64,000 bases of DNA from Rubellimicrobium aerolatum (GTDB lineage Bacteria > Pseudomonadota > Alphaproteobacteria > Rhodobacterales > Rhodobacteraceae), in NCBI RefSeq assembly GCF_017872975.1, contig NZ_JAGGJP010000011.1:1-64000 (forward strand), in the 5' to 3' direction. The notes under the pieces were generated by a model. The model saw only the letters and a program-made list of their open reading frames with translations, did not search any database and was not told where the DNA came from. Below, piece by piece: positions 1-64,000 of this stretch (position 1 is the stretch's first letter; the number at the start of each line of letters is the position of its first letter). Made by a program: the position numbers and the translations under genes.

Positions 1-61
1 GCATGACGCGGATCGCGATCTCGCCCCGGTTGGCAATCAGGATCTTCTGGAAATCGGGCAT
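1..61 (-). CDS. pyc: Biotin carboxylase N-terminus, probably pyruvate carboxylase (partial)
   Basis: Only the first 20 codons are inside the window, read leftwards from ATG at 59-61. They give MPDFQKILIANRGEIAIRVM, the classic first beta-strand and ILIANRGEIA motif of biotin carboxylases. The IAIRVM ending fits alphaproteobacterial pyruvate carboxylase, an ATP- and biotin-dependent anaplerotic enzyme making oxaloacetate. Propionyl-CoA or acetyl-CoA carboxylase alpha subunits share the motif and cannot be excluded from so short a piece. It marks the left edge of the core chromosome next to the catabolic island. Confidence 0.7.
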   Translation of the reverse strand, partial: MPDFQKILIANRGEIAIRVM

Positions 62-441
62 GAACAGGCTCCGCTGCGGACAAGGGCAGCTTACGAGGTT
101 CTCACGTCCCTGCAACCGCATCTGCATGAGAGATACAATAACAAATAAACGTTGAGGACCGGCCGTGCTCATGTTGGCGAGCAACAGATCGTCAAGAAGA
201 GGGCGCAAGCTGAGCTCCTCCCCAGAAGCACCCAGACACTTGGGACCAGTTGGAAAGTGCCCAACTGTTGCGCCAAAGCTTGTCTTCCCTCGCCAGCATA
301 CGGAGCCTATGCGAGGAGCAATGCTTGTTGCAAAAACACTTAATGTAAAAAAAATTGCAGTATAGGTAAATACGCAATCTGCTGTGTCAAGGGCTGTTGG
401 AGGCAGCTCTCGTCATGGCGGAGCCCCACGGGAGGACATAC
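62..441. other. Intergenic region between pyc and the first ABC operon
   Basis: No convincing gene lies here; the short ORFs have no recognisable product. The stretch is more AT-rich than its surroundings. It contains a small inverted repeat (CAGTTGG at 247-253, CCAACTG at 261-267), an AT-rich block at 328-375 with one copy of the island's TGCAA-type palindrome, and the ribosome-binding site GGAGG at 431-435 for the gene starting at 442. The promoters of pyc (leftward) and of the ABC operon (rightward) should both be in this interval. Confidence 0.6.
344..359. promoter_or_regulatory. Candidate RpiR-type operator (TGTAA-N6-TTGCA)
   Basis: The sequence TGTAA, six A/T bases, then TTGCA lies about 80 bases upstream of the first ABC operon. 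It differs by one base from the perfect palindrome in front of the RpiR gene at 4941-4964. A TTGCAA at 328-333 could be a -35-like element or an extra half-site. The assignment to the RpiR regulator is inferred from the shared motif and gene neighbourhood. Confidence 0.5.
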
Positions 442-1458
442 ATGAAATTTATGACCCTGGCCCTTCTGGCCACGATGACGCTTGCCGGCTCGATGGCTGT
501 CGCGCAGGACGCCCCCAAGGTGTTCATGCTGCTGCCGAACGAAACCACGATCCGCTTCGAGAGCCGTGACGCGCCCTTCTTCACGGTCGCCATGTCCGAA
601 CTCGCGCCTGAAGCCGAGGTGATCGTGCAGAATGCCCAGGGCGATCCGGCCCGCCAGCAGGCGCAGGTCGAGGACGCCATCGCTCAGGGCGCAGCCGTCA
701 TCGTGCTGACCTCGGCCGACGCCAACCTTGTGGCTGGCGGGCTCGCGGCGGCCGAGGCGCATGTGGTGTTCGACTCGCTGGCGGTCGGTCGTGCCTAGGG
801 CGAGCGGGCGGCGCAGCTTATCGAGGCCATGGAGCAGACTCCGGTCCAGGTGGCGCGCGTCAAGGGCAACCAGGGCGAGTACGGCACCACCCAATACGAG
901 GCTGGCCAGAACGAGTTCATTCAGCCGCTGATCGACTCGGGCAAGGTCGAGATCGTCTGCGAGCAACATACGCAGAATTGGGACCCGGTGGTGGCTCAAG
1001 CCTTCGCCGAGGACTGCCTGACCCGCACGGGCGGCGAGGTGGACGTGTTCCTCGGCATGAACGATGGCACCACCGGCGGCTCGGTGGCCGCGCTCATCAC
1101 GCAAGGCTACCAACCGGGCGAGATCCTCGTCACCGGCGGTCAGGACGCGACCGTCGAGGCGCTGCGCTACATCGCGCAGGGCTGGCAGGACAACTCGGTC
1201 CTCAAGGATCTCAACGTCCAGGCCCGCCATGCGGCCGAGGTCGTGGCCTCGATCCTCAAGGGCGAAGGCGTGCCCCAGGATCTCGTGAACGGCACGGTCA
1301 ACAACCAGTACATGGACGTGACGGCGGTCTTCCTGCCCGTGTCGAACATCACCCAGGACAACCTGGCCGATGTGGTGACGGTCGGCGTCTGGACCTGGGA
1401 CGAGATCTGCCAAGGCATCGAGGACACCGAAGTCTGCCAGACCAGCAACCCGAACTGA
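442..1458 (+). pseudogene. Sugar ABC transporter substrate-binding protein (XylF-like), in-frame stop
   Basis: Periplasmic binding protein of a CUT2-type sugar importer. ATG at 442 follows GGAGG at 431-435. A signal peptide of about 22 residues ends in AVAQD. The first 118 codons end at TAG 796-798. Homologous sequence then resumes in the same frame (GERAAQLIEAM) and runs to TGA 1456-1458 with typical binding-protein features (FLGMNDGTTGG, LVTGGQDA). Around the stop, roughly 20 residues that XylF-type proteins have after the YDSL-like motif appear to be missing, so a small in-frame deletion may have made the stop. Without readthrough the product is truncated in its first lobe. It heads an operon with the ATPase at 1524 and the permease at 2361. 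Confidence 0.8.
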
Positions 1459-1467
1459 TGGTCTTCC

Positions 1468-1492
1468 GAGGGCGGCGGATCGCGCCGCCCTC
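1468..1492 (+). terminator. Hairpin between binding-protein and ATPase genes
   Basis: Perfect 10-bp inverted repeat GAGGGCGGCG / CGCCGCCCTC with a five-base loop, ten bases after the stop of the binding-protein gene. There is no U-tract, so it is more likely a partial terminator or mRNA-stabilising stem. Such stems raise binding-protein expression over the downstream transporter genes in many ABC operons. Confidence 0.55.
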
Positions 1493-1523
1493 TCGCCCCT
1501 GCCCGACGAGGAGCGCCAGCCCC

Positions 1524-2336
1524 ATGCCTACCACCGCTGCCATGCCGCGGCCCGCCAATCCCGCGGCCGATCGGACCCAGCCGCTCATCTCGATGCGACG
1601 CATCACCAAGTCCTTCGGCTCCGTGCAGGCCTTCAGGGGCGCCTCGGTCGAGGCTCACGCCGGCGAGATCGTGGCGCTTGTCGGCGACAACGGCGCCGGC
1701 AAGAGCACCCTCGTCAAGGTCATGGCCGGCGTCTTCGGCTTCGACTCGGGCGACCACGACTTTGAGGGGCGGCCCGCAAACATCCGCACACCATCGGATG
1801 CCACGGCCATGGGGATCCAAACGGTCTACCAAGACCTCGCCCTCTGCAACAACCTCGACGCCGTCCAGAACCTCTTCCTCGGGCGCGAGCTGACAGGGAG
1901 CCGCTGGTGGGGCCGTCGCATCCGCCGCGCCGAGTGCGAGGTCCGCGCCCGCGAGGTGCTGACGCGGATGCGGCTCGGCAACCTATCCCTGACACGTCCC
2001 GTGGGCGCGATGTCCGGCGGCCAGCGCCAGAACATCGCCATTGCCCGCTCGATCCTCTGGACCCCCAAGGTGGTGATCCTCGACGAGCCGACCGCTGCCC
2101 TCAGCCACTCCGCCGCCGAGCAGGTCTCGCGCCTCGTGCGGACGCTGGCGGACCAGGGGCTCGGCGTCGTCATCGTCAGCCACGACATTCACCATTTCGT
2201 CGTCAACGCCACCGACCGGGTCGAGGTCATGCGCCTGGGCGCCAACGCCGCGAGCTTCCGCTCGCGCGACGTGACCGGCGAGCAGGTCGTCAATGCGAGG
2301 GTCGGCGGCAACGAAGCCGTCAACCTCGCCGGCTGA
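1524..2336 (+). CDS. Sugar ABC transporter ATP-binding protein, single ABC domain
   Basis: Cytoplasmic ATPase of the first importer (270 aa). Walker A is GDNGAGKST, followed by a Q-loop YQDLAL, signature MSGGQRQNIAIARS, Walker B VVILDEPTAAL and the H-loop VIVSHD. It has one ABC domain, as in FrcA-type ATPases, rather than the tandem domains of RbsA or XylG. The start ATG 1524 lies after GAGGAG at 1508-1513. It sits between the broken binding-protein gene and the frameshifted permease gene, so although intact it probably has no working partners from this operon. Confidence 0.88.
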   Translation: MPTTAAMPRPANPAADRTQPLISMRRITKSFGSVQAFRGASVEAHAGEIVALVGDNGAGKSTLVKVMAGVFGFDSGDHDFEGRPANIRTPSDATAMGIQTVYQDLALCNNLDAVQNLFLGRELTGSRWWGRRIRRAECEVRAREVLTRMRLGNLSLTRPVGAMSGGQRQNIAIARSILWTPKVVILDEPTAALSHSAAEQVSRLVRTLADQGLGVVIVSHDIHHFVVNATDRVEVMRLGANAASFRSRDVTGEQVVNARVGGNEAVNLAG

Positions 2337-2360
2337 ACCCTCCGCGACAGGACCCTGCAC

Positions 2361-3562
2361 ATGACATCGGTTCCCACCATGACGCCGCCTGTCAAGCGCC
2401 GCACCTTCGGCGAGCTTCTCTCCTCCGATCTCCGCGCGCTTCCGGTGCTCCTGGCGCTGGTGCTTCTTTGGGCCTTCTTCGCCATTCAGAGCGACGTCTT
2501 TCTCAGTCCGCGCAACCTGTCGAACCTCCTGATCCAGTCCACCGTCGTGGGGATCATGGCGCTGGGCCTGATGTTCGTCCTTCTCGTCAAGGAGATCGAC
2601 CTGTCGGTCGCCGCCATCAACGGCGTCACCTCGGTCTTCATGGCCAAGGCCATCGTGGAATGGGGCGCCTCACCTTGGATGGCAGTTCCCGCCGCCATCC
2701 TTCTGGGTGCCGGCATCGGCTCGCTCTCGGCGCGCTGGGTGAACTGGGTGGGCGTGCCGTCCTTCGTCGTCACATTGGGCTTGGGCCTTGCGCTCAACGG
2801 CCTTCAGCTCATCCTTCTGCCCGACACGGCACGTTACGGTCTCCAGGGCACCGGGATCGAGGCTGTGGCGCTGACCACCATCGGCGGAACCTGGGCGTGG
2901 ATCGCGCTCGCGGTAGGCATTGCGATCTTCGCGTCGCTGGTCCTGTCCAGCGTCGGCCGCCGCCGCCGTGCCGGGCTGGAGGTCAACGCCCGAAACGAGG
3001 TCGTGCTGCCTCTCGTGGGCGGGACCCTGTTCGGCATCGTCGTCGTGCCCTCCTGAACGCACACCAGGGCATCCCGCTGCCCGTGCTCATCTTCACGGCT
3101 CTCCTGGGCATCGGCGCCTACATTCTCAAGGAAACGCAGTTTGGCCTCTACCTCTATTCCGTCGGCAACAACGACGAAGCCGCGCGCCGCGCCGGCATCA
3201 AGGTCCGCTCGGTGCGGGTCGCCGCCTTTGCCATCGCCGGGGGCGTGGCCGCGCTGGCCGGCGTGATCGCCTCGGCACGGACCCTGGGCGTCGGCGTCTT
3301 CTCGGGTGGCGGAATCGGCGGCGGCACGCTGCTCCTCGAGTCCATCGCGGCGGCCGTCATCGGCGGCGTGAGCCTCTTCGGCGGTCGAGGCGGTGCCCAT
3401 GCCGCGCTCCTGGGCTGCCTCGTCATCGGCACGGTGTCGAACGGACTCAACCTGATGGGCGTCGAGAACGAGGTGCGGCTGATCGTGACCGGCCTCCTCC
3501 TCGTCCTCGCCGTGTCCATCGACAAGATCATCGAGAAAGCGACGGGGCAGCAGAGCTTCTGA
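2361..3562 (+). pseudogene. Sugar ABC transporter permease (XylH-like), frameshifted
   Basis: Membrane permease of the first importer. The first part reads from ATG 2361 to TGA 3054-3056 (231 aa) with several hydrophobic segments and the CUT2 motif VKEIDLSVAAI. The C-terminal half continues in another frame from about 3048 to TGA at 3560-3562, containing LYSVGNNDEAARRAGI and AAAVIGGVSLFGG. Restoring one G near 3047 (GTCGTG-CCCTCC to GTCGTGGCCCTCC) would rejoin both parts as VVVALLNAHQG, giving a normal length of about 400 aa. This is therefore a single-base deletion. A sequencing error is possible but less likely given the other lesions in the island. Confidence 0.85.
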
Positions 3563-3749
3563 CCCACCTGTTAGATTCCAAACCAGGGCTCCCGCAGTCT
3601 GAATGTTCTACGCAGTTCGACATGCCCTCCCGTGTAGGCGGAGCCGCCTGGGGCTCGACAGACCCGGTCAGTCGCTGATCGAGGGTGGACCCTGATCAGT
3701 ATCTAGACGGCCATCCCCGATCCAAGTCATTTTCATCAGGAGAACTTCC

Positions 3750-4826
3750 TTGAACAAAGTCAGGTATGCCGTCGTCGGAGCCGGCTGGATCTCGCAGGAG
3801 GCCTTCATGCCCGGAGTGGGCCAGACCGGAAACTCCGAGATCGCGGCCATCGTGAGCGGCAACGCCGACACCTCCCGCCGGTTGGCTGAGTTCCACCGCG
3901 TCCCCGAGGTGGTGGGCTACGAGGACTACGACACGCTCCTTGCGTCGGGGCGCGTGGACGCCGTCTACATCGCGCTGCCGAACTCCATGCACGCCGACTA
4001 CGCCATCCGGGCGCTCCGGCGCGGCATCCACGCCCTGGTCGAAAAGCCTCTCGCTCTCACGGTCGCCGAATGCGAGGCGATGATCGTGGCGGCCCGCGAG
4101 GGCGGTGCCTTCCTCATGACGGCTTACCGACTGCACAGCGAGCCCGGGACCATGGAGGTGCTTGAGCGTGTTCGCCGCGGCGAAATCGGCACGCCACGCC
4201 TGTTCCACGCCGACTTCTCCTTCCAGTCCGGTCCCGACAACCACCGCCTCCGAGCCGAGCACTGGGGCGGGCCCCTTCAGGACATCGGTGTCTACTGTCT
4301 CAATGCCGCGCGCCAGATCTTCGGGGCCGAACCTCTGAAATGCGTCGCCATGGAGGGCGCGGCAGCGGGGGACGCGCGGTTCCAGGACGTCCATGAAGGG
4401 CTCACCGCTATCCTGCGCTTTCCGAACGGCGCCTTGGCCAGCTTCTCCTGCAGCTTCGGTGCGGCGGAACAGGATCGTTACCGGATTACCGGGTCCGATG
4501 GGATCATCGACGTCGAGCGGGGGTTCCGATTCGAAACCGTGCCGAAGGTGCGAATGATCCATGCGGGGGGCAACGAGGAGTGGCAGCCCGAGCCGGTTGA
4601 TCATTTCGGTGCGCAAACAGCGTACTTTTCGGACTGCATCCGCCAGGGGACTCCGCCCGAAGCCGACGGCGCCGAGGGGCTGGCCGATGTGCGGGCCCTT
4701 CGGGCCATTGAGGAGGCCGCAAGGACCGGGCGTGCGGTCACGATCGGCGGGCCGGAACGCGACCGCCGGCCGGGGCCGGACACGGTGCGTCGGATTTCCC
4801 GGACGGATCGCCGGCTTGTGCTCTGA
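3750..4826 (+). CDS. Gfo/Idh/MocA-family oxidoreductase
   Basis: NAD(P)-dependent sugar or polyol dehydrogenase (358 aa). An N-terminal Rossmann fold begins RYAVVGAGWISQ, and the conserved EKP motif (LVEKPLAL) carries the active-site lysine near residue 97. The C-terminal half has GGPLQDIGVYCLNAAR, which resembles glucose-fructose oxidoreductase-like and xylose dehydrogenase-like members more than inositol 2-dehydrogenases. The start is TTG 3750 after CAGGAGA at 3737-3743. It follows the first ABC operon and precedes the regulator gene. The substrate is not determined; an aldose or ketose imported by the neighbouring transporter is an inference. Confidence 0.85.
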   Translation: MNKVRYAVVGAGWISQEAFMPGVGQTGNSEIAAIVSGNADTSRRLAEFHRVPEVVGYEDYDTLLASGRVDAVYIALPNSMHADYAIRALRRGIHALVEKPLALTVAECEAMIVAAREGGAFLMTAYRLHSEPGTMEVLERVRRGEIGTPRLFHADFSFQSGPDNHRLRAEHWGGPLQDIGVYCLNAARQIFGAEPLKCVAMEGAAAGDARFQDVHEGLTAILRFPNGALASFSCSFGAAEQDRYRITGSDGIIDVERGFRFETVPKVRMIHAGGNEEWQPEPVDHFGAQTAYFSDCIRQGTPPEADGAEGLADVRALRAIEEAARTGRAVTIGGPERDRRPGPDTVRRISRTDRRLVL

Positions 4827-4940
4827 GCCGAGCTTCCGTCTGACTTCATCTTCGCCCGAGGGGATGAGTAGGTCTCCTTAGGAGGGATGGCATCCGCGCT
4901 CCGATTGGATCCTCCAGATCATCATGGACATTCCCTATCG

Positions 4941-4964
4941 ATCCTGCAAAAAATATTGCAGGAT
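4941..4964. promoter_or_regulatory. Perfect palindromic operator upstream of the RpiR gene
   Basis: ATCCTGCAA and TTGCAGGAT form a perfect 9-bp inverted repeat around AAAATA. It lies 30 bases upstream of the GTG start of the RpiR-family regulator. This is the best copy of the TGCAA-N6-TTGCA motif in the window and fits autoregulation. A TGGACA at 4925-4930 could be the -35 element. Confidence 0.7.
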
Positions 4965-4993
4965 GACGCTCGTAACTTGGAGGTATTCTGTCT

Positions 4994-5872
4994 GTGGTCG
5001 ACGACAGCTTCACCGCACCCCGGTCCTACGAAGAGCTGATCCGTCTGATCCACGACCGCCATGCCGGGATGAGCAGGGCGTTCCAGAAGGTCGGCCTTTA
5101 CCTGACGCAGAACCCCAACGACGTGGGCGTGCTGTCGGTGGGTGCCATCGCGGAGCGCTGCGGCATCCATGCCTCGAACCTTGTGCGCTTCGCGCAAGCC
5201 CTGGGCTTCTCGGGCTTCAAGGAGCTCCAGCAGCTTTTTCGCATCCGGCTCACCACCGCAGCTCCGGGCTTCGACGCGCGGGTGCGCGCGCTCGAAGCCG
5301 AGTTGGGCGGTCGCGAGGATCGGAGCGAGCTCGGGTTCCTGCGTGACCTCGTGGTGCGAGACATCTCGTCGCTTCAGGATCTCATCGCCGACATCTCGGC
5401 CGAGCAGATCGCCCACGCCGTCACGCTGATGGAGAAGGCCGACACCATCTACCTGATGGGGCAGCTCCGCTCGGTGCCCGTGGTGGAACTCCTGCGCTAC
5501 GTGCTGACCATGTTGGGCAAGCGCACGGTGCTGCTCGACCCCGGAGGAGGCCTTGCCACGCACATGGCGCGGGCGGCGCGGCCCACGGACCTGCTCCTTG
5601 TGGTGTCCTTCCGCTTCTACGCCACCGAGGTCGTGAACGTGGCCGAGGAGACCTTGTCCCGCGGCGTGCCGCTGGTGGCCATTTCGGACAGCACGTTGTC
5701 GCCGATCGCGAAAGGTGCAGCCGTGCTCTTTGCCGTGCCTGAGCACGAGTACACCTTCTCGCGATCCTTGGCCGCGCCGATGTGCCTGGCTCAGGCGTTG
5801 GCGGTGGCCTTGGCTGCGCGGCTTCAGAACGACTCGGAGCAGCCGCGCATCCCGATCGTGACGACGGCCTAG
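4994..5872 (+). CDS. RpiR/MurR-family transcriptional regulator
   Basis: DNA-binding regulator of 292 aa. An N-terminal helix-turn-helix (about residues 15-95) includes SVGAIAERCGIHASNLVRFA and the RpiR-typical GFSGFKELQ. A C-terminal SIS sugar-phosphate-binding domain (about residues 125-265) contains IYLMGQLRSVPV and LLVVSFRFYATEVV. The start is GTG 4994 with GGAGG at 4979-4983. RpiR-family proteins of inositol clusters respond to pathway intermediates. The perfect palindrome just upstream and four similar sites at other island promoters make it the likely regulator of the whole island. The effector and sign of control are not shown by the sequence. Confidence 0.9.
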   Translation: MVDDSFTAPRSYEELIRLIHDRHAGMSRAFQKVGLYLTQNPNDVGVLSVGAIAERCGIHASNLVRFAQALGFSGFKELQQLFRIRLTTAAPGFDARVRALEAELGGREDRSELGFLRDLVVRDISSLQDLIADISAEQIAHAVTLMEKADTIYLMGQLRSVPVVELLRYVLTMLGKRTVLLDPGGGLATHMARAARPTDLLLVVSFRFYATEVVNVAEETLSRGVPLVAISDSTLSPIAKGAAVLFAVPEHEYTFSRSLAAPMCLAQALAVALAARLQNDSEQPRIPIVTTA

Positions 5873-6043
5873 TCGCCGGTTCGGGCGGACGGCCCTGGCA
5901 GGGTCATGGTCAGTTCATCATTTCAACGGCTTGCAGGTCGCGGCGCATCTTCCGCGCCATCTGCGGCTTACCTTCAGACGCCCTGCAGGTGGCGCAGCCC
6001 GCCCTGCAACAATGAATTGCACGATCACCCCTGAAATGCCTCA

Positions 6044-6077
6044 TTGACAATATTCGTTGATTGCAACAAATCTTGCG
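6044..6077 (+). promoter_or_regulatory. Promoter with RpiR-type operator upstream of the iolG copy
   Basis: TTGACA at 6044-6049 is a consensus -35 element. The operator TGCAA-CAAATC-TTGCG starts 18 bases after the T of TTGACA (6062-6077) and covers the expected -10 region. A looser TGCAA-N7-TTGCA pair occurs upstream at 6005-6021. Operator over -10 suggests repression. The same layout, including the preceding TCATTGACA, recurs at 19811. Confidence 0.65.
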
Positions 6078-6111
6078 GCAACCAACAGAATAGTACGCCT
6101 TGGAGGGGACT

Positions 6112-7111
6112 ATGTTACGGATAGCCGTGCTGGGCTGCGGTCGCATCGGTCAGATGCATGCCGCCAATGTTGCGCGCCACCCTGGCCGGGGTCTTCGACC
6201 TGCATCAGCCGTCCGCCGACCGCGTGGCCGCCGCGCAAGGGGCCCAGGCCTTCGCCAGCGCCGAGGAGGTGTTCGCCTCGCCGGACGTCGATGCGGTCCT
6301 GATCGCCACGGCCACCCCGACCCATGCCGACTACATCGAGATGGCCGTCGCCGCCGGCAAGGCCGTGCTCTGCGAGAAGCCCATCGACCTGGGCCTTGAG
6401 CGGGTCGAGGCCTGCGCCGCCAAGGTCGCGGGGACGCGCCTGCCGATCCAGATCGGCTTTAACCGCCGCTACGACCCCGGCCATGCCGCCGCACGCGCCG
6501 CGATGCTGGCCGGCGAGATCGGCGACCTGCATCAGGTCATCATCACCTCGCGCGATCCCGGCCTGCCGCCCCGCGCCTATCTGGAAGCGGCGGGAGGTCT
6601 CTTCCGCGACATGACGATCCACGACTTCGACCTCGCGCGCTTCATGCTGGGCGAGGAGCCGGTCGAGGTCTTCGCCTTGGCCAACGCGCTGATCGACCCG
6701 GAGCTGGGAGTCGCCCTGAACGAGGTGGACAGCGCGATGTTCATCCTGCGCACGGCGTCGGGCAAGCAGTGCCACATCAACAACTCGCGCACGGCGGTCT
6801 ATGGCTACGACCAGCGGGTCGAGCTGATGGGCACCAAGGGGATGGTGATCTCCGACAACCGCAAGCCGCACGAGATGCGCCGCTTCACCGCCACCTCGAC
6901 CGAGGGCGCGGAGCCCGATCAGTTCTTCTTCCTCGAACGCTACCACGAGGCCTTCATGGCCGAGATCGATGGCTTCGTGGACTGCGTCGAGAAGGGCGCT
7001 CAGCCACTGGCCAGCTTCGAGGACGGGCGGCGGGCGCTGATCCTGGCCGAGGCCGCTTACCGTTCCCTGAGGGAGGGGCGCCTCGTGAAGGTGGCGGAGA
7101 TCGCCAACTAG
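6112..7111 (+). pseudogene. iolG: myo-Inositol 2-dehydrogenase-like gene (IolG type), frameshifted
   Basis: The gene starts at ATG 6112 after GGAGGGG (6102-6108) with LRIAVLGCGRIGQMHAANVA, a Rossmann motif typical of IolG. At about 6180-6184 the frame breaks: a small deletion (probably eight bases) between RHP and LAGVFD moves the rest into another frame, which is then open to TAG 7109-7111. That part has the EKP lysine motif, GFNRRYDP, and DMTIHDFD with the catalytic Asp and His of inositol dehydrogenases (NAD-dependent oxidation of myo-inositol to 2-keto-myo-inositol). The full length would be about 330 aa. A downstream start could only make a protein without the nucleotide-binding strand, so the gene is probably dead. 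Confidence 0.85.
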
Positions 7112-7380
7112 ACCGCATCGGCCGCGGCCCAGCCGGGAGGGGGCGGGCCCGCGGAACTGAGGAAGGAGCAACGCAAGACGCATGATCCGTAGCTCGCGGC
7201 CCGTATCGGCCGCGCGCCTGGACAAGTCTTGTCTCCCCGCTACCCCGACCGACGATCCGAGCCCGCAAGGCGCATTCGGATGCAACCCACGACCTGCGCG
7301 GTTGGATCGGCCAGCCCGCAGACCCGAAGCGGACCCGACCAAAGTGGCCGCCACAATCAACGAATCAACTGGAGGAAGAC

Positions 7381-8436
7381 ATGGAAGTTGGAACAACCCT
7401 GAGATTCGGCCGCCGCGCCGTCGTGGCGGCGATCGGCGCCGCCCTGCTGGCGTCCACGGCCACCGTGGCGCTGGCGCAGAACGCCGACGTGCAGATCGGC
7501 TTCACGCCGAAGTTCCTGAAGGACGACTTCCAGACCCTGATGCTGGAACTCTCGCTTCAGGCCTTCGCCGACAAGGGCTTTACCGTCGTGGGCTCGCCCG
7601 ACCCGAACGGCGACATCTCGGCGCAGGTCGATACGCTCCAGAACCTCCTGGCCAACGGCGCCAACGTGATCGTCTTCGCGCCCCTCGACGCGGCGGGCAT
7701 CGTCCCGGCCGTGGAGCGCGCCAACGAGGCTGGCGCGCTGGTCTTCTCGATCAACGACTCGCCGGCGGGCGGTCAGGTGACGGCGACCGTGCGGGCCGAC
7801 AACCTCGATGCCGGCGTGCAGGGCGCGACCGAGATGGTGGCCCGTCTCCAGAACGACGCCTGCTGGGCCGACAATTCCTGCGTCGTGCTCGAACTCCAGG
7901 GCTCGCTGACCACGCCGAACGGGCTCGACCGCTCCGAGGGCTTCTCCACGACCCTGGCCGAGCTGGCCCCCGAGGTGGAGCTGATCCAGCGCCCGACGGA
8001 ATGGACGGCCGACATGGCCGCCGATGCGGCGCAGAACGTGCTGACGCAATACCCCGAGCTCGACGGCATCTTCATGGCCTCCGAGCTGATGGCGACGGCG
8101 ATCAACGCGCAACTGAAGTCCGCAGGCCGGGACACCCCGGTCGGCGACGCGGCCTCGGTGATCCGCGTGGCGATCGACGGCACGCCGCAGGGCCTGCAGC
8201 TGATCCGCGAGAACGCGCTCGATGCCACCGTGTCGCAGCCGCTGAGCGCCTATGCGACCAAGACGGCCGAACTGATCGAACTGGTGTCGAACGGCGGCAC
8301 CATCGAGATCGGCCCGCGCGACGACGGCCAGGTGATCGAGACCCCCGTCGGCCCGCAATACCAGCTCAAGGCGACGCTGGTCACGATGGACAACGTCGAC
8401 TCGCCCGATCTTTGGGCCAACCAGCTCAACAACTGA
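7381..8436 (+). CDS. Sugar ABC transporter substrate-binding protein (RbsB-like)
   Basis: Intact periplasmic binding protein of 351 aa. ATG 7381 follows GGAGGAAG. The signal peptide has a twin-arginine-like GRRAV followed by a hydrophobic stretch and probable cleavage at ALAQ (about residue 33). The peripla_BP_4 fold is indicated by IGFTPKFLKDDFQ, NGANVIVFAPLDAAG and the hinge region VIRVAIDGTPQGLQLI. It is followed by a tandem ATPase and a permease, making a second CUT2 importer. A perfect odd palindrome GACAAG-T-CTTGTC lies upstream at 7221-7233 and is an unassigned operator candidate. The ligand (inositol, another polyol or sugar) cannot be read from the sequence. Confidence 0.88.
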   Translation: MEVGTTLRFGRRAVVAAIGAALLASTATVALAQNADVQIGFTPKFLKDDFQTLMLELSLQAFADKGFTVVGSPDPNGDISAQVDTLQNLLANGANVIVFAPLDAAGIVPAVERANEAGALVFSINDSPAGGQVTATVRADNLDAGVQGATEMVARLQNDACWADNSCVVLELQGSLTTPNGLDRSEGFSTTLAELAPEVELIQRPTEWTADMAADAAQNVLTQYPELDGIFMASELMATAINAQLKSAGRDTPVGDAASVIRVAIDGTPQGLQLIRENALDATVSQPLSAYATKTAELIELVSNGGTIEIGPRDDGQVIETPVGPQYQLKATLVTMDNVDSPDLWANQLNN

Positions 8437-8449
8437 GGCCCGTCCGTCA

Positions 8450-9958
8450 GTGACAATCGTGGAACCGAAGATCATGGACATGACCCAGCCCATCGTCGAG
8501 ATGCGCGACATCACGAAGACCTTCGGTTCCACGCGCGCCCTCCGAGGCGTGGATTTCACGGTCATGCCGGGCGAGATCCACGCGCTTCTGGGCCGCAACG
8601 GCGCGGGCAAGAGCACGCTCGTGTCCGCGCTGAGCGGCGTCACCCCCGCCGACGCCGGCACCATCCGCATCGGCGGAACCAGCGTGACCGCGAACGGCCA
8701 GAGCTACGCCGCCGCGATCCGCGACGAGATCGCCCATGTGCAGCAGACGCCACGGCTCTTCGACCAGCTCACGGTCGCCGAGAACCTGTTCCTGGAGAAC
8801 CCGGTCGTCCGCAAGCGGTATGGTCTGGTCAGCCACGGTCGGATGATCTCGCGCACCCAGGCCCTGCTGGACGAGTGGAGGATCGACATCCGCCCCACCG
8901 CCCTGGCCGGGCAACTGGACGCCGGCACGCGGCAGCTCCTGGAGATCATGAAGGCCCTGAACCGGGGCGTCCCGGTGATGATCCTCGACGAGCCGACCGC
9001 CGCCCTCAGCAACGCCGAGAAGCGCATCCTGTTCGATCATATCCGGGCGCTGAAGCTCCGGGGCGTGTCCTTCGTCTACATCTCGCATCACCTGGACGAG
9101 GTGTTCGAGGTCGCCGACACGGTGACCATCCTGCGCGACGGGCAGATCGTCACCGCGCGCGCCCCGGTGTCGAGCCTCGACGTGGAAACCATCGCCAACC
9201 TGATGATGGGGCAGGCGACCACCCGCAGCGAGCGCAGCGACACCACCGACGCGACCGCGCCGCCCCTGCTTCGGGCCAAGGGCATCCGCATCGGCCCGGC
9301 CCACGAGGCGACCGTCGATCTGGAGGTGCGCGGCGGCGAGATCGTCGCCCTGGCCGGTCCGGTCGGCAGCGGCAAGGAAAGCCTCGCCATGATCCTCGCG
9401 GGGCACCAGACGCCCTTCGGCGGAGAGATATCGAGCCCCCGGGGCAAGCTGCCGGTGATCGGCCTCGTGCCGACCGACCGGCACGCCAGCGGTTATGTCG
9501 GCATCCTCGGCGTGCGCGAGAACGTGGCGGCGGGCGGCCTCGACATCCTGTCGGGCCCGCTCGGCTTCATCAACCGGCGCAAGGAGCAGGAGCATGTCGG
9601 CCGCCTGGCCCGGCAGACCAACGTCATCGCCTCCTCGCTGGACCAGGCCGTCGGGCAGCTCAGCGGCGGCAACCAGCAGAAGGTCGTCTTCGCGCGATCC
9701 CTCTGCCGAAGTCCCGACGTCATCGTGGCCCTCAGTCCGACGCGCGGCGTCGATGTCGGCGCCAAGGAGCAACTCTACGCGCTGCTGCGCGACCTTGCCG
9801 CCAAGGGCATGGGAGTCGTCGTCGTCTCCGACGAGGAGGACGAAATCAGTCAGTTGGCAAACCGTGTCGTCATCGTCTTCGAAGGAGCGATCGTCGATGA
9901 ACTGGTCGGAGATTACAGCATGAAGGACCTAATCCTGCGGATGGAGGGCGTGGCATGA
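8450..9958 (+). CDS. Sugar ABC transporter ATP-binding protein, tandem ABC domains (RbsA-like)
   Basis: ATPase of the second importer with two ABC domains (502 aa from GTG 8450; ATG 8474 is an alternative start). Domain 1 (about residues 15-235) has Walker A GRNGAGKST and Walker B VMILDEPTAAL, but the signature region reads DAGTRQLLEI in place of LSGG. Domain 2 (about 265-495) has a degenerate Walker A GPVGSGKES, signature LSGGNQQKV and a changed Walker B VIVALSPTRG. Unequal tandem domains are normal for RbsA, MglA and XylG. It overlaps the following permease start by four bases (ATGA). Confidence 0.88.
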   Translation: MTIVEPKIMDMTQPIVEMRDITKTFGSTRALRGVDFTVMPGEIHALLGRNGAGKSTLVSALSGVTPADAGTIRIGGTSVTANGQSYAAAIRDEIAHVQQTPRLFDQLTVAENLFLENPVVRKRYGLVSHGRMISRTQALLDEWRIDIRPTALAGQLDAGTRQLLEIMKALNRGVPVMILDEPTAALSNAEKRILFDHIRALKLRGVSFVYISHHLDEVFEVADTVTILRDGQIVTARAPVSSLDVETIANLMMGQATTRSERSDTTDATAPPLLRAKGIRIGPAHEATVDLEVRGGEIVALAGPVGSGKESLAMILAGHQTPFGGEISSPRGKLPVIGLVPTDRHASGYVGILGVRENVAAGGLDILSGPLGFINRRKEQEHVGRLARQTNVIASSLDQAVGQLSGGNQQKVVFARSLCRSPDVIVALSPTRGVDVGAKEQLYALLRDLAAKGMGVVVVSDEEDEISQLANRVVIVFEGAIVDELVGDYSMKDLILRMEGVA

Positions 9959-10988
9959 TGGTGGAGCGGCACAGCACGGCCCCGACGCCTGCCTCGTCGA
10001 GGCGGTCGGCCTTCGGCAGCGCCTTCGTGGCCAACGGGTTCACCATGTATCCCGTCCTCCTCCTCCTGGTGATCGTGGGGGCGCTGGTGGCCCCGCGTTT
10101 CCTGACGCCGCTCAACCTCATCAACATCCTGGAGCAGGTCAGCGTGCTCGGGCTGACCACGATCGGCCTGACCTTCGTCGTCCTGATCGGGCGGCTCGAC
10201 CTGTCCCTCGAAGGGATCGTGGGCTTCGCCCCGATGCTGGCGGCCGTCCTGCTCGTTCCGGCCTCGGCGGCGGCTTCGGCGTGGAGCTGCCGGGCTGGAT
10301 GGGACCCGTCGTGGCGCTCGGCGCGGCGGGGCTGATCGGCTGGTTCAACGGCTTCATAGTCGTGCGCGTGGGGTTGAACCCCTTCATCTCGACCCTCGGC
10401 CTTCTCGTGCTGCTTCGCGGCGGCATCCTCATCATCTCGAACGGGCGCTCGATCTATTCGCCGGGAGAGGCGCTGACCTATTTGGGCTCCGAGCGGATCC
10501 TGGGCCTGCCCGTGACGGTGCTGGTTTTCCTGATTGTCGCCGTGATCGTGGGGCTGGTCTTCCAGTACCATCGCTACGGCCGCGCCCTTTACGCGATCGG
10601 CGGCAACGAGGAGGCCGCGCGCGCGGCCGGGATCAACGTGGATCGGGTGATCTGGTCGGCCTTCGTCTTCGCCGGGCTTCTGGCCGGCTTGGCCGGCGTG
10701 CTGATGACTAGTCGCCTTGACTCGGCGGTGACGACGCAAGGCGAGGGGATCATCTTCTCGGCTTTCGCGGCGGCGGTGATCGGCGGCGTCAGCCTCGGGG
10801 GCGGCAAGGGCAACATCATCGGCGTGGTCAGCGGCGTGCTGCTGATCGGCGTGATCAACAACCTGCTGACCCTGGCGCAGGTGCCGTCCTTCTACGTCCA
10901 GGCGTCCACCGGGGCCGTGATCATCGTCGCGGCGATCCTGACGACGCTGGCCAGCCGGCGTTCCAGCGGGATCAGGACGCGGACCTGA
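9955..10988 (+). pseudogene. Sugar ABC transporter permease (RbsC-like), frameshifted
   Basis: Permease of the second importer. Translation from ATG 9955 gives membrane segments and LIGRLDLSLEGIVGFAP, then leaves the family frame at about 10262. The rest is open in another frame (LGGGFGVELPGWMGP onward) to TGA 10986-10988 and contains YAIGGNEEAARAAGI and AAVIGGVSLGGG, both CUT2 permease hallmarks. A missing base near 10262-10265 explains the break. The whole gene would encode about 345 aa. With this lesion the otherwise intact binding protein and ATPase lack a working membrane component unless another permease substitutes. Confidence 0.83.
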
Positions 10989-10993
10989 TCGGC

Positions 10994-11023
10994 GTCGCGG
11001 CCTCATCCTTTGGAGGCCGCGAC
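10994..11023 (+). terminator. Hairpin after the second ABC operon
   Basis: Perfect 11-bp stem GTCGCGGCCTC / GAGGCCGCGAC with an eight-base loop, six bases after the permease stop. It lacks a U-run but its position fits an intrinsic or Rho-assisted terminator. The following 286 bases up to 11309 show no gene. Confidence 0.6.
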
Positions 11024-11309
11024 CCGACTCGGCACAGTCCCTGGGCCTTGGACGCCAAGGCCGTGGGCCGGCGCTGTGCCTCCGCCCTGTTCGTGGCGCC
11101 CTCGCGCCGTGCCTCCGCGCAGAAGGTCACCATGGGACCTGCCGACATGCCCGAGGCACCCCCCATGACGGAGGCCGGTCCCGGCACGGGGCCATGACGG
11201 CTCTCCTTCAGCGATGGAACCTCGCCGACGGAACGACATCCACGATCCGTATCGGTCTCCATAACCCGGCAGCACGAGCCGATCGTGCCCCGCCTATGGA
11301 GGTCATCCC

Positions 11310-12638
11310 ATGACCAACCGCCGCACGTTCATCCTTGGCCTCACCTCGCTGGGAACGCTCGCCGCGATCTCCACGCCCGCCCTTGCCGCCGACCTTGCCC
11401 CGCAAGGCGCAACAGCGATCACCAGGGTGTACGGAGACGGGCTGCGGTTTGTGGCCGTTGCGGTCTCCTATTCGGGCGCAGTCTCGGCGAGCGACCTTTC
11501 GGTCGAGGATTTCAGGGTGGGCGACCGCACGGTGACCGCCGTCTACCCCGCCACCGCACCCGATCCCGCCAGCCGCGCCGACAGCGGCGCGGTCGTGATC
11601 GTGGAGCTTTCGGACACGGATCCTGGCGCCTTGCTTGCGGTCGAGCCGGAGCGGTCCTAACCACCCTCGGGCAACTCGCAAGGCGAGGGCAAGCCCCGCT
11701 GGACGGCGGGCGACCCCAACATCAGCGACACGACCTGGGCCACGCCGCAGGCCCGCGTCGAGGTGGCCGAAGTCGCGGCGGCAAACGGCGACACCCTCGC
11801 GGCCGCGTCTGTCGAGACCAGCGCGGTCAGGAACCTCGTCCTCGACGAGTTCGAGCAGCGGGTCTGGAACGACCCCGAGACCGGCGACACGCTGCCCTAC
11901 AACCTGTTCGTGCCGAAGGGCTACGACCCGTCCAGATCCTACCCGCTGGTGAACTTCATGCACGATGCCGGCGCCACCAGCGACGATCCGCTGTTCACGC
12001 TGAAGCAGGGCCTGGGCGCGATCGTCTGGGCCAGCCCCGAGGATCAGGCCAAGCGCCCGTGCTTCGTTCTCGCCCCGCAATTCGCCGAGATCATCGCCGA
12101 TGACGACAACAACACGTCGAGCATGCTCGACACCACCATCAATCTCATCAAGGCGCTTGTCGAGGAATTCAGCATCGACGCCGGGCGGCTCCACACCACC
12201 GGCCAGTCGGGCGGCGGGATGCTGTCGATCGCGATGAACATCAAGTATCCGGACTTCTTCGCCGCCAGCTTCCTCGTCGCCTGCCAGTGGGGGCCCGAGC
12301 TGGTGGCCCCGATGGCCGGCAACCGGCTGTTCATCGTCACCAGCCAGGACGACCCCGGCGCCTTCCCCGGCCAGAACGCCATAACCGAGGCTCTGGAAGA
12401 TACGGGCGCCACCGTGTCCCGCGCCATCTGGGACGGAACCTGGACCGCCGAGCAGTTCCGGTTCGCCTTCGACGACCTCGATGCCGAGGGGGCCCGGATC
12501 AACTACGTCTCCTTCGCCGAGGGCACGGTCATTCCCGAAGGCCAGAGCGCCGCCGGGGCCTCGGGGCACCGCAACACTTGGCGGGTCGCCTATGCCATCG
12601 AGCCGATCCGTGAATGGATCTTCCGGGCCGACGCGTGA
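11310..12638 (+). pseudogene. Secreted alpha/beta-hydrolase (esterase-like), in-frame stop
   Basis: The reading frame opens at ATG 11310 with an N-terminal twin-arginine-like signal (TNRRTFILGLTSLG, cleavage near ALAAD) and an N-terminal domain that may be Ig-like. TAA at 11658-11660 ends it after 116 codons. The same frame then runs open to TGA 12636-12638 and encodes an alpha/beta-hydrolase with nucleophile motif GQSGGG, an upstream PLVNFMHDAG oxyanion region and late GHRNTW histidine region. This resembles PHB-depolymerase/feruloyl-esterase-like secreted esterases. An export signal and catalytic domain separated by a stop in the same frame indicate a nonsense mutation. The esterase may have released the sugar or cyclitol taken up by the island; that role is an inference. 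Confidence 0.75.
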
Positions 12639-12660
12639 ACGAACAAGGCAGGAGATCAGG

Positions 12661-13095
12661 ATGACGATCCGCGGAACCCGTCCTGGCGACACCCTGGTGG
12701 TATGGAAGCTGGACCGGCTCGGCCGCTCGCTGCCGCACCTGCTGGCGATCGTCGCCGAGCTGAGGTCGCGGGACGTGGCCTTCCGCTCGCTGACGGAGTA
12801 GATGGACACGACCACGCCGCACGGGGAGCTGCTGTTCTCGATCTTCGGCGCGCTGGCCCAGTATGAGCGGGCCTTGACCCGCGAACGCGTGGTCGCGGGC
12901 CTCGCGGCCGCCAGGCGCCGCGGCCGGCGTGGTGGCCGCCCGCCGACGCTCGACCCCGAGCAGATCGAGCAGATCACGGCCGCGCTCGACGGGGGTGCGA
13001 GCAAGGCGTCGGTGTGCCGGACCTTCAAGGTGCCGCGCTCGACGCTGCTCGACACGCTGGCGTGGGTGGGCTGGACCTCCCCGGCCAAGGCCTGA
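12661..13095 (+). pseudogene. Tn3-family resolvase remnant (TnpR), truncated and interrupted
   Basis: Serine-recombinase sequence beginning in mid-domain at RPGDTLVVWKLDRLGRS (about 12676). The N-terminal part with the catalytic serine is missing. ATG 12661 with AGGAGA upstream seems to belong to whatever preceded the junction, giving an artificial MTIRGT leader. TAG at 12799-12801 interrupts the family motif SLTE-DTTTPHGELLF; the same frame continues through ALAQYERALTRERV and a C-terminal helix-turn-helix (GGASKASVCRTFKVPRSTLL) to TGA 13093-13095. It cannot be an active resolvase. Confidence 0.85.
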
Positions 13096-16003
13096 CCGGT
13101 GCCCCGGCGCGCCGTTCTGACCGAACGGCAGCGCGCCGCCCTAATGGCGCTGCCTGAAAACGAGCCCGACCTGGTCCGGCACTGGACGCTCGGGGCCGAC
13201 GATCTGCGCGTCATCGGGACCCGGCGCAGGCCGCACAACCGCTTGGGCTTTGCGCTCCAGCTCTGCGCGTTGCGCTACCCCGGCCGGGGCCTCGCGCCCC
13301 GGCGAGGTGATCCCGCACGTGCCGCTCGCGTTCGTCGCCGACCAGATCCCCGTCGACCCGCAGGTGCTGGCCGACTGCGCCGTGCGCGAACCGACCCGGT
13401 ACGAGCAGCTCGACGCGGCTCGCGCGAGGAGTTCGGCTTTCGGCCGCTCGACCCCTTGGCCAAGGCCGAGCTCCAGGCGTGGCTCCTGCCGGTCGCGCTG
13501 GCCACGACCAGCGGGGTCGACCTCGCGCGCCTGTTGCTCGACGAGTTCCGCAGCCGCCGCGTCATCGTGCCCGGCATCACGCTCGTCGAGCGCATGGTGG
13601 CGCAGGCGCTGCTTGAGGCGGAGCGCCACGTCGCCGACCTGCTCACTCGGCGCCTCACCGCCGGGCAGCGCGACCGGCTCTCGATCCTGCGCGCGACCGA
13701 GCTCGATCCGGCGCTGGCCTCCGCGGTGCATCCCCAGCGCCTGCGCCGCCTGTGCCAGGAAGGGGCGCGGTTGACCGCCCAGCACCTCACTACCCTGCTC
13801 CCCACCCGGAGGCGCGCGGTCCTGGTCGCGACCGTGCTCGAGGCGCAGGTGACGCTGACCGACGACGCGGTGCTGATGTTCGAGCGGCTGTTCGGCTGGA
13901 TGTTCCGGCGCGTCGAGCGGGGCGAGGAGGCCGCGCTGAAGCGCGACCGGCGCACCATCAACGACAAGATCAGGCTGTTCGCCCGCCTCGGCGACGCGCT
14001 CCGAGCCGCCTGCGACAGCGGCGCCGACGCGTTCGCCGCGATCGAGCGCGTCGGCGCCTGGGACGAGCTGGGCACGCAGGTGGACGAGGCCAAGCGCCTG
14101 GTCCGGCCCGATCCGCTCGACCCGGTCGCGCTCGTGCAGTCCAGTTTCCCCATCCTGCGGCAGATCGGACCCGCGTTCGTGCAGGCGTTCGCGTTTGGGG
14201 CCGTGCCCGGCTGCTCGGGGCTCGCGCGCGGGGTCGAAGTGATGCGCCGGCTCGGCCAGGGACGATTGCGGAGGCTGCCGGCCGACGCGCCGACAGGCTT
14301 CATTCGTCCGACCTGGCGGCGCCGGATCGGCCGCGACGGCATGGACCGGCGCATCTACGAGTTCTGCGTCCTGGCCGAGCTGCGCGACCGCCTGCGCGCG
14401 GGGGACATGTGGGTGGAGGGAAGCCGACGCTACTGCTCGGTCGAGCAGCAGCTCATCTCCGCCCCCGTGTTCGCAGCCATGCGCGAGGCGGGTCCGCTGC
14501 CCGTGCCCGTGGTCGGGTCGGCCGCGGAGTGGCTGGCCGACCGCCGCGCGCGGCTCGCTCGACGGCTGGCCGAGGTCGCGGCCAAGGCGGAGGCCTGCAC
14601 GCTCGAAGAGGTCCAGCTCAAGGCCGGGCGGCTGCGGATCTCGCCCTTGAAGTCGGCCACGCCGGAGGAGGCAGAGGGCGCGCTAGCCCCCCTTTACGCC
14701 CACCTCCCGCTCATCCGCGTGACCGACCTCCTCGCCGAGGTCGATCGCTGGACCGGGCTCGCCGGCTGCTTCACGCACCTGACCACCGGGCGCGCCCACG
14801 ACGAGCCGCGCGCGGTGCTCACAGCCGTGCTCGCGGACGCCACCAACCTCGGCCACGCCCGCATGGCGGAAGCCTGCAACCTCGTCAGCCAGCGCCAGCT
14901 CGGCTGGCTGTCGTTCTGGCATCTGCGCGAGGACACCTACGGCGCCGCGCTCGTCCGGCTCGTCGACGCGCAGTACCGGATGTCGCTCGCCGCCGCTTTC
15001 GGGTCCGGCACCGCGTCGAGCTCGGACGGCCAGCACTTCCCGCTCGACCGGCGCGCCCAGGCGACCGGGGCCGTCAACCCGCACAAGGGATCGGAGCCGG
15101 CCGTGTCATCTCACACGCACCTGTCCAACCGCTACGCCCCGTTCCACTCCAAGATGATCTCGGCGAGCGCGGGCGAGGCGGCCCACGTGCTCGACGGGCT
15201 GCTTCACCACAGCGCCGACCTGAACGTCGAGCGGCAACCACACCGACGGCGGCGGCGTGTCGGACCGCGTGTTCGCGCTCTGCCATCTGCTCGGGTTCCG
15301 GTTCGCGCCGCGCGTCCCGAACCTGGCCGCCCGACGGCTGCACCTGTTCGAGGGGCCGGAGCCCGGGCCCGACATCGCCCCGCTTTTGGCCGCCCCCATC
15401 GACGAGCGCCTGGTCACGGACCACTGGACCGACGTGCTCCGGCTGGCAGCCTCGATCCGCACGGGCGTGACCAGAGCCTCCGCGATGCTGGCGCGGCTCG
15501 GCTCCTACCCGCGCGCGAACGGGCTGGCGCTCGCTCTGCGCGAGATCGGGCGCGTCGAGCGCACGCTGTTCACGCTCGACTGGATCGAGGACCCCGAGGA
15601 GCGGCGCCGCGCGACCCGCGAGATGAACAAGGACGAAGCCGAGAACGCGCTCAAGCGGGCCATCTTCTTCCACCGGGCGGGCCGGCTGCGCGACCACGGC
15701 CTCCAGGCCCAGGGCCACCGCGCGAGCGCGCTCAACCTCGTGGTGGGCGCGATCGTGCTCTGGAACATGACCTACCTCGAAGCCGCCATACGCCACCTGG
15801 AGCGCCAGGGACGGCCGGTGCCGCCCGACCTGCTCCAGCACCTGTCCCCGCTCGGCTGGCAGCACATCAACCTCACCGGCGACTACCTCTGGACCGACCC
15901 TCCCACCCAGGCCGGACAGCGCCGGCCCCTCCGCCGGTGGCTCACCCAGCCAAAGCCGCATGGCCCTAAGCGTAGATCTGGGTCCGTTCTGTGTGACATC
16001 CCC
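12676..16003 (+). mobile_element. Truncated Tn3-family transposon remnant
   Basis: A resolvase fragment (tnpR) is followed four bases later by a transposase gene (tnpA), both on the plus strand, and the unit ends in a 38-bp terminal repeat at 15966-16003. The left end is gone: the resolvase starts in mid-domain and no partner inverted repeat is visible in the 3 kb to its left. Both genes carry several disabling lesions, so the element is an old, one-ended relic. It splits the island between the esterase gene and the inositol operon on the minus strand. Confidence 0.85.
15966..16003 (-). repeat. Right terminal inverted repeat of the Tn3-family element
   Basis: On the minus strand the 38 bases begin GGGGATGTCACACAGAACGG and end TACGCTTAG. 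The length of 38 bp, the GGGG outer end and the ACGCTTAG-like inner end are typical of Tn3-family terminal repeats. It lies directly after the transposase coding sequence. No matching left repeat was found. Confidence 0.8.
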
Positions 16004-16046
16004 GTTTCGGCGGACCCGGAGCAGGATCACGAGCCCAAGACAAGGC

Positions 16047-16078
16047 ACCGGCTTGGCAGGCAGTGGAGCCAAGCCGGT
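16047..16078 (-). terminator. Hairpin downstream of the iolD-iolE-SDR operon
   Basis: Perfect 11-bp stem ACCGGCTTGGC / GCCAAGCCGGT with a ten-base loop, 27 bases past the stop of the leftward SDR gene. Its position fits termination of the minus-strand inositol operon. It lies just outside the transposon end. Confidence 0.6.
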
Positions 16079-16104
16079 TCCTACGGGGCCTGCGGTGCTC
16101 TACG

Positions 16105-16926
16105 TCACCTGGGCAGCGCCATCGGTCCCTCGGGCGCTGGCGCCTGGCCCGGATAGGCGCCCCAGATCGACTGGTCGAAGTTCACGATGGCCCCGGTCAT
16201 CAGCCCGGCGTCGTCCGACACGAGGAAGTTGATCGCTCGCGCCGCCTCCTCCGGGTCCACGAGGCGCCCGAAGGGGAGCCGCGCCGCCGCCTTCGCCTCC
16301 CAGTCGGGATCGCCGCTTTCGACCGCCTGAACAAGGTTCTCGTTGTCCGACGACATCCAGCCCACGTTGAGCTGGTTGACCCGGATGCGGTTCGCCATGA
16401 CCGAAAAGGCCGTGTTGGTCGTCAGCGTGCTCAGGGCCGCCTTGGAGGCGCAGTAGGGGTTGATGAAGGGCTGCCCGGCCAGCGCCGACATGGAGCCGAC
16501 GTTGCAGATCGCCCCTTCCACGCCGTCGCGGATCATCAGCTTGATCGCCTCCTGCATCAGGAAGAACGGACCGCGTACGTTGGTCGCGAACATTCGGTCG
16601 AAGAGGTCGGGCGAGGTGTCGAGGATGGAGCCCCGCTCGGTGGAGGCCCCTGCGTTCACCAGCACGTCGATCCGACCGAACAGCCGGTCCACCTCGGCCA
16701 CGGCGCGGCGGCAGTCCTCGACACGCGCGAAGTCCGCCGGGACGAAGTGGACCGCTGCGCCGCTGGCCTCGGCGATGGCGCGGCGGGCGGCCTCGCCCCT
16801 CTGTGGATTGCGTCCGGTGATGACCACGCCGGCGGCCCCGGCAACGGCCAGACGGCGCGCGACGGCCGCCCCCAGCCCCTGGGTGGCCCCGGTCACGAGG
16901 CAGATCTTGTCGTCCATGCGGTTCAT
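16105..16926 (-). CDS. Short-chain dehydrogenase/reductase of the inositol operon
   Basis: Classical SDR of 273 aa using NAD(P). The nucleotide motif is TGATQGLG near residue 13, with the NAG motif in VLVNAGAS, catalytic Ser in CNVGSMSA and YCASK with the catalytic Tyr and Lys. ATG 16924-16926 overlaps the iolE stop by four bases (ATGA), so it is translationally coupled as third gene of iolD-iolE-SDR. SDRs in inositol clusters oxidise or epimerise inositol isomers or their keto forms; which one applies here is not known. The C-terminal tail (GAYPGQAPAPEG) is proline-rich. The broken tnpA frame runs convergently over its last 52 bases. Confidence 0.87.
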   Translation of the reverse strand: MNRMDDKICLVTGATQGLGAAVARRLAVAGAAGVVITGRNPQRGEAARRAIAEASGAAVHFVPADFARVEDCRRAVAEVDRLFGRIDVLVNAGASTERGSILDTSPDLFDRMFATNVRGPFFLMQEAIKLMIRDGVEGAICNVGSMSALAGQPFINPYCASKAALSTLTTNTAFSVMANRIRVNQLNVGWMSSDNENLVQAVESGDPDWEAKAAARLPFGRLVDPEEAARAINFLVSDDAGLMTGAIVNFDQSIWGAYPGQAPAPEGPMALPR

Positions 16927-17822
16927 TGCACCACCCCGTATCCCGCAGCTTGCATCACGCGAAACAGCTCGTTGTGGCCGATCCGCGCCATCTCGGCGGG
17001 CGGCGCCTTCCTCGGGTCCTGCTCGGCCTCGACCACGAACCAGCCCTCGTAGCCATGGCTGGCCAGCCGCTTGACGATGGCCTCAAAGTCGAGGCTGCCG
17101 TCGCCCGGCACGGTGAAGGCGCCCTTCACCACGGCGTCGAGGAAGGACTCTTTTGTGCGGTCCAGCGCATCGATCACTTCCTGCCGCACGTCCTTAGTGT
17201 GCACGTGGCTTATGCGGGCGTGGTGCTTGTCGATCACCCGCAGCACGTCACCGCCCGCGAAGGCCATGTGCCCGGCATCGTAAAGGAGCGGCAGGGCTTC
17301 ACCTGTCACGGCCATGAAGGCGTCGAGTTCCGCTTCGGTCTCGATAACGGCCGCCATGTGATGGTGGTAAGCCAGTGGCATCCCCTCCTCGGCGCACCAT
17401 TCCGCGAAGGTGGTCATCTTGCGCCCGTAGGACCGCATTTCGTCGTCCGAGAGCCGGGGCTTGGTCGCCAGCGGCTTGGACCGGTCGCCTTGGATCGACC
17501 GCGCCGTCTCGCCATAGACGAGGCAGGGCGCCTTGGCCGCGATGAAGAAGTCCATCTGTTCGCGGACCCGGTCCTTCTCGGCCTCCAGGTCGCCGTCGAG
17601 CAGCAGCCCCGAGAACCAGCCCCCGCAAACCTGGATGCCGTAGCGGTCGAGAATGGGGGTCAGGACCGTCGTGTCCATGGGGAAGCGTCGCCCGGTCTCC
17701 ATTCCGGTGAAGCCGGCCTCGGAGGCCTGCCGGAGGCACTCCTCCAGCGACACGTCGTCCGACAGTTCCGCAAGGTCGTCGTTCCACCACGCGATGGGGG
17801 CGATGCCGAGCTTGGCCTTCAT
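16923..17822 (-). CDS. iolE: Inosose dehydratase
   Basis: IolE removes water from 2-keto-myo-inositol (scyllo-inosose) to give 3D-(3,5/4)-trihydroxycyclohexane-1,2-dione, the substrate of IolD encoded next to it. The 299-aa protein is a TIM barrel of the xylose-isomerase-like family. It starts KAKLGIAPIAWWNDDL, as IolE proteins do, and has metal-ligand regions around GFTGMETGRRFP, AYHHHM, DAGHMAFAGGD and the C-terminal GWFVVEAEQDP. The ATG at 17822 is preferred over one 24 bases upstream because AGGAA precedes it and the family starts here. It is second in the minus-strand operon, 85 bases after iolD. Confidence 0.93.
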   Translation of the reverse strand: MKAKLGIAPIAWWNDDLAELSDDVSLEECLRQASEAGFTGMETGRRFPMDTTVLTPILDRYGIQVCGGWFSGLLLDGDLEAEKDRVREQMDFFIAAKAPCLVYGETARSIQGDRSKPLATKPRLSDDEMRSYGRKMTTFAEWCAEEGMPLAYHHHMAAVIETEAELDAFMAVTGEALPLLYDAGHMAFAGGDVLRVIDKHHARISHVHTKDVRQEVIDALDRTKESFLDAVVKGAFTVPGDGSLDFEAIVKRLASHGYEGWFVVEAEQDPRKAPPAEMARIGHNELFRVMQAAGYGVVQ

Positions 17823-17907
17823 TTCCTGTTGATCCTTCCGTTCCATGTGGTCAGGCCGCTGGGCAACCACGGCTTCCCGGTCGGCCCGAACCCTGTCCCG
17901 TGAGCCC

Positions 17908-19761
17908 TCAGACGCCCACGCGCTGCTTCTTGCGGATCGCATCCTGCGAAGTCCGCGCGTCCTGCACGGCAGGCCTCTCGGACACTTCCGGTACCCCCAC
18001 GTCCCAGTCGGCGTCGCCGGGGACCCAGGCATAGGCGTCGGTGCGCAACGAGATGACCGTCGTCCGGTCCGTGCCCTTGGCCCAGTCCAGGGCCGCTTCC
18101 AAGTCGCCCATGCTCTCGCAGTGCCGCGCCTCCGCGCCCATGGCGCGGGCGTGGGCCACGAAATCCACCGGGAAGGGCTCCCGGGCCGTGCGGCAGTCCT
18201 TGAGGAGGTTGTTGAACCCCGGCACCCCCTTGAACTGCTGGAGACGGTTGATGACCGCGTAGCCGCCGTTGTCACAGACCAGCACGACCAGCTTATGGCC
18301 GGACAGCACGGTCGAATAGATGTCCGAGTTCATCATCATGTAGGTGCCGTCGCCGATCATCACGATCGGCACGCCGTCGCCCTGCTTGGCCAGCGCGTGG
18401 CCCCAGCCCGCCGCGATCTCGTAGCCCATGCAGGAGAAGCCGAACTCCAAATCGAAGGTGTTCGGCTCCTTGACCCGCCAGCCCTTCATCAGTTCGCCCG
18501 GCAGGCCGCCCGCGGCCGTCACCACCGTATCGCGAGGGCCAGCCCAGCTGTTCACCGCCGCCACGACTTGCGCGTAGGTCGGCCGCTCGGCGTTCGTCGG
18601 CGCCTGATGCGTGTCGAGCAGCGCGTTCCACTCCGCGAAGAGCCCCCGCGCACGCTCCATGTGGGTGGCCGGCGCGGCCCAGTCGCCCAGGGCGGCGTCG
18701 AGTTCCCCCACCGTTTCCAGCGCATCGCCCACCACGGGCAGCGTGGAATGCTTGAGGGCGTCCCAACGCGCGGTGTTGATGCCGATGAAGCGGGCCTCTA
18801 GCTTGAAGGAGGTCCAGGACCCGGTGGTGAAGTCCATGAGCCTGGTGCCAATGGCGAGCACCACGTCCGCCTCGGCGGCGAGCGCGTTGGCCGAGGTGGA
18901 CCCCACGATGCCGATGGGCCCCGCGTGGACGGGATGCTCATGCGTGAGCGTCCCCTTCCCGGCGATGGTCTCCACGACCGGGATGCCGCGCTTCCTCGCG
19001 AACTCCGCCACGGCCTCGCTCGCACCCGAGTAGCGCACGCCACCGCCGGAGATGATGAGAGGCGTCTTCGCGTCGCGCAGGACGTCGGCCGCGCGGGCGA
19101 CGGCCCGGCGGTCGGGCCGAGGTCGCGGGATCTCCCACAGCCGGGGCGCGAAGAACGCGGCGGGGTAGTCGTAGGCCTTCTCCTGCGTGTCCTGGCAAAG
19201 CGCCAGGAACGCCGGCCCGCAGTCCGCCGGATCGAGCATGGTGGCGACCGCCTGCGGCAGGGAGGCGAGGATCTGTTCTGGCAGGGAGATCCGGTCCCAG
19301 TAGCGCGTGACGGCCTTGAAGGCGTCGTTCACTGTGACCGTCGGGTTCCCGTAATGCTCCACCTGCTGCATCACCGGATCGGGCACGCGGCTGGCGAAGC
19401 TGTCGCCGGCCAGAAGCAGCACCGGCAGCCGGTTGGCATGCGCCGTCCCGGCCGCCGTCAGCATGTTGGTCGCCCCCGGTCCGATCGAGGAGGTGGCAAC
19501 CATGAGTTGCCGGCGTCGCTGGGCCTTGGCGAAGCCCACGGCGGCCAGTGCCATGCTCTGCTCGTTCTGTCCCCGCCAGGTGGGCAGGCGGTCCTGCACG
19601 CCCTCCAGCGCCTCGGACAGGCAGGTGACGTTGCCGTGCCCGAAGATCGCGAAGCATCCCGCGAAGAGAGGCACCCGCCGGCCATCCAGCTCCGTCTCCT
19701 GCGCGCACAGCCAGCGCACGAGCGCCTGCGCCATCGTCAGGCGGATCGTGGTCCCTGTCAT
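17908..19761 (-). CDS. iolD: 3D-(3,5/4)-trihydroxycyclohexane-1,2-dione acylhydrolase
   Basis: IolD is a thiamine-diphosphate enzyme that opens the cyclohexanedione ring to 5-deoxy-D-glucuronate. The 617-aa protein has the three ThDP-enzyme domains: an N-terminal PYR domain with FAGCFAIFGHGN and the catalytic-type Glu in WRGQNEQSMA, a central domain, and a C-terminal PP domain with the GDG...N cofactor motif (MIGDGTYMMMNSDIY). The start ATG 19761 has GGGAGGGG upstream. It is first in the operon iolD-iolE-SDR. Its promoter lies in the divergent region 19762-19866, which also holds an RpiR-type operator. The length matches the family. Confidence 0.95.
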   Translation of the reverse strand: MTGTTIRLTMAQALVRWLCAQETELDGRRVPLFAGCFAIFGHGNVTCLSEALEGVQDRLPTWRGQNEQSMALAAVGFAKAQRRRQLMVATSSIGPGATNMLTAAGTAHANRLPVLLLAGDSFASRVPDPVMQQVEHYGNPTVTVNDAFKAVTRYWDRISLPEQILASLPQAVATMLDPADCGPAFLALCQDTQEKAYDYPAAFFAPRLWEIPRPRPDRRAVARAADVLRDAKTPLIISGGGVRYSGASEAVAEFARKRGIPVVETIAGKGTLTHEHPVHAGPIGIVGSTSANALAAEADVVLAIGTRLMDFTTGSWTSFKLEARFIGINTARWDALKHSTLPVVGDALETVGELDAALGDWAAPATHMERARGLFAEWNALLDTHQAPTNAERPTYAQVVAAVNSWAGPRDTVVTAAGGLPGELMKGWRVKEPNTFDLEFGFSCMGYEIAAGWGHALAKQGDGVPIVMIGDGTYMMMNSDIYSTVLSGHKLVVLVCDNGGYAVINRLQQFKGVPGFNNLLKDCRTAREPFPVDFVAHARAMGAEARHCESMGDLEAALDWAKGTDRTTVISLRTDAYAWVPGDADWDVGVPEVSERPAVQDARTSQDAIRKKQRVGV

Positions 19762-19810
19762 CCTAAACCCCTCCCAGGTCGAGTGTCCTGCGGACTTTAT
19801 GGAATGCTCA

Positions 19811-19844
19811 TTGACAGCGCAATACAGTTGCAACAAAGATTGCA
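19811..19844 (+). promoter_or_regulatory. Promoter with RpiR-type operator in the iolD divergent region
   Basis: TTGACA at 19811-19816 is followed, 18 bases from its start, by the exact operator TGCAA-CAAAGA-TTGCA (19829-19844). Spacing and flanks (TCATTGACA) match the promoter at 6044, so the two are probably duplicates. The TTGACA orientation drives rightward transcription into the iolG remnant at 19867 and the aldehyde dehydrogenase operon. The operator is also placed to affect leftward iolD transcription. Confidence 0.68.
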
Positions 19845-19866
19845 CAACAAGACGGGGAGGACATCG

Positions 19867-20139
19867 ATGCGAAGGATCGCCCTGCCGGGCCATGGCCACA
19901 TCTGGAGCATCCACGCCGGTGTCATCGCAGCGCCGGCCCAGCGAAGGCTGTCGCGTGTCTACGATGCGGCCTCCCTTGTGTCCACTGACCCGGCTCGACT
20001 TCGCCTTGCCGCTGCCTTCGTTGGCACCAAGGCGGCCGGGGTCGGCCTTGGTGTGGCTGTCCGCCTCGGGATGCCAACTGACGCCGCGCTGAAACCGGCT
20101 GCCGGAACGCGTGCCCCCCACCTCAATCAGATCGGGTGA
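19867..20139 (+). pseudogene. Inositol dehydrogenase (IolG-like) N-terminal remnant
   Basis: ATG 19867 has a strong GGGGAGG (19854-19860) six bases upstream. The first 40 or so codons match the IolG N-terminus in outline: RIALPGHGHIWSIHAGVIAA against the usual RIALLGxGRIGxIHAGNIAA, then RLSRVYDAAS. Glycines of the dinucleotide motif have been replaced (LPGHGHIW). After about 20020 the family similarity is lost and the frame reaches TGA 20137-20139. The rest of the gene (over 270 codons) is missing, and the aldehyde dehydrogenase gene follows within five bases. This looks like an internally deleted, mutated first gene of the rightward operon. Confidence 0.65.
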
Positions 20140-20143
20140 TCTC

Positions 20144-21583
20144 ATGTATCAGTCCTATGGGCTGTTCCTCGATGGCGCTTGGCGCGCCGCATCGAACGGC
20201 GCCTCGGCGCCGGTCCTGAGTCCGGTGACCGACCAGCCCCTCGGCAAGGTTCCGTTGGCGACCGCGGCCGACACGGCCGAAGCCATCGACGCCGCCGAGC
20301 GGGGGCTTGCGGTCTGGCGGGCCCTGGGCAACTTCGCCCGCGCCGATGCGCTGCACCGCATCGCTGACGAGATGACCCGGCGCAGGGACGAAGCGGCACG
20401 TATGATCTCCTCCGAGACCGGCAAGCCCCTCGCGCAGGCCGAGCGGGAGTGGGGTCTGTCGATCGACCAGTTCCGTTGGTACGCCGAGGAGGCCCGTCGC
20501 ATTTCCGGCCGGATCGTGGAAAGCCGCGTCCTCGGCGGACGCTTCGAGATCACGAGCGAGCCCGTGGGGGTCTGCGCGGCCTTCACGGCCTGGAATTTCC
20601 CGGCGGCGCTGGTGGCCCGCAAGGTGGCCCCCGCGCTGGCGGCGGGCTGCGCCACGATCGTCCGGCCGTCCAGCCAGACGCCAGGCGTCGCGATGCTGAT
20701 GGTGGACTGCTGTCGGGCGGGGAACCTGCCTGCCGGGGTCGTCCAGCTCCTCGTCGGCCCGACCGATGCGACCTACGCGCCCTTGATGGCCGACAAGCGG
20801 GTGCGCAAGGTCTCGCTCACCGGCTCGACCCGCGTGGGCCAGCAGATGATCCGCGACGCCGCCGCGACGGTGAAAAAGGTGTCGATGGAGCTTGGCGGCA
20901 ACGCGCCGTTGATCATCTATGACGACGCAGACCTGGATTTGGCGCTGAACGTCTCGGTCCCGACCAAGTTCGCAAACGCCGGCCAGGTCTGCGTGACGGC
21001 GGACCGCTTCTACGTCCACGAGTCCTTGCACGACGCCTTCGTCGAGGGCTTCGTCGCACGCGCGCAGGCCCTCAAGGTCGGCGACGGGCTCGATCCGACG
21101 ACGCAGATGGGTCCGCTTATCTCGCGGAGGCGGCTCGAGGAGATCGAGGGCATCGTCGCCGACGCCATCAAGGCGGGCGCGACGCTCGCCTCCGGAGGCA
21201 AGCGCGCGTCCGGCTTCAACGCCGGCCATTTCCACGAGCCCACGGTGCTGACCGACGTCACCGACGATATGCGCGTGATGGCCGAGGAGAACTTCGGCCC
21301 CATCGCCGCGATCACGCGCTTCACCAGCGACGACGAGGCCCTGAGCCGCGCCAATTCCACCGACATGGGCCTGTCCGCCTACGCCTTCACCCGCTCGCCG
21401 CAACGGGCACGTCGCACGGTGGCCGAGCTCAAGGCCGGGATGGTCGGCATCAACAGCTTCGCCATGGCGGCGGCCGAGGCCCCCTTCGGCGGGACGGCCT
21501 TCTCGGGCCTGGGCCGCGAGGGCGGTCCCGAGGGGATCGACGCCTATCTCGACACCAAGCTCGCGCAGATGGTGTGGCTATGA
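20144..21583 (+). CDS. NAD(P)-dependent aldehyde dehydrogenase (succinate-semialdehyde dehydrogenase-like)
   Basis: Aldehyde dehydrogenase of 479 aa. Cofactor-binding motif LTGSTRVGQQM, catalytic Glu in MELGGNAPLI and catalytic Cys in NAGQVCVTADRF are all present, as is the AWNFP motif in the first half. Overall pattern is closest to GabD-type succinate-semialdehyde and related dehydrogenases. The start is ATG 20144, five bases after the iolG remnant. It overlaps the aldolase gene by ATGA. Paired with an HpcH/HpaI aldolase it could oxidise the aldehyde released by aldol cleavage. It is not the CoA-acylating methylmalonate-semialdehyde dehydrogenase (IolA) of the standard inositol route. Confidence 0.88.
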   Translation: MYQSYGLFLDGAWRAASNGASAPVLSPVTDQPLGKVPLATAADTAEAIDAAERGLAVWRALGNFARADALHRIADEMTRRRDEAARMISSETGKPLAQAEREWGLSIDQFRWYAEEARRISGRIVESRVLGGRFEITSEPVGVCAAFTAWNFPAALVARKVAPALAAGCATIVRPSSQTPGVAMLMVDCCRAGNLPAGVVQLLVGPTDATYAPLMADKRVRKVSLTGSTRVGQQMIRDAAATVKKVSMELGGNAPLIIYDDADLDLALNVSVPTKFANAGQVCVTADRFYVHESLHDAFVEGFVARAQALKVGDGLDPTTQMGPLISRRRLEEIEGIVADAIKAGATLASGGKRASGFNAGHFHEPTVLTDVTDDMRVMAEENFGPIAAITRFTSDDEALSRANSTDMGLSAYAFTRSPQRARRTVAELKAGMVGINSFAMAAAEAPFGGTAFSGLGREGGPEGIDAYLDTKLAQMVWL

Positions 21584-22395
21584 CCCAGCTCCGCGACCTC
21601 TGGGCCCAAGGCAAGCCAGTCCTCAACGGCTGGCTGTCCATCGGCAACGCCTTCACGGCCGAGATCATGGCTGCCCAAGGCTACGACAGCGTCACCATCG
21701 ACGTGCAGCACGGGGCGCTGGACTACTCCTCGGCCTTACCGATGCTGCAAGCGATGCGCGCCTCCGGGGTGGTCCCCATGGCGCGCGCGCCCTGGCGCGA
21801 GCCCGGCATCATCATGAAGCTCCTCGACGCGGGCGCCCTGGGGATCGTCTGCCCGATGGTGAACACGGCCGAAGAGGCAGCAGAGTTCGTGAGCTTCCTG
21901 CGCTACCCTCCACGCGGGCAGCGCAGCTTCGGGCCCACGCGGGTGGGGGTGGCCCATGGGCTGGCCGCCTATGCGCGCGACGCCAACGACCTCGTCCTCG
22001 GCTTCGCGCAGATCGAGACGTCCGAGTCGATGGCGAACCTCGATGCGATCGCGGCCACCCCCGGCCTCGACGGCCTCTACGTCGGACCGGCCGACCTCGC
22101 CCTCGGCCTGAGCGACGGCCGTCTCTCGCCGGGCTTCGATCGCGAGGAGCCCGAGATGATCGACGCCATCAAGGAGGTCCTGGCCGCCGCTCACCGCCAC
22201 GGCATCAAAGCCTGCCTCCACTGCGGGACGCCCGACTACGCCGCCCGCGCCGTGGGCTGGGGCTTCGACCTCGTGACCGTCTCGGGCGACTCGCGCCTCC
22301 TCGCGGCCGCGGCCAGCGCCTCCGTGGCGAAGTTCCGAGAATTGGCAGCGCAGGGGGAAAAGCCAGTCGCGGTCGCTGCTGAGGGAGGCTACTGA
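21580..22395 (+). CDS. HpcH/HpaI-family aldolase
   Basis: Class II metal-dependent pyruvate aldolase of the HpcH/HpaI/GarL family (271 aa), which cleaves 2-keto-4-hydroxy acids to pyruvate plus an aldehyde. Key motifs are VTIDVQHGALD (catalytic base region), MARAPWREPG (substrate-binding Arg), FAQIETSESMANLD with the metal-ligand Glu, and GLYVGPADLALGLS with the metal-ligand Asp. The start ATG 21580 overlaps the aldehyde dehydrogenase stop. In this operon it could act on a keto-deoxy acid formed from the opened inositol ring; that substrate is an inference. Confidence 0.9.
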   Translation: MTQLRDLWAQGKPVLNGWLSIGNAFTAEIMAAQGYDSVTIDVQHGALDYSSALPMLQAMRASGVVPMARAPWREPGIIMKLLDAGALGIVCPMVNTAEEAAEFVSFLRYPPRGQRSFGPTRVGVAHGLAAYARDANDLVLGFAQIETSESMANLDAIAATPGLDGLYVGPADLALGLSDGRLSPGFDREEPEMIDAIKEVLAAAHRHGIKACLHCGTPDYAARAVGWGFDLVTVSGDSRLLAAAASASVAKFRELAAQGEKPVAVAAEGGY

Positions 22396-23387
22396 TGCCG
22401 CATCTGCTCATCGCCGGAAAGCTGCACCCTGCGGGCCTTGGGGTCCTCAAGGCTACGCCGGGGCTGACCTACGACTATGTCGAGGAGGTCTCCGAGACTT
22501 CTTATGCCCCGCTGATCGACAGGGCCGATGCGCTGGTGCTGCGCACCCAGCCCCTGTCGGCCGCCACCGTGGCGCGAGCCGGGCGCCTGAAGGTCGTCTC
22601 CCGCCACGGCGTGGGCTATGACGCCGTGGACATCAAGTCCCTCGACGCCCGCGGCATCGCGCTGGCCGTCGTCGGCGACGTCAACTCCGTCTCGGTGGCC
22701 GAGCACGCGATGATGATGCTTCTCGCCTGCGCCAAGAGGGCGGTGGCGGCTGACCGCGCCGTGCGCAACCCCGCGCGTTGGGGCTGGCGCAACCAACTCG
22801 AGGCTTCCGAGATCTCCGGCCGCAGGCTTCTGATCCTGGGCTATGGCCGCATCGGGCGGCACCTGGCGCGCATGGCCCGGGGCTTCGGGATGGAGGTGCG
22901 GGCCTTCGATCCGTTCTTGGCGGCGCAAGGCTGGCCGGATGGGGACACGACGGCCCCTGTAAGCTCGCTTTCGGAGGGTTTGGCCTGGGCCGATGCGGTC
23001 TCTGTCCATGCGCCGAAAGGCGAGCGCCCTCTTCTCGATGTGGCAGAACTGTCGCTGCTCCAGCCCGGGGCGATTCTGGTCAACACGGCTCGTGGCGGCG
23101 TGGTGGACGAAGGGGCGCTAGCTGACGCCCTCGCCTCGGGACGTGTAGGCGCGGCCGGCCTCGACGTCTTCGACGATGAGCCGCCAAATCCCGACCACCC
23201 GCTCCTCGCTTTCGAGCAGGTGCTTCTCTCGCCGCACATCGCCGGACTAACGGCCGACGCCGCCGAGCGCATGGCCGTGGCCTCCGTCCGAAACGCCCTC
23301 GACTACCTCGACGGCCGGCTCGACCCGGCCCTTCTCGTCAACAAGGACGCACTCGCATGTCACGTTCTCCCCTCCGCGTCGGCCTGA
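22395..23387 (+). CDS. D-2-hydroxyacid dehydrogenase (phosphoglycerate dehydrogenase-like)
   Basis: NAD-dependent 2-hydroxyacid dehydrogenase of 330 aa. The Rossmann motif ILGYGRIGRHLARM lies near residues 145-160. Catalytic residues of the family are seen: Arg in NTARGGVVDE, Glu in DVFDDEPPNP and His in LLSPHIAGLT. It lacks the C-terminal ACT domain of SerA, so it is more likely a catabolic enzyme reducing a 2-keto acid or oxidising a hydroxyacid than a serine-biosynthesis enzyme. The ATG shares one base with the aldolase stop (TGATG), and its end overlaps the next gene by 31 bases. Confidence 0.88.
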   Translation: MPHLLIAGKLHPAGLGVLKATPGLTYDYVEEVSETSYAPLIDRADALVLRTQPLSAATVARAGRLKVVSRHGVGYDAVDIKSLDARGIALAVVGDVNSVSVAEHAMMMLLACAKRAVAADRAVRNPARWGWRNQLEASEISGRRLLILGYGRIGRHLARMARGFGMEVRAFDPFLAAQGWPDGDTTAPVSSLSEGLAWADAVSVHAPKGERPLLDVAELSLLQPGAILVNTARGGVVDEGALADALASGRVGAAGLDVFDDEPPNPDHPLLAFEQVLLSPHIAGLTADAAERMAVASVRNALDYLDGRLDPALLVNKDALACHVLPSASA

Positions 23388-24475
23388 TCGGCTCGGGCTT
23401 CATGGGCAAGGCGCACGCCTTCGGCTACGGCGCGGCCGCCAAGGTCTTCGACCTGCCCTTTGCCGTGGAGCTGCACACGCTGGCCGACGCCACGCCCGAT
23501 CTGGCCGCCCGCGCTGCGCGCGAGCTGGGCTTCGCGAACTCCACCGCCGACTGGCGCGCGATGGTCGCCTCCCCGGAGATCGATGTGGTGAACATCACCG
23601 TCCCCAACGCGCTCCACAAGGAGATGGCGCTCGCCGCTATCGCGGCTGGCAAGCACGTGTACTGCGAGAAGCCCTTGGCCCCTCGCGCGCGCGACGCCCA
23701 GGAGATGACCGAGGCCGCCGAGGCGGCGGGCGTCAAGACCCAGGTGGGCTTCAACTATCTCTGCAACCCCATGCTGCGGCTGGCCCGCGACATGATCGCG
23801 GGGGGCGAACTGGGCCAGATCGTGAGCTACCGGGGCGTGCACGCCGAGGACTACATGGCCGACGCCACCTCGCCGTGGTCCTTCCGCCACGACCCCCAGG
23901 GCGGCGGCGCCTTCGCCGACATTGGCAGCCATGCCCTCGCCACGGCCGAGTTCCTTCTCGGGCCGATCACGCGGCTGCTGGGCGACACGGTGACGGTCAT
24001 CCCCGATCGCCCCGACGGCACGGGCGGCCGCCGCCCTGTCGAGGTGGATGACTTGGGCCGCGCCTTCGTGCGCTTCGCGGGTGGCGCGTCGGGCAGCATC
24101 GAGGCCTCCTGGGTCGCGATGGGCCGCAAGATGCAGCACGATTTCGAGGTCTACGGCACCCGGGGCGCGCTCCTGTTCACGCAGGAGCGGTTCAACGAGC
24201 TGCACGTCTACTCGGCCGATGACGCGCCGGGCCGCCGCGGCTTCCGCCGCATAGAGGCCGCGCCCGACCACCCGCCCTATGGCCGCTTCTGCGTGGCGCC
24301 GGGCCACCAGATCGGCTTCAACGACCTCAAGGCCATCGAGGTCGCGGGCTTCCTCGACGCGCTGGCGGGGCAGGGGCCCGAGCCTTTCGGCTTCCGCCAG
24401 GGCTGGCGCGTCCAGTCCCTTGTCGAGGCCGTCCATGCCTCCTCGAAGGCGCAGGCCTGGGTGGACGTGGCATGA
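23357..24475 (+). CDS. Gfo/Idh/MocA-family oxidoreductase (levoglucosan dehydrogenase-like subgroup)
   Basis: NAD(P)-dependent dehydrogenase of 372 aa. It begins RVGLIGSGFMGKAHAFGYG and has NALHKEMALAAIAAGKHV, the EKPLA lysine motif, VGFNYLCNPML and GGGAFADIGSHALATAEF. This combination resembles the subgroup that includes levoglucosan dehydrogenase and some scyllo-inositol dehydrogenases. The ATG at 23357 lies inside the end of the preceding gene. It is coupled to the next Gfo/Idh gene by ATGA. The substrate is likely a cyclitol, sugar or glycoside; the sequence does not decide between them. Confidence 0.85.
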   Translation: MSRSPLRVGLIGSGFMGKAHAFGYGAAAKVFDLPFAVELHTLADATPDLAARAARELGFANSTADWRAMVASPEIDVVNITVPNALHKEMALAAIAAGKHVYCEKPLAPRARDAQEMTEAAEAAGVKTQVGFNYLCNPMLRLARDMIAGGELGQIVSYRGVHAEDYMADATSPWSFRHDPQGGGAFADIGSHALATAEFLLGPITRLLGDTVTVIPDRPDGTGGRRPVEVDDLGRAFVRFAGGASGSIEASWVAMGRKMQHDFEVYGTRGALLFTQERFNELHVYSADDAPGRRGFRRIEAAPDHPPYGRFCVAPGHQIGFNDLKAIEVAGFLDALAGQGPEPFGFRQGWRVQSLVEAVHASSKAQAWVDVA

Positions 24476-25452
24476 GCCTCGCGGTCGGGATCATCGGCGC
24501 GGGGGTCATGGGCGCCTTCCATGCCCGTCTTCTGCGCGAAGGGACGGGGCACGCCCGCCTCGCAGCCGTCTGCGACACCGATCCCCAACGGGCGGCGCAA
24601 GCCGCCGAGGGCGCGCGAGTCCATTCCGACCCTCTCGCCCTCATCGCCGACCCGCAGGTGGAGGCGGTGGTCGTGGCCTCCCCCGACGCCACCCATGCCC
24701 CCCTGGCGCTGGCCTGCCTGGCCGCCGGCAAGCCCGTGCTGCTGGAGAAGCCCATCGCCGCCACGGCCGCCGAGGGTTGGCGCGTGTTGGAGGCCGAGGC
24801 CGCGCGAGGCCGCCGCCTCGTGACGGTGGGCTACATGCGCCGCTTCGACGCCGCCTACCTGGAGATGAAGTCCGTGGCGGACACGGGTGACATCGGCACG
24901 CCCGTCCTGCTGCACAACGTCCACCGCAACCCCTCCGCGCCCGACTGGTTCGCCGGCCCCATGCCGATCACCAACTCCTTCGTCCACGAGATCGACGTCA
25001 GCCGCTGGCTCCTGGGCTCCGAGATGGTGGCGGCTCGCGTTCACGCGGGGCCGGGCGGCGAGCCGCTCCTCATCGCCCTGACCACCGACCGGGGCGAGCT
25101 CGTCTCGACCGAGGTCAACATCAACGCTCGCTACGGCTACCACGTCCACGCCGAGCTGGTGTGTCGCGAGGGCACCATCTCCATGGCCCAGCCCGAGTTG
25201 ACAGCTGTCAACTCCGCCCTCCGCCACGCCTCGGCCTACCCGGACAACTGGGTGCCCCGCTTCGCGCAGGCCTACCGCGACCAGATGCAGGCCTGGGTCC
25301 GGTCCGTCAGCAGTGGCATCCCGGTCGGCGCCTCCGCCTGGGACGGCTACTGCGCCACCGCTGTCGCCGAGCAGGTGGCGCAAGGGCTCGACGGCTGCGA
25401 GGTGCAGGTCACGCTGCCTCCGATTCCTGCCCTCTATGAAGCCGCAAGATAG
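24472..25452 (+). CDS. Gfo/Idh/MocA-family oxidoreductase, probable inositol 2-dehydrogenase
   Basis: A 326-aa NAD-dependent dehydrogenase. Rossmann motif VGIIGAGVMGAFHARLL, lysine motif LLEKPIA, VGYMRRFDAAYLEM, NVHRNPSAP and a VHEID motif with the family His/Asp near residue 178. The MRRFD, HRN and VHEID set matches the inositol 2-dehydrogenase branch found in actinobacterial and proteobacterial iol clusters. As both IolG-type copies at 6112 and 19867 are broken, this may be the enzyme that still makes 2-keto-inositol. It is the last gene of the tightly coupled operon 20144-25452. Confidence 0.83.
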   Translation: MSLAVGIIGAGVMGAFHARLLREGTGHARLAAVCDTDPQRAAQAAEGARVHSDPLALIADPQVEAVVVASPDATHAPLALACLAAGKPVLLEKPIAATAAEGWRVLEAEAARGRRLVTVGYMRRFDAAYLEMKSVADTGDIGTPVLLHNVHRNPSAPDWFAGPMPITNSFVHEIDVSRWLLGSEMVAARVHAGPGGEPLLIALTTDRGELVSTEVNINARYGYHVHAELVCREGTISMAQPELTAVNSALRHASAYPDNWVPRFAQAYRDQMQAWVRSVSSGIPVGASAWDGYCATAVAEQVAQGLDGCEVQVTLPPIPALYEAAR

Positions 25453-25561
25453 GAACACGGTCCGCTAAGACCCCACCTCGCCTAGGCAGGGCTCAACCCG
25501 ACACCTGAAACTCTCAAGGCAGCCGTCCCGTCTGCCTCATCTGCTTCCCTAGGAGACTTCC

Positions 25562-26413
25562 ATGCCATCGCTCACCTTCGCCATGAACCGCACTTGTGCC
25601 CCCCACCTGCCGCTTGGCGAGTTCATCGCGCTGGCCCGAGGCGCTGCCGTCTCGGCTGTCGAGATCCGCAACGACGTGGCCGGGCAGGAGTTCATGGATG
25701 GAACCCCGGCCGCCGATTTGCGCCGTCGCCTCGACGATGCGGGGCTCAAGGTCGCGTCCGTCAACGCCCTGCAACGGTTCAACGATTGGACGTCCGAGCG
25801 CGAAGCAGAGGCTCGAGCCCTGATCGCGTATGCTGCCAAGTTGGGGGCGCCGGGACTCGTCATGTGCCCGGTCATCGATGAAGCGCATGGCTGGTTGGAG
25901 GCGGAACTGGAACGCAATCTGCGCGACGCGTTGCGGGGCCTGCGTCCGATATTAGCTGACCAAGGCGTTACGGGCTATGTCGAGCCCCTGGGCATGAGGG
26001 GCTCGACCCTCATGCGGCAGGCCAAGGCCGTCGAGGCAGTGGCCGACATCGACGGCTGGGACAATTTCGCGCTCTGCTACGACACGTTCCAGTACTTCCG
26101 CTGCGGCGACGACCGAACCGTCCCGCAGCATGTCGGGCTGGTCCATGTGTCCGGCATCTCACGAAGCGACCTGACGCCCGGCGAACTGAGTGAGCCGGAC
26201 CGGGAACTGGTTTTTGTCGATGACCGAGTGGGAAACGTGGTCCAGTTGCGTGCATTGGCATCAGCGGGCTTCAAGGGTTATGTTTCCATGGAGCCGTTCA
26301 GCCCCCGTATCCAGCAAGATCCCTCGCTCGGGACGCGCCTGCAGGCCAGCTTTGCCTACCTGAATGCGGCAGTTGGTGCGGAAGGGACGTCCATGCAGCG
26401 GGCCGGTGCTTAG
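25562..26413 (+). CDS. iolI: 2-Keto-myo-inositol isomerase-like TIM-barrel protein
   Basis: Sugar phosphate isomerase/epimerase-family TIM barrel of 283 aa. It starts TFAMNRTCAPHLPLGEFI with VEIRNDVAGQEF and NALQRFNDW, as IolI proteins do. IolI interconverts 2-keto-myo-inositol and 1-keto-D-chiro-inositol. Metal-ligand regions are visible at TGYVEPLG, CYDTFQY, GLVHVSGI and YVSMEPF. The start ATG 25562 follows CCTAGGAGAC. A 109-base gap separates it from the upstream operon, so it may have its own promoter or be a late gene of that operon. Its presence extends the island's range to inositol isomers. Confidence 0.83.
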   Translation: MPSLTFAMNRTCAPHLPLGEFIALARGAAVSAVEIRNDVAGQEFMDGTPAADLRRRLDDAGLKVASVNALQRFNDWTSEREAEARALIAYAAKLGAPGLVMCPVIDEAHGWLEAELERNLRDALRGLRPILADQGVTGYVEPLGMRGSTLMRQAKAVEAVADIDGWDNFALCYDTFQYFRCGDDRTVPQHVGLVHVSGISRSDLTPGELSEPDRELVFVDDRVGNVVQLRALASAGFKGYVSMEPFSPRIQQDPSLGTRLQASFAYLNAAVGAEGTSMQRAGA

Positions 26414-26506
26414 GGGCGCCAAGCGAATGGTACGAGACAGACCGCCGAGGCTCTTGCTGCTCAGCTCAACAGAGTCGTTGACCCTACGGTGTGCCAGAAG
26501 TAATTT

Positions 26507-26541
26507 TTGACAGAGTGATGAATTATGCAATTTTTTCTGCG
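26507..26541 (+). promoter_or_regulatory. Promoter with RpiR-type operator before the dioxygenase/ABC remnant operon
   Basis: TTGACA at 26507-26512 is followed 19 bases from its start by TGCAA-TTTTTT-CTGCG (26526-26541), a weaker copy of the island operator with two changed bases in the right arm. The layout copies the promoters at 6044 and 19811. It would drive the dioxygenase pseudogene and the third ABC transporter. Confidence 0.55.
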
Positions 26542-26626
26542 AACCACCGCTCGATGGAGCGGAGCTGTGACCAAAGCGTGCTCCGCAGCCATATGAGAGT
26601 GCATCATGACACGATGGGAGGCATCG

Positions 26627-27700
26627 ATGAAGGATTTCGTGGCTGGGCTGGACTTTGAGAAGTTCCGCGCTCAGGCTGAGGCGGCGACCACGCGCGAGCA
26701 GTGTCCGTCGGCGGTCGACATTGAGAAGAATATCCCGATCTACGACGGGGCGGGCATTACTGAGTCGATCGCGCCCGAGTAGACAGGCGTGATCGGTCGG
26801 GGGCCGGGCGTCTTCGCCATCAGGCGCGCCTTCACGGACCTCGGGGCCATCGACGCCGCCTCCGAGGCCTTCCGCGCCATCATCGCCCAGGAGCGGGCGG
26901 CGGGGGACCACTTCGCCGAGGCCGGGGCGAACGACCGCATCTGGAGCAGCCTCCAGAAGCTCTGCCTGCACGATCCGGCGGTCTATGCGCGCTACATGGC
27001 GAACCCGGTGTTCGACCTCGCCTGCCGGGCCTAGCTCGGGCCGGGCTACCAGATGGCGACGCAGGTGAACCAGGTGCGGCTGGACGGCAAGGCGCAGGCG
27101 CCGCACCACGACTCACCTCGGTTTCATGTCGCCCCCGCAGATGGCCGAATATCCCGAGCACATCCACGCGATGGGGCCGACGCTGATCCTCCAGGGCAGC
27201 GTCGCGCATTGCGACATGCCGGTGGAGAGCGGGACGACCAAGCTCCTGCCGCATTCGCAGCGCTACCTGCCGGGCTACGTCGCCGCAACCCGGCCCGAGT
27301 TCCGCGACCATTTCGAGGCGCGTTGCATCCAGCTGCCGCTGGAGAAGGGGACGCGATCTTCTTCTCGCCGGCGCTGTTCCACGCGGCGGGCGAGAACCGG
27401 ACGGAGGACGTGGTGCGGATGGTGAACCTCATCCAGACCGCCTCGGCCTTCGCGCGCCACATGGAAAGCATAGACCGCACCGCCATGTCGCGAGCGGTCC
27501 ATCCGCATCTGGCCGCGCTCTCGCCCGAGGGGCGGCGCGCGGAGAGCGCCGCCACGGCGGACGGCCATCCGTTCCCCACCAACCTTGACACCGATCCGCC
27601 GATCGGGGGGCTTGCGCCGGAAACCCAGCAGGATCTCTTGGCGCGGGCGGTGGCGGAAGGCTGTGAACAGGCGCGGCTCGACGCGGCGCGGGCGGCCAAG
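26627..27700 (+). pseudogene. Phytanoyl-CoA dioxygenase-family protein, heavily disrupted
   Basis: ATG 26627 follows GGGAG. The frame meets TAG at 26780-26782 and again at 27032-27034. At the second stop TAG replaces the Trp codon (TGG) expected before LGPGYQM. Fe(II)/2-oxoglutarate dioxygenase features follow in pieces: QAPHHD holds the His-x-Asp metal motif in the first frame, the section from about 27117 to 27350 (HCDMPVESGTTKLLPHSQRY) is shifted, and from about 27350 the first frame returns with the distal His region (FFSPALFHAAGENRT). PhyH-like genes occur in some alphaproteobacterial inositol clusters. Two stops and two frameshifts make it non-functional. Confidence 0.8.
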
Positions 27701-27782
27701 CGCCGGCCCTGGGCCGCGACACGAGGGCCGCCAAGGTCCCGGCGAACGACCACGGCACAAGAACAGGGGAGGAGTGCAAATC

Positions 27783-28722
27783 ATGAGAGCCATCCTGAGA
27801 TCGGCTCTAGCCGCGGTCCTGACGACGGCCGCGCTGACGGGCGCGGCGCGCCGAGGGCGAGCAGTTTGTCTGGATCAGCCACGGTCCCGACAGCGATAGC
27901 TGGTTCAACGTGATCAAGAACGCCATCGAGGTCACCAACGAGCAGCTTGGCGTCACGACCGAATACCGCAACCCGCCGACCGGCGACCTTGCTGACATGG
28001 CGCGGATCGTCCAGCAGGCCTCGGCCGCCGGCGTGGACGGCATCATTGTCACCATTGCCGACTACAACGTGCTGGAAGGCCCGATCGCCGACACCGTCGC
28101 CAAGGGCATCCCGGTCGTGACGGTGAACTCGGGCATCGTGGAAGAGAGCAGGAACCTGGGCGCGCTGCTGCACGTGGGCCAGCCCGAATACGAGGCGGGT
28201 TTGGGCGCCGGCGAGCGCGCGAAGGCGGAGGGCATCACGTCCTTCCTCTGCATGAACCACATCATCAGCAACCCGGTCTCGGTCGAGCGGTGCCGGGGCT
28301 TCGCCGACGGGATCGGCGTGGAGCTGGGGAACCAGATGATCGACTCCGGGATCGATCCGTCCGAGGTGCAGAACAAGGTGATGGCCTACCTGACCGCCAC
28401 CCCTGACACCGGCGCGGTCCTGACGCTCGGCCCGAACTCGGCCGAGCCGACGATCCGCGCGGTCAAGGAGATGGGCCTCGACGGCGAGCTCTACTTCGGG
28501 ACCTTTGATCTCTCGGCCGAGATCTCGGCGGCGATCAAGGACGGCACGGTGGACTTCGTCATCGACCAGCAGCCGTTCCTGCAAGGCTCCGTCCCGATTC
28601 AGGTGCTGACCTCCTACGTCCGCTACGGTGTGGCGCCCGCCAACTCGATCTTCACCGGCCCCGGCTTCGTGACCAGCGAGACCATCGAGCAGGTCGAGGC
28701 GCTGGCCGGCGAGTTCCGCTGA
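27783..28722 (+). pseudogene. Sugar ABC transporter substrate-binding protein, frameshifted at signal peptide
   Basis: ATG 27783 opens a signal peptide (RAILRSALAAVLTTAALTGAA). At about 27848, where the mature protein should begin (EGEQFVWISHGPDSDSW), the frame is lost. The mature binding protein is otherwise complete in another frame to TGA 28720-28722, with VDGIIVTIADYN, TVNSGIVEESRNLGALLHVGQPEYEAG and VDFVIDQQPFLQG typical of CUT2 binding proteins. A single-base indel explains it. An internal GTG at 27910 could start a protein without an export signal, which would not work in the periplasm. Confidence 0.82.
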
Positions 28723-28730
28723 TCCGATCC

Positions 28731-28755
28731 CGGCCGGGGGAGCCTCCCCCGGCCG
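28731..28755 (+). terminator. Hairpin between binding-protein and permease genes
   Basis: Perfect 11-bp stem CGGCCGGGGGA / TCCCCCGGCCG with a three-base loop, eight bases after the binding-protein stop. It sits at the same place as the hairpin at 1468-1492 and probably limits downstream transcription or protects the upstream mRNA. Confidence 0.6.
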
Positions 28756-28778
28756 TCCTTGCTCATGGGAATGACCTC

Positions 28779-29568
28779 ATGACCGACGCGGCCAAGGCTG
28801 CGCCCGACGAACGCATCAAGGCGGTCCCGCCTTGGCGGTGCGCCCTCAGCCGGCCCGAGCTGGGCGGGATCTGCGGCACCATCCTCGTCTTCCTCCTGTT
28901 CGGCGCCATCGCCGGGGACTCGGGGATGTTCGCGGCCGAGGAGGTGCTGAACTGGACCGTGGTCTCGGCGCAGCTCATGATCATCGCCGTGGGCGCCTGC
29001 CTGCTGATGATTGCGGGCGAGTTCGACCTGTCAGTGGGCTCGATGATCGGCTTCTCGGGCGCGGTCATGGCGATCCTGTCGGTGCACCCGGGCTGGCCGC
29101 TCTGGGTGGGGATCCTGTTCACCTTCGCCGTCTGCATGGCCATCGGCGCGCTGAACGGCTGGCTGGTGGTCCGCACCGGGCTGCCGTCGTTCATCGTCAC
29201 GCTCGCCTTCCTGTTCATCCTGCGCGGGCTGACCATCTGGGGATCGGTCTTCTTCACCCGCCAGACCATCATCGGCGGCGTGTCCGAGCGGGCCGAGGGC
29301 GATTGGCTGGCGCCGGTATTCGGCGGCAAGGCTCTGACCGGGCTCTTCCAGTGGATGGCGGACAGCGGCTGGATCGCCACCTTCTCGCGGGGGAGCCGCG
29401 CGGGCCAGCCAATCGTGGACGGCGTTCCTGCTGGTGGTCTGGGCCCTCGGGCTGGTGATCTTCGGGCACTGGCTGCTGACGCGGACCAGGTTCGGCAACT
29501 GGATCTTCGCCGCCGGCGGCGACGCGCAGGCCGCGCTCTACGTCGGCGTGCCGGTCATGGGACGATAG
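28779..29568 (+). pseudogene. Sugar ABC transporter permease, frameshifted and 3'-truncated
   Basis: ATG 28779 begins a CUT2 permease with membrane segments and the motif IAGEFDLSVGSMIGFSG. The family frame is left at about 29425; the continuation ([18 protein letters not shown], then [18 protein letters not shown]) lies in another frame and stops at TAG 29566-29568. Family similarity ends abruptly at LYVGVPV, so roughly the last 130 residues and any following ATPase gene are missing. The break coincides with a change in base composition, indicating a deletion or insertion junction at the right edge of the island. Confidence 0.82.
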
Positions 29569-29770
29569 GTAACACGTGACAAGGCCTTCTACCTTCAGGC
29601 CATCAGTAGAACCATGGCGATGACAAACTCTTCCCGTAACATGAGCTTCAACTTCCCCGGAAAGGCTGGTTCTTTCCCCGCTGCCACAGTTGATGGCATC
29701 GAACAGTGGGCCGGGGATTTGCGCAACGGCTTGGCCGTGGCCGATCCGGCACGCGAACCGGGAGACGAGC
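29569..29770. other. Junction sequence at the right edge of the island
   Basis: About 200 bases of lower GC content than either side separate the truncated permease from the first core gene. No intact gene is present. Short open frames on the minus strand (for example one reading MLREEFVIAMVLLMA) resemble the tail of an unidentified coding sequence, possibly of an insertion element, but I cannot name it. It is probably the scar of the event that removed the end of the third ABC operon. Confidence 0.45.
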
Positions 29771-30319
29771 GTGGGTGATGCGATGCTGGAGGCGCTAGGG
29801 CGGCTTGCGCTGACCGGGCCGGGGCAGGCGGCGGTGCTCGCGGGGGCCACGGCGCTGGCACTGGCGGCGCCGGACGTGGACCTCCTGATGCTGCGGCTGC
29901 TGCACCATCGGTCGATCCTGACGCATTCGGTGCTGTTCCCGCTTCTGGTGCTGTGGTTTCTGCCGGCGCTCGGCCCGGCGGCGGTGGCGGGCGTGGCGCT
30001 GGGGGTGGCGGTGCATTTCGCGGCGGACCTTCTGTCGCCGGCGCGGGGCTTCGGGCAGGTCTGGCTGCCCGAGCCCTTCCAAGTGAGCCTGGGGCGCTGG
30101 AGCCATCTCTGGCTGTTGGTGAATGCGCTGGGGGCGTCGTGGCTCGCGCTCGCGGTGCTGCCGCCGGGCGCGCGGGGCCTCGCGCTCGGCGTGGGCGTCG
30201 TGGCGGCGCTGGGCTATGGGCTGGTGCGCGAGAGGTCGGTGCTGTCGGCGCTGGTGGCGCTGGCGGTGGTCGCGGGGCCGGCGGCTTGGGATCGGTGGGG
30301 TCGGGGGCTGCTGGCCTGA
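29771..30319 (+). CDS. Inner-membrane protein, metal-dependent hydrolase-like (DUF457/YdjM type)
   Basis: A 182-aa protein with about five hydrophobic segments. The N-terminal third contains [21 protein letters not shown] and later [11 protein letters not shown], matching the DxD, HRxxTHS and HxxxD pattern of DUF457/YdjM-type membrane proteins suggested to bind metal. The start is GTG 29771 after GGAGACGAG. It is the first intact gene right of the decaying island. The specific function is unknown; family assignment rests on the histidine and aspartate pattern. Confidence 0.6.
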
Positions 30320-30395
30320 CGGCGGGCGGGCGCGGCGGGGTGACCCCCGCCCTGCGAGGCTGCGACGCATGCCGCTCCTCCTGCTTCTCGCCATG

Positions 30396-30450
30396 CTTTG
30401 GCGCCAAATATCCCGGGGGGAGCGCGCCAGCGCGGGGGGCAGCGCCCCCC
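30396..30450 (+). repeat. Dispersed palindromic intergenic repeat, copy 1
   Basis: Begins CTTTGGCGCCAAATATCCCG, continues with a G-run and an AGCGCGCCAGCGC hairpin, and ends GGGGGGCAGCGCCCCCC, which folds on itself. Close relatives lie at 36402-36451 and 59937-59994, and a diverged inverted one at 59240-59292. The stems could end transcription of the upstream gene. Similar elements are common between genes in Rhodobacteraceae. Confidence 0.75.
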
Positions 30451-30533
30451 TGCGACGGATGACATGGGGTGGACCTCGGACCCGTCCGTCCCCATCTCCG
30501 TTGGACCCGATGAACCCGCCCCGGAGCGCGCCC

Positions 30534-31526
30534 ATGGAACTGTCCGTCCTCGACCTTTGCCCGATCGTGGAGGGCGGCGACGCCGCCCAGGCGCTGCGGG
30601 AATCCGTGGCCTTGGCGCAAGAGGCGGAGCGGCTGGGATTCCGGCGCTTCTGGCTGGCCGAGCATCACAACATGCCGGGGATCGCCTCGTCGGCGACGCC
30701 GCTGGCGATCCAGCACGTCGCGGCGCACACCGATACGATCCGTGTCGGGGCGGGCGGGATCATGCTGCCGAACCATTCGCCGCTGGTGGTGGCCGAGCAG
30801 TTCGGGACGCTCGCCACGCTGTTTCCGGGACGGATCGACCTCGGGCTCGGGCGGGCGCCGGGGACGGATGGGCTGACCATGCGGGCGCTGCGGCGGCATC
30901 TGGACGGGGACGAGGACGGCTTCCCGCGCGACGTGGTGGAGCTGATCGGGTATCTGTCCAAGGAGGGCGGGCACGCGCGGGTGCGGGCGGTGCCCGGCGC
31001 CGGGACCGAGGTGCCGGTGTGGATTCTGGGCTCGTCGCTGTATGGGGCGCAACTGGCGGCCTATCTGGGACTGCCCTACGCCTTCGCCTCGCATTTCGCA
31101 CCGACGTATCTGGAGCAGGCGCTGGAGATCTACCGGGCCACCTTCCGGCCGTCGAAGTGGCTGGAGAAGCCGCACGCGATGGTCGCGATGGGCGTCTGCG
31201 CGGCGGCGACGGACGAGGAGGCGCGGCATCTGCGGACCTCGCAGGTCCGGGCCTTCGCGCGTCTGCGGACCGGGGAGGCAGGGACGCTGCCGCCGCCGGG
31301 GCCGGTGGACGACCTGCCCGCCGAGGCGCTGCGGGGGGCGGAGCAGGCGATGGCCTTCTCGGCGGTGGGAAGCGCGGAGACGGTGAGGCGCAAGCTAGAG
31401 GAGGTGCGGACGACGCTGCGGCCGGACGAGATCATCGTCGCGGGGATGATCTTCGACCTGGAGGCGCGGCTCGAGTCGCTGCGGATCGTCGCGGGGGCGG
31501 CGGGGGAGATGCGGGCCGCCGCCTAA
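30534..31526 (+). CDS. LLM-class flavin-dependent oxidoreductase (luciferase-like)
   Basis: Bacterial luciferase-like monooxygenase-fold protein of 330 aa that would use FMN or F420-type flavin. It starts [16 protein letters not shown], has [43 protein letters not shown] and [13 protein letters not shown], the set found in the MsnO8/alkane-monooxygenase-like branch of LLM proteins. ATG 30534 is chosen over ATG 30510 because it matches the family start and has CGGAG seven bases upstream. Its stop overlaps the convergent cobD stop by three bases. The substrate is unknown. Confidence 0.88.
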
Positions 31527-32410
31527 AACGCGAGGAGTAGGGCCAGCCCCAGCAGGATCGCCCAGGCGCGCCAGAGGGTGCAGGTGGCGGCGTCGATCTC
31601 GGCCGGGCCGATGGCCTTGCGGCCGTGGGGGTGGACCCAGGGATAGTCGCGGCTCTCGCCGTGGTAGGACCGGGGGCCGGAGAGGGCGACGTTCAGGACG
31701 CGGGCCATGGCCGCCTCGGGCCAGCCGGCATTGGGGGAGCGGTGGAGGCGAGCGTCGGAGATGATCTCGCGCCAGCCGCCGTGCGGGCGGGTGAGCCAGA
31801 TCAGCAGCGCGGACAGGCGCGCGGGGATCAGGTTCAGGAGGTCGTCGAGGCGGGCTGAGGCCCAGCCGAAGGCCTCGTGGCGGGGCGTGCGGTGGCCGAT
31901 CATGCTGTCGGCGGTGTTGACCACCTTGTAGAGGAGGAGGCCGGGGAGGCCCCCCAAGGCGAACCAGAAGGCCGGGGCGACGACGCCGTCGGAGAAGTTC
32001 TCGGCGGCCGATTCGATGGCGGCGCGGGCGATGGCGGGCTCGTCCATCGCCGCCGTGTCGCGGCCGACGATCATCGCCACGGCGCGGCGGCCTTCGGGGA
32101 TCGAGAGGCGGAGGGCCTGGGCGACGGCCCGGACGTGGTCGGCGAGCGATCGTTGGGCGAGGAGGATCGCGCCGACGAGGACTTCGGCTATCGGACCGGG
32201 GAGAACCTGGAGCGCGAGGCCGAGGAGGATCGCCCCGCCGCTGAGGAGGAGGACGGCGAGGACCCCGCGCGCTCGGGTGCGGTCGTTGAGCCGGCGGTCG
32301 GTCCAGGCGACGGCGCGGCCCATGAGGACGGCGGGATGCGGATAGCGGTCCCAGAGGGCGCGGGGCTCGCCGAAGGCCGCGTCGAGGAGGAGGACGAGGA
32401 CGAGGGTCAG
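31523..32410 (-). CDS. cobD: Adenosylcobinamide-phosphate synthase (CbiB/CobD)
   Basis: Integral membrane enzyme that attaches the aminopropanol arm (or its phosphate) to adenosylcobyrate. The 295-aa protein begins with the family sequence [20 protein letters not shown] and has [30 protein letters not shown] and [13 protein letters not shown]. No ATG, GTG or TTG occurs between the cobC stop and this conserved region. The best start is CTG at 32408-32410, which overlaps the cobC stop as CTGA, just as ATGA couples neighbouring genes. The next ATG (VLMGRAV) would remove conserved residues. The cobC-cobD order on the minus strand supports the assignment. Confidence 0.9.
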
Positions 32411-33342
32411 AGCGCGGCTTCCAGTTGCGCCCAGCGGTCGGGGGCGGGGAGGCCCAGGCGGAGCCAAGTGCGGGAATAGGGGAAGGTGCGGGCGAGGATG
32501 CGGTGCTTCGCGAGGCGGGCGGCCCAAATGGCGGCGTCGTCCACCTCGTAGAGGCGGAAGAGCGTGGTGCCGCCCGCGACGGTCGCGCCATGTCCGGTCA
32601 GGAGCGCGTCGAGGCGGCGGGCGTCGGCCGAGAGGCGCTGGCGCGTGGCCTCGGCCCAGACAGGGTTCCCCAGCGCCTCGGCCCCGATGGCGAGCGCGGG
32701 GCCGGAGACGGGCCAGGGGCCGAGAGAGTCGCGCAAGCAGTCCGCGACGGGGCCGGGGGCGAGGATGGCAAAGCCCAGGCGCAACCCGCCGAGGCCCCAG
32801 AACTTACCGAAGCTCTTGAGGATCACCGCGCCGGGGCGGGCGGCGCGGGCGACGTGGGTGGCCTCGGGCGTCACGTCGCAGAAGCTCTCGTCGATGATGG
32901 CGAGGGGGCGCGCGTCGAGATCGGCGGCCGTCCAGAGGCGGCCGGTGGGGTTGTTCGGGTGGACGAGGACGGCGGGCGCGTCGGGGTCGTCCACGAGGGG
33001 GGCGCCGGCCTGCGCGAAGCTCGCGGCGTATTCGTTGTAGGTGGGACCGGGGATGGCGACGCGGGTCGCGCCCAGCGCCTGGGGCAGGCGCGCGATGAGC
33101 GCCGAGAGGCCGGAGGCGGGGACGATCGTGGCGGCGTCGGGGACGGCCCAGGCCTCGCAGGCGGCGAGGAGGAGCGCGTCGGTCGCCGCGCGGTCGGGGA
33201 GGGCGGTCCAGGCGTGGGGCGGCAGGTCGGGGATCGGGTAGGGAACCGGGTTGATGCCGGTCGAGAGGTCGAGCCAGTCCTCTCGCGCGCCGCCATGCAC
33301 GGCCATCGCCGCGTCGAGGCCGCCGCCGTGGTCGCGCATCAT
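32407..33342 (-). CDS. cobC: Threonine-phosphate decarboxylase
   Basis: PLP-dependent aminotransferase-fold enzyme of 311 aa that makes (R)-1-amino-2-propanol phosphate for the cobalamin side arm. It begins [16 protein letters not shown] and [14 protein letters not shown], the CobC signature. PLP-binding features are [20 protein letters not shown] and the Schiff-base lysine in [21 protein letters not shown] 33340-33342 overlaps the DUF1636 stop by four bases, and its own stop overlaps the proposed CTG start of cobD. Confidence 0.92.
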
Positions 33343-33713
33343 TCTTCCTCCGGCAGCGGCGGGTGGCGGGTGACGAAATGGCCCTTCACCGGCGCGGGCC
33401 AGAGCTTGTAGGGCACCTGGCCCGAGGCGCTCTCGGCGTGGAGCAGGCCCCAGGCGACGATGGCTTGGGCCGCCTCCGGCGTGGGGTCGAAGCGGCCGAG
33501 GGTGTAGCAGAGCTTGGCCCGCGCCTGCACGGCGACGTTGCAGCCGTGGTCGCAGCCCATCAAGCAGGCGATGCGGCGGGTGCGGAGGGGCGTGCCCTCG
33601 GCGGCCTGTTCGACCAGCGCGGCGAGGCGGGCGCCGGGGAGATCAGCCCCTTCGGCGGGGCCGGGATGGCCCTCGCGCTTGCAGGTGTCGCAGATGGTGA
33701 TCCAGGTGGCCAT
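33339..33713 (-). CDS. DUF1636 metal-binding protein
   Basis: Small 124-aa protein with a Cys-rich N-terminus (ICDTCKREGHPG) and a second cluster CLMGCDHGCNVAVQA, spaced like a metal or Fe-S site. DUF1636 proteins are found in cobalamin loci of alphaproteobacteria and look like small ferredoxin-like or metal-carrier proteins. It is the first gene of the minus-strand run DUF1636-cobC-cobD, coupled by ATGA. The exact role in B12 synthesis is unknown. Confidence 0.8.
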   Translation of the reverse strand: MATWITICDTCKREGHPGPAEGADLPGARLAALVEQAAEGTPLRTRRIACLMGCDHGCNVAVQARAKLCYTLGRFDPTPEAAQAIVAWGLLHAESASGQVPYKLWPAPVKGHFVTRHPPLPEEE

Positions 33714-33762
33714 GGGCGCGGGTTGAACCGCATCCGGGGCGGCGGGGCAAGGGGCGCGAGGC

Positions 33763-34746
33763 TCAGGTCCCCAGCGCCTCGCGCCCATGGGGGGCGAGGA
33801 GGTCGAGGTCGGGGCCGATGGGGACGATGCGGAACGGGTTAATCCGGTCGTGGCTGTAGTGGTAGTGCCGGGCGATGTGGTCGAGGCGGACGGTCGCGGC
33901 GACGCCCGGCGTCTGGTGGAGGTCGCGGGTGGCGGCCCAGAGGTTCGGGTGTTCGATCAGCTTGCGCCGGTTGCACTTGAAATGGCCGTGGTAGACCGTG
34001 TCGAAGCGGATCAGCGTGGTGAAGAGGCGGATGTCGGCCTCGGTCATGCGCTCGCCCAAGAGGTAGCGTTGCCTGGCCAGCCGCTCCTCCAGCCAGTCGA
34101 GCGTGTCGAACAGGGGATGCACGGCGGCGTCGTAGGCCCCCTGCGATTCCGCGAAGCCCGCCTTGTAGACGCCGTTGTTCAGGGTGTCGTAGATGCGGGC
34201 GTTCACGGGCTCCAGGGCGTCGTGGAGGTCCTGGGGCCAGAGGTCGAGCCTGTTGCCGATGATCCCGTCCCAGGCTGAGGTCATCATGCGGATGATCTCG
34301 GCGGATTCGTTGGAGACGATCCGGTTCCGCTCGCGGTCCCAGAGGACGGGGACGGTGACCTTGGTGGTGATGCCGGGGTCGCTGCGGGTGTAGATGTCGC
34401 GCAGGAAAGGAAGGCCGTGAAGGGTGTCGCCGGTCGCGCCCGGGAAGTCGGTGGCGAAGGTCCAGCCGTCCCCCAGCATGTCCGGGTGGACGACGGAGAC
34501 GCCGATGTGGTCCTCCAGCCCCTTCAGCGCCCGAACGATCAGCGTCCGGTGCGCCCAGGGGCAGGCGTAGCTGACGTACAGGTGGTAACGCCCCGACTCG
34601 GCCTTGAAGCCGCCGTCGCCCGTGGGGCCGGGGGCGCCGTCGGGCGTGACCCAGTTTCGCAGCACGGAGTCGGGGCGGTCGAAGGCGCCCGCCTTGACGC
34701 GGGCCACCGGCGCCTCGACCCACCGGCCATTCTCGAGCTGCCCCAT
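33763..34746 (-). CDS. Glutathionyl-hydroquinone reductase (Omega/Xi-class GST)
   Basis: A 327-aa glutathione S-transferase of the YqjG/PcpF type that reduces glutathionyl-hydroquinones. The thioredoxin-like domain carries the catalytic Cys in YVSYACPWAHRTLIVRAL; downstream are VTVPVLWDRERNRIVSNESAEI and the helical domain with TEADIRLFTTLIRFDTVYHGHF. Length and motifs match the family. It lies between the cob genes but is a general detoxification enzyme; no direct link to cobalamin is apparent. Confidence 0.92.
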   Translation of the reverse strand: MGQLENGRWVEAPVARVKAGAFDRPDSVLRNWVTPDGAPGPTGDGGFKAESGRYHLYVSYACPWAHRTLIVRALKGLEDHIGVSVVHPDMLGDGWTFATDFPGATGDTLHGLPFLRDIYTRSDPGITTKVTVPVLWDRERNRIVSNESAEIIRMMTSAWDGIIGNRLDLWPQDLHDALEPVNARIYDTLNNGVYKAGFAESQGAYDAAVHPLFDTLDWLEERLARQRYLLGERMTEADIRLFTTLIRFDTVYHGHFKCNRRKLIEHPNLWAATRDLHQTPGVAATVRLDHIARHYHYSHDRINPFRIVPIGPDLDLLAPHGREALGT

Positions 34747-35054
34747 CGCGCGGTCCTCCTGCCTGATCCGCCGCCGGACCTAGACGATGGGGAAGCCGGG
34801 GAAAGGCGCAGGACCGGTGCGGGGGCGCACAGCGCGTGGGCTGATGTCGCAGGGGGGTCCGTCCCCGCCGCTTCCCGCTTGCCGCGTGCGCGGTGCGCGG
34901 GCTAGGAGGGCGGGAGACGAAGCCCTGCGGGGCCGGACAGGTGGCGCGAGGGGGGACCGACCCAGATCGGGGGTTCCCGGCGCGCGTCGTCGAGCGGGGG
35001 CCTTGGCCCCCTCGTGCCGGCTTCGCTCCCACATCCGGCCCCGGGAGCCAGTTC
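34747..35054. other. Divergent intergenic region, no riboswitch seen
   Basis: This 308-base GC-rich gap separates a leftward GST gene from the rightward cob operon and should hold both promoters. I looked for a cobalamin riboswitch (B12 box with GCAACTG-like core) on both strands and did not see one. A tight inverted repeat GGGGGCC-TT-GGCCCCC is at 34996-35011. Confidence 0.5.
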
Positions 35055-35261
35055 ATGCGCAAGACCCTCCTCCTCCTCGCCCTCCTCCTGCCCTCGGCCG
35101 CTCTGGCGCATCCGGGGCACCTGTCCGAGGCGGAGGGGCACGCCCACTACGTCGCCGCCTGGGCGCTGTTCGGGGCCATCGCGGGCGCGGGCTGGCTGAT
35201 CTGGACCGAGCTGCGCGCCCGTTCGGCTCCCAAGCGCAAGGACGACGAGGCCGGGGCGTGA
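35055..35261 (+). CDS. Small membrane protein at the head of the cob operon
   Basis: A 68-aa protein with a cleavable-looking signal peptide (RKTLLLLALLLPSAALA), a His-containing mature start HPGHLSEAEGHAHYV, one further membrane helix (AAWALFGAIAGAGWLIW) and a basic-acidic tail. ATG 35055 is the likely start. It overlaps cbiX by GTGA. The histidines and position suggest a helper in cobalt handling, but no family is recognised with certainty. Confidence 0.7.
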   Translation: MRKTLLLLALLLPSAALAHPGHLSEAEGHAHYVAAWALFGAIAGAGWLIWTELRARSAPKRKDDEAGA

Positions 35262-36394
35262 GCACGGGGCGCGTCGGCGTCCTGCTCTGCGGCCACGGCT
35301 CGCGCGATGCGGGGGCGGTGGCGGAGTTCGCCGCGCTGGCCGCCGCGCTGCCGGCGCACCTGCCCGCCGACTGGCTGGTGGAGCACGGGTATCTGGAGTT
35401 CGCGAACCCGGTGCTGCGCGACGGTCTGGAGGCGCTGAGGGCGCGGGGCGCGGCGCGCATCCTGGCGGTACCGGGGATGCTCTTCGCGGCGATGCACGCG
35501 AAGAATGACATCCCCACCGTGCTGTCCACCTGGGCGGCGGCGTCCGGGGTGTCTGTCTCCTACGGGCGCGAGCTGGGCGTGGACCCCAAGATGATCGCCG
35601 CCGCCGCCGCGCGGGTGCGCGAGGCGCTGGTCAGGGCGGACGCGGAGCGGGGCCCGGTGCCGCTGCACGAGACCTGCCTCGTGGTGATCGGGCGGGGGGC
35701 CTCGGACCCCGACGCCAACGCCAACGTGTCCAAGGTCGCGCGGATGCTGTGGGAGGGGCTGGGGCTGGGCTGGTGCGAGGTCGGCTATTCCGGCGTGACC
35801 TTCCCGCTGGTGGAGCCGTGCCTGACGCACGTCGCCCGGCTGGGGTATCGGCGGGTGGTGGTGTTCCCCTACTTCCTGTTCTCGGGCGTGCTGGTGGACC
35901 GCATTTACGGGTTCACCGACCGCGTCGCGGCGGCGCATCCGGGGATCGAGTGGGTGAAGGCGGATTACCTCGGGTTGCACCCGGAGGTGCTGCGAACCTT
36001 CGCGGAGCGCGCGATGGAGCAGGTCGAGGGCGTGCCGCCGCCGAACTGCCAGCTGTGCAAGTATCGCACGCAGGTGCTGGGATTCGAGGCCGAGGTCGGC
36101 CGCCCGCAGGAGAGCCACCACCATCACGTCGAGGGGCAAGGGGCGAGCGCGCCGGGCTCGAACGTGGCGGACTGCGCGCTTTGCGAGGACTTCTGCACGG
36201 GGCTGTGCCGGCTGAAGGTCGCGGCGGTGGAGCCGTCCGGGCCGGTGGCGGGCGGGCATTTCCACGTCCATGGCGACGGTCAGGCGCACTGGCACGGCCA
36301 TTCGCACGACCACGGCCATCACCATCCGCGCTATCCGCACGAGGATCACCCCCTGGGGCCGCTGAGCGTGCTCTCCACCCTGAAGGCGCGCTGA
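35258..36394 (+). CDS. cbiX: Sirohydrochlorin cobaltochelatase, long form
   Basis: CbiX inserts Co2+ into sirohydrochlorin, the cobalt-early step of B12 synthesis. The 378-aa protein has tandem chelatase halves: LLCGHGSRDAGAVAEF near residue 6 and VVIGRGASDPDANANVSKV near residue 148, the latter followed by FPYFLFSGVLVDRI. The C-terminal region adds Cys motifs NCQLCKYRTQ and CALCEDFCTGLC and a His-rich tail (HWHGHSHDHGHHH), as in CbiX-long proteins that carry an Fe-S centre and a metal-storage tail. The start is GTG 35258, coupled to the preceding small gene. Confidence 0.92.
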   Translation: MSTGRVGVLLCGHGSRDAGAVAEFAALAAALPAHLPADWLVEHGYLEFANPVLRDGLEALRARGAARILAVPGMLFAAMHAKNDIPTVLSTWAAASGVSVSYGRELGVDPKMIAAAAARVREALVRADAERGPVPLHETCLVVIGRGASDPDANANVSKVARMLWEGLGLGWCEVGYSGVTFPLVEPCLTHVARLGYRRVVVFPYFLFSGVLVDRIYGFTDRVAAAHPGIEWVKADYLGLHPEVLRTFAERAMEQVEGVPPPNCQLCKYRTQVLGFEAEVGRPQESHHHHVEGQGASAPGSNVADCALCEDFCTGLCRLKVAAVEPSGPVAGGHFHVHGDGQAHWHGHSHDHGHHHPRYPHEDHPLGPLSVLSTLKAR

Positions 36395-36401
36395 GGCCCT
36401 T

Positions 36402-36451
36402 CTTTGGCTCCAAATATCCCGGGGGGAGCGAAGCGGGGGGCAGAGCCCCCC
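36402..36451 (+). repeat. Dispersed palindromic intergenic repeat, copy 2
   Basis: CTTTGGCTCCAAATATCCCG, then a G-run, an AGCGAAGC spacer and GGGGGGCAGAGCCCCCC. It fills the gap between cbiX and cobH and could act as a transcription attenuator inside the operon. It matches copies at 30396 and 59937 almost base for base in the first 25 positions. Confidence 0.75.
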
Positions 36452-36485
36452 TCCGCCCTTTCCGCCCATCCCGAAGGCCCTGCCG

Positions 36486-37112
36486 ATGCGCCCCTACCTC
36501 AAGGATCCCGCCGCCATCTACGCCGAGAGCTTCGCGACCGTGGCGCGCGAGGCGCGGCTAGGGCGGTTCCCCGAGAGCCTGCGGCCCCTGGCAACGCGTG
36601 TGATCCACGCCTGCGGCATGGTCGAGGTCGCGGACAGGCTGGCCTTCTCGGCGGACGCGGGGGAGGTCGGAAGGGCGGCGCTGCGGGCGGGGGCGCCGGT
36701 GATCTGCGATTGCGAGATGGTGGCGGCGGGGATCATCCGGTCGCGGCTGCCGGTGGGGAACGAGGTGATCGTGACGCTGAACGAGCCCGGCGTGCCGGAA
36801 CTGGCGCACCGGCTCGGCACCACGCGGTCGGCGGCGGCGGTGGAGCTGTGGGAGGGGCGGATCGAAGGCGCGGTAATCGCCATCGGCAATGCGCCGACGG
36901 CGCTTTTTCACCTGTTGGAGCGGCTGGACGCCGGGTGGCCCCGGCCGGCGCTGATCCTCGCCTTCCCGGTGGGCTTCGTCGGCGCGGCCGAGAGCAAGGC
37001 CGAGATCGCGGCGGACCCGAGGGGGGTGCCCTTCGTGGCGTTGAAGGGGCGGCGCGGCGGGTCGGCCATGGCGGCGGCGGCGGTGAACGCGCTCGGGGTC
37101 GAGGGGCCGTGA
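36486..37112 (+). CDS. cobH: Precorrin-8X methylmutase
   Basis: CobH/CbiC moves the methyl group from C11 to C12 to make hydrogenobyrinate or its cobalt form. The 208-aa protein begins RPYLKDPAAIYAESFATV and has the active-site His in TRVIHACGMVEVAD, DCEMVAAGI and GNAPTALFHLLE, all typical. The stop overlaps the cobL start (TGATG). Confidence 0.94.
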   Translation: MRPYLKDPAAIYAESFATVAREARLGRFPESLRPLATRVIHACGMVEVADRLAFSADAGEVGRAALRAGAPVICDCEMVAAGIIRSRLPVGNEVIVTLNEPGVPELAHRLGTTRSAAAVELWEGRIEGAVIAIGNAPTALFHLLERLDAGWPRPALILAFPVGFVGAAESKAEIAADPRGVPFVALKGRRGGSAMAAAAVNALGVEGP

Positions 37113-38302
37113 TGCCTTGGCTGCATGTCGTCGGGCTGGGCGAGGATGGGCTCGCCGGCCTTGCTCCCGCCGCGCGCGGGCTGGTGATGGGGGCCGAGGT
37201 GCTGGTCGGTGGCGCGCGGCACCATCGGCTGACCGAGAAGGCGGAGGGGGAGCGGATCGCGTGGCCCTCGCCCTGGGACGCGATGCTTGGGGTGCTGGAG
37301 GGGCTGCGTGGGCGGCGGGTGGTCGTGCTGGTGACGGGCGATCCCCTGTGGTTCTCGGGCGGGGAGCGGATCGTTGCGGCGTTCCCGGGCGAGGTCGCGG
37401 TGCATCCGCATCCGGGGGCGTTCCAGATGGCGGCCGCGCGGATGGGCTGGTCGCTGGACGGGGTCGAGTGCCTGACGGCGCATGGGCGGCCGGTGGGGCG
37501 GGTGCTGCCGCATCTCGCGCCGGGCGCGCGGTGGCTGGTGCTGGTGAACGGGCCGGAGACGGCGGGGGAACTGGCGCGGCTGCTGGTCGCGCAGGGCTGG
37601 GGGTCGAGCCGGGTCGTGGCGCTGTCGCATCTGGGCGGGCCGGGAGAGGCTCGGGTCGAGGGGACGGCGGGTGGGTGGTCGGGCGAGACGCCCGCGCTTT
37701 GCACGCTGGCGGTCGAGTGCATCCCTGGGCCGGGCGCGCGGGTGCTGGGGCGGACGGGGTTGCCGGACGAGGCGTTCGAGTCCGACGGGACCATGACCAA
37801 GCGCGAGGTGCGGAGCGCGACGCTCGCGAAGCTGGTGCCTCTGCCGGGGCAGATGCTGTGGGACGTGGGGCTGGGCTCGGGCTCAGTCGCGATCGAGTGG
37901 ATGCGGGCGGCCAAGGGGGCGCGGGCGGTGGGGGTGGAGCCGCGAGCCGACCGGCGGGCGCTGGCGGCGGCGAACGCGCTGGCCTTGGGCGTGCCGGGGC
38001 TGGAGATCGTGGCGGGGGAGGCTCCGGCCGCGCTGGAGGGTTTGCCCGCGCCGGACGCGGTGTTCCTGGGGGGCGGGCTGTCGGAGGCAGCGTTCGAGGC
38101 CGTTTGGGCGGCGCTGCGGCCTGGGGGGCGGCTGGTGGCGAACGCGGTGACGCTGGAGGCGGAGGCGGTGATGCTGGCGCTGCATCGGCGGCACGGGGGG
38201 GAGCTGGTGCGGATCGCGGTGAGCCGCGCCGAGCCAGTAGGGCGGCTGACCGGCTGGCGGCCGGCGATGGAGGTGATGCAGTGGAGCCTTCGGACGCCGT
38301 GA
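37112..38302 (+). CDS. cobL: Precorrin-6Y C5,15-methyltransferase (decarboxylating)
   Basis: Bifunctional enzyme of 396 aa. The N-terminal CbiE-type tetrapyrrole methylase domain (residues 1-200) has VVGLGEDGLAGL, VLVTGDPLWFSGG and HPGAFQMAAARMG. The C-terminal CbiT-type domain (about 215-396) is a Rossmann methyltransferase with DVGLGSGSVAIEWM and AVGVEPRADRR for S-adenosylmethionine. It methylates C5 and C15 and decarboxylates the acetate side chain at C12. ATG 37112 shares a base with the cobH stop. Confidence 0.93.
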   Translation: MPWLHVVGLGEDGLAGLAPAARGLVMGAEVLVGGARHHRLTEKAEGERIAWPSPWDAMLGVLEGLRGRRVVVLVTGDPLWFSGGERIVAAFPGEVAVHPHPGAFQMAAARMGWSLDGVECLTAHGRPVGRVLPHLAPGARWLVLVNGPETAGELARLLVAQGWGSSRVVALSHLGGPGEARVEGTAGGWSGETPALCTLAVECIPGPGARVLGRTGLPDEAFESDGTMTKREVRSATLAKLVPLPGQMLWDVGLGSGSVAIEWMRAAKGARAVGVEPRADRRALAAANALALGVPGLEIVAGEAPAALEGLPAPDAVFLGGGLSEAAFEAVWAALRPGGRLVANAVTLEAEAVMLALHRRHGGELVRIAVSRAEPVGRLTGWRPAMEVMQWSLRTP

Positions 38303-39045
38303 CGCAGGGAAAAAGAGAAGATGCGTATTTGGGCCAAGTTGAGAGGGCAGGGACGCTCGTGGGCGTGGGCGTGGGGCCGGGGGCGCCGGACCTGCTGACG
38401 CTGCGGGCCGCGCGGGCCATCGAGGGGGCGCGGGTGCTGGCCTATCCGACGCTGGCGGGGGCGCCGTCGTTCGCGCGCTCCATCGCGGCGGGGTTCATCC
38501 GCGAGGGGGTGGAGGAGGTCGCCATCGACATCCCCATGATTCCGGCTCGGGAGCCGGCGCAGGCAGCTTATGATACTGGCGCCCTGCGGATCGCGGCGCA
38601 TCTGGAGGCCGGGCGGGATGTCGTGTGCCTCTGCGAAGGGGACCCGATGTTCTACGGGTCGTTCATGTATCTCCAGGCGCGGCTGGCGGGGCGCTTCGCC
38701 GTGGAGGTGGTGCCGGGGGTGACCTCGGTCTCGGCAGCGGCGGCGGTCGCGGGGCTGCCTCTGGGCGCGCGGGAGGGGCGGATCGCGGTGCTGCCGGCGA
38801 CGCTCCCCGACGAGGCGCTGGCCGAGGGGCTGCGGGCGCACGAGACGGTGGCGCTGATGAAGCTCGGGCGACATTTCCCGCGCGTGCGGACGCTGCTGGA
38901 CGGGCTCGGGCTGACGGGGCGCGCGACCTATGTCGAGCGGGCGACGCTGGCGGGGGAGGTCGTGCGGCCCCTTGCGGAAGCGCCGGCCGAGGCGCCGTAT
39001 TTCTCTCTGATCCTCGTGACGAAGGACGCTGATCCATGGCTTTGA
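38281..39045 (+). CDS. cobI: Precorrin-2 C20-methyltransferase
   Basis: CobI/CbiL adds a methyl group at C20 of precorrin-2 or cobalt-precorrin-2. The 254-aa protein has GVGVGPGAPDLLTLRAARAI, the SAM-pocket motif LCEGDPMFYGSFMYL and VVPGVTSVSAAAAVAG. The start GTG 38281 has GGAGG at 38269-38273 and lies within the end of cobL. This gives an N-terminal extension of about 27 residues before the usual family start; part of it (around 38322-38345) resembles the dispersed intergenic repeat. Starts at later GTG codons near 38357 are possible. The stop overlaps the next gene by ten bases. Confidence 0.9.
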   Translation: MEPSDAVTQGKREDAYLGQVERAGTLVGVGVGPGAPDLLTLRAARAIEGARVLAYPTLAGAPSFARSIAAGFIREGVEEVAIDIPMIPAREPAQAAYDTGALRIAAHLEAGRDVVCLCEGDPMFYGSFMYLQARLAGRFAVEVVPGVTSVSAAAAVAGLPLGAREGRIAVLPATLPDEALAEGLRAHETVALMKLGRHFPRVRTLLDGLGLTGRATYVERATLAGEVVRPLAEAPAEAPYFSLILVTKDADPWL

Positions 39046-40820
39046 CCCCTGTCGTGGTCGCGCTGACCCCCACGCCCGTTGCGGCCCGCGTGGCGGAGGC
39101 GCTGGGCGCGACGCTGCATGGGCGCGCGGGGCGGGTGGAGGCGGAGGTGACCTTTGACGACACGCTCGACCACCTGCGGACGCTGTTCGCGGCGGGGATG
39201 CCGGTGATCGGCGTCTGCGCGGCGGGCATCCTGATCCGGGCCGTCGCGCCGCTGCTGTCGGACAAGCGGACGGAGCCCCCAGTGGTCGCGGTGGCGGAGG
39301 ACGGGTCGGCGGTAGTGCCGCTGCTGGGCGGGCACCGGGGGGCAAACGCGCTCGCCCGCCGGATTGCCGAGGCGCTGGGAGTGCCGGCGGCGGTGACCAC
39401 CGCGGGGGACGTGGGCTTGGGCCTCGCGCTCGATGAGCCGCCGGAGGGCTGGCGGCTCGCGGAGCCGGAGAAGGCGGGGGCTGTCATGGCGCGGCTGCTG
39501 GCCGGCGAGGGCGCGCGGGTCGTGGGCGAGGCGGCGGAGGCGGCCGGGTGGCTGGCGGCGCTGCCCGAGGGCGACGGCGTGACGGTCGCCTGCACGACGG
39601 GGCGGGCGCTGGGGGCGGACCTGCGCTTCGCGCCGCAGGTCGCCGCGCTGGGCGTAGGGGCCGCGCGGGGTTGCCCGCCGGACGAGCTGGCTTTCCTGGT
39701 GCAGAGCGTCCTAAAGGAGGCCGGGATCGCGCCCGAGGCGCTGGCAGCGGTGGGAACGCTGGACCTCAAGGCCGACGAGGGCGCGGTGGTGGCGCTGGCG
39801 CGGGAGCTGGGCGTTCCGCTGCGGCTGTTCGGGGCGGCGGAGCTGGAGGCGGAGGCTGGGCGGCTCCTGACGCCTTCGGAGGTGGTCTTCGCGGAAGTCG
39901 GGTGCCACGGCGTGTCCGAGGGCGCGGCGCTGGCGCTGGCGGGGCCGGAGGGACGGCTGGTCGTGGCAAAGCGCAAGACGGGGAACGCGACCTGCGCGCT
40001 GGCGCTGTCGCCCGCGCCGGTCACCCGGCTGGCGGGGCGGCCGAGGGGGCGGCTCTCGGTCGTGGGGATCGGGCCGGGGCAGGCGGCGTGGCGGACGCCC
40101 GAGGTGTCCCGGCTTGTTGCGGAAGCCGAGGAGCTGGTGGGATACGGATTGTATATTGACCTCCTTGGGCCGCTGGCGGCGGGGAAGCCGCGCGCGGAGT
40201 TCCCGCTGGGCGGCGAGGAGGATCGCTGCCGCCATGCGCTGGAGCGGGCGGGCGAGGGGCGGGACGTGGCGCTGGTCTGCTCGGGCGACGCGGGCATCTA
40301 TGCGATGGCGGCGCTGGTGTTCGAGCTGCTGGATCGGCCCGGTGCGGTGTCGGACGCCGCGCGGCGGGTGGAAGTGGTGGTGAGCCCCGGCATCTCGGCC
40401 TTGCAGGCGGCGGCGGCGCGGGCGGGGGCGCCCTTGGGCCACGACTTCTGCGCGGTGTCGCTGTCGGACCTGCTGACCCCCCGCGAGGACATCCTGCGGC
40501 GGCTGCGGGCGGCGGCGGCGGGGGATTTCGTCGTGGCGCTCTACAACCCCGTCTCGCGGACGCGGCGGACTCTGCTGAACGACGCACGGGAGATCCTGCT
40601 GGCAGAGCGGCCCGCCGATACGCCGGTGCTGCTGGCGTCGAACCTGGGACGACCGGGGGAGCGGCTGGCCTATCGGCGGCTGGGCGAGCTGCGGGTCGAT
40701 GAGGTGGACATGCTGACGGTGGTGCTGATCGGGTCGTCGCAGAGCCGGATCGTGGAGCGGGGCGAAGGGCCGCGGCTGTACACGCCGCGGGGCTATGCGA
40801 AGAAGATGGTGACGGCATGA
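39036..40820 (+). CDS. cobJ: Fusion of cobalt-precorrin-5A hydrolase (CbiG) and precorrin-3B C17-methyltransferase (CobJ)
   Basis: A 594-aa two-enzyme fusion. Residues about 1-335 are CbiG-like: VIGVCAAGILIRAVAPLLSD and VPLLGGHRGANALARRIAE of the N-terminal domain, then the C-terminal CobE-like domain with VGAARGCPPDELAFLV and EVGCHGVSEGAAL. From about residue 345 (RLSVVGIGPGQAAWRTPE) follows CobJ/CbiH with VCSGDAGIYAMAALVFELL, GISALQAAAARAGAPLGHDF and ALYNPVSRTRR. CobJ methylates C17 with ring contraction; CbiG opens the delta-lactone later. Such fusions occur in Rhodobacterales. It is coupled to cobM by ATGA. Confidence 0.9.
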   Translation: MALTPVVVALTPTPVAARVAEALGATLHGRAGRVEAEVTFDDTLDHLRTLFAAGMPVIGVCAAGILIRAVAPLLSDKRTEPPVVAVAEDGSAVVPLLGGHRGANALARRIAEALGVPAAVTTAGDVGLGLALDEPPEGWRLAEPEKAGAVMARLLAGEGARVVGEAAEAAGWLAALPEGDGVTVACTTGRALGADLRFAPQVAALGVGAARGCPPDELAFLVQSVLKEAGIAPEALAAVGTLDLKADEGAVVALARELGVPLRLFGAAELEAEAGRLLTPSEVVFAEVGCHGVSEGAALALAGPEGRLVVAKRKTGNATCALALSPAPVTRLAGRPRGRLSVVGIGPGQAAWRTPEVSRLVAEAEELVGYGLYIDLLGPLAAGKPRAEFPLGGEEDRCRHALERAGEGRDVALVCSGDAGIYAMAALVFELLDRPGAVSDAARRVEVVVSPGISALQAAAARAGAPLGHDFCAVSLSDLLTPREDILRRLRAAAAGDFVVALYNPVSRTRRTLLNDAREILLAERPADTPVLLASNLGRPGERLAYRRLGELRVDEVDMLTVVLIGSSQSRIVERGEGPRLYTPRGYAKKMVTA

Positions 40821-41590
40821 CGGTGCATTTCATCGGCGCGGGGCCGGGCGACCCGGAGCTGCTGACGCTCAAGGCGCAGCGGCTTATCGGGACGTGTCCG
40901 GTGTGCCTCTATGCGGGGAGCCTGGTGCCGGAGGCGGTGGTCGCGGGGGCGCCGGAGGGGGCGCTGGTCCGGGACACCGCGCCGATGACGCTGGAGGAGA
41001 CGCACGCGCTGATCGTGGGGGCGCACGGGCGGGGGCAGGACGTCGCGCGGGTGCATTCGGGGGACCCGTCGCTCTATGGCGCCATCGCCGAACAGATCCG
41101 GCTGCTGCGACGCGATGGCATCCCTTATGACATCACGCCCGGCGTGCCGGCCTATGCGGCGGCGGCGGCGGCCTTGGGGCAGGAGCTGACGGTGCCGGGG
41201 GTGGCGCAGAGCATCGTGCTGACGCGGGTGTCGATGCAGTCCACGTCGATGCCCGAGAGGGAGACGCTGGAAGCCTTCGCGGCCTCGGGCGCGACGCTGG
41301 CGATCCATCTGGGGGTGCGGGCGCTGCGGGACATCGTGCGGCGGCTGGTGCCGTTCTACGGGGAGGGCTGCCCGGTGGTGGTGGCCGTGCGGGTGGGCTG
41401 GCCGGATCAGGCGATCCTGCGCGGGACGCTTGCGGACGTCCATGCGCGGGTGCGCGAGGCCAAGGTGACGCGGACGGCGCTGATCCTGGTGGGGCCGGCG
41501 CTGGGCGAGGCGGAGGGGTTCCCGGACAGCGCGCTCTACGATCCGGCGCGGCCGCATGTGCTGCGGCCCAAGGCGCGGGCGGCGGAGTGA
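40817..41590 (+). CDS. cobM: Precorrin-4 C11-methyltransferase
   Basis: CobM/CbiF methylates C11. The 257-aa protein starts TVHFIGAGPGDPELLTLKAQ, with the family motifs CLYAGSLVP, RVHSGDPSLYGAIAEQI, ITPGVPAYAAAAAALGQELT and SIVLTRVSMQSTSMP. It is the last gene of the plus-strand cob operon and overlaps cobJ by four bases. cobG/cobZ, cobK, cobB and later genes are not in the window. Confidence 0.95.
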   Translation: MTVHFIGAGPGDPELLTLKAQRLIGTCPVCLYAGSLVPEAVVAGAPEGALVRDTAPMTLEETHALIVGAHGRGQDVARVHSGDPSLYGAIAEQIRLLRRDGIPYDITPGVPAYAAAAAALGQELTVPGVAQSIVLTRVSMQSTSMPERETLEAFAASGATLAIHLGVRALRDIVRRLVPFYGEGCPVVVAVRVGWPDQAILRGTLADVHARVREAKVTRTALILVGPALGEAEGFPDSALYDPARPHVLRPKARAAE

Positions 41591-41677
41591 CGATCCCGGG
41601 GCATATCCCGTTCGGGTAACTTGATCTTAACGGCGCTTGGGGCATTCTGGGAATCGAGGGAAGGAGGTCCCGACCAG

Positions 41678-42034
41678 ATGACCGAAGACTTGCCGGAAGC
41701 CGTTCGCCAAGGGCTGGAGGCTGCCCGCGCGGCCGCGACGCGACGCTCGAACCGCCTGTGCCTCCATGACGGGGGCAAGGTGCACCGCATCCTGCGGATG
41801 TGGGAGGGGGGATTCGCGCTGGCGGCTTCGGACACCGCTCCGCTGCGGGGCTACGTGGACCTGTACGACGGGCCCCGCCACCTGTCGTCCTGCCTGATCG
41901 TCGCCCTGCCGGAGGAGGACGGGGCGGAGCGGATCTACGAGTTCAAGATGCGGATGCCGGTGAGCGATGGGCCGCCCGCCGACTTCGAACGGACGGAGGC
42001 CAAGCCGGCGGCGCTGATCCCGAGGGGGTTCTGA
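41678..42034 (+). CDS. Hypothetical protein
   Basis: A 118-aa soluble protein with a strong AAGGAGG ribosome-binding site at 41661-41667 and ATG 41678. The N-terminus is charged and helical (EAVRQGLEAARAAATRRSNR); the rest looks like a small beta-rich domain (VHRILRMWEGGFAL, YVDLYDGPRHLSSCLIV). Codon use matches neighbouring real genes. No family or function is recognised. Confidence 0.7.
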   Translation: MTEDLPEAVRQGLEAARAAATRRSNRLCLHDGGKVHRILRMWEGGFALAASDTAPLRGYVDLYDGPRHLSSCLIVALPEEDGAERIYEFKMRMPVSDGPPADFERTEAKPAALIPRGF

Positions 42035-42103
42035 GAGGCATCGGTGGAGCCGGCGCGTCGGCTGTGCCTGCCGCGCCGGGTTTCGGAGCGGCGGGCGCGG
42101 CGG

Positions 42104-42331
42104 TCAGTGGAATCGCCGCGTCTGCGTGATGAACCCCAAGGCGAGAAGCTCCTCGTGTCGGGAGGCGAGGTCCATCCCGGCGAGGGCGTCGGCCACGCCG
42201 GTGTCTTGGAGGAGCTGCCAGGCGGCACGGAGGTCCTCCTCGTCCACGGGCTCGGGGCATTCCACGAGGCGGAGCGCGCGGAGGCTCGGTGAGCTTTCGG
42301 AAATGTCGATCTTGGCCGTGAGCGACGTCAT
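42104..42331 (-). CDS. Small hypothetical protein downstream of patB-like gene
   Basis: A 75-aa acidic protein starting TSLTAKIDISESSPSL and ending ITQTRRFH. ATG 42329-42331 overlaps the preceding aminotransferase stop by four bases (ATGA), which supports translation as the second gene of a two-gene operon. No domain recognised. Confidence 0.6.
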   Translation of the reverse strand: MTSLTAKIDISESSPSLRALRLVECPEPVDEEDLRAAWQLLQDTGVADALAGMDLASRHEELLALGFITQTRRFH

Positions 42332-43497
42332 TGCACGTCCCCGAAGGCGCGTTGCAGGCGGGCCACCGCCTCGGCCACCACGGCGCGGGGAGTGGCGAGG
42401 TTGACGCGGACCCAGCCCTCGCCGCCGGTGCCGAAGCTGGGGCCGGCGTTGACGGCGATGCGGGCGTCATGGGCGATGCGATGGGCGATCTCCTCGGGGG
42501 GCATGCCGAGAGCGCGGAGGTCCACCCAGGCGAGATAGGTGGCCTGTAGCGGCATGGAGCGGACGCCGGGGATCGCGTTGACGCCTTCGTCGAAGAGGCG
42601 GCGGTTGCCGTCGAGGTAGGCGCAGAGATCGTCCACCCAGGCCGCGCCCTCGGGCGAGTAGGCCGCGGTCGCCATCCGCATCCCGAAGGCATTGGGCGAG
42701 AAGCCGAGGGCGCCGAGGCGGGCGGCGAAGGGGGCGCGCAAGCCTTTGTCGGGCACGATGACGTTGCCGATGTGCGCGCCGGCGATGTTGAAGGTCTTGG
42801 TGGTGGCGGTCATCATCACCAGCCGGTCCTCGATCCCGCCGATCCGAGTCATCGGCGTGTGCCGGTAGCCGGGCATCACGAGGTCGCAGTGGATCTCGTC
42901 CGACACCAGCACGAGGTCGTAGCGACTGGCGAAGTCGGCGACTGCCTCCAGCTCCTCGGGCGTCCAGACTCGGCCGCCGGGGTTGTGGGGGGAGCAGAGA
43001 ATCATCATGCGCTCGCGCCCCGTCAGGAGCGCGTCGTAGCTGCCAAAATCCATCACGTAGCGGTCGCCGTCGAGGGCGAGGGGGCATTCGGTGACGGTCC
43101 GGCCTGCCGCGCGGATGATTCGGGCGAAGGCATGGTAGACGGGGGTGAACAGCACCACGGCGTCGCCGGGCGCGGTCCAGGCATCGACGGCGAGACCCAC
43201 GCCGTTGACGAGGCCGTGGGTGGTCAGGATCGACTCGGGCGCAGGGTCCCAGCCGTGGCGCGTTTGCATCCACCAGCGGATTGCCGCGAGGTAGGCGCGG
43301 TCGTCGCCGAAGTAGCCGTAGACGCCATGGGCGACCATCGCCTCCAGCTCGCGCTGGATGCAGGCGGGGGGGCGGAAGTCCATGTCCGCCACCCACATGG
43401 CAAGGCCGTCCTGGGGCGAGACGCCGTAAAGCGGCTCCATCATGTCCCACTTGGAGCAGTGGGTGCCGCGGCGGTCGATGGGCTCGTCGAAGGTCAT
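42328..43497 (-). CDS. patB: PLP-dependent C-S lyase, MalY/PatB family (cystathionine beta-lyase-like)
   Basis: A fold-type I PLP enzyme of 389 aa. Features are MWVADMDFRPPACIQREL near the N-terminus, LFTPVYHAF, CSPHNPGGRVWT, LVSDEIHCDLV and the cofactor lysine in TATTKTFNIAGAHIGN. MalY/PatB proteins cleave cystathionine and other S-conjugates to thiol, pyruvate and ammonia. ATG 43497 is the family start. It is followed by a coupled small gene and transcribed divergently from the deformylase operon. Confidence 0.88.
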   Translation of the reverse strand: MTFDEPIDRRGTHCSKWDMMEPLYGVSPQDGLAMWVADMDFRPPACIQRELEAMVAHGVYGYFGDDRAYLAAIRWWMQTRHGWDPAPESILTTHGLVNGVGLAVDAWTAPGDAVVLFTPVYHAFARIIRAAGRTVTECPLALDGDRYVMDFGSYDALLTGRERMMILCSPHNPGGRVWTPEELEAVADFASRYDLVLVSDEIHCDLVMPGYRHTPMTRIGGIEDRLVMMTATTKTFNIAGAHIGNVIVPDKGLRAPFAARLGALGFSPNAFGMRMATAAYSPEGAAWVDDLCAYLDGNRRLFDEGVNAIPGVRSMPLQATYLAWVDLRALGMPPEEIAHRIAHDARIAVNAGPSFGTGGEGWVRVNLATPRAVVAEAVARLQRAFGDVQ

Positions 43498-43595
43498 GCG
43501 ATTCTCCGTCCTGCGCGCGCAGGGGTGCCAGCCCCCCGCGCCGCCCGCAAGGGCAGGCGGTTGCACGGGCGGGGCCTCTCGCCTACATCCGGGGC

Positions 43596-44150
43596 ATGAG
43601 CATACGACCGATCGTCCTGCACCCCGATCCGCGCCTCAAGGCCGTGGCCAAGCCCATTGTCGCCATCGACGACGCCCTGCGCCGGCTCGCCCAGGACATG
43701 CTGGAAACGATGTACGACGCGCCGGGCATCGGCCTTGCCGCGCCGCAGGTAGGGCAGATGATCCGGCTGATCGTCATGGACTGCGCCAAGGACAGGGAGA
43801 CGCCGCGCCCGCTCGCGCTGGTCAACCCGGAGGTGGTCTGGCGGTCGGAGGAGGAGATCCCGCACGAGGAGGGATGCCTGTCGATCCCCGAGCACTTCGC
43901 CGAGGTGACACGCCCCGCCGAGGTGAAGGTGACCTGGACCGACCTCGATGGCACCCCCCGGCAGGAGCGGTTCACAGGCCTTTGGGCGGTCTGCGTACAG
44001 CACGAGATCGACCACCTGAACGGCAAGCTGTTCATCGATTACCTGGGGCCGATCAAGCGGGGGGTCATCACCCGCAAGATGGAGAAGCTGAAGCGCGACC
44101 TCGCCCGCGACAAGCCCGCGCCGAAGGGTCCCGAGGCCGCGCGGCTGTGA
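43596..44150 (+). CDS. def: Peptide deformylase
   Basis: Metal-dependent enzyme of 184 aa that removes the formyl group from nascent proteins. All three motifs are intact: [19 protein letters not shown] with the metal-ligand Cys, and QHEIDHLNG with the HExxH metal site. The ATG start is at 43596. It heads an operon of three deformylase-family genes and fmt, joined by four-base overlaps; this copy is the closest to the canonical housekeeping enzyme. Confidence 0.95.
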   Translation: MSIRPIVLHPDPRLKAVAKPIVAIDDALRRLAQDMLETMYDAPGIGLAAPQVGQMIRLIVMDCAKDRETPRPLALVNPEVVWRSEEEIPHEEGCLSIPEHFAEVTRPAEVKVTWTDLDGTPRQERFTGLWAVCVQHEIDHLNGKLFIDYLGPIKRGVITRKMEKLKRDLARDKPAPKGPEAARL

Positions 44151-44608
44151 TCCGCTCCATCCGGCAGGTGCCCGACACGGTGCTACGCGAGGTCTGCACG
44201 TCGGTGGCGACCTTCGACGGCGCCTTGCGCGAACTGGCCGAGGACATGCTGGCGACGATGTACGACGCGCCGGGCCGGGGCCTCGCCGCGCCGCAGGTGG
44301 GGGTGGCGCTGCGGATCTTCGTCATGGACGTGGCCTGGAGAGATGGCGCGCCCGCCCCGCAGGTCTTCGTCAACCCAGAGATCGTAGCGGCCTCGGCCGA
44401 GACGGTGACGCGCGAGGAGGGGTGCCTGTCGATCCCCGGCCGGACCTCCTTTGTAGCACGGTCCGCCGAGGTGGCTTTGCGCTGGCGCGGCATCGACGGG
44501 ACGGCGCGGGAGGGGTCGTTCGACGGATTCGCTGCGACTTGCGTGCAGCACGAGATCGACCATCTGGACGGCATCCTTTGCACCGACTGGGAGAATGTCC
44601 CCACATGA
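44147..44608 (+). CDS. Second peptide deformylase
   Basis: A 153-aa deformylase, shorter at the C-terminus than the first. Motifs [19 protein letters not shown] and QHEIDHLDG are complete, although Ile of the first motif is Arg here. The start is GTG 44147, overlapping the first gene as GTGA. It may be a functional paralogue with different preference or a backup. Confidence 0.9.
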
Positions 44609-45093
44609 CCCGCGCCATCGTGCCTTGGCCGAACCCGATCCTCCGCACCCCGGCGCTGCCGGTGGACGATGTGACCGACCCGCTCCGTGCCCTGTGGGGC
44701 GAGATGGTGGACGTCATGGAGGCGATGCCGGGGGTTGGCCTCGCCGCGCCGCAGATCGGGGTGGGGCTGGCGCTGGCGGTCGTGGACGCCTCGGAGGCGC
44801 GCGGGCAGGCGGTGCGGATGGCGAACCCGGTGGTGCTGCACGCCAGCGGCCAGTTCCGGGAGCACGAGGAGGCCTCGCCTTGCCTGCCCGGTGTGTCGGC
44901 GATAATCCGGCGTCCGCGCGCGGTGACGGTGAGGTTCCTGGACGAACGAGGCGAGCTGGTGGAGCGGGACTTCGTCGGGCTCTGGGCCACGAGCGTTCAG
45001 CACCAGATCGACCATCTGGCCGGGCGGATGTATTTCGACCGGCTGAGCCGGGTGAAGCGCGACATGCTGATCCGAAAGGCGCGCAAGGGATGA
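44605..45093 (+). CDS. Deformylase-like protein with altered active site
   Basis: A 162-aa protein of the deformylase family. Motif 1 is intact ([10 protein letters not shown]). Motif 2 reads [10 protein letters not shown] instead of EGCLS. Motif 3 reads QHQIDHLAG, so the catalytic Glu of HExxH is Gln. The two His and the Cys that hold the metal may remain, but the catalytic base is missing, so ordinary deformylase activity is unlikely. ATG 44605 overlaps the second gene, and the stop overlaps fmt. It may be a structural or regulatory paralogue. Confidence 0.9.
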
Positions 45094-45989
45094 GGATCGC
45101 CTTCCTTGGGACGCCGGAGTTCTCGGTCGCGCCCCTGCGGGCGCTGATCGAGGCCGGGCACGAGGTCGCCTGCGTCTATTGCCAGCCGCCGCGCCCTGCC
45201 GGACGGGGGCAGAAGGCGCGGCCCTCGCCCGTGCAGGCGGAGGCGGAGCGGCGGGGGCTGATGGTCCGGCACCCGACAAGTCTGCGGACGCCCGAGGCGC
45301 AGGCGGAGTTCGTGGCGTTGGGGCTCGATGTCGCGGTGGTGGTGGCCTACGGGCTGATCCTGCCGCAGGCGGTGCTGGACGCGCCGGCACAGGGGTGCCT
45401 GAACATCCATGCGTCGCTGCTGTCGCGCTGGCGGGGAGCCGCGCCGATCCACCGGGCGGTGATGGCAGGGGACGCCGAGACCGGCGTCTGCATCATGCAG
45501 ATGGAGGCGGGGCTCGACACCGGGCCGGTGCTGCTGCGCGAGGCGGTGAGGATCGGGCCGACCGACACGACGGGCGACCTGCACGACCGGCTGAGCGGGC
45601 TGGGCGCGCGGCTGGTCGTGGAGGCGCTGGCTCGGCTGGGGACGCTGGAACCGGAGGTCCAGCCCGAGGAGGGCGTGACCTACGCCCGCAAGATCGACAA
45701 GGCCGAGGCGCGGATCGACTGGACCCGCCCCGCCGCCGAGGTGGACCGGCTGATCCGGGGGCTGTCGCCCGTTCCCGGCGCCTGGTGCGAAGCCGGAGGG
45801 GAACGGGTGAAGCTCCTGCGCTCGCGGCTGGCCGCTCGTTCGGGTGCGCCGGGCGAGGTGCTGGGCGGGCTGACGGTCGCCTGCGGAGAAGGGGCGGTGG
45901 AGGTGCTGGAGGTGCAGCGTGCCGGGGCCAAGGCGCTGCCCGTAGCCGAAGCGCTGCGGGGTTGGGACCCGGGAGCGCGGCTGGGGTAA
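45090..45989 (+). CDS. fmt: Methionyl-tRNA formyltransferase
   Basis: Transfers a formyl group from 10-formyl-tetrahydrofolate to Met-tRNA(fMet). The 299-aa protein begins [18 protein letters not shown] and has [17 protein letters not shown], the catalytic region [18 protein letters not shown] and a C-terminal tRNA-binding OB-like domain ([27 protein letters not shown]). It is the last gene of the def-def-def-like-fmt operon, linking formylation with deformylation. Confidence 0.95.
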
Positions 45990-46022
45990 CGCTCCACGGG
46001 AATACGGTTCATTCGTAGGGTC

Positions 46023-46076
46023 CGCTTCAGCGCACCATGACGAGCAGGCTTTGGCTGGTGATGGTGCGCTGAAGCG
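46023..46076. terminator. Long inverted repeat between fmt and rnhA (first)
   Basis: CGCTTCAGCGCACCAT (46023-46038) pairs perfectly with ATGGTGCGCTGAAGCG (46061-46076), giving a 16-bp stem and 22-base loop. It lies 33 bases after the fmt stop and faces the convergent rnhA gene, so it can serve as a two-way terminator. Confidence 0.7.
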
Positions 46077-46100
46077 CACATGACGAGTTGGGCAATGTGT

Positions 46101-46153
46101 CGGGCGGGCTTCCGCCCGCCAAGTCTCGCCAGTGGCGGGCGGAAGCCCGTCCC
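46101..46153. terminator. Long inverted repeat between fmt and rnhA (second)
   Basis: Arms at 46101-46121 and 46133-46153 (left arm contains GGGCGGGCTTCCGCCCGCC) pair over about 21 bp with two mismatches. Each arm is itself nearly palindromic, so alternative small hairpins can form. It ends eight bases before the rnhA stop and probably terminates the leftward rnhA transcript. Confidence 0.65.
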
Positions 46154-46161
46154 ACGGAGTC

Positions 46162-46632
46162 TTATGACGCCTTCGCCTGCTTCGGCTTGAACGGCGCCAT
46201 GCCGGCGCGGGCCAAGGCGTCGGCCCGCTCGTTCTCGACATGGCCGGCGTGGCCCTTGATCCAGCGCCACGTCACCTTGTGGCGGGAGGCAGCCTCTTCC
46301 AGCCGGCGCCAGAGGTCCTCGTTCTTGACGGGCTCGTTCGACGCGGTGCGCCAGCCGCGCCGCTTCCAGTTCGCCAGCCATTCGGTGATGCCGCCCTTCA
46401 CGTAAGCCGAATCGGTGACGACGGTCAGGACGGAGGGCCGCTCCAGCGCCTCCAGGGCGTTGATGGCGGCCAAAAGCTCCATGCGGTTGTTGGTGGTCAG
46501 GGGCTCGCCTCCCATCAACTCCTTCTCGCGGACGACCTGATCGCCTTCGCGCGCGATGAGGAGGGCGCCCCAGCCGCCCGGCCCCGGGTTCCCGGAGCAG
46601 GCGCCGTCGGTGTAGGCGAAGAGGGCGGGCAT
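46162..46632 (-). CDS. rnhA: Ribonuclease HI
   Basis: Cleaves RNA in RNA-DNA hybrids. The 156-aa protein shows the DEDD active site in order: Asp in [15 protein letters not shown], Glu in [13 protein letters not shown], Asp in [12 protein letters not shown], and the final Asp in [11 protein letters not shown], plus the catalytic His in IKGHAGH. The length matches E. coli RNase HI. It is convergent with fmt. Confidence 0.96.
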
Positions 46633-46698
46633 GGCGGGCTCCTGGGTCCGGGGAGCCCGTGGCCTAGCCCGCCCCGCGCCGGGGCGCAACCGATCCGG

Positions 46699-46962
46699 TC
46701 AGACCGGGAAGTCGGCGGGAGCGACGCCGGCGGCCTCCAGGGCGCGGCGGACCTGCGCCACCTCGTCCTTCGAGAGGCCGTGGTTGCCGCCGTGCAGGCT
46801 GATGTGCTGCCCCGCCAGCGTGGCGGTGAAGCGGCCGTGGCCCGAATGGCCCACTTCGGCCCCAAGGTCGCGCAGCACCCGCTCCACGTCGGCGAGGTGC
46901 AGGTTCGAGGGGATCGGGTGGGCGAAGAGGCTGTGAAGGATCTTGCGGTGGCCGTGGTTCAT
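46699..46962 (-). CDS. HicA-like small protein without visible antitoxin
   Basis: An 87-aa basic protein: MNHGHRKILHSLFAHPIP, then LADVERVLRDLGAEV, HGRFTATLAGQHISLH and LSKDEVAQVRRALEAAGV. The alpha-beta-beta-beta-alpha order with the histidine in the last strand resembles solitary HicA-like double-stranded-RNA-binding-fold proteins common in proteobacteria. No HicB partner is next to it; rnhA lies downstream. Toxin activity is therefore doubtful. Assignment is by pattern only. Confidence 0.55.
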   Translation of the reverse strand: MNHGHRKILHSLFAHPIPSNLHLADVERVLRDLGAEVGHSGHGRFTATLAGQHISLHGGNHGLSKDEVAQVRRALEAAGVAPADFPV

Positions 46963-47070
46963 CGGATGTCTCCCGTTGCTTCGGGACCATCTCCGCACGG
47001 GAGCGGGGGCGCAGCCTTGACCTGCATCAAGCAGACCGTGGTCGCGGCCGACCGTGGCCTCTCGGCCACG

Positions 47071-47505
47071 TCAGGGCAGGCCGGGGAGGAGGCAGAGCAC
47101 GACCAGCGCAGTCAAGAGGAGGCGCAGGCGCAGCCACCAGGGCGGCGCGAGGCCGGCGGCTTGCGCGTGGCGGTCGAGCAGGAGGAGCGCCGCGAAGCCC
47201 AAAGCGAGCGCCAGGGTCGAGAAGCCGGAGAAGACCGCCCAGAGCGCGGGCAGCGTGGAGAGGGCGTAAAGGACGGCGGCGTGCCGCCCCGTCGCGCGGG
47301 TGGCGAAGCCCCAGATCACGCCCGACATGAAGCCGAGGATCACCGTCCCGTAGAGAAGGAGCAGCGTCCGTCCCGTGAAGCGCGGCCCCAGCAGGTCGAG
47401 CGACAGGTCGCCCAAAGCCGGGACCAGCACCGTCAGCGCGCCCCAGGTGAAGGGCAGGACCCCCGCAAGGCCTAGGAGGAGCGGCGCGCGCGGGATGCCG
47501 GTCAT
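47071..47505 (-). CDS. DUF3429-type membrane protein
   Basis: A 144-aa protein with about five membrane helices (LLLGLAGVLPFTWGALTVLV, LLLLYGTVILGFMSGVIWGF and others). The FMSGVIWGF region is typical of DUF3429 proteins, whose function is unknown. It follows ispH after 13 bases on the minus strand and is probably in the same operon. A small hairpin CGTGGCC/GGCCACG at 47053-47070 lies right after its stop. Confidence 0.7.
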   Translation of the reverse strand: MTGIPRAPLLLGLAGVLPFTWGALTVLVPALGDLSLDLLGPRFTGRTLLLLYGTVILGFMSGVIWGFATRATGRHAAVLYALSTLPALWAVFSGFSTLALALGFAALLLLDRHAQAAGLAPPWWLRLRLLLTALVVLCLLPGLP

Positions 47506-47518
47506 GTGCGCGGTCCGG

Positions 47519-48469
47519 TCACGCCGGCTCCCGCAGGATTCGGGGAACCTTGAACTCGATGTTCTCTTCGGCGGTGACGACGGGCCTCACCGTCACGTCG
47601 TGGCGCAGGCGGCAGGCGTCGATCACCTCATTGACCAGCTCTTCGGGCGCGGAGGCCCCGGCGGTGAGGCCAAGGGAGCGGACGCCCTCCAGCGCCCGCC
47701 AGTCGATCTCGGCAGCCGTCTGGATCAGTTGCGCGTAGGGGCAGCCGGCCTTGCGCGCGACCTCGACGAGGCGGCGCGAGTTGGAGGAGTTCGGCGCACC
47801 GACGACGAGGATCGCGTCGCAGGAAGGGGCCATGGCCTTGACCGCCATCTGGCGGTTGGTGGTCGCGTAGCAGATGTCCTCGCGCGCGGGGCCGCTAATC
47901 GCGGGGAAGCGCGCCTGCAACGCCGCCACGATGTCCGCCGTGTCATCCACCGAGAGCGTCGTCTGAGTCACGAAGGCGAGCCGATCCGGGTCCCGCACCT
48001 CGAGCCGCGCCACGTCCGCCACGTCCTCGACCAGCAACACCTCGCCGGGCGGGAGCTGACCCATGGTCCCCACCGTCTCCGGGTGGCCGGTATGGCCGAT
48101 CATCACAAGTTGCAGCCCCTCCGCGTGGTGGCGCGCGGCCTCGATGTGGACCTTGGTCACCAGCGGGCAGGTGGCGTCCACCTGGATCATGTTGCGCGCC
48201 GCGGCCTCCTCGGGCACCGACCTCGCGACGCCGTGGGCCGAGAACACGATGGGCCGATCGGCGGGGGCCTCGTGGACCTCCTCGACGAAGACGGCACCCT
48301 TGGCGCGCAGGGCGTCCACCACGGTCCGGTTGTGGACGATCTCGTGCCGGACGTAGATGGGGGCGCCCCACTTCTCCAGCGCCAGCTCCACGATGCGGAT
48401 GGCGCGATCCACCCCCGCGCAGAAACCGCGCGGGGCCGCGAGATGGAGCGTGAGCGGGGACCGGGTCAT
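47519..48469 (-). CDS. ispH: 4-Hydroxy-3-methylbut-2-enyl diphosphate reductase
   Basis: Last enzyme of the MEP isoprenoid pathway, an Fe-S protein making IPP and DMAPP. The 316-aa sequence has the three cluster cysteines in [24 protein letters not shown] and [13 protein letters not shown], with [11 protein letters not shown] and [15 protein letters not shown] around the substrate. ATG 48469 overlaps the stop of the upstream NYN gene by four bases. Confidence 0.95.
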
Positions 48470-49086
48470 TCCTCGGCGGCGACAGGGGAGGCGCTGGGGG
48501 CGGTGGTCTCGGCCGGCTCGCGCGGGGCGAGGGTCCGGGTCGCCTCGGGGCGTGGCTCGCGCGGGGGACGTCCCACGACCTCGCGCAGGTCCTCCAGGTC
48601 GATGAAGTTGTCGGCCTGCCGGCGCAACTCGTCCGAGATCATCGGCGGCTGGCTGCGGATGGTGGAGCAGACCGAGACGCGCACGCCCTTGCGTTGAAGG
48701 GCCTCGACCAGCGGCTTGAAGTCGCCGTCGCCGGAGAAGAGCACCACGTGGTCCACGTGCGGCGCGAGTTCCAACGCATCCACGCAGAGCTCCACGTCCA
48801 TGTTGCCCTTGACCTTCCGGCGGCCGAGCGAGTCGGTGTATTCCTTGGCGGGCTTGGTCCGCATCGTGAAGCCGTTGTAGTTCAGCCAGTCCACCAGCGG
48901 CCGGATGGGCGAATATTCCTCGTTCTCCAGCAGCGCGGTGTAGTAGAAGGCGCGGACGAGCTTGCCCCGGCGCATGAACTCGGACCGCAGGAGCTTGTAG
49001 TCGATGTCGAAGCCCAGGGCCTTGGCTGCGGCGTAGAGGTTGGAGCCGTCGATGAAGAGCGCCAGACGGTCGTCGCGGTAGAACAT
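48466..49086 (-). CDS. NYN-domain (LabA/DUF88-like) protein
   Basis: A 206-aa PIN-like nuclease-fold protein. Conserved acidic residues are in [28 protein letters not shown] and [17 protein letters not shown], the three acid clusters of NYN domains thought to bind metal and cut RNA. The C-terminal 40 residues are a proline- and glutamate-rich tail of low complexity. It heads the operon with ispH and the DUF3429 gene. Its target is unknown. Confidence 0.88.
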
Positions 49087-49188
49087 GGAATGCCTTTCGG
49101 TAATGCGCCGGAGCCGGCCTCACCGAAGCGGGCGGCGTGAATGGAGCCAAGATATGGAGGCGCGCGCGCGACGCAAGGGAGGGGCGGT

Positions 49189-49755
49189 GTGACCTTTGTG
49201 CAGGCCTTGGTGGCGCTGGGGGCCAACCTGACTTCGGACCGGGGCGGCCCGGTCGAAGCGGTGGCGGGGGCGCTGGCGGCCCTGGGCAAGCTGGGCCGGG
49301 CGGTAAGGCCAAGTCGGCTCTGGCAAAGTCCGTCTTGGCCGCCGGGCGGGCCGAGCTACGTCAATGCTGCCGCCGCGCTTGAGACGGAGCTGCGGCCCGA
49401 GGAGCTACTGGCCGGGCTCCATCGCATCGAGGCGACGTTCGGCCGCACCCGAGACGTGCGCTGGGGCGCGCGGACCCTGGATCTCGACCTGATCGCCTGG
49501 GGCGACGCGGTGCGGCCCGAGGCAGTCACGCAGGCGCTCTGGCGCGACCTGCCGCCCGAGCGGCAGGGCCGGGAGGCTCCCGACCGCCTCGTCCTGCCGC
49601 ATCCCCGGATGCAGGATCGCGGTTTCGTGCTCGTGCCGCTGGCCGAGATCGCGCCCGACTGGCGGCACCCCTTGATTGGGCGCACGGTGCGGGAGATGCT
49701 GACGGCGCTGCCTTCCGCTGCGTTGGAGGGGATGGAGCCCCTGCCCGGCGGCTAG
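49189..49755 (+). CDS. folK: 2-Amino-4-hydroxy-6-hydroxymethyldihydropteridine pyrophosphokinase
   Basis: Folate-pathway kinase of 188 aa. Family motifs are ALGANL at the start, [34 protein letters not shown] (ATP/Mg site) and [19 protein letters not shown]. The start is GTG 49189 with GGGAGGGG just upstream; it is a common start in this genome's style. It is about twenty residues longer than the E. coli enzyme through an insertion near residues 110-125. Confidence 0.92.
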
Positions 49756-49769
49756 GGGCTGATTCGTGC

Positions 49770-49798
49770 TTGTCAACCGGCGCGCGACTGTCTAGCTA
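49770..49798 (+). promoter_or_regulatory. Likely promoter of rpoZ
   Basis: TTGTCA (49770-49775), 17 bases, then TAGCTA (49793-49798) fits a sigma-70-type promoter. It lies 72 bases upstream of the rpoZ start and could drive rpoZ and rel. Confidence 0.5.
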
Positions 49799-49869
49799 GG
49801 GGGCTTCCGAGGCCGGACCGCCGGACGTATCCGTGCGCCCGGCCCATCGCCATTTCGGGAGTGTGCTCA

Positions 49870-50223
49870 ATGGCCCGCGTGACCGTCGAGGATTGCGTCG
49901 ACAAGGTTCCCAACCGCTTCGAGCTCGTGATGCTCGCCGCCCACCGCGCGCGCGAGCTGGCCTCGGGCTCGCCGCTGACCATAGCCCGCGACAACGATAA
50001 GAACCCCGTCGTCGCGCTGCGCGAGATCGCCGAGGAGACCCAGCAGGCCGAGGACCTGCGCGAGCGGATGATTGCCGCCCACCAGACCCAGATCGAGGTG
50101 GACGAGCCCGAGGAGGACACCATGGCCCTCCTCATGGGCGCGGAGATGGACCGGCCCGTGCAGAACGACATGGACGAGGAACGGATGCTCCGCGCGCTGA
50201 TGGAGGCGCAGGGCCAGCGCTGA
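49870..50223 (+). CDS. rpoZ: RNA polymerase omega subunit
   Basis: Small RNA polymerase subunit of 117 aa. It starts [32 protein letters not shown], the invariant omega pattern of alphaproteobacteria, followed by [13 protein letters not shown]. The acidic C-terminal tail is usual in this group. Omega is part of one ppGpp-binding site, which makes the adjacent rel gene a meaningful neighbour. ATG 49870 is preferred to the in-frame GTG at 49861. Confidence 0.95.
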
Positions 50224-50257
50224 CCTTTCGGGTCCCGGCGCGCGGCGGGGGGACAAG

Positions 50258-52438
50258 ATGCAGGATCAGGCTTTCGCAATGGCACCGGGCGCGGCGACGA
50301 TCGCCACGCCCGACGACCTCGTGGCGCTCGTCAAGCGCTACAACCCCCGCTCCAACGAGGCGCTGATCCGCCGCGCCTGGGTCTTCGGCGAGAAGATGCA
50401 CGAGGGGCAGACCCGCAAGAGCGGCGAGCCCTACTTCACCCATCCCATCGCCGTGGCCCGCATCCTGGCCGAGCAGCAGATGGACGATGCCACCATCGTG
50501 ACGGCGCTGCTGCATGACACGGTGGAGGACACCAAGGCCTCGCGCGCGACCGTGGAGGCCGAGTTCGGCCCCGAGATCGCCGAACTGGTCGAGGGCGTCA
50601 CCAACCTGACCAAGATGCAGATCCGGTCGGACGAGACGCGCCAGGCCGAGAACTTCCGCAAGCTGTTCATGGCCACGAGCCGCGACCTGCGGGTGACGTT
50701 GGTCAAGCTCGCCGACCGTCTGCACAACATGCGGACGATCAAGTCCATGCCGCCCGAGAAGCAGGCCCAGAAGGCTCGGGAGACCATGGACATCTATGCG
50801 CCTCTTGCCGGGCGCATGGGGATGCAGTGGATGCGCGAGGAACTGGAGGATCTCTCCTTCAAGGTTCTCATGCCCGAAGCGCGGCAATCGGTGATCCGTC
50901 GCTTCCTGACCTTGCAGGACGAGGCCGACACCGTCATCAACAAGATCGTGGAGGACATCCGCGAGTTGCTGGCGCGCGAGGGGATCGCCGCCAGCGTGAC
51001 GGGTCGCGCGAAGAAGCCCTATTCGATCTGGCGCAAGCTGCAAACCAAGGACCAGGCCTTCTCGCGGCTGTCGGACATCTACGGGTTCCGGATCATCTGC
51101 GGCACGGCGGCCGACTGCTATCGCATCCTGGGCGTCATCCACCAGAAGTGGCGCGCGGTGCCGGGGCGCTTCAAGGACTACGTCAGCCAGCCCAAGTCGA
51201 ACGGCTACCGCTCCATCCACACCATGGTGTCGGGCCGCGACGGCAAGCAGGTCGAGATCCAGATTCGCACCCAGGAGATGCACGAGGTCGCCGAGTCGGG
51301 CGTGGCCGCGCACTGGTCCTACAGGGATGGCGTCAGGTCCGAGAACCGCTTCGCCGTCGATCCGGTGCGCTGGATCGCCCAGATGACCGAGCGGTTCGAG
51401 GGCGGCGAGGACCACGACGAGTTCCTCGAGGCCGTGAAGCTGGAGATGTACCAGGACCAGGTGTTCTGCTTCACGCCCAAGGGCCACGTCATCCCCTTGC
51501 CCAAGGGCGCGACGCCCATCGACTTCGCCTATGCGATCCACACCCGCATCGGCTCGGCCTGCGTGGGGGCCAAGGTGGACGGGGTGCGGGTGCCGCTCTA
51601 CTCGCGGCTGCGGAACGGCCAGATGGTCGAGATCATCACCGCCGAGGGTCAGACCCCGCAGGCGAGCTGGATCGGCATCGCCGTCACGGGTCGCGCGAAG
51701 TCGGCCATCCGGCGGGCGCTGCGCGAGGAGGACCGGGAGAGGTTCATCAAGCTCGGCGCGGAACTGGCCCGCGTCGCCTTCGAGAACGTGGGCAAGAAGG
51801 CCACCGACAAGGCGCTGCGGACCGCCGCCAAGGCGCTGGGGCTGGACGACGAGGACGATCTCCTCGCCCGCCTCGGCTCGGCCGAGATGACGGCGCGCGA
51901 GGTGGTGCGCGTGCTCTACCCCGACCTCGCCCGCCGCCCCGGCGAGGAGGTGGACGAGAAGAAGGCCGTCGTCGGCCTGGAGCCGGGGCAGGCCTATCGC
52001 CGCGCGCTCTGCTGCCAGCCGGTTCCGGGCGAGCGGATCGTCGGCATCACCCACCGGGGACAAGGCGTCGTCGTCCACGCCATCGATTGCCCGGCGCTGG
52101 TGGACTACGAGGAGCAGCCGGACCGCTGGCTCGACCTGCGCTGGCAGGAGGGGAACCACCGCGCGGTCAACACCGTGACGCTGGAGCTGACCATCTCCAA
52201 CGGTCCCGGCGTGCTCGGGCGCATCTGCACCCTGATCGGGGAGCAGTCGGCCAACATCTCGGACCTCCAGTTCACCGACCGGAAGCCCGATTATTACCGC
52301 CTGCTGGTGGACGTGGACCTGCGGAACGCCGAGCACCTGCACCGCGTGATGACCGCGCTGGAGGCCGAGACCAACGTCTCCGCCGTTGCCCGCCACCGCG
52401 ACCCCCGGCGGGCGACGATGACGCCGCCGCGCGGCTGA
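50258..52438 (+). CDS. rel: Bifunctional (p)ppGpp synthetase/hydrolase
   Basis: Stringent-response enzyme of 726 aa. The N-terminal HD hydrolase domain (about 40-190) has YFTHPIAVARIL and LLHDTVEDT; the synthetase domain (about 240-355) has RLSDIYGFRIIC and SNGYRSIHTMV; TGS (about 395-455) has VFCFTPKGHVIPLPKGATPIDF; a C-terminal ACT domain lies at about 650-720. The intact HDxxED motif indicates both activities, as in the single Rel/SpoT-type proteins of alphaproteobacteria. Confidence 0.95.
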   Translation: MQDQAFAMAPGAATIATPDDLVALVKRYNPRSNEALIRRAWVFGEKMHEGQTRKSGEPYFTHPIAVARILAEQQMDDATIVTALLHDTVEDTKASRATVEAEFGPEIAELVEGVTNLTKMQIRSDETRQAENFRKLFMATSRDLRVTLVKLADRLHNMRTIKSMPPEKQAQKARETMDIYAPLAGRMGMQWMREELEDLSFKVLMPEARQSVIRRFLTLQDEADTVINKIVEDIRELLAREGIAASVTGRAKKPYSIWRKLQTKDQAFSRLSDIYGFRIICGTAADCYRILGVIHQKWRAVPGRFKDYVSQPKSNGYRSIHTMVSGRDGKQVEIQIRTQEMHEVAESGVAAHWSYRDGVRSENRFAVDPVRWIAQMTERFEGGEDHDEFLEAVKLEMYQDQVFCFTPKGHVIPLPKGATPIDFAYAIHTRIGSACVGAKVDGVRVPLYSRLRNGQMVEIITAEGQTPQASWIGIAVTGRAKSAIRRALREEDRERFIKLGAELARVAFENVGKKATDKALRTAAKALGLDDEDDLLARLGSAEMTAREVVRVLYPDLARRPGEEVDEKKAVVGLEPGQAYRRALCCQPVPGERIVGITHRGQGVVVHAIDCPALVDYEEQPDRWLDLRWQEGNHRAVNTVTLELTISNGPGVLGRICTLIGEQSANISDLQFTDRKPDYYRLLVDVDLRNAEHLHRVMTALEAETNVSAVARHRDPRRATMTPPRG

Positions 52439-52450
52439 GGCGGCGCGGCG

Positions 52451-53095
52451 GTGGTCTTCCGGCGGCGCGACCGGCGGTCCCCCTGGCGCATGGCGGCCGA
52501 GGCCGTCTATCCGCGCGGCGGCTGGATGCGGGCGATCGAATACATCAAGCACCGCCTTCGCCGCCTGCCCGACAGCCCCGAGAAGATCGGGCGCGGCATG
52601 GCGGCGGGCGTGTTCATCAGCTTCACGCCTCTGTACGGGTTCCACTTCCTCGGCGGGCTGCTGATCGCCAAGCTGATCCGTGGCAACCTGCTGGCGTCGA
52701 TGATCGGGACTTTCGTCAACAACTTCCTGACGCTTGTGCCCATCAGCGCCCTGGCGATGGGCTTGGGCACCTGGATGCTGGGCCATCCCCCGGACGCCGA
52801 CCTCATGCGCGAGCTCGGACACCAGTTCAGCCAGGCGGGCCGGGACCTCTGGCACAACATTTGGTCCGTTTTCTCGCCTGAACGGATGGAATGGGACCAC
52901 CTCCGCGTCTTCCTGCGGGCGGTGTTCCTGCCCTACCTCGTGGGTGGGATCGGGCCGGGGCTCGTGGTCGCGCTGGTCTTCTACTGGATCACCGTGCGGC
53001 TGGTCGGCGCCTATCAGGCGGGACGGCGCAAGGTGCTGGAGGAGAAGCTCGCGCAGCTCCGCAAGCCCCCTGGCGCGGGCGGGCCGGGGCGCTAG
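52451..53095 (+). CDS. DUF2062 membrane protein
   Basis: A 214-aa protein starting at GTG 52451, 12 bases after rel. It has the DUF2062 motif [25 protein letters not shown] followed by two to four hydrophobic segments ([41 protein letters not shown]) and a basic C-terminal helix. Function is not known. The rel-DUF2062-pdxJ order is conserved in Rhodobacterales. Confidence 0.85.
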
Positions 53096-53123
53096 GGTGG
53101 CCCCGACTCGAACGGGGGATGCG

Positions 53124-53873
53124 ATGAGCGAACGGCTGAGGCTCGGGGTCAACATCGACCATGTGGCGACCGTCAGGAACGCGCGGGGAACGGCCTTTCC
53201 CGACCCGGTGCGCGCGGCGCTGGTCGCGGAGGGCGCGGGCGCCGACGGCATCACCGCGCACCTGCGCGAGGATCGCCGCCACATCTCGGACCGCGACATC
53301 GAGCGGCTGATTGAGGCGCTGAGTAAGCCTCTCAACTTTGAGATGGCCGCCACCGAAGAGATGCAGGCCATCGCGCTCCTCCACCGCCCCCACGCGATCT
53401 GCGTCGTGCCCGAGCGGCGGGAGGAGCGCACGACGGAAGGAGGGCTCGACGTGGCGGGATCCGAGGACCGCATCGCCCGCTTCATCGCCCCCCTGCGCGA
53501 CGCGGGCTCGCGCGTGTCGCTGTTCATCGGCGCGGACCCGGCCCAGGTGGACGCCGCCGCCCGCGTCGGCGCGGTGGTGGTCGAGATCCACACAGGGACT
53601 TATTGCGACGCCCACCATGAGGGGAGGCCCGAGGAGCGGAACGCCGAGCTGGACCGCATCGCGGCGGCGGCCAAGCAGGCGGCGGCGCTCGGGCTGGAGG
53701 TCCATGCCGGCCACGGCCTCACCTACGAGACGGTCGCCCCCATCGCCGCGATCCCCGAGATGCGGGAGCTGAACATCGGGCATTTCCTGATCGGCGAGGC
53801 GATCATGCAGGGCCTCGCCCCGGCCATCGCCGAGATGCGCCGCCGCATGGACGCGGCGCGCGGGCTCGGCTGA
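53124..53873 (+). CDS. pdxJ: Pyridoxine 5'-phosphate synthase
   Basis: TIM-barrel enzyme of 249 aa that condenses 1-deoxyxylulose 5-phosphate with 3-amino-2-oxopropyl phosphate in vitamin B6 synthesis. Signature motifs: [38 protein letters not shown](R) and IHTGTYCDA, and near the end [16 protein letters not shown] 53124. Confidence 0.96.
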
Positions 53874-53884
53874 GGACGGGGCGG

Positions 53885-54733
53885 ATGGCGCTCGCGCTCG
53901 CCCCTGGACCCGGCCGGGACCGCCCTCGGATGAGGCCCTTCGCCGTCCTCCTCTGGATTGCCCGCCGGCTCCCGCGGCTTGTCCTGCGGACCGCTTGGGC
54001 CATGGCGGTCCTGGCCTTCCTCCTCGGCACGACGCTGGCCTCCCTGGCGACGGCGCTGTCCCCGGTCCTGCTGGCGGCGGTGTCCGAGGCGGTGGAGGCG
54101 GTGCTTCCGGGGCGAAGCGCGGCCGCCCGGATCGAGGGGCTCCGCCGGGCGGAGCTGGCTGGCCTCCGCGAGGCGCAGGCCGACGAGTTCGCGGCCTTGG
54201 AGCGCCGCCACCGGGCGGAGCTCGACGGGCTGCGGCGGAGCCACGCCGACGACATGGCCGGCCTGAACCGGCGGGCAGCGGCGCAGGCCGACGAGATCGC
54301 GGCGCTCCGCTCCCGTGGCGCGGCGGTGCGCGGCGCCGTGGACCGGATCGTCGCCCGCTCGGTCCGGGTGCAGGCCGCCAACATCGGCTCCATGGCCGGC
54401 GAGGCGCTGCCGGTCCTGGGGGTCGCCGTGATCGCCGCGACCACAGCCTACGAGGTCAAGTCCACCTGCGACACGGTGGAGGACCTGATCGCGCTCGACC
54501 GCGTCTTCAACCCGGATCGGGAGATCGACCCGCGAGAGGTCTGCGGCCTTCCCGTGCCCACGGCGGACGAGGTCTGGGCCGCGGCCGCAAGCAGCCCGGC
54601 CAAGGTCTGGACTTCGATGAAGGAGACCTGGCCGGACAGCGTGCCCGATCCGGGCTGGCCCGCGTCGCTCGACTGGCTGTTCCCGCCGTCCAGGTCTATC
54701 GAGGGCTGGTTCTTCGGCAGGGAGCCGGCATGA
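53885..54733 (+). CDS. Membrane-anchored coiled-coil protein
   Basis: A 282-aa protein (alternative start ATG 53930 gives 267 aa). One or two N-terminal membrane helices ([20 protein letters not shown]) are followed by a charged coiled coil at about residues 75-145 with repeated AELxGLRExxADE-like heptads, a second hydrophobic segment ([15 protein letters not shown]) and a C-terminal region with [10 protein letters not shown] and [13 protein letters not shown]. No family is recognised. It is coupled to acpS by ATGA. Confidence 0.75.
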
Positions 54734-55137
54734 TCCTCGGCATCGGCACCGACCTGTGCAACATCGAGCGGATCGAGGGCACGCTCGCCCGCTTCGGCGA
54801 TCGCTTCCGGGATCGCGTCTTCACCCAGACCGAGCTGGGCAAGGCCCGCTCGCGCCCCGGCGAGGCGGCGACGCTCGCCAAGCGCTGGGCGGCCAAGGAG
54901 GCCTGCTCCAAGGCGCTGGGAACGGGGCTCCGCATGGGGATATCCTGGCGCGACATGGCGGTGACGAACCTGCTCACCGGTCAGCCGGTCATGCGCGTCA
55001 CCGGCTGGGCGGCGGAGCGGCTGGCCGGGATGACCCCGCCGGGGCACGAGGCGGTGATCCACGTCACGCTGACGGACGACCACCCCTGGGCGCAGGCCTT
55101 CGTCGTCATCGAGGCGCGGCCCCTGGCCGGGGGCTGA
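54730..55137 (+). CDS. acpS: Holo-[acyl-carrier-protein] synthase
   Basis: Transfers 4'-phosphopantetheine from CoA to acyl carrier protein. The 135-aa protein begins [15 protein letters not shown] and has [16 protein letters not shown] with the Mg2+-binding Glu and catalytic Lys. The length fits the family. It overlaps the preceding gene's stop. Confidence 0.95.
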
Positions 55138-55229
55138 TCCTGGCATCCGCGTGAGCGGCGGGGACGCGCCGGTTGACTTGGGGGGGCGGGGGCGTCAAGG
55201 AGGCCTCCGTCGCAAGGAGGCGTTGGGCC

Positions 55230-56141
55230 ATGGCATTCGGACGGGACCGCCGCGCGGCGGCGCAGGAGGAGCGGAGCGCGCTCGGGAGCGTCTGGGAGAC
55301 GGTCAAGACGGTCTTCTGGGCGCTTCTGATCGCCGGCGTGTTCCGCACGCTGTTCTTCCAGCCGTTCTGGATTCCCTCGGGCTCCATGAAGGACACGCTG
55401 CTGATCGGCGACTTCCTGTTCGTCAACAAGATGGCTTATGGCTACTCCTACGCCTCCTGCCCCTCGATCCCGCTGGGGGTCATTGGGCTCGACATCGGCG
55501 CGGACGACCTCTGCGGCTGGGCGGACGGCGACAACACGCGCATCTGGGGCGGGGAGCCGCAGCGCGGCGACGTGGTGGTGTTCCGCCATCCGGTGAACGG
55601 CACCGACTTCATCAAGCGGCTGGTCGGCCTCCCCGGCGACCGCATCCAGGTGCGGGACGGCGTGCTGAACATCGACGTGGGCGGCACGGGCACCTTCCAG
55701 CCCGTCGCCCTGGAGCCCGCCGGCCAGTTCCGCGAGACCTACGAGCCGCAGGGACCGCAGGGGCTCCGGCCCTCCTGCATCGGTGGCGCGCAGCCCGAGG
55801 GCGGCGAATGCCTGTCCGACCGCTGGCGCGAGACGCTGCCCGGCACGCCGCAGGCGGACGGCACCCTGTCGACGGGCGTGTCGCACGGCATCCTCGACAT
55901 CGGCGACCTGCCGCAGGACAGCACCGGCGTCTACACCGTGCCCGCCGGCCACTTCTTCTTCATGGGCGACAACCGCGACAACTCGACCGACTCGCGGTTC
56001 GCGCAGCCGCAGGGCGTGGGCTTCGTGCCCTTCGAGAACCTCGTGGGCCGGGCCGACCGCATCATGTTCTCCTCGGCCGGGCGCTCCATGCTGGCCTTCT
56101 GGACCTGGCGGGCCGACCGCTTCTTCAGGGCGATCCAATAG
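55230..56141 (+). CDS. lepB: Signal peptidase I
   Basis: Membrane serine protease of 303 aa that removes signal peptides in the periplasm. One N-terminal membrane helix (TVFWALLIAGVFRTLFF) precedes the catalytic Ser in WIPSGSMKDTLLIGDFL. The general-base Lys is in TDFIKRLVGLPGDRI, and box E is HFFFMGDNRDNSTDSR. ATG 55230 follows AAGGAGG at 55214-55220. It is 11 bases upstream of a second, degenerate LepB-like gene. Confidence 0.95.
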   Translation: MAFGRDRRAAAQEERSALGSVWETVKTVFWALLIAGVFRTLFFQPFWIPSGSMKDTLLIGDFLFVNKMAYGYSYASCPSIPLGVIGLDIGADDLCGWADGDNTRIWGGEPQRGDVVVFRHPVNGTDFIKRLVGLPGDRIQVRDGVLNIDVGGTGTFQPVALEPAGQFRETYEPQGPQGLRPSCIGGAQPEGGECLSDRWRETLPGTPQADGTLSTGVSHGILDIGDLPQDSTGVYTVPAGHFFFMGDNRDNSTDSRFAQPQGVGFVPFENLVGRADRIMFSSAGRSMLAFWTWRADRFFRAIQ

Positions 56142-56152
56142 GGACGGCACCC

Positions 56153-57208
56153 ATGGCACTCCGCCCGGCGGCGGAGCCCCTCTCGCCGTCCCGCTTCCTT
56201 GTCCAGGGCCTCGACCCCACGGGCCGGACACGCCCCGGGGCCTTCGCGGGCCTGCTGCTCGGGGTGGGCGCGCTGGCCGCCCTGCGGCATTGGGGGCCCG
56301 ACCTCCTCCCAAGCTGGAGCCGCTGGCGCGAGGCGCTGGTCACGATCCCGCTGGCGCTCCTGCTGGTCCCGGCGGTGGGCCACGCGCTGCGGCGGCTCAA
56401 TGACATGGGCTGGTCGGGCTGGTGGGCCTGGGCTCTCGCGCTGCCCTGGGCGCGCTGGGGGCTCCTGGCGCTGCTGGTCGCCGTCCCCTCCTCGCAGCGG
56501 CGGCGGCGGGCCGAGGCGTCGTGGCGGCTCCTGGGCCTCGGCGCGGCCGCGGTCGCCGCGCTCCTCCTGCTGGGCAGCCTCGCCTGGACCGCCGCCGGGG
56601 TGGCGGCGCAGGGGATGCGGCCCGCGCTCTGGCCCGGCGACCTCGTGCTGGTGCGGCGCGGCGGCGCGGCCCTGCCCGGCGCGGTGGTGGCCTTCCGCCG
56701 TCCCGGCGAGGAGGCCCCGCGCTTCGGCCGGGTGATCGCCACAGCCGGGCAGGCCGTCGCGGTCGAGGGCGGCGTCCCGGTGATCGACGGCGTGGCGGCT
56801 CTGCGGCGCGACGACGGCGCGCTCGCCGAACCCTTCGCCCGCCAGGGGCCGCTGGGCGTCATGCCGGTCTGCGGCAACGGCACCGTGGGCCTGGGGGCCG
56901 AGTGCCGGACACGGCGATTCCGCGAGATGCTGCCCGGGGGCGCGGACTACGCGGTGCTCGACGCCGGGCTGCGCCCGCTCGACCGGGCGGGGGAGGTCGC
57001 GGTTCCCGAAGGCTTCGTCTATATCCTCGGCGACGACCGCGACGCGGCGCGGGACAGCCGCCTCGCGCCGGCGGCGGGGGGCACGGGGCTCGTGGAGGTG
57101 GATCGGGTGATCGGACGGGTGGACATGGTGGCGGCGTCGTCTGGCGCGCGGCATCCCTGGGACCTGCGGGGTTGGCGCTGGGGACGAATGGGAAGGATCG
57201 TGCGATGA
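56153..57208 (+). CDS. DUF805-like membrane domain fused to an inactive signal-peptidase-like domain
   Basis: A 351-aa protein. Residues about 15-145 hold four hydrophobic segments and [20 protein letters not shown], a DUF805 hallmark. From about residue 160 an S26-type fold follows: [16 protein letters not shown] aligns with box B of Lep[15 protein letters not shown] with box D, and [17 protein letters not shown] with box E. The Ser before Met in box B is Gly, and the box D Lys is Gly, so both catalytic residues are missing. It lies between lepB and rnc and overlaps rnc by ATGA. It may be a LepB partner or regulator. Confidence 0.8.
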
Positions 57209-57879
57209 AGCTGTCGAGCGCGCTCAAGGCCCTGTCGGAGCGGCTCGAGCACGAGTTCCGCGACCCCTCGCTGCTGATCCGGGCGCTGACGCACGGCTCG
57301 CACGGGGGCGAGGCCGACAATCAGCGGCTGGAGTTCCTGGGCGACCGCGTGCTGGGCCTCGTCATCGCCGAGGCGCTGCTCGAAGCCGACCCCAGGGCGG
57401 ACGAGGGGCGCATCGCACCGCGCTTCAACACGCTGGTCCGGCGCGAGACCTGCGCCGAGGTGGCGCGGCAGGTCGATCTTGGCGCCGGGCTAAAGCTCGG
57501 CCGCTCCGAGATGCTGGGTGGCGGGCGTCGGAAGGAGGCGGTCCTCGCCGACGCGATGGAGGCGGTCATCGCCGCCGTCTACCTCGACGCGGGGCTCGAT
57601 GCGGCCCGCAGGATGATCCTCCGGCTCTGGGCCGGGCGGATCGCGGCGGCGCCCGAGGACGCCCGCGACGCCAAGAGCGCGCTGCAGGAATGGGCGCAGG
57701 CTCGCGGGATGACGCCACCGGACTACGTGCTGGTGAGCCGCGAGGGGCCGGACCACGCGCCGCGCTTCGTGATCGAGGCGCGGCTGTCCACCGGCGAGGT
57801 GGAGCGCGCCGAGGCGGCGACCAAGCGCGTGGCGGAGCACGCGGCGGCGGCGGCATTGTTGGGACGATTGGAAGGATGA
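57205..57879 (+). CDS. rnc: Ribonuclease III
   Basis: Double-stranded RNA endonuclease of 224 aa for rRNA and mRNA processing. The RNase III signature [18 protein letters not shown] is near residue 40, with a second catalytic patch [18 protein letters not shown]; a C-terminal dsRNA-binding domain includes [14 protein letters not shown] and [15 protein letters not shown]. Coupled to era by ATGA. Confidence 0.95.
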
Positions 57880-58835
57880 GGGACGTGGACGAGGATCAAG
57901 GACCGGTCGGCGGCGCGGCGACGGAGGCGGGACCGACCCGCGCGGGCTTCGTGGCGTTGATCGGGGAGCCCAACGCGGGCAAGTCCACGCTGCTGAACCG
58001 CATGGTCGGCGCGAAGGTGTCGATCGTGACCCACAAGGTCCAGACGACCCGCGCCCGCATCCGGGGCGTGGCGATGGCGGGGCAGGCGCAGATCGTCTTC
58101 GTGGACACGCCGGGGCTGTTCCGCCCGCGCCGGCGGCTCGACCGCGCGATGGTGGCCGCCGCCTGGGGCGGCGCGGCCGACGCCGACGTGGTGGTTCTGC
58201 TGATCGAGGCGCACCGGGGCCGGACGCCGGGCGTGGACGCGATCCTCGAAACCTTGCGCGACCGCGTGGGCGACCGGCCCGTGGCGCTCGCCATCAACAA
58301 GATCGACCGGGTGAAGGCCGAGACGCTGCTGGCGCTCTCGCAGGAGATGAACGCCGCCTTCCCCTTCGAGCGGACCTTCATGATCTCGGCCGAGCGGGGC
58401 TACGGGACGGAGGACCTGAAGGGCTGGCTGGCGTCGATGCTGCCCGAGGGGCCGTGGCTCTATCCCGAGGACCAGCTCGCCGACCTGCCGATGCGGATGA
58501 TCGCCGCCGAGATGACGCGCGAGAAGCTGACGCTGCGGCTCCACCAGGAGCTTCCCTACGAGCTGACGGTCGAGACCGAGGCCTGGGAGGAGCGCAAGGA
58601 CGGCTCGGCCAAGGTGGACCAGATCGTGTATGTCGCGCGCGAGGGGCACCGGGGCATCGTGCTGGGCAAGGGCGGCGAGACGATCAAGGCCGTGGGCCAG
58701 GCGGCACGGGCCGAGATGGAGGCCTTCATGGGCCGCCGCGTCCACCTGTTCCTGACCGTTAAGGTCAAGGAGAACTGGCTGGAGGACCCCGAGCGGTATG
58801 GCGAGATGGGGCTCGACTTCCGTGACGGGGCGTAG
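57876..58835 (+). CDS. era: GTPase Era
   Basis: Ribosome-assembly GTPase of 319 aa that binds 16S rRNA. G-motifs: G1 [10 protein letters not shown]3 DTPGLF, G4 NKID, with switch region KVQTTRARI. The KH domain is C-terminal, with [21 protein letters not shown] short acidic N-terminal extension of about 20 residues precedes the G domain. The rnc-era pair is conserved across bacteria. Confidence 0.95.
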
Positions 58836-58900
58836 AGGCCCGCGCCCCGCCGGGCCGACCGTGACGGGGCCTGACCGGCCTGCCTTCGGGCGGCGCGGCC

Positions 58901-59239
58901 ATGACGCCTGAGCCGAGGCTCCGCGCCGGGATCTGGGTCGCGGCCTACCTCGCGCGGCTGCGGGTCGAGGACATCCCCGCCTTCGTCGTCCGGCGCGGCG
59001 ACGACACGGCGGGCGCGGTTCTGGTGAAGGCCGCGACGCTCGACGGCCGCGCGAGGGCCTTCCAGCGGAGCTTCGATCCCATGACCGGGGCGCGGGCCTG
59101 GATGGTGCTGGCCGAGGGCGAGGAGGCCGAGGTCGACGCCGCCATCGCCCGCGCCCGGCGATTCGACCCGGATCTCTGGGTCATCGAGGTGGAGGACCGG
59201 CAGGGGCGGCACCTGCTGGGGGACGAGGGGTTGGACTAG
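58901..59239 (+). CDS. DUF1491 family protein
   Basis: A 112-aa protein beginning [18 protein letters not shown], with [18 protein letters not shown] and [21 protein letters not shown], the usual DUF1491 pattern. Members lie between era and recO in many alphaproteobacteria and have no assigned function. ATG 58901. Confidence 0.82.
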
Positions 59240-59292
59240 GGGTGCCGCCCCTCGCGCCTGCGGCGCTTCACCCCGGCGTATCGGGGCCAAGT
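59240..59292 (-). repeat. Dispersed palindromic repeat, diverged inverted copy
   Basis: Read on the minus strand it runs CTTGGCCCCGATACGCCGGG, a short GAAGCGCC..GGCGC hairpin and a closing G/C block, the same order as the three plus-strand copies but with several changes. It starts directly after the DUF1491 stop and may terminate era-DUF1491 transcripts. Confidence 0.55.
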
Positions 59293-59936
59293 TGACAGGC
59301 CGGAGCGGACAGGCGGCGGAGCGGACCGGGAGGGGCGTTCCACAAAGAGTAAATCCCCGCGAGGCCTCCGGGTCGACTCCAGGCCTGCGGGTACGGGGCG
59401 CGCAGGCGGGAGCACCGGCCGCACCAAAGCGGGCTGGGTCCAAGGGGCGCCGGGGAGGATCTCCCGGTCCCGGTATCTGGCCGCTGCTGGCCCATCGCTG
59501 TCGTCTGTGCCCCAGGTTGTCAGGCCGGGGCTGCTCTTCGTCGTCTCTCCTTTCCGCTCCCCGCCGTCGGTGCCGGCGCGTCGCCCCTGCGAGAGGCGCC
59601 GGGCCGTGCGGCGGGGCTGCTGTTGCGTGCTCGTGCGGGAGAGAATCGCACGCAAGCGTTAACGAAGGGTGCCAGCAACGAGCGCTCAGCCCCCACTTCG
59701 CGCAACACCCCCGGCGGAGTGGCGGGAGCGGGGGCGGGGCCACGTTTGTCGCTGGCGTAAGGCGCGCCGTCCGCGCAGCGGCCATGGACGCGACCTTGGT
59801 GCGGGGACGGCGCGCCCGACGCCGACCGGAAGGGCCGGGATGGGTGGGACGGCGCAGGGTGGGGTGGACCCCACCCTGCAGGGGTGGGAGGCGTGGCGCG
59901 GAGCTGGACGCCGCCCCTCTTCCTGCCTTGGCCCTT
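59293..59936. other. Large intergenic region upstream of recO
   Basis: About 640 bases without a convincing gene. A minus-strand frame from TTG 59655 (139 aa, containing [11 protein letters not shown] and GDLLFVERP) has some protein-like segments but runs into the repeat and has no recognised family. A TTAACG-containing AT-poorer patch lies near 59655-59665. No tRNA or known structured RNA was recognised. An inverted repeat GGGTGGGGTGG..CCCCACCCT occurs around 59858-59877. Confidence 0.4.
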
Positions 59937-59994
59937 CTTTGGCTCCAAGTATCCCGGGGGGAGTCTCCGCAGGAGACGGGGGGCAGCGCCCCCC
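59937..59994 (+). repeat. Dispersed palindromic intergenic repeat, copy 3
   Basis: CTTTGGCTCCAAGTATCCCG, G-run, hairpin GTCTCC-GCA-GGAGAC and GGGGGGCAGCGCCCCCC. The central hairpin differs from the other copies while the flanks are conserved, as expected if structure is what matters. It lies 57 bases upstream of recO. Confidence 0.75.
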
Positions 59995-60050
59995 TTCGCC
60001 GTCGGCCGCCCTCCCTTGCCGTTCGCTTCGCGCGCCCCCACCTTGGCCCC

Positions 60051-60773
60051 ATGATCGAATGGCGCGACGAGGGCATCCTTCTGGCGGTGCGGCCGCATGG
60101 CGAGACCTCGGCCATCGCCGAGGCCTTCTGCCGCGACCATGGGCGGCACGCGGGCGTGGTGCTCGGCGGCGTGTCGCGGCGGATGCGGCCGTTCCTCCAG
60201 CCCGGCGTGCTGGCGCAACTGGGCTGGCGGGCGCGGCTCGACGAGCACCTGGGGCACTTCGCGGTCGAGCCGATCCGCAACCGCGCCGCGACCGCGCTGG
60301 GCGACCGCGTGGCGCTGGCGGGGATCGGGGCGGTGGCGGCGCTGCTGGCCTCGGTGCTGCCGGAGCGGGCGGCGCATCCGGCTCTCTACGACCGGACCAA
60401 CGCGCTCCTGGACCTGCTGGGGGAGCGGGAGGTCTGGCCGCTCGCCTACCTGCAATGGGAGATGGCGGTGCTGGAGGAGATGGGGTTCGGGCTGGACCTG
60501 AACGCCTGCGCGGTGACGGGCGCGCGGGTGGACCTCGCCTATGTCTCGCCGCGCACGGGCCGGGCGGTGAGCCGCGCCGGAGCGGGGGCCTATGCGCCGC
60601 GCCTGCTGCCGCTGCCCCCCGTTCTGCGGGGCGAAGGCGAGGCCGACGCCCCGGCCATCGGCGCGGCGCTCGACGTGACGGGGCACTTCCTGCGCGAACG
60701 GCTCCTGCCCGAGGGGCGGGAGCTGCCGGCGGCGCGGGCGCGGCTGGTCGAGGCGTTGGCGCGGGACGCCTAG
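60051..60773 (+). CDS. recO: DNA repair protein RecO
   Basis: Recombination mediator of 240 aa that helps load RecA. It starts [25 protein letters not shown], the OB-fold N-terminus of RecO, with [14 protein letters not shown]. The C-terminal helical domain contains NALLDLL and [25 protein letters not shown]. The zinc-binding cysteines of some RecO proteins are not all present. Its stop overlaps the stop of the convergent adenosyltransferase gene. Confidence 0.93.
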
Positions 60774-61327
60774 CGGTTCGCCCCCGGCGCCCAGAGCACG
60801 TCGGCCCGCCCGCCGTCGTTGGCCATGCGGGCGGCGACGAAGAACCAGTCGGACAGGCGGTTGAGGTAGCGGATCGCGGCGGGGTTCACCGCGTGCTGCT
60901 CGGACAGCGACACGGCCAGCCGCTCGGCCCGGCGGGTCACGGTGCGGCAGAGGTGGAGATGCGCGGCGAGCGCGGTGCCGCCGGGCAGGATGAAGCTGCG
61001 GAGCGGCTCCAGTCGGGCGGTCAGGGCGTCGATCTGCGCCTCAAGCCGGTCCACCTGCGAATCGACGATGCGGAGGGGCTGGCCCTCGCCCCCTTCGGGG
61101 CGGCAGAGGTCGGCCCCGAGGTCGAAGAGGTCGTTCTGGATGGCGGCGAGCTGGGCGTCGAGATCGCCCGACGCATGGATACGGGCGAGGCCGAGGGTCG
61201 AGTTCACCTCGTCCACGGTGCCGTAGGTCTCCACGCGCAGGGCGTGCTTGCGGACGCGGGTGCCGTCGCCCAGCGCGGTCTCCCCGGCGTCGCCGGTGCG
61301 GGTGTAGATCTTGTTCAGGACGACCAT
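60770..61327 (-). CDS. Cob(I)alamin adenosyltransferase, PduO/MMAB type
   Basis: Transfers the adenosyl group of ATP to cob(I)alamin, giving coenzyme B12. The 185-aa protein has the ATP-binding motif [19 protein letters not shown] near the N-terminus and the conserved C-terminal [19 protein letters not shown]. It supplies the upper ligand step for the cob genes at 31-41 kb although it lies separately. ATG 61327 follows the HIG1 gene after five bases. Confidence 0.93.
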
Positions 61328-61332
61328 GGCGT

Positions 61333-61542
61333 TCAGGCCCCTCGGTTGCGGAGGAAGACGTAAAGGAGGATCAGGGCCACGGCGGCGGCCTGGGCATAAA
61401 TGCGCCAGCGCATGATCCTGTTGGCGTTGCGGCGGTTGAAGTCGCCGCCGCGCCCGAAGCTGCCCACGCCGAAGAGCAGGATGCCCAGAACGAGGAGCAC
61501 CGCCGCGACGACGAGGTAGAAGAGGGGGTCGCTGAAGTCCAT
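61333..61542 (-). CDS. HIG1-domain twin-transmembrane protein
   Basis: A 69-aa protein with two membrane helices (LFYLVVAAVLLVLGILLFGVG and AQAAAVALILLYVFL) separated by RNANRIMRWRIYAQ, the typical HIG1 loop. In alphaproteobacteria such proteins associate with cytochrome oxidase or other respiratory complexes. It is immediately upstream of the adenosyltransferase gene in the same direction. Confidence 0.85.
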   Translation of the reverse strand: MDFSDPLFYLVVAAVLLVLGILLFGVGSFGRGGDFNRRNANRIMRWRIYAQAAAVALILLYVFLRNRGA

Positions 61543-61600
61543 GAGCCGCTCCCGGAGTGACAGGGAGGGTGTAGCGGAGCGGGCGTGGAAGGGAAGGCCC

Positions 61601-61664
61601 GACGCGCGCCGGACCTGACGCGCGCCGGACCCGACGCGCGCCGGACCTGACGCGTGCGGGCCCC
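61601..61664. repeat. Short tandem repeat, 16-base unit
   Basis: Three nearly identical units GACGCGCGCCGGACCT (61601-61648) and one degenerate fourth. Immediately after it, GTGGCGTCAGGACC occurs twice. It lies in the gap between the HIG1 gene start and the SDR gene stop. Its role is unknown; it may be a replication-slippage array. Confidence 0.8.
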
Positions 61665-61686
61665 GGTGGCGTCAGGACCTGTGGCG

Positions 61687-62532
61687 TCAGGACCGGCGCA
61701 GCACCCAGTCGAGAGCGCGGCCGGGCAGGGCGCGGCGCAGGAGGCCCGCCGCGTGGGCGGTGGCCGTGACGCGGTAGCGCGGCGCGGGGTGGCGGGATTC
61801 GAGCGCGAGGATCAGCCGCTCGGCCACGGCGGAGGGGGGCAGCTCCCAGCGGTCGGGGGTGGCCGGGCCGTAGAGGCGGTGCAGCACGGCCTCGTAGTCG
61901 TCGCGGCGGGGCGACGCCCTCCAGTCGATCCAGCGCTCGAAGTGCGGGATGGCGTTCTGGCGGAGCCGGGACGTGATGGGGCCGGGCTCGATCAGCACGA
62001 CCTGGATGTTGGCGGGGGCCATCTCCAGCCGCAGGACCTCCGAAAGGCCTTCGAGGGCGAACTTGGTGGCGGCGTAGGCTCCGCGCCACCGCGCGCCCAC
62101 GAGGCCGAGGACGGAGGAGCAGTTGACGATCCGCTCGTGCCCCTGCGCGCGCATGACGGGGATCACCCGGCGGGTGAGGTCGTGCCAGCCGAAGAGGTTG
62201 GTCTCGAAGATGGCGCGCAAGGCTTCGGTGGGCAGGTCCTCCACCGCGCCGGGCAGGGCGATGGCGCCGTTGTTGAACAGCGCGTCGAGCGTGCCGCCGG
62301 TGGCCTCCAGCACCTCGGACAGGGCCTGGTCGAGCGAGGCGGGGTCGGTGTAGTCGAGGCGGGGGCTCTCGAAGCCCTCGGCGCGCAGGCGGGCGCAGTC
62401 CTCGGCCTGGCGGCAGGCGGCGAAGACGCGCCAGCCCCGCGCGCGCAGCGCCAGGGCGGCGGCGGCGCCGATGCCCGAGGAGCAGCCGGTGATCAGGATG
62501 CTGCGCGGGCGGGCGGTGGGGGCGTGGGACAT
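61687..62532 (-). CDS. Short-chain dehydrogenase/reductase
   Basis: Classical SDR of 281 aa. It has ILITGCSSGIGAAAALAL, NNGAIALPGAVED, catalytic Ser in IVNCSSVLG and YAATKFALEGLSE with Tyr and Lys. The pattern resembles retinol/steroid-dehydrogenase-like SDRs widely found in Rhodobacteraceae. The substrate is unknown. It stands alone between the tandem repeat and the SH3 gene. Confidence 0.9.
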   Translation of the reverse strand: MSHAPTARPRSILITGCSSGIGAAAALALRARGWRVFAACRQAEDCARLRAEGFESPRLDYTDPASLDQALSEVLEATGGTLDALFNNGAIALPGAVEDLPTEALRAIFETNLFGWHDLTRRVIPVMRAQGHERIVNCSSVLGLVGARWRGAYAATKFALEGLSEVLRLEMAPANIQVVLIEPGPITSRLRQNAIPHFERWIDWRASPRRDDYEAVLHRLYGPATPDRWELPPSAVAERLILALESRHPAPRYRVTATAHAAGLLRRALPGRALDWVLRRS

Positions 62533-62604
62533 GGGCGGGCTCCGGGCCGTGGGGGTCGGGGCCGGATTAGCCCGGCGGGCGGGGGACGCGGAAGGCGTCG
62601 GGCG

Positions 62605-63180
62605 TCAGGGCTCAAGGAATCGTGCGGACATCCAGCCGGCGTCGCCCGAGGGCAGGCGGACGCGCACCCAGCCGCCGTCGCGCTCCAGCACCTCCGTCAG
62701 GTCGCCGGCGACGACCTGCCCGACCACGCCGAAGGAGGTGCCGGGGCCGAGCCGGACGTTGACCCGGTCGCCGGTGACGCGGCGGAGGTCGGGGCCGGGC
62801 GCGGCAGAGGACGCCGCGACGACCTCCTCCGGCGCGGCCGCCGGTTCGGGGGCGAGGGCGGCCAAGGCCTCGGCGGGGGCGAGCGGCCGGGCGGCGAGCC
62901 CCTCGGCGACCGAGGCGGGGAGGGGCGGACCGGGCCGGGCGGGCATGGGCTCGGGCATGGGCTGGGCGGCGGGCGGTGGGGGCTCGGCGACCGTGGGCGC
63001 GACGGCGGCGACGGCGCGGAGGTCGAGCGGGGGGCGATCGGGTTCGGGCTCGGATTCGGGCTCGGATTCGGGCTCGGCGGCGGCCTGCGGGCGGGGCTGC
63101 GGCTGGAACCCCGCGCCGCCCGAGAGCGCCCAGTAGGCCCAGGCGAGGACGAGGAAGGAGAGGAGGACGAACAGACGCAT
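62605..63180 (-). CDS. SH3-domain protein with proline/glutamate-rich linker
   Basis: A 191-aa protein. An N-terminal membrane helix ([20 protein letters not shown]) is followed by about 100 residues of low-complexity Pro/Glu/Ala linker containing [10 protein letters not shown], and a C-terminal bacterial SH3 domain ([20 protein letters not shown] to [16 protein letters not shown]). This suggests an anchored periplasmic protein that touches peptidoglycan. ATG 63180. Two exact 12-base repeats at 63049-63072 encode part of the linker. Confidence 0.83.
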
Positions 63181-63316
63181 GGCTGGGCCTCGGGTCGGTC
63201 GGGGGTGCCTCGACGGCAATCTAGCGCAAGGGGCGCGGCCCGGGGAGGGGGTGGGCGGATGTTTCCATTTTGTTCTTTCCCTTGTGCCGCGAGTGGCCGG
63301 CCGCTACATCGGGTCC

Positions 63317-64000
63317 ATGACCGATGACGCGATCCTTCCCGAGGGGGACGACCCCAGCCTGCTGGTGACGGAGCCGCTGCGCCGCGCGATCGGCGAGCGG
63401 TATCTCACCTATGCCCTGAGCACGATCATGCACCGGGCGCTGCCCGATGCGCGCGACGGGCTCAAGCCGGTGCACCGGCGCATCCTTTACGCGATGCGGG
63501 AGCTGCGGCTGGCGCCGACGGGGGGCTTCCGCAAGAGCGCGAAGATCTCGGGCGACGTGATGGGGAACTACCACCCGCACGGCGACGCCGCGATCTACGA
63601 CGCGATGGCGCGGCTCGCCCAGGACTTCAACGTGCGGTATCCGCTCGTGGAGGGGCAGGGGAACTTCGGCAACATCGACGGCGACAACCCGGCCGCCGCC
63701 CGCTACACCGAGGCGCGGCTGTCCGCGCTGGGCGAGGCGCTGATGGAGGGCCTCGACGAGGACGCGGTGGACCTGCGGCCGAACTACGACGGCACGCTGA
63801 CCGAGCCCGTGGTGCTGCCCGCGCCGGTGCCGCACCTCCTGGCCAACGGGTCGTCGGGGATCGCGGTGGGCATGGCGACGAGCATCCCGCCGCACAACCT
63901 GGATGAGCTGATCGGCGCTTGCCTGGAGATGATCAAGCGGCCGGACCTGCCGGACGAGAAGCTGCTGGAACTGATCCCGGGTCCGGACTTCCCGACGGGG
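63317..64000 (+). CDS. parC: DNA topoisomerase IV subunit A (partial, continues beyond window)
   Basis: The first 228 codons of ParC, the DNA-cutting subunit of topoisomerase IV, which unlinks daughter chromosomes. Visible are [29 protein letters not shown], the QRDR region [20 protein letters not shown], and the catalytic Tyr in [16 protein letters not shown]. The residue matching E. coli ParC Ser80 is Ala and that matching Glu84 is Asp. The leading [12 protein letters not shown] favours ParC over GyrA. ATG 63317; the 3' end is cut by the window. Confidence 0.92.

Follow-up and report, generated by a model that had tools for sequence, protein, structure and literature searches.

A predicted TGCAA-N6-TTGCA operator family for an RpiR-type regulator linked to inositol genes in Rubellimicrobium aerolatum

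Introduction

The first 64,000 nucleotides of contig NZ_JAGGJP010000011.1 of Rubellimicrobium aerolatum (assembly GCF_017872975.1), hereafter the window, contain a gene for an RpiR-type regulator (4994-5872, + strand) and recurrent copies of the palindrome TGCAA-N6-TTGCA. The original prediction, made from the letters of the window, described five such sites as an operator family of this regulator. The IolR operator of Caulobacter crescentus and Sinorhizobium meliloti is GGAA-N6-TTCC (PMC2597717, PMC8877191), and 2-deoxy-5-keto-gluconate 6-phosphate (DKGP) is described as the IolR inducer (PMC8877191). The locus raises the question of whether the sites are operators, which protein binds them, and how that protein relates to IolR.

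Six sites stand out in the window

The coordinates of all five sites noted originally agree with the window sequence; as palindromes they are given here without strand. Sites 4945-4960 (TGCAAAAAATATTGCA) and 19829-19844 (TGCAACAAAGATTGCA) match TGCAA-N6-TTGCA exactly, as noted originally, 344-359 (TGTAAAAAAAATTGCA) and 6062-6077 (TGCAACAAATCTTGCG) have one mismatch each, and 26526-26541 (TGCAATTTTTTCTGCG) has two. Counting mismatches inside the window proved too weak a measure, with 13 matches at up to two mismatches versus 8.7 expected and as many in 11 of 100 shuffles, and was replaced by a weight matrix derived from relatives, with the window sequence excluded. With this matrix, the six highest-scoring places in the window reach 17.0-24.7 bits, and the seventh 5.0 bits. 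The five known sites take ranks 1 (4945, 24.7 bits), 2 (19829, 22.7 bits), 3 (6062, 20.5 bits), 5 (26526, 17.2 bits) and 6 (344, 17.0 bits). Rank 4 (19.3 bits) belongs to a site that had been overlooked, 317-332 (AGCAATGCTTGTTGCA), which starts 27 bp before 344 and has an exact GCAA-N6-TTGC core. The five-site family is thus real, but its number has to be corrected to six. The core half of the window was rightly described as free of sites, its best place scoring 2.1 bits.

The site family is not due to chance. In 600 simulation runs, sites of at least 16.9 bits occurred at a mean of 0.008 per 64 kb, with a maximum of one per run. A scan of the 3.76-Mb genome for equally good matches, set beforehand as the test that could refute the prediction, found two perfect matches, both in the window (4945 and 19829); six of the 19 places with at most one mismatch lie inside the 64-kb window. 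The composite TTGACA-N13-GCAA-N6-TTGC also occurs exactly twice in the genome, both times in the window, and at three mismatches shows no excess there over a reversed control (33 and 32 versus 32 and 43). A place at 111-126 (one mismatch, 3.8 bits) was dismissed as an operator and is probably a chance match.

The pair at 317 and 344 lies upstream of a gene for an XylF/ChvE-like periplasmic sugar-binding protein (442-1458, +), whose frame is interrupted by an in-frame TAG that ends at 798; of the open frames 397-798 and 829-1458, the second has a family match. Of the six sites, these two have no TTGACA 18-20 nt ahead of them in the forward sense; site 317-332 would cover the -35 region of a promoter whose -10 region lies under 344-359. 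Paired sites with a spacing of 29 bp recur in relatives (eight pairs), but the window pair is spaced by 27 bp, and we therefore make no claim on spacing. The perfect site at 4945-4960, which does lie in the 9-bp inverted repeat noted originally, precedes the rpiR gene itself, predicting autoregulation, and a putative -35 box, TGGACA (4925-4930, +), is located 20 nt before it.

Site 6062-6077 is preceded at exactly 18 nt by the -35 box TTGACA (6044-6049, +) and followed by iolG, encoding inositol 2-dehydrogenase (6112-7111, +). This gene has a frame break near its start; its open frame 6158-7111 matches TIGR04380 with 363 bits (cut-off 355), and sugar ABC transporter genes come after it. The second perfect site, 19829-19844, occupies a divergent iolD/iolG promoter region, again exactly 18 nt behind a TTGACA box (19811-19816, +). 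Leftward from it runs iolD, encoding trihydroxycyclohexane-dione hydrolase (17908-19761, - strand; TIGR04377, 811 bits; start codon read from the sequence), and on the other side lies what we read as an iolG-like remnant (19867-20139, +). Distances from the site are 68 bp to the start of iolD and 22 bp to that of the remnant, compared with 64-67 bp and 21-23 bp in the four annotated loci with divergent iolD and iolG; in the remnant region, the stretch between the flanking matches measures ~31 bp in R. mesophilum versus ~310 bp in the window. Genes for an aldehyde dehydrogenase (SSADH type), an HpcH/HpaI aldolase and a 2-hydroxyacid dehydrogenase follow in a linked cluster (20144-23387, +). The last site, 26526-26541, lies 19 nt behind a TTGACA box (26507-26512, +) and upstream of a PhyH-type gene. 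The claimed positions upstream of the operons and of the rpiR gene hold, but several of the genes that follow the sites look disrupted (the binding protein gene behind 344, iolG at 6112, the iolG remnant at 19867 and the PhyH gene), so that part of the regulon may not function in this strain.

The motif recurs around relatives of the regulator

For 80 rpiR relatives, all 5-mer dyads with gaps of 0-12 were counted in the 400 bp ahead of the gene. TGCAA-N6-TTGCA, which had not been supplied, was the commonest (21 of 80), followed by GCAAT-N4-ATTGC (9), which is the same palindrome in nested form; the core GCAA-N6-TTGC was present in 39 of 80. When whole loci were counted, TGCAA-N6-TTGCA was not among the seven dyads listed for the 80 loci, GCAAT-N4-ATTGC (49 of 80) being followed by GC-rich dyads (41-47), and GC-rich chance dyads thus rank beside the motif. 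The gap is specific: the 80 loci hold 70 perfect sites at gap 6, and 0-4 at each other gap from 0 to 14. Across 60 arm permutations, the runner-up has 21 sites versus these 70.

Sites of at least 15 bits are found in 74 of the 80 loci and absent from six, a figure that is not independent, since these loci also supplied the pattern-selected sites used to train the matrix. Among eight further loci of the family, outside the training set, seven have such a site together with a -35 box at 18 nt, and one on a short contig (L184) has weak sites only, without the box. Nine annotated plasmid loci, of which ~10% is intergenic, contain 36 sites, 33 of them between genes. The motif thus lies almost exclusively in the intergenic DNA of linked operons. 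The perfect string by itself was found in 132 of 149 family genomes; it was ruled out as a marker of genomes with this kind of RpiR, and context is needed to call sites. The regulators, together with their nearest kin, are not confined to Rhodobacteraceae but extend to Rhizobiales, Acetobacteraceae, Pseudomonas, Pantoea and Klebsiella, and seven Bradyrhizobium loci have TGCAA-type sites in two places.

The regulator belongs to a sister clade of IolR

The window protein matches PF01418 (43 bits) and PF01380 (50.2 bits), both above the gathering score, and so combines the N-terminal HTH_6 and C-terminal SIS domains that characterize the MurR/RpiR family. It has this family and domain order in common with HexR, MurR, AlsR and other RpiR regulators, but reaches no NCBIfam cut-off, its matches to RpiR regulators being weak and far below. 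The substrates of HexR, MurR and AlsR differ. The protein is ~31% identical to the IolR of its family (second-tier matches 28-35%).

We built a tree from 65 of 116 sequences, comprising about one third of the 80 branch loci and all other groups; one IolR locus at a contig edge with a misplaced gene start (L173) was kept in the dyad counts and left out of the tree. The 14 IolR rows form one clade (support 100/99) and the window protein falls in another, here called the branch, the two being separated with support of 100/99 and 100/100. By this placement, the window RpiR is a member of a sister clade to canonical IolR.

The predicted operators follow the same division. The 80 branch loci contain 70 perfect TGCAA-type and no perfect TGGAA-type sites, the 15 IolR loci of the window's family no perfect TGCAA-type and 19 perfect TGGAA-type sites; TGGAA-N6-TTCCA occurs with its full core at up to one mismatch in 12 of the 15 and perfectly in 11. 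Ten plasmid loci of the branch and its kin have 33 GCAA-type sites versus one GGAA-type site (L153, one mismatch). The operators of the two clades thus appear to differ by one base per half-site, TGCAA versus TGGAA. A Paracoccus seriniphilus locus (L158), in the branch on a long row of the tree, has neither such a site nor inositol genes alongside, and an Azospirillum locus (L154, 40%) has neither operator type. Residue 60 of the HTH domain (Ala, but Pro in IolR) was rejected as the specificity switch, because intermediate kin combine Pro with TGCAA sites; residues 64, 67 and 76 are candidates.

The branch gene is accompanied by iolD, iolE, iolG and genes for an aldehyde dehydrogenase, an aldolase and a hydroxyacid dehydrogenase; iolD is present in 66 and iolE in 58 of the 80 loci, and in the window the regulator gene sits among iolD, iolE and iolG. 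At 40% identity, searches reaching up to 10 kb detected no relative of iolB or iolC in any of the 80 branch loci; as a control, the same queries recovered iolB in L154 and iolC in 8 of the 15 IolR loci. At one plasmid locus (L151) iolC lies ~10 kb away.

The regulator could also be a canonical IolR with a drifting operator that senses phosphorylated DKGP. Like IolR of C. crescentus and S. meliloti, it is an RpiR-family protein associated with a palindrome with a 6-bp centre and with inositol genes (PMC2597717, PMC8877191). Moreover, iolC and iolB are present elsewhere in its own genome, and iolC in seven of the nine family genomes with the branch. We consider this reading unlikely: the clades are separate, the perfect operators of the 80 branch and 15 IolR loci do not overlap, the neighbourhoods differ in iolB and iolC, and the two remaining family genomes (G094 and G109) contain no iolC over the curated cut-off. 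Qingshengfaniella alkalisoli is a species with the cluster in which no iolC exceeds this cut-off.

Still less probable is that another regulator of the island uses the sites; a LacI-family protein, which would likewise have palindromic operators, is an example. LacI genes are present in two of the nine annotated plasmid loci, but relatives of these two proteins, the only LacI queries used, occur in 7 of the 80 loci and are missing from 60 of the 65 in which a site reaches at least 20 bits. In many loci the site recurs upstream of rpiR itself, and its geometry is that of the operator of the paralogue IolR (PMC2597717).

Promoter phasing and autoregulation

Of 471 oriented contexts, 97 have TTGACA (at least five of six positions) at offset 18, and 0-10 have it at every other offset from 6 to 79. 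In terms of sites, 96 of 238 are preceded by a -35 box at exactly 18 nt, in 71 of 90 loci. The comparison shows the predicted operator to be a promoter-oriented 16-bp palindrome, TGCAA-YRATTA-TTGCA, which at many promoters is fixed 18 nt after the first base of the TTGACA box. This spacing would place the -10 box inside the operator, suggesting repression by promoter occlusion. At canonical IolR sites no fixed -35 distance was seen (50 contexts). The overlap with the -10 box, like the frequency of the perfect string in the family, would fit a promoter element or structural property of AT-rich intergenic DNA rather than an operator, but this is very improbable given conserved G and C positions (GCAA...TTGC) outside the -10 box, a gap of exactly 6 and the absence of perfect TGCAA-N6-TTGCA from the 15 canonical IolR loci.

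Autoregulation is not universal. A strong site precedes rpiR in one of nine family loci with the branch gene (L021, 27.9 bits), and the dyad count before rpiR in these nine does not bring out the motif. Nor does it emerge before rpiR in the five nearest-kin loci, yet it is found elsewhere in all five.

Discussion

Sequence comparison leads us to conclude that the six sites very likely serve as operators for the RpiR-family protein whose gene lies at 4994-5872. The operator family proposed originally for this gene is supported by a motif that emerges unsupplied upstream of rpiR relatives, is largely intergenic and tracks the protein clade. A bound dimer, or more where sites pair, would exclude RNA polymerase and thereby repress the regulator's own gene, here, together with the operons for inositol uptake and breakdown. 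An intermediate of breakdown may then bind the SIS domain and release the repressor. Because the linked cluster is without the IolC kinase, the inducing compound would probably be an unphosphorylated acid, for example 5-deoxyglucuronate or one of its products.

The absence of iolB and iolC from the cluster suggests a kinase-free inositol route and an inducer other than that of IolR. We speculate, at somewhat less than even confidence, that the branch controls a second, parallel inositol regulon across alpha- and gammaproteobacteria, split from that of IolR by TGCAA versus TGGAA, serving an undescribed kinase-free route and sensing an unphosphorylated acid rather than a sugar phosphate. The operator difference of one base per half would then let a single cell use both repressors in parallel, free of cross-talk. 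In such a route, 5-deoxyglucuronate from IolD might be oxidised by the aldehyde dehydrogenase and then by the 2-hydroxyacid dehydrogenase, and the HpcH/HpaI aldolase might split the product into hydroxypyruvate and malonate semialdehyde. In the open-access literature we found no recognisable description of a TGCAA-type operator or of a kinase-free inositol route. The inositol clusters surveyed in PMC9430895 have iolD, iolE and inositol dehydrogenase in common with those described here; by the definition of that survey, at least three of iolB, iolC, iolD and iolE had to occur together, so that clusters without iolB and iolC would not be counted.

For a widespread clade of regulators, whose member in the window falls below all NCBIfam cut-offs, the analysis provides a predicted binding site that is ready to be tested, together with a map of its promoters. 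In PMC2597717, the IolR motif was not found by the inositol genes of Bradyrhizobium japonicum; the TGCAA-type sites in the Bradyrhizobium loci may bear on this, as a lead only. Branch RpiR and IolR form a natural pair of paralogous regulators whose predicted operators differ at one symmetric base, useful for studying how specificity changes in the RpiR family, and the linked genes point to a route of inositol breakdown that would be missed by surveys keyed to iolB and iolC.

Probable operator sites in the window and the genome

The original prediction placed TGCAA-N6-TTGCA palindromes at 344-359, 4945-4960, 6062-6077, 19829-19844 and 26526-26541, as a candidate RpiR regulon of the inositol island, and all five are present as stated. 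Mismatch counts within the window alone would not convince: matches with at most two mismatches number 13, versus 8.7 expected, and 11 of 100 shuffles reach as many. We built a weight matrix of 20 columns from 178 distinct core sites in 90 loci, leaving the window out; 80 of the loci are from a genome-contig collection, where they encode the top 80 of 109 relatives found for the 4994-5872 protein, and ten are plasmid loci of the branch, the clade of this protein, and its nearest kin. Six places in the window score highest (4945, 24.7 bits; 19829, 22.7; 6062, 20.5; 317, 19.3; 26526, 17.2; 344, 17.0), and the seventh-best scores 5.0 bits. In simulated windows (n = 600), sites scoring 16.9 bits or higher average 0.008 per window, with a maximum of one. 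The site at 317-332, absent from the original five, starts 27 bp ahead of 344 in the same promoter region. The predicted lack of sites in the core half also holds, the best score there being 2.1 bits.

A check for equally good matches elsewhere in the genome (3.76 Mb, 59 contigs) found the perfect pattern nowhere but at 4945 and 19829. With at most one mismatch there are 19 places, six of them in the window. The core GCAA-N6-TTGC occurs 33 times. Four of these cores lie in the window; among the 29 outside it, 20 are copies of a single GC-rich sequence. The 20 genomic copies of GCAACGCCCGTTGC (e.g. C2:132398, C2:408052, C5:88201, C10:35581) look like a dispersed repeat, and several sit inside a longer common stretch resembling CTAAAATGCCACGCAACACGCAACGCCCGTTGC.

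Association of the operator with rpiR loci

Among 5-mer dyads (gaps 0-12) in the 400 bp upstream of rpiR relatives, TGCAA-N6-TTGCA ranks first (21 of 80 loci), followed by a form nested within that palindrome (9 of 80). Over whole loci the nested form is first (49 of 80), GC-rich dyads are next (41-47), and TGCAA-N6-TTGCA, in 40 of 80, falls outside the seven top-listed dyads; this count is blurred by chance GC-rich dyads. Nine plasmid loci are annotated. Of their 36 sites scoring at least 15 bits, 33 are intergenic, while intergenic sequence makes up about 10% of the loci. The genes behind these sites are iolD (eight loci), iolG (seven), rpiR (six), aldehyde dehydrogenase (five), Gfo/Idh (three) and binding-protein genes (three). 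In the four of these loci where iolD and iolG diverge (L150, L151, L159, L160), the distance from the site is 64-67 bp to iolD and 21-23 bp to iolG; for window site 19829 it is 68 bp to the iolD start and 22 bp to the start of the iolG remnant.

Seven of eight Rhodobacteraceae loci outside the matrix set have a site above 22 bits, with kinship to the training loci possible. No site of at least 15 bits was found in six of the 80 loci, three of which are on contigs of at most 6 kb. The bare TGCAA-N6-TTGCA string is present in 132 of 149 Rhodobacteraceae genomes. A site in front of rpiR itself is not universal: a strong one precedes the gene in one of nine loci of the family (L021), and a perfect dyad is found there in none of the five nearest-kin loci and elsewhere in the locus in all five.

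The regulator and its split from IolR

The window protein has HTH_6 and SIS domains, as in the RpiR family, and its nearest named relative in our scan is from Rubellimicrobium mesophilum (89%). Rhodobacteraceae relatives at 28-35% include canonical IolR, several adjoining iolC. In 15 IolR loci the top upstream dyad is TGGAA-N6-TTCCA (8 of 15), which is found anywhere in the locus, with at most one mismatch and a full core, in 12 of 15; it corresponds to GGAA-N6-TTCC, reported for Caulobacter IolR (PMC2597717). Perfect sites in the IolR loci are 19 of the TGGAA type and none of the TGCAA type, versus none and 70, respectively, in the 80 branch loci. We placed 65 of the 116 sequences in a tree, which sets the 14 IolR rows apart (100/99) and joins the branch with its 50-55% kin (100/100) from Shinella, Pararhizobium, Pantoea and Klebsiella, where TGCAA sites also occur. 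Thus, the two regulators form separate clades with operators one base per half-site apart. Residues 64, 67 and 76 track this split (Val, Ala, Lys in the window protein; Met, Cys, Ser in IolR) and are candidates for an operator-specificity switch.

Two relatives are exceptions. The Paracoccus seriniphilus RpiR (L158; 53% identical), a long row placed inside the branch by the tree, has no TGCAA site, and its neighbours are TRAP-transporter, oxidoreductase and other genes, not inositol genes; it may have taken on another job. The Azospirillum protein (L154, 40%) falls outside both clades and adjoins iolD, iolE, iolG and iolB, with neither TGCAA-type nor TGGAA-type operators.

Overlap of the operator with promoters

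We scanned 238 sites of at least 15 bits in the 90 loci for promoter elements. Of 471 oriented contexts, 97 have a TTGACA-like -35 box whose first base is exactly 18 nt ahead of the operator; these cover 96 sites and 71 of the 90 loci. Each of the 73 other offsets tested gave 0-10 contexts. Oriented by this box, the operator reads TGCAA-YRATTA-TTGCA, and with a spacer of 18 nt we would assign the -10 box to R-A-T-T-A-T within it. In the window the offset is 18 at 6062 and 19829, 19 at 26526, and 20 at 4945, where the box is TGGACA. No clear -35 box was seen for site 344, and site 317 would span its -35 region. The genome has two exact copies of the composite TTGACA-N13-GCAA-N6-TTGC, and the window contains both; with up to three mismatches it is no commoner in the genome than a reversed control. 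A protein on the operator would have to block the -10 box, which most naturally suggests repression by occlusion. The positions are read directly from sequence; from them we infer that RpiR is what binds and that it acts as a repressor.

Putative target genes and a possible kinase-free route

Relatives of window genes in the 80 loci (flanks of at most 10 kb, complete on both sides in 45) include iolD (66), iolE (58), aldolase (57), hydroxyacid dehydrogenase (56), aldehyde dehydrogenase (51) and iolG (43). With the genome's own iolC and iolB as queries (40% identity), no relative turned up in any of these loci; as positive controls, the iolC query recovered its target in 8 of 15 IolR loci and L151, and the iolB query in L154. 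In the genome itself, canonical iolC and iolB share a small contig of their own (C42:1-4752; 4.75 kb), with iolC at its start. Relatives have an IolR gene ahead of iolC, but the assembly yielded no close IolR. Nine other Rhodobacteraceae genomes have the branch protein, and iolC exceeds the curated cut-off in seven (not in G094 and G109). In Paracoccus ferrooxidans (L150) and Rhizobium daejeonense (L159), the cluster also contains a pyruvate carboxylase gene, immediately ahead of rpiR.

The gene content fits a kinase-free inositol route, with two oxidations of 5-deoxyglucuronate followed by aldolase cleavage; judging by enzyme families, the products would be hydroxypyruvate and malonate semialdehyde. 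The inducer of IolR is reported to be the phosphorylated intermediate 2-deoxy-5-keto-gluconate 6-phosphate (DKGP; PMC8877191, citing Kohler 2011). Since DKGP would not form in this route without IolC, the branch regulator is expected to respond to a different inducer.

State of the island

Many genes of the island seem to be disrupted, by stops or frame breaks (442-1458, 2361-3562, 6112-7111, 9955-10988, 19867-20139, 26627-27913): a binding protein, two permeases, iolG, the iolG remnant and the PhyH gene. For several of them, the operator ahead of the gene is still intact. Either the island is decaying or these are assembly errors. A Tn3-family transposase gene, divided between two frames (13099-16156), lies within the island, with the ABC transporter genes on one side and iolE on the other. 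In R. mesophilum (L039), rpiR is directly followed by a segment matching the window from 16104; relative to that locus, the window has about 10 kb extra (5870-16104), with iolG, the transporter and the Tn3 element. The substrate-binding protein at 27910-28722 matches the rhizopine-uptake family NF052284 at 236 bits, below the cut-off of 420, a hint that the substrates may be methyl- or amino-inositols.

Discussion

An IolR-type regulator-operator pair is an already known kind. This pair is a new variant in its altered half-site, its fixed overlap with the promoter and the distinct gene cluster it accompanies; among the open-access papers searched, we recognised no description of the operator, of RpiR with inositol or of a kinase-free inositol route. 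TGCAA-type sites also occur in Bradyrhizobium (L056, L058, L063, L065, L067, L070, L071), at two places upstream of rpiR. These sites may be relevant to the failure to find the IolR motif in B. japonicum.
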